A stretch of 64,000 nt of DNA, taken from assembly GCA_916610825.1 (NCBI GenBank), contig OU744446.1:29464445-29528444 (forward strand), in the 5' to 3' direction. Positions within the stretch are counted from its first letter, which is position 1. Each line of letters starts with the position of its first letter. Shown here one piece after another: positions 1 through 64,000 of the stretch. Below the pieces are notes generated by a model. That model saw only the letters and a list, made by a program, of their open reading frames with translations. It had not been told where the DNA came from and ran no database searches. The DNA comes from Haliclystus octoradiatus. Taxonomy: Eukaryota; Cnidaria; Staurozoa; Stauromedusae; Haliclystidae. Made by a program: the position numbers and the translations under genes.

Positions 1-436
1 NNNNNNNNNNNNNNNNNNNNNNNNNNNNNNNNNNNNNNNNNNNNNNNNNNNNNNNNNNNNNNNNNNNNNNNNNNNNNNNNNNNNNNNNNNNNNNNNNNNN
101 NNNNNNNNNNNNNNNNNNNNNNNNNNNNNNNNNNNNNNNNNNNNNNNNNNNNNNNNNNNNNNNNNNNNNNNNNNNNNNNNNNNNNNNNNNNNNNNNNNNN
201 NNNNNNNNNNNNNNNNNNNNNNNNNNNNNNNNNNNNNNNNNNNNNNNNNNNNNNNNNNNNNNNNNNNNNNNNNNNNNNNNNNNNNNNNNNNNNNNNNNNN
301 NNNNNNNNNNNNNNNNNNNNNNNNNNNNNNNNNNNNNNNNNNNNNNNNNNNNNNNNNNNNNNNNNNNNNNNNNNNNNNNNNNNNNNNNNNNNNNNNNNNN
401 NNNNNNNNNNNNNNNNNNNNNNNNNNNNNNNNNNNN
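1..436. other. Assembly gap (N run)
   Basis: All bases are N. The gap ends inside an (ATT)n tract, which suggests that the assembly broke at a long trinucleotide array like those further right. Confidence 0.99.
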
Positions 437-469
<33 letters not shown>

Positions 470-514
470 CATTATTATTATTATTATTATTATTACAATT
501 ATTATTATTATTAC
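437..514. repeat. (ATT)n microsatellite at gap edge
   Basis: Nearly pure ATT repeats with two interruptions, continuing from the gap. Its true length is unknown. Confidence 0.95.
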
Positions 515-3500
515 AAACGACAATAATAGCAGGGAAATAGCTGTATACACTTCTCTAACATTTTAATCATCAAGATGAGGGATGAGGGGTCCCTTAGTGT
601 TTTCATCCCCCTCCTTTAAAAATTTTAGAGTGTTTCAATACTGTCCTTAACTATAAAACCAACTGCCCTTCAAGAGGCTAAAAGCAGGACCAGGTGGGAC
701 TTTAGTTGATCTACATAATAATATACTAGCAGTGTTCTTTTCCGGGGTTCTTTTGTGGCCCTAGCATATAATGGTCGATATAGTTCACCTGTCATTTTAT
801 AATCTTTAGCAGAAGTTATTTCCCAGCATGTTATTATTATTATCCCCATGGTTATATGTTATAAATACATAACAAAATAGCAAATTAATAAGCTTTCCAT
901 TTTAATGCCATATATGAAACAGCCATTATAATATATTCACTCAATTGAATTGAGATCATGACACGTGAGTAAAAAGAGTTTGTTAAAACATCGTTTGTGT
1001 TGAAATATGGTTGAAACTCCTGCTGGTGTATTCAATGAAATTCAAACACATTGACCAGTCTGATTTTTATTTATACAATAGACTTTTTTGAGACTATATT
1101 GACTGACTGTTGAGAAAAAAAAAATTATTAAATAAAACAATGGTATAATGAAAATCCTGCTGCAAAAATTTAAATGGTCTTCGTATATACCACGAGGTTT
1201 GTAAAATTGTATTGCCTTCTAGATCATAAATTTATTACGTGGGGGCTCAGTCAAAACTTGGATCTCATCCCCGATCTCATCTCAGGATTACCCTAGAGTT
1301 TATAACTCCAATTGACAATTTACACACAGAGATGCAGCAATTTAATGATATGATCAAAGTCAATAAAATTTAAAGGCATTTTAGATATATAAAAAGCATG
1401 TTTACATTGCTTTTTATATATTGATTCTTCTTTTTCCTACCATAACGAAACAACGTGTTGGACAGTATGATAGAGTTCAAAACTGTGCCATTCCAACGAC
1501 CGTGTTGTGAGCCCGATTGTGTGACAGAAAATTCAGGGACTCTATCACGTGATTCAGATGGCAAATGCTACTCGGTACAACTATGGAGTAGGAGTAACTA
1601 AAATGTAGATGAAATGCCTACGAAGGTTGAAGTTGTAGCAAGAAATTTGTTACTAATTAGAATAATTGGACTACAGACTATTTATAATCTTTTCAAGGTG
1701 ATCATTATAGCAATTTGTTTATCTGTTAGTGTGTAGTAATCAAAGAAATCTAATTCGCTCATGATTTAAGAATGAATTATGGATTCTGCAGCTTCTTTTG
1801 TGTCGGGACGTTGTTATGGTTTAGCTGATATCTCTCATAGGTGATACTAAATAGCATACACTTAGCAAGTTTATCTAATCCTTGGATCTAATGAGCGAAT
1901 CACATTTCAGAGTTTACCATTCTTTTAGCGATTTGACAATTTTATTCATACCCTATGCTGGAATTTGACAATGGAGATTGTTTTCAATGATAAAGTACCA
2001 ATTCTGTTTTTTATGTCCATCATCTGCATATGAATAATATGATTTGTTAAAGATGTCTCCTATAGAGCTAATAGTGAAATAAAGGTAATGAACAGAAGGA
2101 GTCATGTGTCCTTAATTTCATGCGGAATGCCTAACTTGAATGATTGTGCTGTTGAGATATTATTGAGTTGAGTTGTTATATCATCTTGACATACCATCAA
2201 CTTTCCTACCCATCCCAAAGCCATTTTTCAGTCATGCTTGATGGCATCGAAGCCAGAGGCAAGATCAAGTATACAGTAGTAGAAAAATCACTGTTTTGGT
2301 TGTCCAATTCACGCAGTAGATCATTCATCGTGGAGACACCTATACCGTTAAAGGGTTACCACACGTGTATGACGTACCAATTATAGTATTTGGTCGCTTT
2401 CTGACTTTAAAACAAAACAAACCAACAACCGGTCTGTTTACGAGAGTGTGGTTGAATTTATCCGTTTTATTCTAACATGCGTTGACTATAATCAGGTTAA
2501 AGGAAAATCATTAGCATCCAGAAATCGATAAAGTGGGAATGCGAAGTATACAACACGCAGGAATTTTGAATGATCTTTTATGGCTTTATAATATACAGTA
2601 ACACTTTCAACACAATTGTACTGACCAATCAATGCTGCTTCTGAGTGAATATATACTATTGATAAAGTCAGACTTTGACTTTGACTCTCCACACAATAAA
2701 TCATGTGTAAGGGTTTTGACATGTTCAGTTTCTAAGTGCTCAAACGCAACAACATATGTTGTGATATATCATGATATGATGCACAATATATGCTATAGCA
2801 TATAATGTAGAATGTGATATATCAGCATTGGTCATCACAGATTTAAAAGTAAAACCGATGAGAGAGATTTGGCCGTAAGGATGTTAGCTGATATGGCTTT
2901 GAATTTTGTTTCCATATATATCCTCAATCATATAAGACAGAGCAACATACCCAATACGAATAGATAGGGTAAATGAATGGAAGTGGATATATGACAAAGG
3001 CTACAACCAACTTCCTTTCACGATCAAAATGTAACAGGGAAACCTTGCGAGCCTATTAAATTGTCCAGGCCAGAACCCGAGGAATTTTACCCCCCCCCCC
3101 CCCCCAGTTAGCTACCTATTGACGTCCCTGCATAGATGGAAGCACATTATTGGATTTCTTGTGTTAATGATTTAAAATATCAGGGACCCTGGACAACTTA
3201 GCAAATGACGTCATAGTACAAGAATTGAGCAGACATATCCTCAATAACGAGTTAAAAAATAATATTTGTTTGTTCACGTACTGAATATTTATGATGCTCG
3301 TTGCTGGTCATAATCACCATGAACAATATTATTTTGAAACAGATGTAATCAGTTTGTCCTATTATATACATTCACAATGCTGTTAGAATCATGTATAATC
3401 ATGTATATGTTCAATGAAACTGTCCTAATTTTCATCTATGAAGTCTCCTTGATTTTGTACACCGCTGCTCAAACAAGCAATGCACTGCTTTAGAACATCA

Positions 3501-4242
3501 GTTTATATTTCAAGCATTTTATGTTTGTTTAATAAACAGCTGTATATGTTCACATATAGAAACATAAAAAATAGATTGAAAAAATTAAAACTTTTAGTAA
3601 TTCAGGAAAGCTTTACTTTGATATTTTAGCGTTTAGAAGACAATTTCAAAAGGTATTTCAAAACACCTATAATTTACCAAAATTATGATTTTATCTAATA
3701 TAGAGTTATTTAACAAAAGTCATTTTGGGACTATTTAACGTAATTCATCATTTACTTAGCCTATCTATGAAAGCAAATGATCCTAGCGAAAACTGATTTA
3801 AAGCTAATAAAGTGAATTAACGTTACACTCTATTAACATATGTGATTCGAGATTTACGGAAAATCAAGTAACTCATATACTGTAGTTGGTGGGAAACCTG
3901 ATTTCATGGCCTGGTACAGATAGCTATCACAAATATCTGTATTATCGACGACACGATATAATGTTATTTGCTAGAAGACACTGTTCACTTTCTTGTGTTA
4001 CCATAGAAACGTAAGATTTTCAAAGAGAATTTGATGTCAACCTGTCAATCCACAAGCTATTCATAAACATAAAACAAAGAAAACGTGCAATTCAGCTGTA
4101 TTTTCACACGTTTAGACACGTGGTACAAGAACTAACCTATATTCAAAGAGATTTAAGACAAATATATTTTATTCTGATGAACTATTTACTCAGCTATTTT
4201 ATCAGGAAAGTCGGCGTTTATCTGAAACTAGGAGAAAAATAC
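515..4242. other. Intergenic, no gene seen
   Basis: No open frame here resembles a protein, and the frames over 60 codons lack supporting composition or motifs. A run of 16 C lies at 3090-3105. The last few hundred bases presumably hold the promoter and 5' UTR of the ENPP-like gene, but I can point to no core promoter element. A short upstream ORF begins with an ATG at 4243 and overlaps the ENPP start codon in another frame. Confidence 0.6.
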
Positions 4243-4265
4243 ATGCTGGAGTTCATTTGTCGAAA

Positions 4266-5858
4266 ATGGAGTTAACAAAATTAATATCCGTTTTTGTATT
4301 GATTTCATGCATTCATGGATTAAAACTTTCATTTATGGAGGACCCAAATAACAGAAAAACAGTCGTCGTACTTGGTTTTCATGGTTTTAGGTGGGATTTA
4401 TTTAAGAAGGAACAAATGCCAACAATAGCTTCTTTAATTGCAAACGGTGTTTTTGCACGGCAGAAAAAATCAGCATTTCAGACAGAAAGTTTACCAAGTT
4501 TTTATACATTAATGACAGGTTTATATCCAAGCGAACATGGTATTATAGCAAATCATATGAAAGATTTATCAAATGGAGAAGAATTTAAAATTGGAGATCA
4601 TGATTTAAAATGGTGGGGAAAAGCAGAACCGTTGTGGATTACAAATCAAAAAGAGACAAATCATTCGAGTGGATTATGCTTTTGGCCTGGATATAACGTT
4701 GATTTTAATGGTAATAAAATGGATGTGAAATGCAATAATTCAATTGGTAATACAACAACATATGAACCATTTGTAGATATAATGAAAAATGATGAAGTTA
4801 AATATAAAAATATCAATTTGGATAAGCGAATCGATGAAATTACTGATTGGATAATTAATAAACCATACGTTAAATTCATTGGAGGATATTTTGAAGAACC
4901 TTACCTTACTGCGCTAGAACATGGTACAGGTTCCTATCATATGCAAGATACATTGAAAAAAATTGATCAACTAATTAAGAAATTAATACAGAAATTAAAT
5001 GGTTTAAATGATCATATTAATTTAATTATCACAGGAGATAGTGGCATGAGTGATTTGTTTGATACACAGATTATCTATCTTGAAGATTATGAAAATGGTA
5101 TCGAAAAATCTGCATTCGAAGTGATTGATAATGGACCAATAACTTTAGTAAACCCTAAAAATGAAAAAATAAAGAAACTGATAGCAGAAAAATGGAATTC
5201 CTCACATCCCAGCTTAAAAGTCTTTACTAAAGAAACACTGCCAAAGAATTATAACTTTCTATATGAGAATCGTACAACACCGTTAATACTTGTTTCAAAA
5301 GAAGGCTGGCGTATCAAATCTAAGCGGGTTAAAGATTTAAGCGATACACGAAAAGCTAATATTGGTTATGCGGCACAATACTCGGCCTCTCATTCATTAT
5401 TTATAGGAAAAGGACCAGCTTTTAAACGAGGTATTGAATTAAAGAGTATTGATAACGTTGATGTCTATCAAATGCTATGCGCATGCCTTGAAATACAGCC
5501 TCGTCCTCATAATGGTTCTGAATATGTATTACAGAGGTTCATTGTTAAACATGAAACTTGGTATTGGAGAATTGCAGATGATGTAGCTCATTCAAGAACA
5601 GGTTTAACTATCGCTTTAGTACTTTTACTTTGTTTACTATTATTATCAATCTATGGACTTATACATGTGGCTTACAATTCAACATGGTATTGTTATTGTC
5701 CTACTAAAAAACGGAGTAAAAGCTTAACAAAAACTAATTATAAATCTGGTGGCGTTGATGGGGGAATGCACCTATTATCTGATGAAGACGAATTAAGTGG
5801 AAGCGATATTGAGAGTGACTGTAATAGTGACCTCGAAATCAGATATGCTACAACATAA
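4266..5858 (+). CDS. ENPP4/5-like type I membrane protein, probable pseudophosphodiesterase
   Basis: Single-exon ORF of 530 residues from the first ATG. A longer frame begins upstream only with TTG. Residues 1-18 form a signal peptide (MELTKLISVFVLISCIHG). The ectodomain shows the ENPP fold markers: FHGFRWDLF near 38-46, TESLPSFYTLMTGLYPSEHG near 73-92, EEP near 210, GDSGM at 257-261 and FIGKGPAFKRG near 377. A transmembrane segment lies at about 446-469, followed by a roughly 60-residue acidic tail. The architecture matches ENPP4/ENPP5. Active ENPPs bind two zinc ions through conserved Asp and His residues. Here the first Asp is His39, the Asp and His of the EEPD..H block are Tyr and Leu, the DH pair is Asp258-Ser259, and the last His is Ala. 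The nucleophile position is Ser75 and the adjacent Asn is Ser. I infer a cell-surface protein without normal hydrolase activity. Family assignment is firm; loss of activity is inference. Confidence 0.9.
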   Translation: MELTKLISVFVLISCIHGLKLSFMEDPNNRKTVVVLGFHGFRWDLFKKEQMPTIASLIANGVFARQKKSAFQTESLPSFYTLMTGLYPSEHGIIANHMKDLSNGEEFKIGDHDLKWWGKAEPLWITNQKETNHSSGLCFWPGYNVDFNGNKMDVKCNNSIGNTTTYEPFVDIMKNDEVKYKNINLDKRIDEITDWIINKPYVKFIGGYFEEPYLTALEHGTGSYHMQDTLKKIDQLIKKLIQKLNGLNDHINLIITGDSGMSDLFDTQIIYLEDYENGIEKSAFEVIDNGPITLVNPKNEKIKKLIAEKWNSSHPSLKVFTKETLPKNYNFLYENRTTPLILVSKEGWRIKSKRVKDLSDTRKANIGYAAQYSASHSLFIGKGPAFKRGIELKSIDNVDVYQMLCACLEIQPRPHNGSEYVLQRFIVKHETWYWRIADDVAHSRTGLTIALVLLLCLLLLSIYGLIHVAYNSTWYCYCPTKKRSKSLTKTNYKSGGVDGGMHLLSDEDELSGSDIESDCNSDLEIRYATT

Positions 5859-5869
5859 ACACAGAATGG

Positions 5870-5875
5870 AATAAA
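5870..5875 (+). promoter_or_regulatory. AATAAA polyadenylation signal of the ENPP-like gene
   Basis: AATAAA lies 12 bases after the TAA stop. Further candidates lie near 6070, so the cleavage site is uncertain. Confidence 0.4.
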
Positions 5876-6482
5876 AAATAATATTCACAATGATCTATAG
5901 TTTTCATGGACAAACTTGACAATGCCATTTTGAGATCATGAGACTTTAAAGTATACGCATTGAATGATTTACTATATTATGTAAATCATTTCATATTATT
6001 TGCAATATTCCATTTACACTAACTGTCTTGTTTCAAGATATTTTTACACATTTTACATAATATTTGAAATAAATAAATTAGAGATATATTACTTTGCTGA
6101 TACATTACATGACGCTACTGTATATATAATTTAATAAAATTAATTTAGCTGTCTAATTTCGTGATCTGTCGAATGCTGGCCTGATCGGAATTTGATAACA
6201 CATTATATATACATATTAAAAAGAACATTTAATAAAGACGCGCAATTATTTCTATACTGGTGTAGCTATCAACAGAGGATCGAAGGACATAGAAACATAG
6301 ACTACAAATCATAGCACTGTCTTGGATACGTCAATTTTACTTCATTTTACTTGATATTCATTAGAATTCTTCCAAATATGGTAGATTGAATTACCTCACT
6401 TTCATAGAGACTCGTTTGGATTTATATAAATTGCTTAACTTTAGATATTGTGATGATACTCTACTGAAATCAAGCAGATAAG
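5876..6482. other. 3' flank, nothing recognised
   Basis: AT-rich sequence with no supported gene; it may include ENPP 3' UTR. Confidence 0.5.
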
Positions 6483-6704
6483 GTAGACGGTATCACCCTA
6501 CGGAAGGCACCCGTACCACTCCTTTATTTCTAGAGGAGTGACTCTTTTCGCTCAGAGCAATGATGTTAAACGTTCTTTACTGATCTCAGCCGCTACACTG
6601 CAGATCAATTTCAACAGATTTCATGGTAGATAGGTCTTGATTGTCAATACGTAACGATGCGCCGCATATACTCACGATGGAATTCCCTTTGGACCATTCC
6701 ATCT
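6483..6704 (-). repeat. 5'-truncated tRNA-derived SINE copy
   Basis: About 222 bases closely matching 7486-7712. They share the segment from the GTAGACGGT end through an AAATTGATCTGCAG core (minus strand) to the GGAATTC region. The tRNA-related head present in the other copy is missing, so this copy is 5' truncated. Confidence 0.6.
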
Positions 6705-7299
6705 ACTGAAATCAAGAATAATAGCGTTGTCTTCGATCTCTTGTTTTAGAATTTTCACGCAATCGACTTCCAGCGCGTATTTGGTCAAGTTATAATTCTT
6801 ATAATTAATATCTGATTTGATGCAATCACCCCCAGTGATCAATTTAATAATATATTTTTTAATTCATTAATTAATCCAGCTAGAAATGAAGAAAAAATAT
6901 TTTTTTGCGACTGGACGTTATTGTAAACGAAGAATATGGACGATGTCCCGACTGGACGTTATGACCGGATACCTATTATTCACAATAGTTAAAGCTAGGC
7001 TACTAATTATATGAATACAAGCGAGGCTTTATGAAAGTGAGAGAAATTAATCTACTACATCTTCCCGAATCTGATTGGTTGCTAACTTTTCTCAGAGTTT
7101 AGCAAAACTCAAAACAAGCAACAAAATGCACATGCCCACAAGTTCCGCAGAATTTGAATCAAATTGACGTTTGAATCCTTTCGAAATAAAACACTGAAAT
7201 AGAGTTCAAAATATTTTTTGATATCAAAATTATGAATATAATATGAGGTTAACACATGTTTGTGAGAGTGCTCAATGTTTGTTAAAGCAGGTTATAATA

Positions 7300-7378
7300 T
7301 AGAATTGAAACAAACACAAGGAAAAGCCTTTCTTTTTCGTCGGAAAGAGGCTTTTGCCTCATTTTTGTTTCAATTCTA
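7300..7378. repeat. 79-nt nested hairpin
   Basis: Outer arms of 15 bases (TAGAATTGAAACAAA at 7300-7314 and its complement at 7364-7378) enclose inner arms AAAAGCC and GGCTTTT. It could be a tiny palindromic element or a structured RNA. It abuts the larger inverted-repeat element on its right. Confidence 0.6.
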
Positions 7379-7388
7379 TCACATTTCA

Positions 7389-7962
7389 AGATAAAGGATA
7401 GCGACAAAAAATAAACAGACTTAGGTTTAAACAACGTTTCGCAATAGCTTAATTGCATCTTCAGGTTAAAAGTAAAGTAAGTAATGTAGACGGTGTCGCC
7501 CTACCGAAGGCACCCGTACCACTCCTCTATTTCTAGATGAGTGGCTTTTTTCGTTGAGAGCAATGATTTTAAACGCTCTTTGTTGATCTCAGCCGCGACA
7601 CTGCAGATCAATTTCAACAGATTTCATGGCAGATTGGTCTCGATTGTCAATGCGCAACGATGCGCCGCAGCTACTCACAATGCAATTCCCGTTGGACTAT
7701 TCCATCCGCCATCCTCTGATGGTACTCATTTGATGTTTAAGATAAAGTCAAGGCTGAGTTGACCTTAGGGGGATTTGAACCACGGTCGATCAGATATGAT
7801 AAAATTACGTGATATTTACGTGATTGTATAATCAAGTAAATATTTACTATAAATATCTTTGTAATTTTCTATGTTATTCCTTTAACCTGAAGATGCAATT
7901 AAGCTATTGCGAAACGTTGTTTAAACCTAAGTCTGTTTATTTTTTGTCGCTATCCTTTATCT
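7389..7962. mobile_element. Inverted-repeat (foldback/MITE-like) element with 82-bp arms
   Basis: Arms at 7389-7470 and 7881-7962 are near-perfect reverse complements of about 82 bases, separated by about 410 bases. The inner part carries a minus-strand SINE and no transposase. I see no clear target duplication. Confidence 0.7.
7486..7797 (-). repeat. tRNA-derived SINE
   Basis: Read on the minus strand, a B-box-like GGTTCAAATCC (7771-7781) is followed by a CTCAGCCTT segment, then an ATGAGTACC motif, then a conserved body shared with 6483-6704. This order is the usual one in invertebrate tRNA-SINEs. The A box is not evident, so the 5' end is probably truncated. It lies inside the inverted-repeat element. 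Confidence 0.65.
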
Positions 7963-8545
7963 TTTACTGAATTCTATCACAATTTTATAAAATAGAACGA
8001 GTGAAACTTTCATTGAAATACTAATATCGAAACGATGTCAATAAAGGGCCAGGCACCATGCTCTTCCAATTAGGCTATGAAGAACAGTAACCGGTGTAAA
8101 CAAGAACATTGTTTCGAATCATTGTTCGACCAATCGACGAGCTTTTCTAAAAATATTGAGCAATATGCGTGATCATAAATGCTCGGGGACGGATTTGTTG
8201 AAAACGTATAAGATATTTATATTTTATAAATCAGATATTAGACACTTTCTTGTGCAATATGGGTTATATAAGAAGCACTCGAAAGGCTTCAGAAAACCAC
8301 TCGTCGCGGTGACTCTTCATTTTCTCATCCCTTCCTCTTGCCTCGTGGTGCAACACTCGTATTTATATAACACATATATGCACAGAAAGTGTTTAATATT
8401 TGTACATTATATAAATGGAAATTACGTTATGGAAGTAGGAGAATATTCACATTAATAAATAAATCTTAATTTTCATTGACCACAGTTTCTTCATCTGAGC
8501 AAAAATATTGGTAATGGTTGACTACAATGGTCATTGGTTACAACT
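7963..8545. other. Intergenic, no gene seen
   Basis: A 99-codon frame at 8156-8455 has no family resemblance and starts at a non-ATG codon. I do not support it as a gene. Confidence 0.5.
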
Positions 8546-8897
8546 GAAAACCAGAAAATTTGCAACATTATGCCAAAATGAAAATTCCTAAAATGTAGAT
8601 CACTTCTTTCAAATTTGCATTTAAAATGATATTGAAGCCTCACAGCATCAACAGGGGTCTAGGTATTTCACAGCTGGAGTTCTTCCGGACTCACGACTCA
8701 AAACCAGAAAATTTGCAACAGTATGCCAAAATGAAAATTGCTAAAATGTAGATAACTTATTTCAAATTTGCATTTAAAATGATATTGAAGCCTCACAGCA
8801 TCAGCAGGGGTCTAGGTATTTCACAGCTGGAGTTCTTCCGGACTCACGACTGAAAACCAGAAAATTTGCAACATTATGCCAAAATGAAAATTGGTAA
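8546..8897. repeat. 153-bp tandem repeat, 2.3 copies
   Basis: Units begin near 8546, 8699 and 8852 at AAACCAGAAAATTTGCAAC and differ by only a few bases. Each holds a CCTCACAGCA block and a CACAGCTGGAG block. These resemble the X repeat further right, so this looks like a diverged X-family array. Confidence 0.85.
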
Positions 8898-9147
8898 ACA
8901 ACTTTTGAATTGGTATAACAACAGGTAGGATTTACATGACGTCAAAATAGATTGACATCTTAATTGATTGTTTTTTTCGAATTCTTTCTTATATTATTAT
9001 AATAGTTTCATTTCATCTATTTGTCAAATGGACAGGCAAAACAAAGGGGAAATTATCACATTATCTCGCTAAAATGCAGCCTACATTTACAAGCAAGTCA
9101 TTAGAATAAGTGTGCTAATGTAGATCACTTCTTTCAAATTTGCATTT

Positions 9148-11125
9148 AAGATATGATATGATATATTTTGTCATTTTGACCGGCAAATAAAGGACACTTA
9201 ATACGCTATAGAAAGTGTCACTTACATACAGCCTTAATATTAATTAAGAACTAGATTAAATAAAGGTTTTTAATTAAAACATGGATATGACCATATTGCT
9301 ATATGCATAAATACATATGACTTATAGTATCAGGTTACCAAATGTTAATGTAAAGATATGTATCTATATATTAGCTATATGAAATACTATACGACTGATT
9401 TTTCAACTATATAAACACTTTACAAAACGCTGATAAATTAAATGATCGTAGTTTCTCATTAAATTGAGCAATAGTTTTTGATATTACAATATCATCCGTC
9501 AGATTGTTCCATCAGGGTATTGTACGGTTACAAAATTGGTTCTGAACGGATTGTAAACGCGGTATTTGTGGAACAATAAGTTTGCAAGTATGACCACGCA
9601 TTGAGTACTTGTTATACTATCATATTTGAAGCTTACGTTATTTATTGATAAATCTATAAGGTTATGCGTGATTTTAAAAACAGTGCAGAGATCAAAAGAC
9701 ACTCTCCTGCGCTCTAAACTGTCTAGACTTAATAAACTCAAACGATTCTTGTATTCTGTACATGGACGATTGAGTAATCGGAATAATCTCCTTGTAAAAT
9801 ACCGTTGGACAGATTCTAACTTTTTAATATCCTTCACGAGGCATGGATTCCATACTGGCGACGAAGATTCCAATAACGGACGGACATAAACGGTGTAAGC
9901 TCTAATCGATAATTCTACGTTGGACGAAGAGAAGCATTTAAAAATAAGGTGTGTTCTCCCGTATGCCTTTGCAGCTAACATAGAGCAATGATTGGATGGT
10001 TTCATATCAGATGTGACAATAATTCCAAGATCACGAACATTATTTACATTGACGAGGGTATGACCAGATATAGAATAATCAGACTCAGGAAAATTTAAAT
10101 TGCCTTGATAAAACAGAACACTTGTCATATGCAATACGCAATTGCTATGTGTCTGCCCACTCTGAAAGATTACATAATGTTTGAGATAGATCATTCGCAT
10201 GATCTTCATTAGATTTGCGATTACAAGAAAACTTTGCATCGTCAGCAAAGAGCTTAACAGTAGTGTTTTCTTCAAGACAAGTAATAATATCATTAATATA
10301 TAGAATGAATAATAGTGGTCCTAAGACTGAACCTTGTGGTACTCCACTAATTACAGGTTCAGATAGGGAATAATGATCACCAATGACGACAGATTGTGTC
10401 CGATCTTGTAAAAAAGAGGATATCCAGTTGAAGAGTTCAAAGTTAATTCCATAACATTTTAATGTCAAGCATTAGTTTCTGATGAGACACGGTGTCAAAA
10501 TCTTTACTAAAATAGATAAATGCAGTATCAATTCTGCATCGATTATTTATGGCGGTACACCATTGGTCTAGTGACTGAAGTAGCTGGGTACAGGTCGAGC
10601 GTCTACTTAAAAATCCATATTGCGCATCAGATATTAGATTATTATCTAAAAGATAATCACGAAGCTGTTGAGTAATAACTGATTCCATCAATTTACATGG
10701 TGTGCACATCAGAGAAATTGGTCGATAATTCTTACATAGCCTAGATTTACCTTTTTTATAGATGGGAATGACAATAGCAATCTTCCAGATATCAGGTAAT
10801 TTACCAGACAACATGGACATCTCAAACAACATTGAAAGAGGAAGTGCTATTTCATTGGCAATGGATTTCAAAAAGATTGCAGGATATCCATCTGGTGTCC
10901 TTGAATTTTTGTTTGGTAGCTTCTTGAGCGCTTTCAATATATTTTCAATTGAGAATTGGATAAAACCCAGGCCATTATCACTTGAAACAAGTTTCTCAAA
11001 TGGTGGGCTAATGCCATCGTCAGTAGTAAAGACGCTAGAAACATATTGATTTAGTAGATTGGACTTTGCAGAGTCATCTGAATGCTAGAATTAACAAATG
11101 AATAAAACTTTGATAGGGAACCACT
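9148..11125 (-). mobile_element. CR1-like LINE, 5'-truncated and frameshifted (LINE-A)
   Basis: Minus-strand pieces make one reverse transcriptase. The fingers block NYRPISLMC with QYGFLSRRSTCTQL is at 10443-10937. The palm has SGVPQGSVLGPLLF and the catalytic FADD at 10145-10468. The thumb/C-terminal segment VRPLLESSSPVWNP is at 9499-10293. At least two frameshifts join these frames, so it is not functional. The 3' end is a short ATATC-type repeat at 9148-9169, a tail style typical of CR1-like elements. No endonuclease or ORF1 is present; the element stops where X begins, near 11125. Its closest relative in the window is LINE-B. Confidence 0.85.
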
Positions 11126-11130
11126 GTTAA

Positions 11131-11525
11131 CCCCAAAATGGCAGGTTTTGCTGGAAATCATACTCCAAAATTGCAAAAATGAAAAAATTTCCTGGCAATT
11201 TGCATGAAAATACCATGTTGGCACCTCACAGCAGGGTCCTGGTAACTTACAGGGGGATAATTGCCGGTTTCAGAGCTGGAAACGCCGAGGGATTTCACAG
11301 CAAAATTCCAAAATTGAAATTGGATACCTAAAAATTGTCTGCACATGCCGAAATTTTACTCGAAAAATGACACATCTCGTATAGTGCTTACATGGAAGTA
11401 CATCAAATGCTATCGATGAATGGTAGAGTATTATCAAATATGTTAACCATAAGTACAAATACCAATGGACTAAATATCAAGGTTTCTACTGTACTAAAAA
11501 TCATGATAACACCCGTATAATGTAA
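11131..11525 (+). repeat. X repeat, copy 1
   Basis: About 0.4 kb shared with 39.33-39.70 (+), 56.15-56.53 (+), 47.18-47.58 (-) and part of 23.64-23.89 (-). Landmarks are AATGGCAGGTTTTG, CCTCACAGCAGGGTC and TACAGGGGGATAATT. It abuts the (ATT)n tract, always on the side away from gene M. It has no coding capacity I can support. Confidence 0.8.
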
Positions 11526-11536
11526 TTGATAACATA

Positions 11537-11722
<186 letters not shown>

Positions 11723-11822
11723 CCTTATTTATAAGCTACATTACATCTTTATTGTTCACAATTAAGGACTTTCAAAAATTATATAAAACCAATTGTTTGC
11801 AGCCATGCCCATTATTAAATTA

Positions 11823-14016
11823 TTAAACTTTATTATTTGCCCTCCTTTTTTCTTCCTTTTTAGATTGTTGTTTGATCTTTTTGTTCAATTGCTTTAATAT
11901 CTTTTCTTTTTTCCTCTCTTGCTTAATTTTTTTCTTTGACGCTTTTTCTGCTCTTTTGGCTCTTGATTTGGCAGTCTTTTCATGTAGGTTTTCTTTCGTT
12001 TCCAACGGACGTTGCATTGAAGAATCCTCTATTTTAAAGAATAAAAATAAGTCCTCAAAACATAAAGATAGGGTTTTTTATATCATAAATACAATTGTTA
12101 TTCTTTAAACAAATTAATTATACGAACGCTACTTCAACAAAATTACAAATAACTAACTAATAACTACTAATAATGAGAAGAAAAAATGAAGAAAAAATCA
12201 GACATCCATATTTGCTCCTATATATAGGCAAATATGAATGTCTGATTTTTTCGTTTATATATTATCAAATATATGGCATCGAGCACTATTGAAACAGCAG
12301 AGACAACATAAGTACCTTGATATTACTAACTAATAACTATAATTAGCTATACCAATCAATAAAGGTTTTGTAAAATTTAAAGGTACCCATAATATTTAGA
12401 GCATTGCCCCTTTGAATTGCCATATCGATTTTGTGGAGCAGTTTGTTCAAAATATTTGGATCACCGCAATCCTTACTCAGAAAAGTACCCAACTCTCTAT
12501 AACATAGCTTTTCGCTTAATAACTAAAAGAACCACTTGTCTCCGTTCCTATTGATTGGAAATGGTATGTAACACGCAATTGATGAAATTTTTCTCGTTTT
12601 TTGAATTCCGTGTCACTGATGCGGCATCAGATGCTGCAGCAGATGCTTGGATTGTGATGACTTCGAAATAATTATTGAAATTAGAAACTTATAATTCTTA
12701 GTAGTTTTGGATTATCTACTTTCTGAATAATTTCTTCCAAAACGCTCGAATAAAAACGTTGGGAAATGACAATTCATCCGATTGCTTTTCGGCACTAAAT
12801 TTCTCGTTTTAATTGAGAAAAGGGATGCCCATCAATCGCTTCTCTATACTGTAAAATTCCTGCACAGTAATTATAAATGAAATAATGTTTGTAATATCAG
12901 ATGTGGATAACTGGTCGTCTTCAATAGGTAGTCATTTGATACAGATAGCAGACTAATCATATATTTTATCCCAAGAAATATACTATTTTAATTTATATAG
13001 ATATAACCTTTGGAGTTGGATGGTGAATCGCGTGTTGTATTCAATTTGGTGCCACTTTTACTCATTGTTGATAGTTTTTCACTTTGTTTTTGATCTTCAA
13101 ACAAATGAGTAAAAGATTGATTATGATGACCATGTCCAAGCTGCCAGTTAATTGATTTCAAAACAATCTCGACTTTGCTTAAAACTTCGACGCTTCTTTT
13201 ATCATGTTGACATCTTTGTTTATTCAAAGCAAAATTATTTTTCATCGTAAAAACACGTTTCTGATACTTGGCCCTCTCTCTATCACGCAAATATTGCCTG
13301 GCCTCCATGCTTAATATTTCGTACTCAAGGGGTTGCGGAAACACTTCTCTAACTCTTTCCTTTAATTTAGATTGATATTTGCTCTGCAGAGATTGTTCGT
13401 CAACTTTCACCCAGAACTTTTTCATTTCTTCGGATTCCTTTATGTGGTTCCTTTGTTTATATTCATTAATGTTTTTGATTGGATTACCAAAAACTGAATC
13501 TCCAAATATGTCCCTAATTTCAATGTTATAATTTAATTTTATCTTTTTTTGAGAAGTACCGATTTTGAATGCATCGAAGTATTTACTCTCAATATTATGA
13601 TTTTCTTCAAAATTATCATCATCTGATTCGTTTTCATTCAGCGTAGATTCGTTATCCTTAATGACGTAAGCATTCTTTGTTTTGTTCAATATATATCTCA
13701 AATGAGGTATTTTCTTAATTGTTGTTGCAACTGTTGTTATCTCCACTTCATCAGGAGCAGTTAACGTTTCATTATAATTTACACAAAAATTACCACAGAG
13801 GTTCTGTTTATTATCAAGTATAACTTCCACGTTTTCAACATCAGAACATTCATTGACGCATACAATATTATTTTGGTTCCGATCATTGTCACTACTTACG
13901 ATATTGCAGGGTACATTATTCTGTTGAGATTCTTTCTCATCGACAATTTCCATATCGTTTATGTCTGATACACATGAAAACGATAGCGGACAAATACATG
14001 CAAGTATATTAGCCAT
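11823..14016 (-). CDS. Gene M copy 1 (unrecognised two-exon gene)
   Basis: Exon 1 is 13008-14016 and exon 2 is 11823-12028. Exon 1 ends AAAG before GTTATA, and exon 2 follows an AG at 12029-12030. The join gives Lys-Glu-Asp-Ser-Ser-Met in frame and a 404-residue product. The ATG has a strong context (AAAATGG); the frame is open 28 codons further upstream but without an ATG. The N-terminal about 85 residues hold some nine cysteines. The middle is acidic and Asn-rich. Residues 198-275 are charged and helical (MKKFWVKVDEQ onward). A WQLGHGHH motif follows near 291, and the tail from about 341 is lysine-rich and NLS-like. I recognise no family. Copy-specific changes include KDNEST and a different residue pattern just before the junction. 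The 979-bp intron holds a Y repeat (about 12383-12550) and the hairpin. It is head-to-head with copy 2. Confidence 0.7.
12191..12252 (-). ncRNA. Intronic hairpin, gene M copy 1
   Basis: Long near-perfect hairpin (arm TCAGACATTCATATTTGC on the gene's strand with one G:U in RNA) and an AU-rich loop. It lies about 160 bases upstream of the splice acceptor. It could be a pre-miRNA-like structure or a tiny palindromic element. Confidence 0.45.
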
Positions 14017-14091
14017 TTTAGTAATAAAATCAGCTACTTCTAATTTAAACGAGAGACTCGCAATTAATAAATTGCAATTGAAGATCGATTG

Positions 14092-14099
14092 TGACGTCA
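14092..14099 (-). promoter_or_regulatory. TGACGTCA (CRE-type) site upstream of gene M copy 1
   Basis: Perfect CREB/ATF palindrome about 75 bases before the ATG, with CACGTG about 18 bases further upstream. Both are kept in all six copies. Binding is inferred. Confidence 0.4.
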
Positions 14100-14774
14100 C
14101 ATAACTTGATGAAGATCACGTGTAATTCCATCATCATCATCATCATGATTACGTGTTATTAAAAAATGGACTGTTTTCCGCCATAGTGTTAATCGTCATT
14201 AGACACCATTTCCCTCCATTTATTTCTATGTTGAGCTAGTTCGATAATATTTCGGAAATTATAATATCGGATGTTATATTCTGATGTTTAAATCCACTTT
14301 TTCTTTTACGAGGGCGAAGGGCTTCTGCAAAAGATGGTCTAGCTGGTGTATTTTCATGCAGTCGACAAATATGGCCTACATCTTTAGTCTTCGCATTCTG
14401 ATGATTGTTGACCATTTCGTTTACTTTGTTAATATATATAATTCATCGTTACAAATCTTTTTGGGCCAATAAAACGTAACGGAGTTGTCTTCTATGGAAA
14501 GAATCAATGTTTTTCTTTGAGGTAGGTGTTAATGTCCAAAGAGAGCAATTGTATAGGAATGTAGATGTTTGATAACAATCAAAGTGTCGAAGTTTTAGCT
14601 GCAATGATACTAATTTTGAATTGTAAATCTTTTTGCGGTTTTTCATGTTGTTTTCAAGTAAAAGCTTTCTCTTATCAATATCTTTGTCTTTATCTAGATA
14701 ACTTCCTAATACCATCTCTACAATTCATTAGCGGGACTTCAGGCGCGATGCCTGACGAGCTACGACATCAGAAA

Positions 14775-14819
14775 GGTCACTGATGAGTTCCTTGGCAGGA
14801 ACGAAACACGTGTCAGACC
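14775..14819 (+). ncRNA. Type I hammerhead ribozyme, first unit (weakened)
   Basis: The core is CUGAUGA, stem II GUUCC/GGAAC with a 6-nt loop, GAAA, then a minimal stem III ACAC/GUGU without a loop and cleavage after C. Stem I is GGUC/GACC, but the innermost pair is A opposite A (the other copies have U-A), which should reduce activity. A short stem III suggests cleavage as a dimer. Confidence 0.85.
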
Positions 14820-14957
14820 AGCCTCATCAATTGATTATTCAATCACGTTGTTATTCAACCGGGACTGCGCATGCGATATGCACAGAGGTTGTCACCATCT
14901 CTACAATTCGTTAGCGGGACTTCAGGCGCGATGCCTGACGAGCTACGACATCAGGAA

Positions 14958-15002
14958 GGTCTCTGATGAGTTCCTTGGCAGGAACGAAACACGTGTCAGA
15001 CC
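14958..15002 (+). ncRNA. Type I hammerhead ribozyme, second unit
   Basis: All conserved core bases are present: CUGAUGA, GAAA and the GUC cleavage triplet. Stem I GGUCU/AGACC is complete. Stem III is only about four pairs with no loop. Predicted cleavage is between C14997 and A14998. Confidence 0.9.
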
Positions 15003-15073
15003 AGCCTCATCAACTTCCTAATACTTTGCATTTTTCCGATCATTGATTGTTGGGTTTATCGAATAGTCATGTT

Positions 15074-15278
15074 AATAATAATAATAATAATAAATTTTTA
15101 TAGCGCCTATATCATTTGCTCTAAGCGCTTTACAATATCTAAGTGTAAAAAAAATAAATAAAAATTTACAATTAACATCATATTAGTTTCGAACTTTAGT
15201 AAAATTAAAAAGTAAAAGTAAACGCTAATGATTAATACACATAATAAATATATGTTCTAATAAACATAATTAATATGT
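15074..15278. mobile_element. 205-bp non-autonomous insertion with (AAT)n end
   Basis: Absent at the matching place in the other spacer (43.50 kb), which gives the empty site directly. It starts with AAT repeats followed by a TATAGCGCCTATATC and AAGCGCTTTACA block, a motif type common in short repeats of marine invertebrates. ATGTT is duplicated at both ends (15069-15073 and 15275-15279). Confidence 0.7.
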
Positions 15279-15740
15279 TCTAATAAGGTATTGCATGGTT
15301 CTTTACAGGGTATAGAATATGTTCCTGTTTTCGAATTATTGGTAGTTAATTTGTATTTTGATAGAACTGGTTGTATAGTTTTTTCAAGTTCATTTATAAT
15401 ATTTTTGTCTGTTGATAGTCATGTTGTGTCATCTGCATACTTGGGTAAAATTGATAATCTGTTGTTTGTAATGTATTTCCAGTTTGTTTGGGCATGATTT
15501 ACTAATATAAATCCGTTTCTAGTTATTAGTGCGGTGATCTTGCCAGGTATCACAAATAAATTCGTGTCTTTCAATAGATTTAATAAACGATATATTTCAC
15601 TGCCATTACAATATCTAATGAATCGCATTTTTTTGCTTATTTGTCGAACATCTTACGGACAGCATATCCAATTTGTGCATAGGCAGTGTTAAATAAAAAA
15701 CTTTCTGATGGAACATCTTAGGCTTGTTTCCATGCCATTT

Positions 15741-16223
15741 CATGTATTCAAGATTTGTGTGGCCATGAATAAATGTTCCGGAATTAAAAGAACTCTCCCT
15801 TAGAAAGCGAACATCACAGTATTCCTTTTGCCGTTTCTTCTCTTTTGTTGACTGGAGACACTTCAAAGAAGATTTGCCAACTGACCAAATCATCAGGGGC
15901 TGTCACGCCAGCATATACCCCCTATATTAGGAACAGCCCTGATGGTTATAGTCTCTGAGCCCCGGTAGTTGACTTGATTGATTTACCTATGTGCTATACT
16001 GGCCTATACAGCACTTGCATTCTTAGAAAACATGTCGATTAATTAAATAAGATTCTTTAATTTAGAATCTTAGCAAACTGCTGCATGTTTTCTGAAGCTT
16101 CAAAGAGAGATTCAGAAAATGATTCATCTATATAAATCACATAAACCGCTGTTAAATATCAAAATGGCATCCCCCTCACGTGGCCAAAATGAGTACAGAA
16201 TGTATATTACGTCTCTTCCATTA
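15741..16223. other. 5' region of gene M copy 2
   Basis: This stretch is also found upstream of copies 3, 5 and 6. It contains an AGGGGCTGTCACGC block and an AGGAACAGCCCTGA block and no supported ORF. It is a shared upstream region that may include promoter or UTR. Confidence 0.5.
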
Positions 16224-16254
16224 CACGTGATCTTCATCAAGTTATGTGACGTCA
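16224..16254 (+). promoter_or_regulatory. CACGTG and TGACGTCA boxes upstream of gene M copy 2
   Basis: CACGTG at 16224-16229 and TGACGTCA at 16247-16254, about 75 bases before the ATG at 16330. The order and spacing are the same in the other copies. Function is inferred from sequence only. Confidence 0.4.
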
Positions 16255-16329
16255 CAATCGATCTTCAATTGCAATTTATTAATTGCGAGTCTCTCGTTTA
16301 AATTAGAAGTAGCTGATTTTATTACTAAA

Positions 16330-18342
16330 ATGGCTAATATACTTGCATGTATTTGTCCGCTATCGTTTTCATGTGTATCAGACATAAACGATATGGAAAT
16401 TGTCAATGAGAAAGAATCTCAACAGAATAATGTACCCTGCGATATCGTAAGTAGTGGCAATGATCGGGACCAAAATAATATTGTATGCGTCAATGAATGT
16501 TCTGGTGTTGAAAACGTGGAAGTTATACTTGATAATAAACAGAACCTTTGTGGTAATTTATGTGTAAATTATAATGAAACGTTAACTGCTCCTGATGAAG
16601 TGCAGATAACAACAGTTGCAACAACAATTAAGAAAATACCTCATTTGAGATATATATTGAACAAAACAAAGAATGCTTACGTCATTAAGGATAACGTATC
16701 TACGCTGAATAAAAACGAATCAGATGATGATAATTTTGAAGAAAATCATAATATTGAGAGTAAATACTTCGATGCATTCAAAATTAGTACTTCTCAAAAA
16801 AAGATAAAATTCAATTATAACATTGAAATTAGGGACATATTTGGAGATTCAGTTTTTGGTAATCCAATCAAAAACATTAATGAATATAAACAAAGGAACC
16901 ACATAAAGGAATCCGAAGAAATGAAAAAGTTCTGGGTGAAAGTTGACGAACAATCTCTGCAGAGCAAATATCAATCTGAATTAAAGGAAAGAGTTAGAGA
17001 AGTGTTTCCGCAACCCCTTGAGTACGAAATATTAAGCATGGAGGCCAGGCAATATTTGCGTGATAGAGAGAGGGCCAAGTATCAGAAACGTGTTTCTACG
17101 ATGAAAAATAATTTTGCTTTGAATAAACAAAGATGTCAACATGATGTAAGAAGCGTTGAAGTTTTAAGCAAAGTCGAGACTGTTTTGAAATCAATTAACT
17201 GGCAGCTTGGACATGGTCATCATAATCAATCTTTTACTCATTTGTTTGGAGATCAAAAACAAAGTGAAAAACTATCAACAATGAGTAAAAGTGGCACAAT
17301 ATTGAATAAAACACGCGATGCATCATCAAACTCCAAAGGTTAGCTATCTATATATATTAAAATAGTATATTTCTAAGGATAAAATATATGATTAGTCTGC
17401 TATCTGTATCAAATGACTACCTATTGAAGACGACCAGTTATCCACATCTGATATTACAAACATAATTTCATTTAAAATTACCGTGCACACATTTTACAGT
17501 ATAGAGAAGCGATGGACGGTCATAATTTTTTCTCAATTAATACAAGAAATTAGTGCAGAAAAACAAAAAACGATAAAAGTTTCATCAATTGCGTGTTACA
17601 TACTATTTCCAATCAATAGGAACAGAGACAAGTGGTTATTTTAGCTATTAAGCGAAAAGCTATGTTATAGAGAGTCGGGTACTCTTCTGAGTAAGGATTG
17701 CGGTGATCCAAATATTTTGAACAAACTGCTCCAAAAAATCAATATGGCAGTTCAAAGGGGTAATGCTCTAAATATTATGGGTACCTTTAAATTTTAGAAA
17801 ACCTTCTATTGATTGGTATAGCTATATAGTTATTAGTTAGTAATATCAAGGTACTTATGTTGTCTTTGCTGTTTCAATAGTGCTCGATGCCATAAATGCA
17901 GAGCTGTTTAATAATAAATAAACGAAAAAATCAGACATTCATATTTGCCTATATATAGGAGCAAATATGGATGTCTGATTTTTTTTTTTCATTATTAGTA
18001 GTTATTAGTTAGTTATTTGTAATTTTGTTGAAGTAGCGTTCGTATAATTAATTTGTTTGAAGAATAACAATTGTATTTATGATATAAAATACCCTATCTT
18101 TATGTTATGAGGACTTATTTTTATTCTTTAAAATAGAGGATTCTTCAATGCAACGTCCGTTGGAAACGAAAGAAAACCTACATGAAAAGACTGCCAAATC
18201 AAGAGCCAAAAGAACAGAAAAAGCGTCAAAGAAAAAAATTAAGCAAGAGAGGAAAAAAGAAAAGATATTAAAGCAATTGAACAAAAAGATCAAACAACAA
18301 TCTAAAAAGGAAGAAAAAGGGAGGGCAAATAATAAAGTTTAA
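16330..18342 (+). CDS. Gene M copy 2 (unrecognised two-exon gene)
   Basis: Exon 1 is 16330-17338, exon 2 is 18137-18342 and the intron is 798 bp. The donor is AAAG before GTTAGC; the acceptor TTTAAAATAG precedes AGGATTC. Exon 1 ends in codon phase 1 and exon 2 supplies two bases, so the reading frame continues into the lysine-rich tail (404 residues). Its intron is about 175 bp shorter than in the other copies, yet both exons are intact. It shares with copy 6 the variants SEL, RVST and DVRS. Exon 2 ends KGRANNKV where copies 1 and 3-5 have KRRANNKV. AATAAA at 18428-18433 fits a poly(A) signal, just before the (AAT)n tract. A Y repeat lies at about 17619-17786 in the intron. Function unknown; a basic nuclear or RNA-binding role is only a guess from composition. 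Confidence 0.72.
17924..17990 (+). ncRNA. Intronic hairpin, gene M copy 2
   Basis: Arms from GAAAAAATCAGACATTC to the complementary GGATGTCTGATTTTTT with one wobble pair. The CCTATATATAGG loop is itself palindromic. It lies 147 bases before the acceptor. Confidence 0.45.
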
Positions 18343-18427
18343 TAATTTAATAATGGGCATGGCTGCAAGCAATTGGTTTTATATAATTTTTGAAAGTCCT
18401 TAATTGTGAACTTTTCTATCAGATAAC

Positions 18428-18433
18428 AATAAA
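18428..18433 (+). promoter_or_regulatory. AATAAA signal of gene M copy 2
   Basis: AATAAA 86 bases after the stop codon; the same signal is conserved in the other copies. Confidence 0.5.
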
Positions 18434-18451
18434 GATGTAATGTAACGTATA

Positions 18452-19590
<1,139 letters not shown>

Positions 19591-19689
19591 ATCCACTCCC
19601 TTCCAATGAGAAAATACTCACAATCTTTGACAGCACAAATATAATAGCTCTATTTAATCCAATAAAGTAATCTACAATTTATAGCAAAT

Positions 19690-22600
19690 ATCTTCTGCCT
19701 CAGCCTTGGCACCATCTACTTCATCGCAAACAATCTCTGGTGCTGTTGCCAGGAGACACAGGTTTGCAATCGGCCTGTCGTAAGTATTGGTCTTGGTGGG
19801 GATGCTTAACTTTCTTGCCATCTCTACCAGGGTAAACTTCCTTGACCAAAACAGTTCTCCAAACTACTCGTGGGGCGTCCCCAGATGGATTGGTTTCTTT
19901 TTCAAGTACTAAATCTCAAACTTGCAGATTTGGATGAGATTTGTACCATTTGTTTCTTACAGCTAGAATGGATGGCATATGCTGGTACCAGTACTTCCAG
20001 AAGCACTTCACACGCTTTTGAATCATATCATATCTTGGATGTGCTATGTCACCAGAAATATTTGTTGAATCAGATATTGGTTGAGGCACAACAAGGTTAT
20101 GACCAAATAGTAAACTGTTTGCTGTGATTAAAATGGCAGTGTCTAATGGGTTAGATCCTCTAATTGGCCAAAGAGGTCGAGAGTTTACGAGGTATGTTGC
20201 TTCAGCAAGCATTGTTATCCAATCATGTGGGTACAATGAGACGTTGTACATGTCAACTATGGAATAAAGTGCTTTTCTTACAATCTTAACCATGCTTTCC
20301 ACAACACCATTCTGATGCGAAGCTGTTGGGGTGTTCCAGTTCTATCTAAACTCACTCTCTTGTTTTTTCTGACCATCATTTCTTGGTTCCAATCAGTAAT
20401 AAGGTTTTCAATGATCTCTTGACTGCCGATGAAGTTTGTGCCTTGATCGCTGTACATTTTGCTAGGGAATAGTCCTCTTATTGTTGCAAAACGTCGAATA
20501 GCTTGTAGAAACTCCTCAGCGCTTAAGCCTTTTCCGCCTTCCTGGTCATAACATAGTTTTAGATGAAGGGCACGAGTGGTTGCACAGACAAATAGTTCCA
20601 CATTTCCTTTCATGACAACACGTCTTCGAAGACGTACCTTAACAGGCCCAAAGAAATCAACTGCTGTACACAAAACACCGGCTTCTCTGCTTCCAATCGA
20701 AAGTTAGGTATCTGACCTGATTGTTGTTGCAATAATGCTCTGTTTCTCTTCTGCAAAACAGGCAGCTGTTTTTCAATTTCTTTGCAATTGTGCACTTACA
20801 ACTCATAGTCCGCTTTGATGAAGATGAGATTAAATACGTTCTCCTCCACCGTGAGCACAAGCATCATGTGCTTCCTTCACAATTTTCTCAACCAGCTTGT
20901 TGGCTGCTGTATCTTTGATGTTAGAGTTTGTCATGGCCAATATCAATGGTGCTGAAAAATTTGAATCTCGAAGTCTTCAGTATGTTGGATGCGACTGCCT
21001 AGTCTGAATAATTTTGATTCAGCGTCGACGAATGGATACAACTTCTTGAACCTTTCACTGGAAAAGTCCAACTCTTTCTGTATAGATCTGTAAACCAAGT
21101 TGAGGGCACTGTGTGTATCTACTGCAAGTCCGATCTCAATCATCTGTTTGAAAAGGTCTTTTAGAGTCTTTGGAGATTCTGAAATGGTTAATATCTCATC
21201 TGAACTGCTATATCATCTAGTAAAGAAGGTTCTCCAGCAACAAAATATGTAAGCGCTTTCTCACCGGGACGTTTAGGTTTCCTTTTATTTATCCGTTGCT
21301 TTTGAATCTCGCTTGGGTCCTGATCTTGTGCAATGGCAGTTTTGATTCTGTCTATCTGTTGGATCTAAGTTGGATATCTCTTGTTCCCTTAGAAAGGTTG
21401 GCCCAGCATACCAATCGTCTAAATTTGAGCTTTTTTCTTTTGTAAGTACGTCTGCAGCACTCAGGTCTGATGGTACGTAATGGAAACAGTTGATATCTTC
21501 CTGCTCACGGATTTCCGCTATACGCGTCTCAACAAATGGTTTCATTGCTTGTTTACTTGATATGATCCAATGGGGTGCTACCGTTGAATCAAGCCAAACA
21601 TATTTCTTTGACGGCTTCGTTATCAGAGCTTCAACTACTGATGTAACTAGACGTGTCATGATTAATGCCCTAACTAGTTCTGTTCTGGGGATTGTCCATC
21701 CAGTAATGGGCGTGACTTAAGCTTTTGAGGCTACTAATTTAACACTTTTCTCGCCATTGTCAAGAGTCCATCGTAGATAAACGCAAGCACCATATCCTTT
21801 ACGACCTCCGTCTCCAAAGGCGTCCAGTTTTGGACTGTATACAGCGCTGTAAATGGGCGCAGTTTCGTTCAATGGTTACAGATAAGTATGTATTTACAAC
21901 TTCAAATCTCTCTGACCATTCTTCGACCGCTTCTGAATCCAATTGTTGATCCCATTCCAAAGGTAGACGCCACAGATCTTGGAATGGTATTCTTAAATTT
22001 ACCATAATTGGGGCAAGTAAGCCCATAGGGTCCCAGACGCTTGAAATTAATTGCAGCATACTCCGCTTCGTGAACTGTTTTATTTCTGAGAGGAATTGTC
22101 TTTTCAAAGTTATAAGATCCGATTCTGTGTTCCATAGATGACCTAACACGTGAGTGTTTGCCTTGGTTGCTCCTGATCCAGCACTCTTTGAATTGTTTTC
22201 ATTGGCAGTATACTCAATCTCTTTATCATTTGCATGCCAATGTTTAATAGAAAAGCTCCATTTCTCAAGAATCTTTGTTGTTTGATCAATAAAATTTTGG
22301 TGATGTTGCTGTCTGCCTCTGATCCAATAATGTCGTCCATGTAGCATTGCGATTTCAACATCGCTGCATCTTCTGGATATTGACACTTGTATCGTTATGC
22401 AAGGAATATAAGTGCTTCTTGGGATAAAACGGGGCTTGGTGGATCACCGGAAATAAGATTATCATGTCCCCATTGATAAACTTAAAATTATCATCTTCTG
22501 GTGTAACCCAAATAAAGCGATGAAATGCTCTGTCGTCATTATCCATTGCAATAATGTCGAACATTTTTCTTATGTCTCCTGCAAAAGCAACATGTTCTTC

Positions 22601-23620
22601 TCGGAATCTAATGAGAATTTTGAACAATGAGTTCAACCTATCCGGTACTTTTTCTAACGAGTCTCCGAACAATATTCCATCGTATGTTTTTGCAGCATTG
22701 CAGACAATTCTGTGTTTGGTTGATTCATTATCTTCCTTTGTGACCATGTGATGCTACAGGTAAATGATTTTTCATATGAAGTTGGTAGCATTTCTCTAAC
22801 AAAGTCGGAATTAATCACCTCTTGCATCGTTGAGTTGTACATTTCGTATCTACCATTATTCTTAAGTCTTGAAACTTTGCCAATGACTGCTTTCTTCATA
22901 TCTCCAATGTTGTTCGGAAGATTATCGGGAAAGCCAGCCTTCCAGGGCATCTTTACTTCCATCCTGCCTTCCTCGTTGAGCTTGGTATGTTCTTTTGCGC
23001 TTTTCGCAAAGCCGGTTTCTGCAATTTCAGCATCTGAACAGACATATCTTTTAGTGGGGTAAACACCGGCTTGATCAGAAACAAACAATTTTTTTAATTT
23101 CTACAGGATCTGCTAAGTTCATCACCTTTACATTATTGATTCTTACAAGGTGAATGTTTGATAGTTGATTGTTCTGGTGATGTCTTCCGCCAACAACTGT
23201 CCATCCAAGTGGATAGCGGACTCCACTTGCTGCTTCTTTGTCATGTCTGTTTGTAGGCGAGATTCTCTTCAACTCTTGCATGCACTCTTGATAATCTTGT
23301 CCAATTAGAATATCAATAGGTCCACATTTACTATCAAGGCTGCCACCCTTAAGATGAGGATTCCTTGCAAAGAAATCACCAGCGATTTCACGAGTGGACC
23401 CACAAGGTTTATTCACTGCAAATGCTGTTAAACTGCATTGAAATGGTCCATTTCTTTCGTTGACAGAATATGTATAAGAATTAGTCTTCTTGTGATGCGT
23501 TTTTCCTCCTACTACTTGATAGGCTAAAGTTGTAGGGCTCCCTTTTATGCCCAAGTTTTCAACAAATTCAGTTCTGATTAACGATGTGTCTGCTCCACTA
23601 TCAATTAGGCAAACCATCAG
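19690..23620 (-). mobile_element. BEL/Pao LTR retrotransposon pol, degenerate, 5'-truncated
   Basis: Minus-strand order: aspartic protease with DSGADTSLI (23075-23617); reverse transcriptase with FAGDIRKMF and YMDD (about 22143-23088); the BEL-type connector WDPMGLLAP (21799-22386); an RNase H-like region (21285-21900); integrase core with TAVDFFGP and SDQGTNF (20278-20673) and a downstream Glu in GVVESMVKIV; and a C-terminal domain with FWKYWYQHMP (19916-20302). Frames change several times and stops interrupt them, so it is dead. Gag and the 5' LTR are missing; the protease end abuts an X repeat near 23630. The other array units lack this element, so it arrived in this unit alone. Confidence 0.88.
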
Positions 23621-23639
23621 GATTTTTATAACCTGTTTT

Positions 23640-23890
23640 GATATCAGCTTCGACTATCGGAATTTTGCTGTGAAATCCCTGGTTTCCAGCTGTGAAACCG
23701 GAAATTATCCCCCTGGAAGTTTCCACGACCCTGCTGTGAGGCGTCAACATGGCATTTTCATGCAAATTGCCAGGAAATTTAGCATTTTTGCAATTTTGGA
23801 GTATGATTTCCGGCGAAACCTGCCATTTTGGTGTGCTAGCGGAATTTTGAAATCGCACGCCCCCGCTCAAAAGTATCGAAGTTTCCGCCC
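23640..23890 (-). repeat. X repeat, copy 2
   Basis: Reverse-complement X, truncated at its inner end by the BEL/Pao element. It mirrors X copy 1 at 11131 and so closes the palindromic cassette of gene M copies 1 and 2. Confidence 0.75.
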
Positions 23891-23892
23891 CC

Positions 23893-24110
23893 GAGAATAG
23901 CTAATAAAGTCAATATAAGGTTTTGAAAGTCAAATTACAACTAACACTTAGAGCATTACCCTCTCTGAGCTACGATGCTGATTTTTTGGAGAGTTTGTTA
24001 AAAATATTTGGATCACCGCAATCCTTACTCATAAGAGTAACCAACTCTCTCTAACAAAGATTTTCGTTTAATAGCCAAAAGAACCTCTTGTCTCCGTCAG
24101 GGCCATCCCT
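23893..24110 (-). repeat. Y repeat next to X copy 2
   Basis: About 0.2 kb with GGATCACCGCAATCC and AGAGGTTCTTTTGGCT (complement) landmarks. It is shared with the gene M introns and with the three other X edges. Confidence 0.7.
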
Positions 24111-25944
24111 AAAAAATTTCTTTGAAGGGGTGTCGAGCAATAAATTTTTACTGGGGTCTGAGGACAATATTCAGCTCGTCACAAGGAAATCCCATTTGGG
24201 CCCGAAATTCATCTCGTCATTCCTGATCAAACATCAAAAGTTGAAGATAATTGTCTCTATAAGATACAGTGTATATTCGTGATTTATGTAGACAAGAAAT
24301 TGACAAGAATTAAAAGAGCTCTACAAGTAAGAAATTCTACTCTCAGAAAGAAGTTATAGAGAAGTAAAACTTAAGACGATCACGATACTTCTTTTTTCCA
24401 TTTCTTCCCTCTTTTGCAGACAGGAACACTTAATTCTTACGCAAGGTTTATATTCTTGCACTACTCGAGACAAATAATTGATATAGAGTAATTTAACTCG
24501 ATAATTAAACTGAAATATCGGTTGCTGATTTAAATTGCAATAGGCAGATTAGCCATCAAATACAATTATTGTCAAATGGTCACAAATTCACATGTTGATA
24601 ACACATCTTCAAATAAACCACCGGTCTTCTTACAGCTATCCAATCAGGAGACATTTCAAGGAAGATTTGCCGATTGACCAAGTGGTCAGTGGGTGTCACA
24701 CTCCCCACATACTAGGAATACCCCCATACTAGGAACGGCCCTGTCTGCATCTCAACAGAGCTACAAAAAAGACATCAATTGACAAATCGGATATATTAAA
24801 CCAGCTCTCCAAACCATTCTTCAAAACACTTAACGCTGGTTTCTCCCAAGGAAATCTTGGCGTGGAATCCAAAGCTACTGTTCCATTAACTTTGTTTAAT
24901 CACATGCATTAAAAGTTTTATCATAATAATCGGAAATGACAGAAAAAGAGGTATTAATATAAATCCGTTTCTAGTCATTAGTGCGGTGTTTTTGTCGGAT
25001 ATAACAAATAAATTCGTGTCTTTCAATAGATTTAATAAACGATATGTTTCACTGACATTTACAATATCTAATGAATCGCATTTTCTTGCCTATTTGTCGA
25101 ACGTCTTACGGACAGCATAGCTAATTTGTGCATAGGCAGTATTAAATCCAAAACTTTCAGATGGAAAATCTTAGGCTTGTTGCCATGCCATTTCTCAAAT
25201 GATGTGATATTTCATTCAGCTTAAGATTTATATATTCTATATTTTTGAATAAGTAGCTGCGCATTGGCTCTGCTCGTATCATGTTTGGCAGACCAGCACT
25301 TTCAATGTTTCATCTCTCTCACAGATTCCACCAATTTTATGTTCATCCTCCGCAACATCATTTTGCCGAGGATTACTTAAGACCAGGTGTGAAAAGCTTC
25401 AATTTTACAATATTTTTACTCTTTACTTAACCATAGACAACGTAAATAGTTAAAATCATCCAACCATAATTTAGAATCTCGTTTTTTTGTTATTGATACT
25501 CTACTCTTTCTTGTTTCGATCTAAAAGCCTAAAATTGCTGGTTTAGATGGAAATGAGAGCTATAAAACGCATCATCTTCCTTCTTTTTCCTATTTCAAAT
25601 CGCACTCTGCTGCAAATTTTACAGTATCCAGTTGTGAGTCAAGAAAAACTCCAGCTGTGAAATACCTAGACCCCTGCTGTGAGGCTTCAATATCATAATT
25701 ATGTTACATCATGTTTTAAACAATATACAGTTTCTGTCTGGTTGAAATAATTTGAGATGCAGAATAGCTATTTCTTAGCTATTCTGCTTTTCATAAGTTT
25801 CATATGGAAATTCGGGCGGGCAAACCATAAAGTAAAGTCCTTCTAACTCCTAGACAACCATTAATCATGTCTTGTCTGTTGTTCAACTTTCATTTCATTT
25901 TCTAGCAAATTATGGGAGAATGTCTTTCTAAAATTCAAAATGGT
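24111..25944. repeat. Scrambled repeat fragments, no gene
   Basis: The 24.64-24.76 stretch resembles the shared upstream region of gene M (15.86-15.95). The 24.95-25.20 stretch matches the head-to-head spacer at 15.50-15.74. The 25.62-25.69 stretch resembles the 153-bp repeat at 8.6 kb. A 12-bp-arm hairpin lies at 25759-25787. I see no gene. Confidence 0.6.
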
Positions 25945-28500
25945 GTAGCTAGAAGTTCAACAAATTTGAAAAGAGCATCTAAAAAGTGGCATGTTACCAT
26001 ATAATTGTAATTTTTGGGCCCCCAGGATATAAAAGTTAAAACCAAGGCCTTGTAGTTTGAATTGAAAGCTTCTCCTGTCACAAGTACGGCTACAGTAAAT
26101 AACACACCAAGATGAACATGGCAAAAATCGATGCCATAACATATTTATATAGCTGGCAGCCCACTGTCTTTATCTTCTTCAAATCGCTCTTACGGACGCC
26201 AATTGATCTGGAGATAAAGAGAAATGTCAATGAACAAGTTCCTTATACTATCCTGAAAATTGTATCAAGAATCACGTCAAACATTACATTCTAAACACTG
26301 ACCCTCCTTCATTCTCCTAATCTATACCGACTTGCTCCAGACCAGGTCTCCGGATCATCTAAAAGCTACTGGGGAAGTCTTTGGTGTCATGTTGTTCTCC
26401 TGGTATCATCCATCATTCGACTAGCAGCTAAATTGAACATCAATCTGGTTGCTAATGAAAGTCTTGAGTAGCCTCCATGTTCGATGATTATTATGCCCTG
26501 AATAAATAAACCATTGCTTGTTGATATCGTATACCACCCATTCCTGATCGGTATCTGCTGACGACAATCAGAAGATGCGCTCGGGGATGCAGTGCTACAA
26601 CTCTATTTATAGTCTATTCGAATTCACAGTGATGCTATATAACGTAGATTAAACATTCCCCAAAAACGATTTATGGATGACGTTTACCGCTATCTTCGTA
26701 TTGTTCATATATGTATATACTATCTAGGTAAATTTATGATGGCTATCCTACCTCTAAACGCGGCATCTACCTGACTGTCATAACCTCTTCAAAAGTTTCA
26801 AAAGTCATAGCTTCCACAATATGGTTTGTTCACTAACCCTATAACAAATACAAAATTCGTCAATTGATGTTGGTATCATCCCGCTGCTTGATACTACTGC
26901 CAGCTGATTTCAGCGTATCCAGTTCAAGGATTCCTTTGTTCGCTAAGTTTCTATCGATGCTTCGTATACTCAATTATGCCTCCACCATTCCTGCATTATA
27001 TCGCCCGATGAGTGGATAATTAGTTAATGTTGATCTAAATGGAAGAATCTATGTATTATACGTATATAATACCTTTTATATGCGCCTGGAGCTTCCTCAG
27101 CTTTGGAGTTATGGATCCACTCGGGGTAAGTTGTGCTCTCTTTCTTGATTTCGGTGCAATTTTGCAACTCTCGTGCCAGCTTTTCTCGCAAGCAATTTGC
27201 TAGTGCTTCCACAGTGATATTCTGGATGTTTATCTGGCCTTCAAACATACTCTATTTCATACCCGGATTTCATAGGAAAATGACGCCCATGTGATGTGTT
27301 TACTGACAACATGCCTCGGAAATTTTATCTTCTCGACAAAAGCAATTGTTTTAATCCCAGGAACTGACATCGCGACCGATCAAACACCTTACCTTCATTT
27401 CATATTTTACTTCTTACTCAGTCGCCGAAGATTCATCATCCTTTTCGAATTTCGGAATATTTCGAGCACAGCACAAGTGTCACCAAAATACTCCCTAACA
27501 TATTCATTCAAGTCCTCTCTTCATCTTGTTCCAGTGTCTTTTCCTTGTATTTCGGTATTATTACTTTACGATATATCTACGGCAATCTACCTACCGCTAA
27601 ATATTCGATGTATGAATAAGCTAAAAATTATGCAAAACAATCAAGTCTTCAAAAATAGCGACCGACGATTATGTAAGTAATTTTAGAGCTTCAAAAAGTT
27701 GAACCTAAATAGAGATCATATCGTGCTAGTCTGCAATTTTAAATCTTTATTTTGAAGCCCCCATGACCACATATATCCATTTGTACGTTTAATGTGAGCG
27801 TGAAAGTAATCAACCCAATTGAAATTCCAAAACTTGTTTTTGAAGCCAATACAAGCAATTAACCTCAAATAATCCTTAAACTTTCAATTCGCCACAAACG
27901 TTCCGATTTTTAAAAGGGTCTGCATTTTCGACCGGTCTGATAAATTTCTTTTTGGGGGTTGGTGGTATCCCCAGTTGAATCCATCGCCCAAAGTTTTGCC
28001 ATTCGTTTTGAAATTGTACGATGTACATTGATCTAAAGCCATCATCAAATAGACCAGAATTAAAAGAACTCTTTCTTAGAAATCGGACATCACAATATTC
28101 CTTTGCCATTTCTTTTCTCTTTTGTTGATTGGAGAAATTTTAAGGAAGATTTGCCAACTGACCAAATCATCAGGGGCTGTCACGCTTGCATATACACACT
28201 ATAATAGGAACAGCCCTGAGGGTTATACTCTCTGAGTAACGGAAGTTGACTTGATTTATTTACCTATGTGCTATACTGGCCTATACAGCACTTGCATTCT
28301 TAGAAAACATGTCGAATAATTAAATAAGATTCTTTAATTTAGAATCTTAGCAAACTGTAGCATGTTTTCTGAAGCTTCAAAGAGAGATTCAGAAAATGAT
28401 TCATCTATATACATCACATAAACCGCTGTTAAATAACAAAATGGCATCCCCCTCACGTTGCCAAAATGAGTACAGAATGTAAATTACGTCTCTTTAAATT
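25945..28500. repeat. Left arm of a large inverted repeat, unknown content
   Basis: Matches 60.83-63.37 kb in reverse complement with indels, so it is the flank of copy 3 mirrored at copy 6. It carries only short frames. A minus-strand 39-codon stretch, including its stop (26090-26206), after an acceptor-like CTCCAG stays open in both arms and ends in a hydrophobic segment. A 74-codon frame at 27024-27248 is shifted in the other arm. It may be a decayed gene; I cannot name it. Confidence 0.6.
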
Positions 28501-28607
28501 ACACGTGATCTTCATCAAGTTATGTGACGTCACAATCGATCTTCAATTGCAATTTATTAATTGCGAGTCTCTCGTTTAAATTAGAAGTAGCTGATTTTAT
28601 TACTAAA

Positions 28608-30797
28608 ATGGCTAATATACTTGCATGTATTTGTCCGCTATCGTTTTCATGTGAATCAGGCATAAACGATATGGAAATTGTCAATGAGAAAGAATCTCAA
28701 CAGAATAATGTACCCTGGAATATCGTAAGTAGTGACAATGATCGGAACCAAAATAATATTGTATGCGTCAATGAATGTTCTGATGTTGAAAACGTGGAAG
28801 TTATACTTGATAATAAACAGAACCTCTGTGGTAATTTATGTGTAAATTATAATGAAACGTTAACTGTTCCTGATGAAGTGGAGATAACAACAGTTGCAAC
28901 AACAATTAAGAAAATACCTCATTTGAGATATATATTGAACAAAACAAAGAATGCTTACGTCATGAAGGATAACGTATATCTACGCTGAATGAAAACGAAT
29001 CAGATGATGATAATTATGAAGAAAATCATAATATTGAGAGTAAATACTTCGATGCATTCAAAATCGGTACTTCTCAAAAAAAGATAAAATTCAATTATAA
29101 CATTGAAATTAGGGACATATTTGGAGATTCAGTTTTTGTTAATCCAATCAAAAACATTAATGAATATAAACAAAGGAACCACATAAAGGAATCCGAAGAA
29201 ATGAAAAAGTTCTGGGTGAAAGTTGACGAACAATCTCTACAGAGCAAATATCAATCTAAATTAAAGGAAAGAGTTAGAGAAGTGTTTCCGCAACCCCTTG
29301 AGTACGAAATATTAAGCACGGAGGCCAGGCAATATTTGCGTGATAGAGAGAGGGCCAAGTATCAGAAACATGTTTTTACGATGAAAAATAATTTTGCTTT
29401 GAATAAACAAAGATGTCAACATGATAAAAGAAGCGTTGAAGTTTTAAGCAAAGTCGAGATTGTTTTGAAATCAATTAACTGGCAGCTTGGACATGGTCAT
29501 CATAATCAATCTTTTACTCATTTGTTTGAAGATCAAAAACAAAATGAAAAACTATCAACAATGAGTAAAAGTGGCACCATATTGAATACAACACGCGATG
29601 CAACATCCAACTCCAAAGGTTAGCTATCTTTAAATTAAAATAGCATATTTCTGAGGATAAAATATATGATTAGTCTGCTATCTGTACCAAGTGACCACCT
29701 ATTGAAGACGACCAGTTACCCATCATCTGATATTACAAAACCTATTTCATTTATAATTACTGAGCAGATATTTTACAGTATAGAGAAACGATGGACGGGC
29801 ATCCCTTTTTCTCAATTCAATCAAGAATTTACTGCAGAAAAAAAATCGGTTGAATTTTCAATTCCCAACGTTTTCATTTGAGCGTTTTGGAAGAAATCAT
29901 TCAGAAAGTAGATCATCCAAAACTGCTAAGAATTCTAAGTTTCTAATTTGGATAATTATTTCGAAGTCATCATAATCCAAGCATCTGCTGCAGCATCTGA
30001 GGCCGCGTTAGTGACACGGAATTCAAAAAACGAGAAACGTTTCATCAATTGCGTGTTACATACCATTTCCAATCAATAGGAACAGAGACAAGTCTTTTAG
30101 CTATTAAGCGAAAAGCTATGTTATAGAGAGTTGGGTACTCTTCTGAGTAAGGAATGCGGTGATCCAAATATTTCGAACAAACTGCTCCAAAAAATCAATA
30201 TGGCAGTTGAGAGGGGTAATGCTCTAAATATTATGGGTACTTTAAATTTTAGAAAACCTTCTATTGATTGGTATGGCTATATAGTTATTAGTTAGTAATA
30301 TCAAGGTACTTATGTTGTCTTTGCTGTTTCAATAGTGCTCGATGCCATAAATGCAGAGCTGTTTAATAATAAATAAACGAAAAAATCAGACATTCATATT
30401 TGCCTATATATAGGAGCAAATATGGATGTCTGATTTTTTTTTTTCATTATTAGTAGTTATTAGTTAGTTATTTGTAATTTTGTTGAAGTAGCGTTCGTAT
30501 AATTAATTTGTTTGAAGAATAACAATTGTATTTATGATATAAAATACCCTATCTTTATGTTATGAGGACTTATTTTTATTCTTTAAAATAGAGGATTCTT
30601 CAATGCAACGTCCGTTGGAAACGAAAGAAAACCTACATGAAAAGACTGCCAAATCAAGAGCCAAAAGAACAGAAAAAGCGTCAAAGAAAAAAATTAAGCA
30701 AGAGAGGAAAAAAGAAAAGATATTAAAGCAATTGAACAAAAAGATCAAACAACAATCTAAAAAGGAAGAAAAAAGGAGGGCAAATAATAAAGTTTAA
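28608..30797 (+). pseudogene. Gene M copy 3, frameshifted
   Basis: Exon 1 is 28608-29618, exon 2 is 30592-30797 and the intron is 973 bp. A 2-bp insertion (extra AT near 28975-28979) breaks the frame after about 120 residues; the original frame resumes downstream and is open to the donor. Splice sites, exon 2, the intronic Y repeat (about 30078-30240), hairpin, CRE box at 28525-28532 and poly(A) signal are all present. Further changes include Gly-to-Val before the NPIKN motif and Met-to-Thr in the EILSMEAR motif. This is the only one of six copies with a disrupted frame. The copy borders the left inverted arm, not the LINE-D spacer. Confidence 0.75.
30379..30445 (+). ncRNA. Intronic hairpin, gene M copy 3
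   Basis: Same hairpin as in copy 2, base for base in both arms, although the host ORF is broken. Confidence 0.45.
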
Positions 30798-30912
30798 TAA
30801 TTTAATAATGGGCATGGCTGCAAACAATTGGTTTTATATAAATTTTGAAAGTCCTTAATTGTGAACTTTTCTATCAGATAACAATAAAGATGTAATGTAA
30901 CTTATAAATAAG

Positions 30913-31429
<517 letters not shown>

Positions 31430-31655
31430 ATAGATCTTGCTTTAATCGACGTAGCTCAAGCGTATCAAAGTCTAAAGCTTCTAGTCTGTCCTTGTAGGAA
31501 TCGAATTTGATTCCAGATACCCAACACAGATAACGTGTGAATTTTTGTTGAATTCTTTCAATCCTATATTTATCTTTTACAAGTTGGGGACTCCATACAG
31601 GTGTCGATGACTCCAATACTGGCCTAATATATACTTTATACGCTCTTATACGCTA
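31430..31655 (-). mobile_element. LINE-B C-terminal fragment, inverted
   Basis: Encodes the ESSTPVWSPQLVKDKYRIER region of LINE-B in reverse. It is the truncated counterpart of 47.97-48.49 kb. Confidence 0.8.
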
Positions 31656-31689
31656 CAAGGTAGCTCATCGATTATAGTTAGTTGAGAAT

Positions 31690-34600
31690 AATAACAATCA
31701 CAAACGGAGGAGAAGGAGAAAAACAATAGAAAAAAACTTAAAATCGTTGAAAGTGCACTATGTAAACATCAGAGGATTAAAATCAAAACATGACAATCTA
31801 TCTGAAATAATACAAAGCATTGATGCAGATATAATCGGTATAGTAGAAACACATGCTAGCAATCCGGACAAGGTAGAAATAGAAGGATATCGCATATACA
31901 GAAATGATAGAAATGATGAAGGAGGAGGAGTGTTGATAGCTGTGAAGAAAAATATGAAAATGTCACAATGGAGGTAAACAAAACAGAGAGCAGCATGGAA
32001 AGCCTGTGGATTACAGTTGGTACCAAGACTAAATATCAAGTAGGAGTTGCATTATTTCCTTAAAGGTGATCAAGAAAAAAAGAAAACCCTCAAATCTCAG
32101 TACGAAGTGCTAAAAAAAGAAATCAACAAAGGTCAAGATTACGGGCAAAGAATTATTTTAATGGGAGATTTTAGTTGTAGAGTTGGTGAAATAATAACTG
32201 GAAACCACAGAGAGATAACCAAGGGTGGACGACTGATAAAGAAGTTGATGGTAGATTGTGAACTTGCGATGGTAAACAGCTGGAGTGAATGCAAAGGAGT
32301 TTGGACAAGAGTAGAAGGAGCAAATCGTTCAATATTGGACTACGTTTTTGTAGAAGAAGAGTATGCAAGAAATCTAAAATGATTATTGATAGATGAGGAA
32401 AAGTTATTTACCCCATATAGAGTGACTAGAGTCCTCAAAATAGACAACGAAGTAATGCTAAGATATCAGAGTCGTGATAATGGAATGTGACGGAGCAGTA
32501 TCACATGGTAAAGAAAGAGAACAGAACGGACTCCTCACCAAGAGGTTATTTAACAGCTTATTGCAAAGAAACAAATTGTCCACAGTATTTGATAGCCAGG
32601 AAGAACTACAAGTACAATATTCAAAATGGACAAAAAAAGTAATGTTGATCAAAGAAAAATGTAACACAAAATTAAAAATAAAGCAATGTACAACAATCTA
32701 CAACCTTAACAGAAATGCACGGATTACGATACAAACACCACATGGACCCACTTCTGAGATAGAGATTAAAAACATCGTTAAACAATGCACTGTGTATGGC
32801 CCTCAGCTATGTTGTGTCAGCACTGATCTGATAAATAGAGAGTTTCAGATTGCATGAACGACGACGTTAGAAGGGTGCGCAGTGCTTCTGCACATCTCTT
32901 TGGGGAATCACCTCTGTGCAAGAACCGTTCACGTGAACGGTTCATGAGCAATCTATCGTCGTCGTGAACGATAGCGAAGCTCAACTTTGAAATACGACAA
33001 ATGTAGCATAGAAAGTGTATTCTATACAATCTTAGTATTACTATATCAATCAGAAATGCAGTTAATTCTTTTCCATCAGAAGTTATTGATAAATACATTC
33101 GAAAAATATATACTTGGAATGAAATTTATGGTCTTTTGCGTGGTCAAATACCTTTGGCTACATATTAAACATGTTGAAAACAACACCATAAGGTTTAAAG
33201 TAAGCTAAGGTTTGATTATTTTGACATCGAATTATAGATTTTGTTCTTGTTGAAGCTTGAAGTTTAAAATACAGATTTAAATTATATTTCTACCGCTGTT
33301 TGTTGTATGTCATTTGAGTAAGATTTGGCCGAAATGATTTTGTTTCTTTAGTCTTTATTTACAATATGAGTTGATTATTTCATTTAAACATGATTTAAAA
33401 GAAATCTTCTTCCAATTATGTTGCATTAACGATTGTTTTAGACCTTTGCAATATGTAGTGTTGTTTTATCTTCAAAATCCATAACATACAAAATGCGTAT
33501 TCGCCAGATTGACATTATCAAAATGATTGTTTTCATGTTTTGCAAAGAAAGGAACTACCGTCGTTGGCCAAAATAATCTGAAATGTAAACTGCGTGAGTA
33601 CGACGATCAGAACAGGAAGTTGTAAATGACGTGATCCTACCGTCGTCGTTCAACGAGATCTGAAACTCCCTATAAACCAGCAACTACAATAGTAACACCA
33701 AATTTATCATTAAAATCATTGATTTATGTTGATGACATTGCAGCTGCAGGGAACAAATATACCATAGAAACAGTTGGAGAAAACCTGGGGATAATGGAAA
33801 AGAAAAAAAAGTTTACTTTTAGTATCGATAAAACAAAGCAATATGATAATCAAATCAGGAAGAACAAAGCAGAAGAAGTAGTAATTAAGTTGAAAAAAGG
33901 GAACATCAGTGAAACAAAAGAATATAAATACCTTGGAAATTGGATGACAAGTAAAGGAACTGCAGAAAGACAAATTGGACAAATGGAAAAGAATATTCAT
34001 GGAATTATTAAAGAACTGAAAAGAATAGGCAAAGAGGAACATCTGGGTAAATACAGCACTAGTGCACAGCTACTCATGTACGAAAAAACTGTAGTGCCAA
34101 CCATTATTTATAATTTAGAGGTATGGACTATCCTAAGAAAGGTAGACAAGGAAAAAATTGAAAAAATACAATCAGTGGCATTGAAAAGAATTTTGCAGTT
34201 ACCAAATAGCACACCTTACTGGGGCATCTTAAAAGAAACAGGTATTTGGCCGATAAATATGCACATAACCTATCAACGTATCATATTATTACATAGCATA
34301 ATGACATCGGATAGCGAAAGATTGGGAAAAAAGATAATATTATAGAACAGATGAAAGAAAATAGAGAAGACAGTTGGTACGGGGAAACGAAGAGAATGGC
34401 GAAAGAACTGAGTATAGACGAAATGGAAACATCCAGGGTGACGAAGAATGAATGGAAAGAGATAGTAAAGGAAAATATTCAAGAAGCAGTACAAAGAACA
34501 AGTATAGATAAGGAGAAAGTAATGAAAAAGTTAAGACACCAAAAGCAGCAGAAGTATCAAAGGCAAAAGTATTTAAATTCAGTAGGAATAAATGAGGCCA

Positions 34601-34980
34601 GTGAGCTAATAAGATTGAGACTAGAAATGTATGACGTTGGAAGCACTGTTGGGAAAGAGAGACTATGTTGTTGTGGTATAGAACTAGAGACTATAGAACA
34701 TTTAATAGAATGCCCTGACGTGAAAAGCTTAAGTAAAACTGGCCGGGAAGTAGACGCTGATCACCCGGCAATTGATGACATTGATAAAACGAAAACACAC
34801 TGTCTCCGCAAAGCAAACACGTTTGTAAAAATGTACATAGAAATGAGGAACAAAAACAATTACTGAAAAAGAACATTTTGAAAAAAGATTTGATAAAAGA
34901 ATTATAAAAAAAATAAAAAATGTAAAGATACATACAATAATAACAGATTAAGTAGTAAATAAAATTTAACAATATATACA
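31690..34980 (+). mobile_element. LINE-C, degenerate non-LTR retrotransposon (first copy)
   Basis: The endonuclease begins at 31747 (VHYVNIRGLKSKHDNL, IVETH, GGGVLIAV) and continues in another frame at 32047 with LMGDF and LDYVFVEEEYA. RT palm motif TVYGPQLCCVST at about 32790 is followed by a terminal-inverted-repeat insertion, then the catalytic YVDD at 33719. The C-terminal half continues with NLEVWTILRKVDKEKIEKIQ and, at 34351-34866, a C-C-H-C zinc-knuckle-like stretch CCCGIELETIEHLIEC. Frames are broken in several places, so it is inactive. The family is non-LTR with an APE-type endonuclease; the clade is unclear. The same lesions occur in the copy 16.8 kb away. Confidence 0.8.
32838..33670. 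mobile_element. Terminal-inverted-repeat element (MITE) inside LINE-C
   Basis: The ends are imperfect inverted repeats of about 27 bases: outer AGTTTCAGAT, then TGAACGACGACG. They are flanked by TA on both sides. It splits the RT domain between the QGTVYGP-type motif and YVDD. It has no transposase. A 22-bp perfect palindrome centred on CACGTG lies at 32922-32943, and a second hairpin built on CTATCG/CGATAG follows. Confidence 0.75.
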
Positions 34981-35042
34981 ACGGAAAAACAAATATGTAA
35001 TTTAGCCTTGCACTCATTATATTATGATGTGCTTGCCATAGC

Positions 35043-38000
35043 ATGGCAAAGAGGGCACGTGGTAATAATAATAATAAAAAAACTGATAACGGCACACTAT
35101 ATTCAACAATCACACCACAGCCGCATAAAACAACATATGTCCTGATTACAAAACGAGAGTATGTAAATTTGGCCTGGAAGGCAAAAAGTGCAAATTCAAC
35201 CATCCCAAACACTGTCGTCATTTTGCTATCAATGGAAAGTTTAAGGGCGGCTGCAACCTAGGCAATAAATGTCCTCTTTATCATTTTACCATATACAAAG
35301 CATGCTACCAGACGCAGGAATGCTATGATAACAATTGCAAATCAGGGAATCATTTAAAAGGAACTAAACGCACAAAACAATTGGACTTATTGCAGTTTTC
35401 GAATGACGAAGGGCAGGGAACAAAACAAAGTCGCTACTGCCAACCATCTGTAAAGTCTATTCATACTGTCAGTGCTGATGTTACCGCTTAGAACGTTAAT
35501 GTTTTTTTAGATTCAGGGCCAGTGATGGCCCATATCAATCAAGAAATCAGCAAGTCGATGCAGTCTTTCCTCCCAATGATTCAGAAGTTGATAACTCAAA
35601 ATTTGAATTCAATGCAAATGAATCAAACCAGAATAAATCATCAACATTATATTCCACTAACCAAATATCATCAGCAACCAGCAGTTTACAATCAAAGACC
35701 TGCCCAATATCAATTCCACCTAACTATGGTAATGTAAATCTTTCTCTTAAATGTAAGTACTTCAATGCTAGGTCATTGATGAACAAATTATCTTATTTCC
35801 ATGATATGTTGGAATCACTAGAGTATGACGTTATTGCTATATCAGAAACATGGTTATCTAATTCTACTCCAGATGCACTAATTTCACCGACTTCGTATTA
35901 TCAAATTGTTAGATTTGATAGATGTATATCTTCCAGAGGAGGGGGTGTGGCATTGCTCATTAAAAGCTCTCTATGTTTTGCTGTTGTTGACAAGCCACAT
36001 AATTATTCTGATATAGAAGCAGTTACTGTTGATATCAAAGTTTCTAAATCCTTTGATCGTTTTGTTTGCATTTATAATTCTCCATCTGAATCGTCGTGTT
36101 TATTAAAGACACAACAATTGGGGAATTTTTTAAGCCACTGCTGTACATCTTGTGATTACCCATGTTTTATTACCGGTGATTTTAATTATCCCCACATGAA
36201 CTGGTCGATACCAACCAGTTGTGATGATAAATGTCATGATGAGTTCTTACATTATGTAAATTCTAACAATTTAAAACAATGTGTTATGCAGCCCACTAGG
36301 CAACAGAGAACATTAGATTTAATCTTAGCTACAGACCCGATGAAAATTTCAAGTTTAGAAGTAACAAGTCCATTTACATCTGTAGAACCATATGAAGAAA
36401 TAACAGCTAATTGACTAATAAACGTAACTAATATAATTCGTAATAAAATACACACTAGTAAAATACAAAAACTTAATGAACTATATGAACCTTATATATT
36501 TACTCCTTTCGCCGACGCTTCCGTGTTCGAACTGAACTTTCTCATTTTCGCTACCACACCTTAATTCACACTGTTATAAATGAAGGTGCTATAAATTGCA
36601 GCCTCGTATGAATTACATTACACTACAACATCTTCTTGCGACCATGATTCCATAAGTTTTACTATTCATACTCCTGCAGTTCTATCAAATAAAGGATATC
36701 ATCATCAAAAATTTAAACCAAATTTTCGTAAAGCTAATTATCAATCAATCTGTGAGCACTTAGCAACAATTAACTGGAGATCTATGCTAAGAAATTGCTG
36801 TGATGACGTTGAAATTTTTGGAACAATATATGTTCCGTACTTGATTACTGTATTCAAAACTTTGTACCGTCCTCCCCTATTGGTCGTAAGAAAACAAACC
36901 ATTCGAAGAAATTGAGACGCCTGGCAGCTATTAAACGAAGGGCATATCAAAGAATGAAAAATGGTATCTCGTCAAGTGAATCTTACAAAGTAACTGCCTC
37001 CGACTATGAAAAAGCAGTAAAAGAAAGTAAAATACAATCTGAGAAAGACCTACTTGATGATCCTTCATTGCAAAAGTTTTATTCATATGTCAACTCAAAC
37101 CTCAAATCAAAACCATCTATTCCATCTTTGTTATCATCTAATGGATCTCATGTAACTGAGGATAATGACAAAGCAAATTTAATGAACGACTATTTTGCAA
37201 GTGTATTTACAAATGATGATGGTATTAATCCTCCTTTTGCAAGACGTGTTCGTGAAAACGAATCAATAAGCTTTGTTGAATTTTCGTATCTCAAAGTTGC
37301 CAAAGTATTAAAAAAACTTACTTCAAAGACATCACGGTCACGGTGACCGATGGATATTCTGCTTTGTTTCTAAAATCAATTGCTGATGAAATTTCTCACC
37401 CTTTTAGTTTACTTTTCGAGTTGTCGCTTTTTGACAGGAGAATTATCACAAATTTGGAAATCTGCTATTGTTTCACCTATAGATAAAAGAGGACCATCAA
37501 GTATGAAAGAAAACTATAGACCCATCTCATTAACATGTATTGTGTAGTGGTTTATATATATTGTAACTTCCGTTTGTATCAGTCTTTCTCTACATGTAAA
37601 TAATCACTGTGATATGTAATCGCTCTCTTTCTATGTCAACATTTGTACCACAAGAAATACTTCAACATCTGCGAAAATATAATTTGATATCTAAAGAACA
37701 ATTTGGCTTTCTAGCACATAGATCTACATGTACTCAACTTTTATCATTCATGAGTAAGTGGCTGAAGTCTATAAATAACAAATTACGCATTGACAATATA
37801 TACATCGACTTTCAGACAGCCTTTGATACCGTATCTCATCAAAAGCTTCTTCTCAAATTGAGGCATATGGGATTGAAAATGAGCTCCTTCACTGGATTTC
37901 CAAATTTCTAATAGGACGATCTCAATGTGTATTTGTCAGTTCGGCCATGTCAAGTTCCATACCTGTGCCAAGTGGAGTTCCGCAGGGCTCTGTACTTGGC

Positions 38001-38935
38001 CCTTTACTATTTATTATTTATATTAATGACAACGTCTCTTGCGTTGAGCCAGGCTGTGACGTTAAACTTTTTGCAGATGATGCAGATTTCTCTTATTCCA
38101 GAAATGATGATAATGCTACCCCTTTATCAACAACTTTAACAAGTTTGGTGACTTGATGTGATACTTGGCAAATGAAAATATCTTTTCCTAGAAGTCATGT
38201 TTTTTCTTTTGGCAACATGAACATTTCTAAGCAAGAATATTTTATGGCAGATCATAAACTACATCATTTATCTAAAGTCCGTGATCTTGGTATCTATCTA
38301 ACAAGTAATTTAAAATTTTCAGATCATTGTGCCCATTTGGCATCAAAAGCTTCATCGATGAGCTACCTTGTGAGGCGCATATTTATCTCCAGAGACCCAA
38401 CTATGCTGTTAAGAGCGTATAAAGTATATATTAGGCCAGTATTGGAGTCATCGACACCTGTATGGAGTCCCCAACTTGTAAAAGATAAATATAGGATTGA
38501 AAGAATTCAACAAAAATTCACACGTTATCTGTGTTGGGTATCTGGAATCAAATTCGATTCCTACAAGGACAGACTAGAAGCTTTAGACTTTGAGACGCTT
38601 GAGCTACGTCGATTAAAGCAAGATCTATGTATGGTATATAAAATCATTAAAGGACTAGTCGATCTAAACTTTGATGATATTTTTAGTCTAAAAAAGACAA
38701 ACTATGACCTTCGCGGACATTCTCTGCAATTAAAATGTGAAGAAGTCCCTAAAACCAGCCTCGTCCAGCATGCATTCGCCATACGAACGATTTCATGGTG
38801 GAACGATCTTCCTAATAATGTATAGTCATTTGTGGAAATATCTCAACTTTTAAATCAAAACTGAATAGATTAGACCTGAGTAAATATTGTACTTTTTACT
38901 TACACCTTTTCTTCAGTTTTATTTAAATTAATATA
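35043..38935 (+). mobile_element. LINE-B, CR1-like retrotransposon with ORF1 and ORF2, degenerate (first copy)
   Basis: ORF1 starts at ATG 35043 and, after a frameshift, encodes three Cys-rich CCCH-like zinc fingers (35162-35357) and a Gln-rich region to 35737. ORF2 has an endonuclease (35776-36414: ISETWLS, RGGGVALLI, ITGDFNYPH) and a linker at 36912. The RT shows EQFGFLAHRSTCTQL, SGVPQGSVLGPLLF and FADD (37609-38156), then the VRPVLESS-like C terminus (38172-38825). Several frameshifts and a roughly 100-bp disruption after NYRPISLTC at 37.55 kb kill it. The 3' end is AT-rich, near 38935. Confidence 0.85.
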
Positions 38936-39107
38936 TTAATTTAGCACTACTTCTCAAAAAATCATTAATAATAAATAAATAAATATTAATACAATAAAAA
39001 AATGAAAAAATATAATAAAAATTATCATATTATTCGTTATACAAATGATTAAAAATAGATTTAAACATTTGTATTTTCAAAGGAAATTTTTTTTCGGGAC
39101 GGCCCTG

Positions 39108-39300
39108 ACGGAGACAAGAGGTTCTTTTGGCTATGAAGCGAAAAGCTTTGTTAGAGGGAGTTGGTTACTCTAATGAGTAAGGATTGCGGTGATCCAAATA
39201 TTTTGAACAAACTCTCCAAAAAGTCAGCATGGTAGCTCAGAGGAGTAATGCTCTAAGTGTTAGTGGTAGTTTTGACTTTTCAAAACCTTATATTGACTTT
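39108..39300 (+). repeat. Y repeat next to X copy 3
   Basis: Contains AAGGATTGCGGTGATCC and TGGTAGCTCAGAGG. The latter resembles a tRNA A box, but no B box follows at the right distance, so SINE origin is unproven. Confidence 0.7.
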
Positions 39301-39330
39301 ATAAGTTATACCTGGGGGCGGGAACTGCGG

Positions 39331-39705
39331 TACTTTTGAACGGGGGATTGCGATTTCAAAATCCCGCTAGCACAACAAAATGGCAGGTTTTGCCGGAAAT
39401 CAAACTCCAAAATTGTAAAAATGCATTACTTCCTGACAATTTGCATGAAAATGCCATTTTGGCGCCTCACAGCAGGATCGTGGTAACTTACAGGGGGATA
39501 ATTTCCGGTTTCACAGCCGGAAACCAGGGATTTCCGCAAAATTCGAAAATTGAAATTGTGTACCTCAAAATTGCCTGCATATGCCAAAATGGTGCCTCTT
39601 GTATAGTGCTTACATGGAAGTACATCAAATGCTATCGATGAATGGTAGAGTATCTTCAAATATATTAACCATAAGCACAAATCCAAATGTATACTAAATA
39701 TCAAG
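39331..39705 (+). repeat. X repeat, copy 3
   Basis: Mirror partner of the copy at 47.18-47.58 kb; together they border the cassette holding gene M copies 4 and 5. It ends at the (ATT)n tract. Confidence 0.8.
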
Positions 39706-40312
<607 letters not shown>

Positions 40313-40422
40313 TTATACGTTACATTACATCTTTATTGTTATCTGATAGAAAAGTTCACAATTAATGACTTTCAAAAATTATATAAAACCAATTGTTTGC
40401 AGCCATGCCCATTATTAAATTA

Positions 40423-42629
40423 TTAAACTTTATTATTTGCCCTCCTTTTTTCTTCCTTTTTAGATTGTTGTTTGATCTTTTTGTTCAATTGCTTTAATAT
40501 CTTTTCTTTTTTCCTCTCTTGCTTAATTTTTTTCTTTGACGCTTTTTCTGTTCTTTTGGCTCTTGATTTGGCAGTCTTATCATGTAGGTTTTCTTTCTTT
40601 TCCAACGGACGTTGCATTGAAGAATCCTCTATATTAAGGAATGAAAATAAATCCTCATAACATGGAGATAGTGTTTTTTATATCATAAAGGCAAATATTA
40701 TTCTTTAAATAAACTACTTACGCAAACATTACTTAAACAAAATTACAAATAACTAACTACTGTAATAATAAAAGAAGAAAAAATCGGACATCCATATTTG
40801 CTCCTATATATAGGCAAATATGAATGTCTGATTTTTTCGTTTATTTATTATTAAACAGCTCTGCATTTATGGCATCGAGCACTATTGAAACAGCAAAGAC
40901 AACATAAGTACCTTGATATTACTAACTAATAACTATATAGCTATACCAATCAATAGAAGGTTTTGTAAAATTTAAAGGTACCCATAATATTTAGAGCATT
41001 ACCCCTCTCAACTGCCATATCGATTTTGTGGAGCAGTTTGTTCAAAATATTTGGATCACCGCAATCCTTACTCAGAAAAGTACCCAACTCTCTATAACAT
41101 AGCTTTTCGCTTAATAACTAAAAGAACCACTTGTCTCCGTTCCTATTGATTGGAAATGGTATGTAACACGCAATTGATGAAATTTTTCTCGTTTTTTGAA
41201 TTCCGTGTCACTGATGCGGCATCAGATGCTGCAGCAGATGCTTGGATTGTGATGACTTCGAAATAATTATTGAAATTAGAAACTTATAATTCTTAGTAGT
41301 TTTGGATTATCTACTTTCTGAATAATTTCTTCCAAAACGCTTGAATGAAAACGTTGGGAAATGACAATTCATCCGATTGCTTTTCGGCACTAAATTTCTC
41401 GTTTTAATTGAGAAAAGGGATGCCCGTCCATCGCTTCTCTATACTGTAAAATTCCTGCACAGTAATTATAAATGAAATAGGTTTTGTAATATCAGATCAT
41501 GATCAGATGATGGGTAACTGGTCGTCTTCAATAGGTGGTCACTTGGTGCAGATAGCAGACTAATCATATATTTTATCCTCAGAAATATGCTATTTTAATT
41601 TAAAGATAGCTAACCTTTGGAGTTGGATGGTGCATCGCGTGTTGTATTCAATATGGTACCAATTTTACTCATTGTTGATAGTTTTTCACTTTGGTTTTGA
41701 TCTTCAAACAAATGAGTAAAGGATTGATTATGATGACCATGTCCAAGCTGCCAGTTAATTGATTTCAAAACAATCTCGACTGTGCTTAAAACTTCGACGT
41801 TTCTTTTATCATGTTGACATCTTTGTTTATTCAAAGCAAAATTATTTTTCATCGTAAAAACACGTTTCTGATACTTGGCCCTCTCTCTATCACGCAAATA
41901 TTGCCTGGCCTCCATGCTTAATATTTCGTACTCAAGGGGTTGCGGAAACACTTCTCTAACTCTTTCCTTTAATTTAGATTGATATTTCCTCTGCAGAGAT
42001 TGTTCGTCAACTTTCACCCAGAACTTTTTCATTTCTTCGGATTCCTTTATGTGGTTCCTTTGTTTATATTCATTAATGTTTTTGATTGGATTACCAAAAA
42101 CTGAATCTCCAAATATGTCCCTAATTTCAATGTTATAATTTAATTTTATCCTTTTTTGAGAAGTACCGATTTTGAATGCATCGAAGTATTTACTCTCAAT
42201 ATTATGATTTTCTTCAAAATTATCATCATCTGATTCGTTTTCATTCAGCGTAGATACGTTATCCTTAATGACGTAAGCATTCTTTGTTTTGTTCAATATA
42301 TATCTCAAATGAGGTATTTTCTTAATTGTTGTTGCAACTGTTGTCATCGTCATCTCCACTTCATCAGGAGCAGTTAACGTTTCATTATAATTTACACATA
42401 AATTACCACAGAGGTTCTGTTTATTATCAAGTATAACTTCCACGTTTTCAACATCAGAACATTCATTGACGCATACAATATTATTTTGGTTCCGATCATT
42501 GTCACTACTTACGATATCGCAGGGTACATTATTCTGTTGAGATTCTTTCTCATCGACAATTTCCATATCGTTTATGTCTGATACACATGAAAACGATAGC
42601 GGACAAATACATGCAAGTATATTAGCCAT
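40423..42629 (-). CDS. Gene M copy 4 (unrecognised two-exon gene)
   Basis: Exon 1 is 41615-42629, exon 2 is 40423-40628 and the intron is 986 bp. Exon 1 is two codons longer than in the other copies (Met-Thr inserted before the TTVATT motif), which keeps the frame; the predicted product has 406 residues. The donor is AAAG/GTTAGC and the acceptor AATATAG. Exon 2 begins the KENLHDKTAK variant shared with copy 5. Changes QRKYQ and a Lys-to-Thr (STVEIV) are private. The intronic Y repeat is at about 40978-41143, the CRE box at 42705-42712. It is head-to-head with copy 5, with ATGs 1.9 kb apart. A short (ATC)n run near 42743 marks its upstream edge, as in copy 1. Confidence 0.7.
40777..40838 (-). 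ncRNA. Intronic hairpin, gene M copy 4
   Basis: Same structure as the other copies. An A-to-G change in the arm (plus strand TCGGACA) faces TGTCTGA, and the pairing stays possible as G:U in one strand's transcript. Confidence 0.4.
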
Positions 42630-43326
42630 TTTAGTAATAAAATCAGCTACTTCTAATTTAAACGAGAGACTCGCAATTAATAAATTGCAATTGAAGATCG
42701 ATTGTGACGTCACATAACTTGATGAAGATCACGTGTAATTCCATCATCATCATCATCATCATGATCACGTGTTATTAAAAAATGACTGTTTTCCGCCATC
42801 GTGTTAATCGTCATTAGACGCCATTTCCCTCCATTTATTTCTATGTTGAGCTAGTTCGATAATATTTCGGAAATTATAATATCGGATGTTATATTCTGAT
42901 GTTTAAATCCACTTTTTCTTTTACGAGGGCGAAGGGCTTCTGCGAAAGATGGTCTAGCTGGTGTATTTTCATGCAGTCGACAAATATGGCCTACATCTTT
43001 AGTCTTCGCATTCTGATGATTGTTGACCATTTCGTTTACTTTGTTAATATATATAATTCATCGTTACAAATCTTTTTGGGCCAATAAAACGTAACGGAGT
43101 TGTCTTCTATGGAAAGAATCAATTTTTTCTTTGAGGTAGGTGTTAATGTCCAAAGAGAGCAATTGTATAGGAATGTAGATGTTTGATAACAATCAAAGTG
43201 TCGAAGTTTTAGCTGCAATGATACTAATTTTGAATTGTAAATCTTTTAGCGGGTTTTCATGTTGTTTTTAAGTAAAAGCTTTCTATTATCAATATCTTTG
43301 TCTTTATCTAGATAACTTCCTAATAC

Positions 43327-43442
43327 CATCTCTACAATTCATTAGCGGGACTTCAGGCGAGATGCCTGACGAGCCACGACATCAGGAAGGTCTCTGATGA
43401 GTTCCTTGGCAGGAACGAAACACGTGTCAGACCAGCCTCATC
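43327..43442 (+). mobile_element. Retrozyme-like element, single unit
   Basis: Flanked by the same 13-bp AACTTCCTAATAC direct repeats (43314-43326 and 43443-43455) as the dimer at 14.7 kb, so both descend from one insertion. At 116 bp it equals the dimer minus exactly one 183-bp unit. Confidence 0.8.
43389..43433 (+). ncRNA. Type I hammerhead ribozyme
   Basis: Complete core CUGAUGA...GAAA, stem I GGUCU/AGACC, stem II GUUCC/GGAAC and a four-pair stem III. It is identical in the 45-nt motif to 14958-15002. Confidence 0.9.
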
Positions 43443-43950
43443 AACTTCCTAATACTTTGCATTTTTCCGATCATTGATTGTTGGGTTTATCGAATAGTCA
43501 TGTTCTAATAAGGTATTGCATGGTTCTTTACAGGGTATAGAATATGTTCCTGTTTTCGAATTATTGGTAGTTAATTTGTATTTTGATAGAACTGGTTGTA
43601 TAGTTTTTTCAAGTTCATTTATAATATTTTTGTCTGTTGATAGTCATGTTGTGTCATCTGCATACTTGGGTGAAATTGATAATCTGTTGTTTGTAATGTA
43701 TTTCCAGTTTGTTTGGGCATGATTTACTAATATAAATCCGTTTCTAGTTATTAGTGCGGTGATCTTGCCAGATATCACAAATAAATTCGTGCCTTCAATA
43801 GATTTAATAAACGATATATTTCACTGCCATTACAATATCTAATGAATCGCATTTTCTTGCTTATTTGTCGAACTTCTTACGGACAGCATATCCAATTTGT
43901 GCATAGGCAGTATTAAATCAAAAACTTTCAGATGGAACATCTTAGGCTTG

Positions 43951-44450
43951 TTTCCATGCCATTTCATGTATTCAATATTTGTGTGGCCATGAATAAATGT
44001 TCCAGAATTAAAAGAACTCTCCCTTAGAAAGCGAACATCACAGTATTCCTTTTGCCATTTCTTCTCTTTTGTTGACTGGAGACAAGTCAAATAAGATTTG
44101 CCAACTGATCAAATCATCAGGGGCTGTCACGCCCGCATATACCCCCTATATTAGGAACAGCCCTGATGGTTATAGTCTCTGAGCCCCGGTAGTTGACTTG
44201 ATTGATTTACCTATGTGCTATACTGGCCTATACAGCACTTGCATTCTTAGAAAACATGTCGATTAATTAAATAAGATTCTTTAATTTAGAATCTTAGCAA
44301 ACTGTTGCATGTTTTCTGTAGCTTCAAAGAGAGATTCAGAAAATGATTCATCTATATACATCACATAAACCGCTGTTAAATATCAAAATGGCATCCCCCT
44401 CACGTTGCCAAAATCAGTACAGAATGTAAATTACGTCTCTTCAATGACAC
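43951..44450. other. 5' region of gene M copy 5
   Basis: Closely matches 15741-16223, including the CATCAGGGGCTGTCACGC block. No ORF is supported. Confidence 0.5.
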
Positions 44451-44553
44451 GTGATCTTCATCAAGTTATGTGACGTCACAATCGATCTTCAATTGCAATT
44501 TATTAATTGCGAGTCTCTCGTTTAAATTAGAAGTAGCTGATTTTATTACTAAA

Positions 44554-46736
44554 ATGGCTAATATACTTGCATGTATTTGTCCGCTATCGTTTTCATGTGA
44601 ATCAGGCATAAACGATATGGAAATTGTCAATGAGAAAGAATCTCAACAGAATAATGTACCCTGCGATATCGTAAGTAGTGACAATGATCGGAACCAAAAT
44701 AATATTGTATGCGTCAATGAATGTTCTGATGTTGAAAACGTGGAAGTTATACTTGATAATATACAGAACCTCTGTGGTAATTTATGTGTAAATTATAATG
44801 AAACGTTAACTGCTCCTGATGAAGTGGAGATAACAACAGTTGCAACAACAATTAAGAAAATACCTCATTTGAGATATATATTGAACAAAACAAAGAATGC
44901 TTACGTCATTAAGGATAACGTATCTACGCTGAATGAAAACGAATCAGATGATGATAATTTTGAAGAAAATCATAATATTGAGAGTAAATACTTCGATGCA
45001 TTCAAAATCGGTACTTCTCAAAAAAAGATAAAATTAAATTATAACATTGAAATTAGGGACATATTTGGAGATTCAGTTTTTGGTAATCCAATCAAAAACA
45101 TTAATGAATATAAACAAAGGAACCACATAAAGGAATCCGAAGAAATGAAAAAGTTCTGGGTGAAAGTTGACGAACAATCTCTGCAGAGCAAATATCAATC
45201 TAAATTAAAGGAAAGAGTTAGAGAAGTGTTTCCGCAACCCCTTGAGTACGAAATATTAAGCATGGAGGCCAGGCAATATTTGCGTGATAGAGAGAGGGCC
45301 AAGTATCAGAAACGTGTTTTTACGATGAAAAATAATTTTGCTTTGAATAAACAAAGATGTCAACATGATGTAAGAAGCGTTGAAATTTTAAGCAAAGTCG
45401 AGATTGTTTTGAAATCAATTAACTGGCAGCTTGGACATGGTCATCATAATCAATCTTTTACTCATTTGTTTGGAGATCAAAACCAAAATGAAAAACTATC
45501 AACAATGAGTAAAAGTGGCACCATATTGAATACAACACGCGATGCACCATCCAACTCCAAAGGTTAGCTATCTTTAAGTTAAAATAGCATATTTCTTAGG
45601 ATAAAATATATGATTAGTCTGCTATCTGTACCAAGTGACCACGTATTGAAGACGGCCAGTTACCCATCATCTGATATCACAAAACCTATTTCATTTATAA
45701 TTACTGAGCAGATATTTTACAGTATAGAGAAACGATGGACGGGCATCCCTTTTTCTCAATTCAATCAAGAATTTACTGCAGAAAAAAATTCGGTTGAATT
45801 TTCAATTCCCAACGTTTTCATTTGAGCGTTTTGGAAGAAATCATTCAGAAAGTAGATCATCCAAAACTGCTAAGAATTCTAAGTTTCTAATTTCAATAAT
45901 TATTTCGAAGTCATCATAATCCAAGCATCTGCTGCAGCATCTGAGGCCGCGTTAGTGACACGGAATTCAAAAAACGAGAAAAGTTTCATCAATTGCGTGT
46001 TACATACCATTTCCAATCAATAGGAACAGAGACAAGTGGTTATTTTAGCTATTAAGCGAAAAGCTATGTTATAGAGAGTTGGGTACTCTTCTGAGTAAGG
46101 ATTGCGGTGATCCAAATATTTTGAACAAACTGCTCCACAAAATCGATATGGCAGTTGAGAGGGGTAATGCTCTAAATATTATGGGTACCTTTAAATTTTA
46201 CAAAACCTTTATTGATTGGTATAGCTTATAGTTATTAGTTAGTAATATCAAGGTACTTATGTTGTCTTTGCTGTTTCAATAGTGCTCGATGCCATAAATG
46301 CAAAGCTGTTTAATAATAAATAAACGAAAAAATCAGACATTCATATTTGCCTATATATAGGAGCAAATATGGATGTCCGATTTTCTCTTCTTTTATTATT
46401 AGTTAGTTATTTGTAATTTTGTTTAAGTAATGTTTGCGTAAGTAGTTTATTTAAAGAATAACAATTGTATTTATGATATAAAAAACCCTATCTTTATGTT
46501 ATGAGGATTTATTTTCATTCCTTAATATAGAGGATTGTTTAATGCAACGTCCGTTGGAAACGAAAGAAAACCTACATGATAAGACTGCCAAATCAAGAGC
46601 CAAAAGAACAGAAAAAGCGTCAAAGAAAAAAATTAAGCAAGAGAGGAAAAAAGAAAAGATATTAAAGCAATTGAACAAAAAGATCAAACAACAATCTAAA
46701 AAGGAAGAAAAAAGGAGGGCAAATAATAAAGTTTAA
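44554..46736 (+). CDS. Gene M copy 5 (unrecognised two-exon gene)
   Basis: Exon 1 is 44554-45562, exon 2 is 46531-46736 and the intron is 968 bp, giving 404 residues. At the junction exon 2 reads Glu-Asp-Cys-Leu-Met where the others read Glu-Asp-Ser-Ser-Met; the frame still continues. It has DNIQN like copy 6, DVRS like copies 2 and 6, but SKL and RVFT like copies 1, 3 and 4, a mosaic that suggests gene conversion. CRE box at 44471-44478; intronic Y at about 46021-46192. The intron also holds a 71-codon open stretch (45610-45825) that is not conserved as an ORF in the other copies. Poly(A) signal before the (AAT)n tract near 46832. Confidence 0.72.
46326..46387 (+). ncRNA. Intronic hairpin, gene M copy 5
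   Basis: As in the others, but with an A:C mismatch (GTCCGA in the 3' arm) and a disrupted terminal T run. Confidence 0.4.
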
Positions 46737-46845
46737 TAATTTAATAATGGGCATGGCTGCAAACAATTGGTTTTATATAATTTTTGAAAGTCATTAATTG
46801 TGAACTTTTCTATCAGATAACAATAAAGATGTAATGTAACGTATA

Positions 46846-47180
<335 letters not shown>

Positions 47181-47181
47181 C

Positions 47182-47580
47182 TTGATATTTAGTATACATT
47201 TGGATTTGTGCTTATGGTTAATATATTTGAAGATACTCTACCATTCATCGATAGCATTTGATGTACTTCCATGTAAGCACTATACAAGAGGCACCATTTT
47301 GGCATATGCAGGCAATTTTGAGGTATACAATTTCAATTTTCGAATTTTGCTGCTAAATCCCTGGTTTCCGGCTGTTAAACCGGAAGTTTTCCCCCTGTAA
47401 GTTACCACGACCCTGCTGTGAGGCGCCAAAATGACATTTTTATGCAAATTGTCAGGAAGTAATGCATTTTTACAATTTTGGAGTACGATTTCCGGCAAAA
47501 CCTGCCATTTTGTTGTGGTAGCGGGATTTTGAAATCGCAATCCCCCGTTCAAAAGTATCGAAGTTCCCGCCCCCAGGTAT
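47182..47580 (-). repeat. X repeat, copy 4
   Basis: Full-length X in reverse orientation, mirror of copies 3 and 5. Confidence 0.8.
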
Positions 47581-47589
47581 AACTTATAA

Positions 47590-47795
47590 AGTCAATTTAA
47601 GGTTTTGAAAAGTCAAAACTACCACTAACACTTAGAGCATTACTCCTCTGAGCTACCATGCTGACTTTTTGGAGAGTTTGTTCAAAATATTTGGATCACC
47701 GCAATCGTTACTCATAAGAGTAATCAACTAACTCCCTCTAACAAAGCTTTTCGCTTCATAGCCAAAAGAACCTCTTGTCTCCGTCAGGGCCGTCC
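47590..47795 (-). repeat. Y repeat next to X copy 4
   Basis: Reverse copy with GGATCACCGCAATC and CCAAAAGAACCTCTTGTC landmarks. Confidence 0.7.
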
Positions 47796-47879
47796 CGAAA
47801 AAAAATTTCCTTTGAAAATACAAATGTTTTAATCTATTTTTAATCATTTGTATAACGAATAATATGATAATTTTTATTG

Positions 47880-48495
47880 TATTTTTTCATTTTTTTATTG
47901 TATTAATATTTATTTATTTATTATTAATTATTTTTTGAGAAGTAGTGCTAAATTAATAAATTAATTTAAATAAAATTGAAGAAAAGGTGTAAGTAAAAAG
48001 TACAATATTTACTCAGGTCTAATCTATTCAGTTCTGATTTAAAAGTTGAGATATTTCCACAAATGACTACATTATTAGGAAGATCGTTCCACCATGAAAT
48101 CGTTCGTATGGCGAATGCATGCTGGACGAGGCTGGTTTTAGGGACTTCTTCACATTTTAATTGCAGAGAATGTCCGCGAAGGTCATAGTTTGTCTTTTTT
48201 AGACTAAAAATATCATCAAAGTTTAGATCGACTAGTCCTTTAATGATTTTAAATACCATACATAGATCTTGCTTTAATCGACGTAGCTCAAGCGTCTCAA
48301 AGTCTAAAACTTCTAGTCTGTCCTTGTAGGAATCGAATTTGATTCCAGATATCCAACACAGATAACTTGTGAATTTTTGTTGAATTCTTTCAATCCTATA
48401 TTTATCTTTTACAAGTTGGGGACTCCATACAGGTGTCGATGACTCCAATACTGGCCTAATATATACTTTATACGCTCTTATACCCTACAAGGTAG
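47880..48495 (-). mobile_element. LINE-B 3' part, inverted
   Basis: Encodes 160 open residues of the LINE-B C terminus (47966-48448, from ESSTPVWSPQ to the stop). Together with Y and X it mirrors 55.2-56.5 kb, giving inverted arms of about 1.3 kb around the LINE-C/LINE-B block. A roughly 40-bp deletion next to AAGAGCGTATAAAG marks its junction with LINE-C. Confidence 0.8.
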
Positions 48496-48529
48496 CTCAT
48501 CAATTATAGTTAGTTGAGAATAATATCAA

Positions 48530-51500
48530 TCACAAACGGAGGAGAAGGAGAAAAACAATAGAAAAAAACTTAAAATCTAAACTTGAAAGTGCACTATGTA
48601 GACATCAGAGGATTAAAATCAAAACATGACAATCTATCTGAAATAATACAAAGCATTGATGCAGATATAATCGGTATAGTAGAAACACATACTAGCAATA
48701 CGGACAAGGTAGAAATAGAAGGATATCGCATATACAGAAATGATAGAAATGATGAAGGAGGAGGAGTGTTGATAGCTGTGAAGAAAAATATGAAAATGTC
48801 ACAATGGAGGTAAACAAAACAGAGAGCAGCATGGAAAGCCTGTGGATTACAGTTGGTACCAAGACTAAATATCAAGTAGGAGTTGCATTATTTCCCTAAA
48901 GGTGATCAAGAAAAAAAGAAAACCCTCAAATCTCAGTACGAAGTGCTAAAAAAAGAAATCAACAAAGGTCAAGATTAAGGGCAAAGAATTATTTTAATGG
49001 GAGATTTTAATTGTAGAGTTGGTGAAGTAATAACTGGAAACCACAGAGAGATAACCAAGGGTGGACGACTGATAAAGAAGTTGATGGTAGATTGTGAACT
49101 TGCGATGGTAAACAGCTGGAGTGAATGCAAAGGAGTTTGGACAAGAGTAGAAGGAGCAAATCATTCAATATTGGACTACGTTTTTGTAGAAGAAGAGTAT
49201 GCAAGAAATCTAAAATCATTATTGTAGATGAGGAAAAGTTATTTACCCCATATAGAGTGACTAGAGTCCTCAAAATAGACAACGAAGTAATGCTAAGATA
49301 TCAGAGTCGTGATAATGGAATGTGACGGAGCAGTATCACATGGTAAAGAAAGAGAACAGAATGGACTCCTCACCAAGAGGTTATTTAACAGCTTATTGCA
49401 AAGAAACAAATTGTCCACAGTATTTGATAGCCAGGAAGAACTACAAGTACAATATTCAAAATGGACAAAAAAAGTAATGTTGATCAAAGAAAAATGTAAC
49501 ACAAAATTAAAAATAAAGCAATGTACAACAATCTACAACCTTAACAGAAATGCATGGATTACGATACAAACACCACATGGACCCACTTCTGAGATAGAGA
49601 TTAAAAACATCGTTAAACAATGCACTGTGTATGGCCCTCAGCTATGTTGTGTCAGCACTGATCTGATAAATAGAGAGTTTCAGATTGCATGAACGACGAC
49701 GTTAGAAGGGTGCGCAGTGCTTCTGCACATCTCTTTGGGGAATCACCTCTGTGCAAGAACCGTTCACGTGAACGGTTCATGAGCAATCTATCGTCGTCGT
49801 GAACGATAGCGAAGCTCAACTTTGAAATACGACAAATGTAGCATAGAAAGTGCATTCAATACAATCTTAGTATTACTATATCAATCAGAAATGCAGTAAA
49901 TTCTTTTCCATCATAAGTTATTGATAAATACATTCGAAAAATATATACTTGGAATGAAATTTATGGTCTTTTGCGTGGTCAAATACCTTTGGCTACATAT
50001 TAAACATGTTGAAAACAACACCATAAGGTTTAAAGTAAGCTAAGGTTTGATTATTTTGACATCGAATTATAGATTTTGTTCTTGTTGAAGCTTGAAGTTT
50101 AAAATACAGATTTAAATTATATTTCTACCGCTGTTTGTTGTATGTCATTTGAGTAAGATTTGGCCGAAATGATTTTGTTCCTTTAGTCTTTATTTTATTT
50201 ACAATATGAGTTGATTATTTCATTTAAACATGATTTAAAAGAAATCTTCTTCCAATTATGTTGCATTAACGATTGTTTTAGACCTTTGCAATATGTAGTG
50301 TTGTTTTATCTTCAAAATCCATAACATACAAAATGCGTATTCGCAATTGACATTATCAAAATGAATGTTTTCATGTTTTGCAAAGAAAGGAACTACCGTC
50401 GTTGTCCAAAATAATCTGAAATGTAAACTACGTGAGTACGACGATCAGAACAGGAAGTTGTAAATGACGTGATCCTACCGTCGTCGTTCAACGAGATCTG
50501 AAACTCCCTTATATAAACCAGCAACTACAATAGTAACACCAAATTTATCATTAAAATCATTGATTTATGTTGATGACATTGCAGCTGCAGGGAGCAAATA
50601 TACCATAGAAACAGTTGAAGAAAACCTGGGGATAATGGAAAAGAAAAAAAAGTTTACTTTTAGTATCGATAAAACAAAGCAATATGATAATCAAATCAGG
50701 AAGAACAAAGCAGAAGAAGTAGTAATTAAGTTGAAAAAAGGAAACATCAGTGAAACAAAAGAATATAAATACCTTGGAAATTGGATGACAAGTAAAGGAA
50801 CTGCAGAAAGACAAATTGGACAAATGGAAAAGAATATTCATGGAATTATTAAAGAACTGAAAAGAATAGGCAAAGAGGAACATCTGGGTAAATACAGCAC
50901 TAGTGCACAGCTACTCATGTACGAAAAAACTGTAGTGCCAACCATTATTTATAATTTAGAGGTATGGACTATCCTAAGAAAGGTAGACAAGGAAAAAATT
51001 GAAAAAATACAAGGAAAAAATTGAAAAAATACAATCAGTGGCATTGAAAAGAATTTTGCAGGTACCAAATAGCACACCTTACTGGGGCATCTTAAAAGAA
51101 ACAGGTATTTGGCTGATAAATATGCACATAACCTATCAACGTATCATATTATTACATAGCATAATGACATCGGATAGCGAAAGATTGGGAAAAAAGATAA
51201 TATTAGAACAGATGAAAGAAAATAGAGAAGACAGTTGGTACGGGGAAACGAAGAGAATGGCGAAAGAACTGAGTATAGACGAAATGGAAACATCCAGGGT
51301 GACGAAGAATGAATGGAAAGAGATAGTAAAGGAAAATATTCAAGAAGCAGTACAAAGAACAAGTATAGATAAGGAGAAAGTAATGAAAAAGCTAAGACAC
51401 CAAAAGCAGCAGAAGTATCAAAGGCAAAAGTATTTAAATTCAGTAGGAATAAATGAGGCCAGTGAGCTAATAAGATTGAGACTAGAAATGTATGACGTTG

Positions 51501-51850
51501 GAAGCACTGTTGGGAAAGAGAGACTATGTTGTTGTGGTATAGAACTAGAGACTATAGAACATTTAATAGAATGCCCTGACGTGAAAAGCTTAAGTAAAAC
51601 TGGCCGGGAAGTAGACGCTGATCACCCAACAATTGATGACATTGATAAAACGAAAACACACTGTTTTCCGCAAAGCAAACACGCTTGTAAAAATGTACAT
51701 AGAAATGAGGAACAAAAACAATTACTGAAAAAGAACATTTTGAAAAAAGATTTGATAAAAGAATTATAAAAAAAATAAAAAATGTAAAGATACATACAAT
51801 AATAACAGATTAAGTAGTAAATAAAATTTAACAATATATACAACGGAAAA
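48530..51850 (+). mobile_element. LINE-C, degenerate (second copy)
   Basis: Duplicate of 31.69-34.98 kb, including the same frameshift after the 76-codon endonuclease stretch (48583-48813) and the same MITE in the RT. A tandem duplication of about 20 bases near 51000-51025 (the KIEKIQ region) adds a new frameshift not present in the first copy. YVDD at 50560; C-terminal zinc-knuckle-like stretch near 51530. Confidence 0.8.
49673..50508. mobile_element. Terminal-inverted-repeat element (MITE), second copy
   Basis: Same position in LINE-C as at 32838-33670, same ends, so it was duplicated with its host. Right flank is TTATATAAACC against TATAAACC in the first copy. Confidence 0.75.
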
Positions 51851-51904
51851 ACAAATATGTAATTTAGCCTTGCACTCATTATATTATGATGTGCTTGCCA
51901 TAGC

Positions 51905-54900
51905 ATGGCAAAGAGGGCACGTGGTAATAATAATAATAAAAAAACTGATAACGGCACACTATATTCAACAATCACATCACAGCTGCATAAAACAACATAT
52001 GTCCTGATTACAAAACGAGGGTATGTAAATTTGGCCTGGAAGGCAAAAAATGCAAATTCAACCATCCCAAACACTGTCGTCATTTTGCGATCAATGGAAA
52101 GTTTAAGGGCGGCTGCAACCTAGGCAATAAATGTCCTCTTTATCATTTTACCATATGCAAAGCATGCTACCAGACGCGAGAATGCTATGATAACAATTGC
52201 AAATCAGGGAATCATTTAAAAGGAACTAAACGCACAAAACAATTGGACTTATTGCAGTTTTCGAATGACGAAGGGCAGGGAACAAAACAAAGTCGCTACT
52301 GCCAACCATCTGTAAAGTCTATTCATACTGTCAGTGCTGATGTTACCGCTTAGAACGTTAATGCTTTTTTAGATTCAGGGCCAGTGATGGCCCATATCAA
52401 TCAAGAAATCAGCAAGTCGATGCAGTCTTTCCTCCCAATGATTCAGAAGTTGATAACTCAAAATTTGAATTCAATGCAAATGAATCAAACCAGAATAAAT
52501 CATCAACATTATATTCCACTAACCAAATATCATCAGCAACCAGCAGTTTACAATCAAAGACCTGCCCAATATCAATTCCACCTAACTATGGTAATGTAAA
52601 TCTTTCTCTTAAATGTTAGTACTTCAATGCTAGGTCATTGATGAACAAATTATCTTATTTCCATGATATGTTGGAATCACTAGAGTATGACGTTATTGCT
52701 ATATCAGAAACATGGTTATCTAATTCTACTCCAGATGCACTAATTTCACCGACTTCGTATCATCAAATTGTTAGATTTGATAGATGTATATCTTCCAGAG
52801 GAGGGGGTGTGGCATTGCTCATTAAAAGCTCTCTATGTTTTGCTGTTGTTGACAAGCCACATAATTATTCTGATATAGAAGCAGTTACTGTTGATATCAA
52901 AGTTTCTAAATCCTTTTATCGTTTTGTTTGCATTTATAATTCTCCATCTGAATCGTCGTGTTTATTAAAGACACAACAATTGGGGAATTTTTTAAGCCAC
53001 TGCTGTACATCTTGTGATTACCCATGTTTTATTACCGGTGATTTTAATTATCCCCACATGGACTGGTCGATACCAACCAGTTGTGGTGATAAATGTCATG
53101 ATGAGTTCTTACATTATGTAAATTCTAACAATTTAAAACAATGTGTTATGCAGCCCACTAGGCAACAGAGAACATTAGATTTAATCTTAGCTACAGACCC
53201 GATGAAAATTTCAAGTTTAGAAGTAACAAGTCCATTTACATCTGTAGAACCATATGAAGAAATAACAGCTAATTGACTAATAAACGTAACTAATATAATT
53301 CGTAATAAAATACACACTAGTAAAATACAAAAACTTAATGAACTATATGAACCTTATATATTTACTCCTTTCGCCGACGCTTCCGTGTTCGAACTGAACT
53401 TTCTCATTTTCGCTACCACACCTTAATTCACACTGTTATAAATGAAGGTGCAATAAATTGCAGCCTCGTATGAATGCTATAAATTGCAGCCTCGTATGAA
53501 TTACATAACACTAAAACATCTTCTTGCGACCATGATTCCATAGGTTTTACTATTCATACTCCTGCAGTTCTATCAAATAAAGGATATCATCATCAAAAAT
53601 TTAAACCAAATTTTCGTAAAGCTAATTATCAACCAATCTGTGAGCACTTAGCAACAATTAACTGGAGATCTATGCTAAGGAATTGCTGTGATGACGTTGA
53701 AATTTTTTGGAACAATATATGTTCCGTACTTGATTACTGTATTCAAAACTTTGTACCGTCCTCCCCTATTGGTCGTAAGAAAACAAACCATTCGAAGAAA
53801 TTGAGACGCCTGGCAGCTATTAAACGAAGGGCATATAAAAGAATGAAAAATGGTATCTCGTCAAGTGAATCTTACAAAGTAACTGCCTCCGACTATGAAA
53901 AAGCAGTAAAAGAAAGTAAAATACAAACTCAAATCAAAACCATCTATTCCATCTTTGTTATCATCTAATGGATCTCATGTAACTGAGGATAATGACAAAG
54001 CAAATTTATTGAACGACTATTTTGCAAGTGTATTTACAAATGATGATGGTATTAATCCTCCTTTTGCAAGACGTGTTCGTGAAAACGAATCAATAAGCTT
54101 TGTTGAATTTTCGTATCTCAAAGTTGCCAAAGTATTGAAAAAACTTCCTTCAAAGACATCACGGTCACGGTGACCGATGGATATTCTGCTTTGTTTCTAA
54201 AACCAATTGCTGATGAAATTTCTCACCCTTTTAGTTTACTTTTCGAGTTGTCGCTTTTTGACAGGAGAATTATCACAAATTTGGAAATCTGCTATTGTTT
54301 CACCTATAGATAAAAGAGGACCATCAAGTATGAAAGAAAACTATAGACCCATCTCATTAACATGTATTGTGTAGTGGTTTATATATATTATAACTTCCGT
54401 TTGTATCAGTCTTTCTCTACATGTAAATAATCACTGTGATATGTAATCGCTCTCTTTCTATGTCAACATTTGTACCACAAGAAATACTTCAACATCTGCG
54501 AAAATATAATTTGATATCTAAAGAACAATTTGGCTTTCTAGCACATAGATCTACATGTACTCAACTTTTATCATTCATGAGTAAGTGGCTGAAGTCTATA
54601 AATAACAAATTACGCATTGACAATATATACATCGACTTCCAGACACCCTTTGATACCGTATCTCATCAAAAGCTTCTAATTGAGGCATATGGGATTGAAA
54701 ATGAGCTCCTTCACTGGATTTCCAAATTTCTAATAGGACGATCTCAATGTGTATCTGTCAGTTCGGCCATGTCAAGTTCCATACCTGTGCCAAGTGGAGT
54801 TCCGCAGGGCTCTGTACTTGGCCCTTTACTATTTATTATTTATATTAATGACACCGTCTCTTGCGTTGAGCCAGGCTGTGACGTTAAACTTTTTGCAGAT

Positions 54901-55800
54901 GATGCAGAGTTCTCTTATTCCAGAAATGATGATAATGCTACCCCTTTATCAACAACTTTAACAAGTTTGGTGACTTGATGTGATACTTGGCAAATGAAAA
55001 TATCTTTTCCTAGAAGTCATGTTTTTTCTTTTGGCAACATGAACATTTCTAAGTAAGAATATTTTATGGCAGATCATAAACTACATCATTTATCTAAAGT
55101 CTGTGATCTTGGTATCTATCTAACAAGTAATTTAAAATTTTCAGATCATTGTGCCCATTTGGCATCAAAAGCTTCATCGATGAGCTACCTTGTGAGGCGC
55201 ACATTTATCTCCAGAGACCCAACTATGCTGTTAAGAGCGTATAAAGTATATATTAGGCCAGTATTGGAGTCATCGACACCTGTATGGAGTCCCCAACTTG
55301 TAAAAGATAAATATAGGATTGAAAGAATTCAACAAGAATTCACACGTTATCTGTGTTGGGTATCTGGAATCAAATTCGATTCCTACAAGGACAGACTAGA
55401 AGCTTTAGACTTTGAGACGCTTGAGCTACGTCGATTAAAGCAAGATCTATGTATGGTATATAAAATCATTAAAGGACTAGTCGATCTAAACTTTGATGAT
55501 ATTTTTAGTCTAAAAAAGACAAAATATGACCTTCGCAGACATTCTCTGCAATTAAAATGTGAAGAAGTCCCTAAAACCAGCCTCGTCCAGCATGCATTCG
55601 CCATACGAACGATTTCATGGTGGAGCGATCTTCCTAATAATGTAGTCATTTGTGGAAATATCTCAACTTTTAAATCAGAACTGAATAGATTAGACCTGAG
55701 TAAATATTGTACTTTTTACTTACACCTTTTCTTCAATTTTATTTAAATTAATATATTAATTTAGCACTACTTCTCAAAAAATCATTAATAATAAATAAAT
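51905..55800 (+). mobile_element. LINE-B, CR1-like, degenerate (second copy)
   Basis: Duplicate of 35.04-38.94 kb. ORF1 zinc-finger region at about 52024-52219; endonuclease at 52638-53276; RT at 54436-54978, longer open than in the first copy (ENELLHWISKFLIGRSQCVS continues into SGVPQGSVLGPLLF and FADD); C terminus 55066-55746. A deletion near 53925 removes the DLLDDPSLQKFYSYVNS region that the first copy keeps. Each copy thus has private lesions on top of shared ones. Confidence 0.85.
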
Positions 55801-55914
55801 AAATATTAATACAATAAAAAAATGAAAAAATACAATAAAAATTATCATATTATTCGTTATAAAATGATTAAAAATAGATTAAAACATTTGTATTTTCAAA
55901 GGAAATTTTTTTTC

Positions 55915-56105
55915 GGGACGGCCCTGACGGAGACAAGAGGTTCTTTTGGCTATGAAGCGAAAAGCTTGGTTAGAGGGAGTTAGTTGGTTACTCTTATGAG
56001 TAAGGATTGCGGTGATCCAAATATTTTGAACAAACTCTCCAAAAAGTCAGCATGGTAGCTCAGAGGAGTAATGCTCTAAGTGTTAGTGGTAGTTTTGACT
56101 TTTCA
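55915..56105 (+). repeat. Y repeat next to X copy 5
   Basis: Direct copy of 39108-39300; a 4-bp TTAG duplication near 55982 is private. Confidence 0.7.
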
Positions 56106-56149
56106 AAACCTTATATTGACTTTATAAGTTATACCTGGGGGCGGGAACT

Positions 56150-56535
56150 TCGATACTTTGAACGGGTGATTGCGATTTCAAAATCCCGCTAGCACAACAA
56201 AATGGCAGGTTTTGCCGGAAATCATACTCCAAAATTGTAAAAATGCATTACTTCCTGACAATTTGCATAAAAATGCCATTTTGGCGCCTCACAGCAGGGT
56301 CGTGGTAACTTACAGGGGGATAATTTCCGGTTTCACAGCCGGAAACCAGGGATTTAGCAGCAAAATTCGAAAATTGAAATTGTGTACCTTAAAATTGCCT
56401 GCATATGCCAAAATGGTGCCTCTTGTATAGTGCTTACATGGAAGTACATCAAATGCTATCGATGAATGGTAGAGTATCTTCAAATATATTAACCATAAGC
56501 ACTAATCCAAATGTATACTAAATATCAAGGTTTCT
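56150..56535 (+). repeat. X repeat, copy 5
   Basis: Full X; its inner edge continues like copy 1 (TGTAATTGATAACATAT) into the (ATT)n tract. Confidence 0.8.
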
Positions 56536-56584
56536 ACTATATTAAGATTCATGATAAGACGCGTATAATGTAATTGATAACATA

Positions 56585-58421
<1,837 letters not shown>

Positions 58422-58530
58422 TATACGTTACATTACATCTTTATTGTTATCTGATAGAAAAGTTCACAATTAAGGACTTTCAAAAATTATATAAAACCAA
58501 TTGTTTGCAGCCATGTCCATTATTAAATTA

Positions 58531-60722
58531 TTAAACTTTATTATTTGTTTTCTTTTTTTCTTCCTTTTTAGATTGTTGTTTGATCTTTTTGTTCAATTGC
58601 TTTAATATCTTTTCTTTTTTCCTCTCTTGCTTAATTTTTTTCTTTGACGCTTTTTCTGTTCTTTTGGCTCTTGATTTGGCAGTCTTTTCATGTAGGTTTT
58701 CTTTCTTTTCCAACGGACGTTGCATTGAAGAATCCTCTATATTAAGGAATGAAAATAAATCCTCATAACATAAAGATAGGGTTTTTTATATCATAAATAC
58801 AATTGTTATTCTTTAAACAAACTAATTATACAAACGCTACTTCAACAAAATTACAAATAACTAACTAATAACTACTAATAATGAAAAAAAAAATCAGACA
58901 TCCATATTTGCTCCTATATATAGGCAAATATGAATGTCTGATTTTTTCGTTTATATATTATCAAATATATGGCATCGAGCACTATTGAAACAGCAAAGAC
59001 AACATAAGTTACTTGATATTACTAACTAATAACTATATAGCTATACCAATCAATAGAAGGTTTTCTAAAATTTAAAAGTACCCATAATACTTGGAGCATT
59101 ACCCCTCTCAAATGCCATATCGATTTTTTGGAGCAGTTTGTTCAAAATATTTGGATCACCGCAATCCTTACTCAAAAGAGTACCAACTCTCTATAACATA
59201 GCTTTTCGCTTAATAGCTAAAATAACCACTTGTCTCTGTTCCTATTGATTGGAAATGGTATGTAACACGCAATTGATGAAACTTTTCTCGTTTTTTGAAT
59301 TCCGTGTCACTAACGCGGCCTCAGATGCTGCAGCAGATGCTTGGATTACGATGACTTCGAAATAATTATCCAAATTAGAAACTTAGAATTCTTAGCAGTT
59401 TTGGATGATCTACTTTCTGAATGATTTCTTCCAAAACGCTCAAATGAAAACGTTGGGAATAGAAAATTCAACCGATTTTTTTTCTGCGGTAAATTCTTGA
59501 TTGAATTGAGAAAAAGGGATGCCCGTCCATCGTTTCTCTATACTGTAAAATATCTGCTCAGTAATTATAAATGAAATAGGTTGTGTAACATCAGATCATG
59601 ATCAGATGATGGGTAACTGGTCGTCTTCAATAGGTGGTCACTTGGTACAGATAGCAGACTAATCATATATTTTATCCTCAGAAATATGCTATTTTAATTT
59701 AAAGATAGCTAACCTTTGGAGTTGGATGGTGCATCGCGTGTTGTATTCAATATGGTGCCACTTTTACTCATTGTTGATAGTTTTTCATTTTGTTTTTGAT
59801 CTTCAAACAAATGAGTAAAAGATTGATTATGATGACCATGTCCAAGCTGCCAGTTAATTGACTTCAAAACAATCTCGACTTTGCTTAAAACTTCAACGCT
59901 TCTTACATCATGTTGACATCTTTGTTTATTCAAAGCAAAATTATTTTTCATCGTAGAAACACGTTTCTGATACTTGGCCCTCTCTCTATCACGCAAATAT
60001 TGCCTGGCCTCCATGCTTAATATTTCGTACTCAAGGGGTTGCGGAAACACTTCTCTAACTCTTTCCTTTAATTCAGATTGATATTTGCTCTGCAGAGATT
60101 GTTCGTCAACTTTCACCCAGAACTTTTTCATTTCTTCGGATTCCTTTATGTGGTTCCTTTGTTTATATTCATTAATGTTTTTGATTGGATTACCAAAAAC
60201 TGAATCTCCAAATATGTCCCTAATTTCAATGTTATAATTGAATTTTATCTTTTTTTGAGATGTACCGATTTTGAATGCATCGAAGTATTTACTCTCAATA
60301 TTATGATTTTCTTCATAATTATCATCATCTGATTCGTTTTCATTCAGCGTAGATACGTTATCCTTAATGACGTAAGCATTCTTTGTTTTGTTCAATATAT
60401 ATCTCAAATGAGGTATTTTCTTAATTTTTGTTGCAACTGTTGTTATCTCCACTTCATCAGGAGCAGTTAACGTTTCATTATAATTTACACATAAATTACC
60501 ACAGAGGTTCTGTATATTATCAAGTATAACTTCCACGTTTTCAACATCAGAACATTCATTGACGCATACAATATTATTTTGGTTCCGATCATTGCCACTA
60601 CTTACGATATCGCAGGGTACATTATTCTGTTGAGATTCTTTCTCATTGACAATTTCCATATCGTTTATGCCTGATACACATGAAAACGATAGCGGACAAA
60701 TACATGCAAGTATATTAGCCAT
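58531..60722 (-). CDS. Gene M copy 6 (unrecognised two-exon gene)
   Basis: Exon 1 is 59714-60722, exon 2 is 58531-58736 and the intron is 977 bp; 404 residues. Private changes are TKIKK for TTIKK, NYEEN for NFEEN and, at the very C terminus, KKKTNNKV for KRRANNKV. It shares DNIQN with copy 5 and SEL, RVST, DVRS and KFNY with copy 2. CRE box at 60798-60805, intronic Y at about 59085-59245. Upstream it joins the right inverted arm, as copy 3 joins the left one. Confidence 0.7.
58884..58948 (-). ncRNA. Intronic hairpin, gene M copy 6
   Basis: Same arms as in copies 1 to 3, with a nine-A run on the plus strand at the left edge. Confidence 0.45.
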
Positions 60723-60829
60723 TTTAGTAATAAAATCAGCTACTTCTAATTTAAACGAGAGACTCGCAATTAATAAATTGCAATTGAAGATCGATTGTGA
60801 CGTCACATAACTTGATGAAGATCACGTGT

Positions 60830-63375
60830 AATTGAAGAGACGTAATATACATTCTGTACTGATTTTGGCCACGTGAGGGGGATGCCATTTTGTTATTTAA
60901 CAGCGGTTTATGTGATGTATATAGATGAATCATTTTCTGAATCTCTCTTTGAAGCTTCAGAAAACATGCAACAGTTTGCTAAGATTCTAAATTAAAGAAT
61001 CTTATTTAATTAATCGACATGTTTTCTAAGAATGCAAGTGCTGTATAGGCCAGTATAGCACATAGGTAAATCAATCAAGTCAACTTCCGTTACTCAGAGA
61101 ATATAACCCTCAGGGCTGTTCCTATTATAGTGTGTATATGCAGGCTTGACAGCCCCTGATGATTTGGTCAGTTGGCAAATCTTCCTTAAAATTTCTCCAA
61201 TCAACAAAAGGGAAAGAAATGGCAAAGGAATATTGTGATGTCCGATATCTAAGAGAGAGTTCTTTTAATTCTGGTCTATTTTTTCATGGTCACACAAATC
61301 TTGAATACTGTGTATAGAGACAATTATCCTCATCCTTTGATGATGGCTTTAGATCAATGTACATCGTACAATTTCAAAACGATGGCAAAACTTTGGGCGA
61401 TGGATTCAACTGAGGATACCACACCTTAACTTGCTTCCAATTTACGATGACTTATCCAGATCTAAATACGGTGAAGTAGGATGATTTATTGACGGAAACC
61501 CCCCCCCCAACCCCCAAAGAAAATTTATCAGACCGGTCGAAAATGCAGACCCTTTTAAAAATCGGAACGTTTGTGGCGAATTGAAAGTTTAAGGATTATT
61601 TGAGGATAATTGCTTGTATTGGCTTCAAAAACAAGTTTTGGAATTTCAATTGGGTTGATTACTTTCACGCTCACATTAAACGTACAAATGGATATATGTG
61701 GTCATGGGGGCTTCAAAATAAAGATTTAAAATTGCAGACTAGCACGATATGATCTCTATTTAGGTTCAACTTTTTGAAGCTCTAAAATTACTTACATAAT
61801 CGTCGGTGGCTATATTTGAAGACATGATTGTTTTGCATAATTTTTAGCTTATTCATACATCGAATATTTAGCGGTAGGTAGATTGCCGTAGATATATCGT
61901 AAAGTAATAATACCGAAATACAAGGAAAAGACACTGGAACAAGATGAAGAGAGGACTTGAATGAATATGTTAGGGAGTATTTTGTTGACACTTGTGCTGT
62001 GCTCGAAATATTCCGAAATTCGAAAAGAATGATGAATCTTCGGCGACTGAGTAAGAAGTAAAATATGAAATGTAGGTAAGGTGTTTGATCGGTCGCGATG
62101 TGAGTTCGTGGGATTAAAACGATTGCTTTTGTCGAGAAGATAAAATTTCCGAGGCATGTTGTCAGTAAACACATCACATGGGCGTCATTTTCCTATGAAA
62201 TCCGGGTATGAAATAGAGTATGTTTGAAGGCCATATAAACATCCAGAATTTCACTGTGGAAAGCACTAGCAAATTGCTTGCGAGACAAGCTGGCACGAGA
62301 GTTGCACCGAAATCAATAAAGAGAGCACAACTTACCCCGAGTGGATCTATAACTCCAAAGCTGAGGAATCTCCAGGCGCACATAAAAGGTATTATATACG
62401 TATAATACATAGATTCTTCCATTTAGATCAACATTAACTAATTATCCACTCATCGGGCGATATAATGCAGGAATGGTGGAGGCATAATTGAGTATACGAA
62501 GCATCGATAGAAACTTAGCGAACAAAGGAATCCTTGGACTGGATACGCTGAAATCAACTGGCAGTAGTATTAAGCAGCAGCGGGCTGATACCAACATCAA
62601 TTGACGAAGTTTGTATTTATTGTAGGGTTAGTGAACAAACCATGTTGTAGAGGCTATGACTTTTGAAACTTTTTAAGAGGTTATGGCAGTAAACTAGATG
62701 CCGCGTTTAGAAGTAGGATAGCCATCATAAAATTACCTAGATGGTATATACATATGAACAATACGAAGATACCGATCAGGAATGGGTGGAATACGATATC
62801 AACAAGCAATGATTTATTTATTCAGGGCATAATAATCATCGAACATGGAGACTACTCAAGACTTTCATTAGCAGCCAGGTGGAGTACATATGTTCAATTA
62901 AACTGCTAGTCGAATGGTGGATGATACCAGGAGAACAACATGACACCAAAGACTTTCAGAGCAGCGATTAGATGATCTGGAGACCTGGTCTGGAGCAAGT
63001 CAGTATAGTTGGGGAATGAAAGAGGGTCCGTGTTTAGAATGTAATGTTTGGCATGATTCTTGATACAATTTTCAGGATAGTATAAGGAACTTGTTCGTTG
63101 ACATTCCTCTTCATCTCCAGATCAATTGGCGTCCGTAAGAGCGATTTGAAGAAGATAAAGACAATGGGCTGCCAGCAATCTAAATATGTTATGGCATCGG
63201 TTTTTGTCATGTTCATCTTGGTGTGTTATTTACTGTAGCCGTACTTGTGACAGGAGAAGCTCTTAATCCAAACTACAAGGTCTTGGTTTTAACTTTTACA
63301 TCCCGGGAGCCCAAAAATTACAGTTATATGGGAACATGACACTTTTTAGATGTTCTTTTCAACTTTGTTTAGCTT
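60830..63375. repeat. Right arm of the large inverted repeat
   Basis: Reverse complement of 25.95-28.50 kb with several indels, including missing sequence near 62.75 kb and a C-rich run (61500-61516). The 39-codon stretch with hydrophobic end (63122-63238, plus) is open as in the left arm. A 102-residue ATG frame at 61849-62154 (minus, starting MPRKFYLLDK) is interrupted by a stop in the left arm. I cannot name any gene in it. Confidence 0.6.
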
Positions 63376-64000
63376 TTAGCGACGTCTTTCTGGCCCCCCA
63401 CCAGTAAAATGCTTAATAACTGGGTTTATGAGCCGTGATGTGTCCGACAAAAGTTATAGTTTTCCGGAATCTCAGAAAATTTTAAACATAAATCAGAAAA
63501 CACTCCTTATTCTTCTAATTTTGCTCTCGCATTCCGGGATCTAGGATCCCGGGATCCCCACTTTTGTCGGACCCTGGACTAACATGTAACCTTAATCTTC
63601 TTAGTACACGGAAAAAACATATATTTTAAAATTAAGGATATGTATTTGTATAACGAGTAGATATATTCTAAATTATTCTTAGAATAAGAACCCATAATTT
63701 TGTTGTGTACTATTTGCTACCTATTAATCATCAAAAAAAGATTTGGTACAGCAACCAGGCTAAGTATTGGTGCATTCATTGCATATTAACCAACCACACA
63801 ACAGGAACATAGACATAATAGATATGTAGGCTATCTATTATGTCATGAATATGTCTATGGCTGAGAAACACAATCTACCAGCTCATAACATTGTGTTACC
63901 AAGCAACAAAGCTTTTTTTGAAAACGAACATGGTTTTTGTTTCCATAACAGCTGACCGTTAAGAATAATTACGTTCTAAGTATATGTAATTCTGCTCACT
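63376..64000. other. Unique-looking flank, no gene seen
   Basis: No supported ORF. A palindromic GGATCCCGGGATCC-like cluster lies near 63537-63558. Confidence 0.5.

Follow-up and report, generated by a model that had tools for sequence, protein, structure and literature searches.

The window analysed here is a 64-kb stretch of the Haliclystus octoradiatus genome (C1:29464445-29528444), and the genome searched comprises 261.9 Mb on 33 contigs. Six copies of a two-exon gene, hereafter gene M (M1 to M6), lie in this window, all of them where the original prediction had placed them. The exon-2 ends given below were calculated from the 206-nt length of this exon, in which no indel was seen.

11823-14016, minus strand: M1, exon 1 14016-13008, intron 12029-13007, exon 2 12028-11823, 404 residues
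14083..14098, minus strand: promoter-like box GACGTCACAATCGATC upstream of M1
16248..16263, plus strand: promoter-like box upstream of M2
16330-18342, plus strand: M2, exon 1 16330-17338, intron of 798 nt, exon 2 18137-18342, 404 residues
28526..28541, plus strand: promoter-like box upstream of M3
28608-30797, plus strand: M3, exon 1 28608-29618, exon 2 30592-30797, broken copy
31420..40066, no strand assigned: retroelement-bearing spacer between M3 and M4, with an endonuclease-domain ORF at 35779-36414
40423-42629, minus strand: M4, exon 1 42629-41615, exon 2 40628-40423, 406 residues, six extra in-frame bases
42696..42711, minus strand: promoter-like box upstream of M4
44472..44487, plus strand: promoter-like box upstream of M5
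44554-46736, plus strand: M5, exon 1 44554-45562, exon 2 46531-46736, 404 residues
48252-56920: second copy of the spacer, about 97-98% identical to 31420..40066, with an RVT_1 ORF at 54460-54978
56585..58421, no strand assigned: (TAT)n array on the 3' side of M6
58531-60722, minus strand: M6, exon 1 60722-59714, intron 58737-59713, exon 2 58531-58736, 404 residues
60789..60804, minus strand: promoter-like box upstream of M6

Exon 1 of the open copies measures 1009 or 1015 nt and exon 2 measures 206 nt including the stop codon, so that the expected product of 404 to 406 residues is indeed encoded by five of the six copies. In the sixth, M3, exon 1 contains a 2-nt insertion and the reading frame reaches its first stop after 126 residues. 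The start context TAAAATGG, an AATAAA signal downstream of the stop and the upstream box are each found in all six, as had been claimed. The downstream AATAAA is absent from all five copies of the second locus described below, whereas an AATAAA overlapping the end of the frame is common to the 11 copies of both loci. The prediction that splice sites are kept holds for the GT and AG dinucleotides (6/6), but the donor of M1 has drifted from GTTAGC to GTTATA. Counted on aligned bases, any two window copies are 97.0-98.8% identical in exon 1 and, in the intron, 90.3-97.1%; this resemblance among the six copies is far beyond chance.

The copies follow each other in the order minus, plus, plus, minus, plus, minus. 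Strict alternation, as first described, therefore fails at M2 and M3, which share the same direction. The array nevertheless contains larger repeated arrangements: a plus-strand M, a retroelement spacer and a minus-strand M occur in this layout twice (about 28.0-43.4 kb and about 44.0-61.3 kb), and M4/M5 reproduce the head-to-head arrangement of M1/M2. LINE remnants are marked by the endonuclease and RVT_1 ORFs, and a Pao-type element by two ORFs at 21.8-23.6 kb. Arrays similar to the (TAT)n array beside M6 are present 3' of M1, M2, M3 and M5; at M4 the array lies about 190 nt past the 3' end. These (AAT/TAT)n arrays are very long, at 56585-58421 and in five further places, with a maximum of about 612 units. 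Rfam and tRNA scans of the 64-kb window returned no matches.

A search of the genome with the exon-1 protein gave 13 matches in two places, namely, the window and C6:21.6206-21.6445 Mb; the search outside the array that had been called for thus yielded close copies at one other locus. The C6 locus harbours five copies in direct order (N copies), four of which are open, while N3 is broken. The exon-1 proteins of the two loci share 75% to 77% identity. GT-AG junctions are present in all 11 copies, and since the intron is retained in every one of them, a processed retrogene family was rejected. The introns measure 798-986 nt in the M copies versus 279-281 nt in the C6 copies, and their bodies differ. 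The additional part of the window intron (M1 to M6, for example 58737-59713), which has no counterpart on C6, contains short open stretches that may represent decayed coding sequence. Within the C6 array, a near-palindrome of about 290-305 nt occurs four times (C6:21624741-21643117).

The surroundings of the copies bear on the alternative offered in the original prediction, a cargo gene of a large mobile element; such an element would have brought M, as cargo or as an accessory ORF, to more than one chromosome. The copies are inverted, have LINE and Pao remnants around them and are not confined to a single contig, which would suit such an origin. However, next to the gene, homology between the window and C6 is limited to about 115-130 nt upstream (88 of 110 aligned positions are identical between M6 and N2), the gene itself and a short 3' flank, and the remaining matches between the two stretches are dispersed repeats at a distance from the C6 copies. 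No larger unit shared around the copies was thus found when C1 and C6 were compared. Furthermore, the intron is retained, the arrays on C6 and C4 (see below) are head-to-tail, and the close family is found at two places only. We consider a mobile cargo very improbable.

Comparison of the two loci provides the evidence of selection on the protein. In all 20 pairs of open window and C6 copies, dN/dS is 0.40-0.50 (dN 0.131-0.144, dS 0.268-0.335), and Fisher tests on three of these pairs gave p values of 2.3e-6 to 6.8e-5. Within C6, the ratio is 0.27-0.47 in five of six pairs, the exception being N4-N5 with 2.22. When neutral evolution along a branch of 0.15 per site was simulated with point mutation alone, the frame stayed open in a fraction of 0.0005 of 2000 simulations, versus nine open frames observed among the 11 copies of the two loci.

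Inside the window the picture differs. The ten pairs formed by the five open copies show dN/dS values of 0.62-4.40, and variable codons comprise 42 nonsynonymous and 9 synonymous changes on about 985 and 227 sites, respectively. These counts match an absence of constraint, the power of the test being small because divergence is only about 2%. Set against the fixed differences (78 to 33 codons), these variable codons show no significant contrast (p 0.12). A dN/dS near 1 had been named beforehand as an outcome that would speak against the prediction; this is what is found within the window array, where constraint is unproven, but not between loci. Exon 1 is more similar than the intron in all 15 window pairs, which proves little since synonymous divergence in the exon is low too, and since sites common to changing subsets of copies fall in blocks, a pattern that suggests gene conversion. 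For the same reasons, low exon divergence was not accepted as proving selection on the window copies.

The window array might then be a decaying side branch, the working copies being located elsewhere (C6, C4) and the recency of the duplications being the main reason for its open frames. The within-array dN/dS of about 1, the broken M3 and the drifted donor of M1 are all in line with this. Neutral branches of 0.01-0.02 would moreover produce 0.65-1.33 expected stops and leave 53-26% of frames open. On the other hand, a single indel, the in-frame one of M4, is found in exon 1 of the five open copies, versus 14 in their intron, and the upstream box persists in every window copy. We regard such decay as rather unlikely.

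The upstream box was followed through the genome in several forms. The sequence TGACGTCACAATC lies upstream of all 11 window and C6 copies, and CACGTGATC upstream of 10 of them. The distance from GACGTCACAATC to the ATG is 82 nt for M and 90 nt for the C6 copies; it is 80-81 nt in 16 of the 18 loci read, and 93 nt at the locus on C5. The 16-nt form GACGTCACAATCNATC occurs 85 times genome-wide, compared with a single occurrence of the reversed control, and 82 of these 85 sites are directly upstream of a family match (6 in the window, 75 on C4 and 1 on C5). No family match lies beside the other three (C1:22980271, C7:18110911 and C8:17879298), and the exact 16-mer is absent at some family loci, such as C4:6345965, C4:20053679 and C7:13173530. 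Since the copies of one array cannot be counted independently, the box is best described as belonging to each array though not to each locus. The form GACGTCACAATCGGT has seven occurrences, five before C6 copies and two at gene-like ORFs on C5. These ORFs lie downstream of the box at C5:10872901-10874980, and the longer box form is seen again 3.2 kb away. A wider 13-nt form gave 160 matches versus 13 for its control, and was rejected as a mark of the family, as it is also present in arrays outside the family and, probably incidentally, in a satellite-like repeat. At least 38 of the matches listed for this form fall in C4:7046248-7156455, with a usual spacing of about 2.6 kb. In this tandem array (C4 7.05-7.16 Mb), the single unit that was read has an acidic ORF with D/E-rich repeats.

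Shorter loci, found mainly on C4, are probably related to M, as judged from sequence and profile comparisons. They number at least 78 (76 on C4, one on C5 and one on C7), three short fragments being left out, and all these counts are lower bounds. Those on C4 are located at 5.90, 6.35, 20.05-20.13, 20.69 and 21.93-22.00 Mb. Exon 1 is spanned by 56 of the 78 loci and is free of stops in 49 of these 56, so that 29 of 78 lack a complete exon 1 free of stops. In searches across the family, the best E-values were 4.4e-5 with a C4 query against C6 and 9.3e-4 in the reverse direction, while direct comparison of window copies with C4 proteins gave 0.036, 0.051 and 0.014, none being better than 0.014. 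In hhalign, C4 residues 14-212 aligned with M/N residues 223-393 across both exons, with a probability of 94.4 and an E-value of 8.4e-8 that refers to a single comparison of shallow profiles (Neff 1.2-1.6); the lysine-rich composition may have helped this match. Across eight sequences, 24 of 131 columns are invariant, and the core FPxPLExxILSxExRxY is probably homologous among the M, C6 and C4 proteins. An intron in phase 1 is common to the three groups.

Five of six joined C4 genes code for 215-220 residues in two exons separated by an intron of 83-94 nt, with a lysine-rich end, and the sixth (20.69 Mb) meets a stop at residue 145, early in exon 2. Among the five, dN/dS is 0.20-0.51 in ten pairs, with p below 0.05 in nine and 0.16 in the tenth. 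The dN/dS check advised at the outset thus supports selection at the protein level both between loci and among the C4 genes, and the claim of an amplified gene is borne out by the C6 locus together with the likely relatives on C4. The C4 relatives mostly sit in tandem, head-to-tail arrays with units of about 2.0-2.8 kb, and the unit read contains one recognisable gene; the C6 array is head-to-tail too.

In the C4 array at 20.05-20.13 Mb, open and frameshifted units are often found in alternation, the shift lying close to where exon 1 ends. This alternation, together with the many copies, the inverted duplications and the window dN/dS near 1, would be expected of a selfish or conflict-driven family (a drive-suppressor or ampliconic arms race), in which dosage wins transmission and copies consequently multiply. 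The constraint observed between loci argues against it, and we consider such a conflict improbable. As far as published summaries describe them, the ampliconic palindrome families of mammalian sex chromosomes resemble M in that the copies are nearly identical, lie in inverted duplications and share sites in blocks, a sign suggestive of gene conversion. They differ from it in that the likely relatives of M are arranged in head-to-tail arrays.

With regard to the protein, no known family was recognised, in agreement with the original prediction. No Pfam family exceeded the curated cut-off for exon 1 of the M, C6 and C4 genes, or the cut-off for most of M6 exon 2, the best sub-threshold E-value being 0.048, and no histone match was obtained. 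PHROGs returned a single, unconvincing match (E 0.19), and no stretch of viral contigs matched any of six peptide patterns. A sequence search of the PDB retrieved no chain for the M exon-1 protein and no convincing one otherwise. EBP2, retrieved with profile A2 (E 0.29), was taken as a chance match, its matched part lying outside the C4-like core, and so were three chains for a C4 protein (E 0.84-7.6) and one for the core profile A3 (E 0.96). The structure model has a mean pLDDT of 29.1 and is unusable, helices being merely hinted at in residues 182-294. Among the papers retrieved by literature searches on staurozoan or Haliclystus tandem and lineage-specific families, none deals with gene M as judged from its title or the opening of its abstract. 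As for composition, the M6 tail has 23 lysines in 68 residues and a pI of 10.4, residues 1-336 have a pI of 6.0 and the whole protein one of 9.0, while the five joined C4 proteins all have a pI of 10.3-10.4.

Because of the dN/dS between loci, the shared junctions and box, and the probable relatives, M is most likely a selected host gene and not cargo; that it is a genuine, amplified protein-coding gene of this kind appears to us likely. It would represent a selected, intron-bearing family without Pfam match, amplified at two loci in one animal genome, and at about 90 loci if the homology to the C4 genes is true. Amplification would have produced the inverted, retroelement-riddled array of six, the five direct copies on C6 and, probably, the approximately 78 shorter relatives, with unequal exchange and gene conversion reshaping the arrays. 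The box contains TGACGTCA, which we take to be a CRE, and a CREB/ATF-type factor bound there could drive the copies together, copy number serving dosage. The box can moreover serve to trace genes under common regulation and the stage at which they are used. The product would be largely disordered around the helical core FPxPLExxILSxExRxY, and the lysine-rich tail encoded by the second exon would suit entry into the nucleus or the binding of nucleic acids. Composition and box together suggest that M is perhaps a dosage-amplified, lysine-tailed protein of nuclear type under CRE-type control, the nuclear role being the least certain step and, in our opinion, no better than a tentative proposal.

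Known systems offer partial parallels. Sperm nuclear basic proteins and other lysine-rich chromatin proteins, as summarised in the literature, share with M a lysine-rich tail, a likeness of composition only, and differ in that M6 residues 1-336 have an acidic pI and that M lacks a Pfam family above cut-off. Tandem histone clusters, like the C4 arrays, repeat a short unit in which a gene for a basic protein is preceded by a conserved box; in contrast, the M family has one intron per gene, no histone match and a single recognisable gene in the unit read. If the products were nuclear packaging proteins, this would amount to a novel solution within an animal lineage that branched off early. We can further imagine, as a doubtful extension, a staurozoan set of lysine-tailed nuclear proteins, made in bulk under one CRE-type box, amplified several times and accompanied by a separately amplified acidic partner gene (C4 7.05-7.16 Mb), serving lineage-specific packaging of chromatin or stored RNA.

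Two other features were noted in the window, outside the array. A type I phosphodiesterase/nucleotide pyrophosphatase of 530 residues is encoded in one open frame at 4266-5858, and a 153-nt tandem repeat is present in 2.3 copies at 8543-8898.
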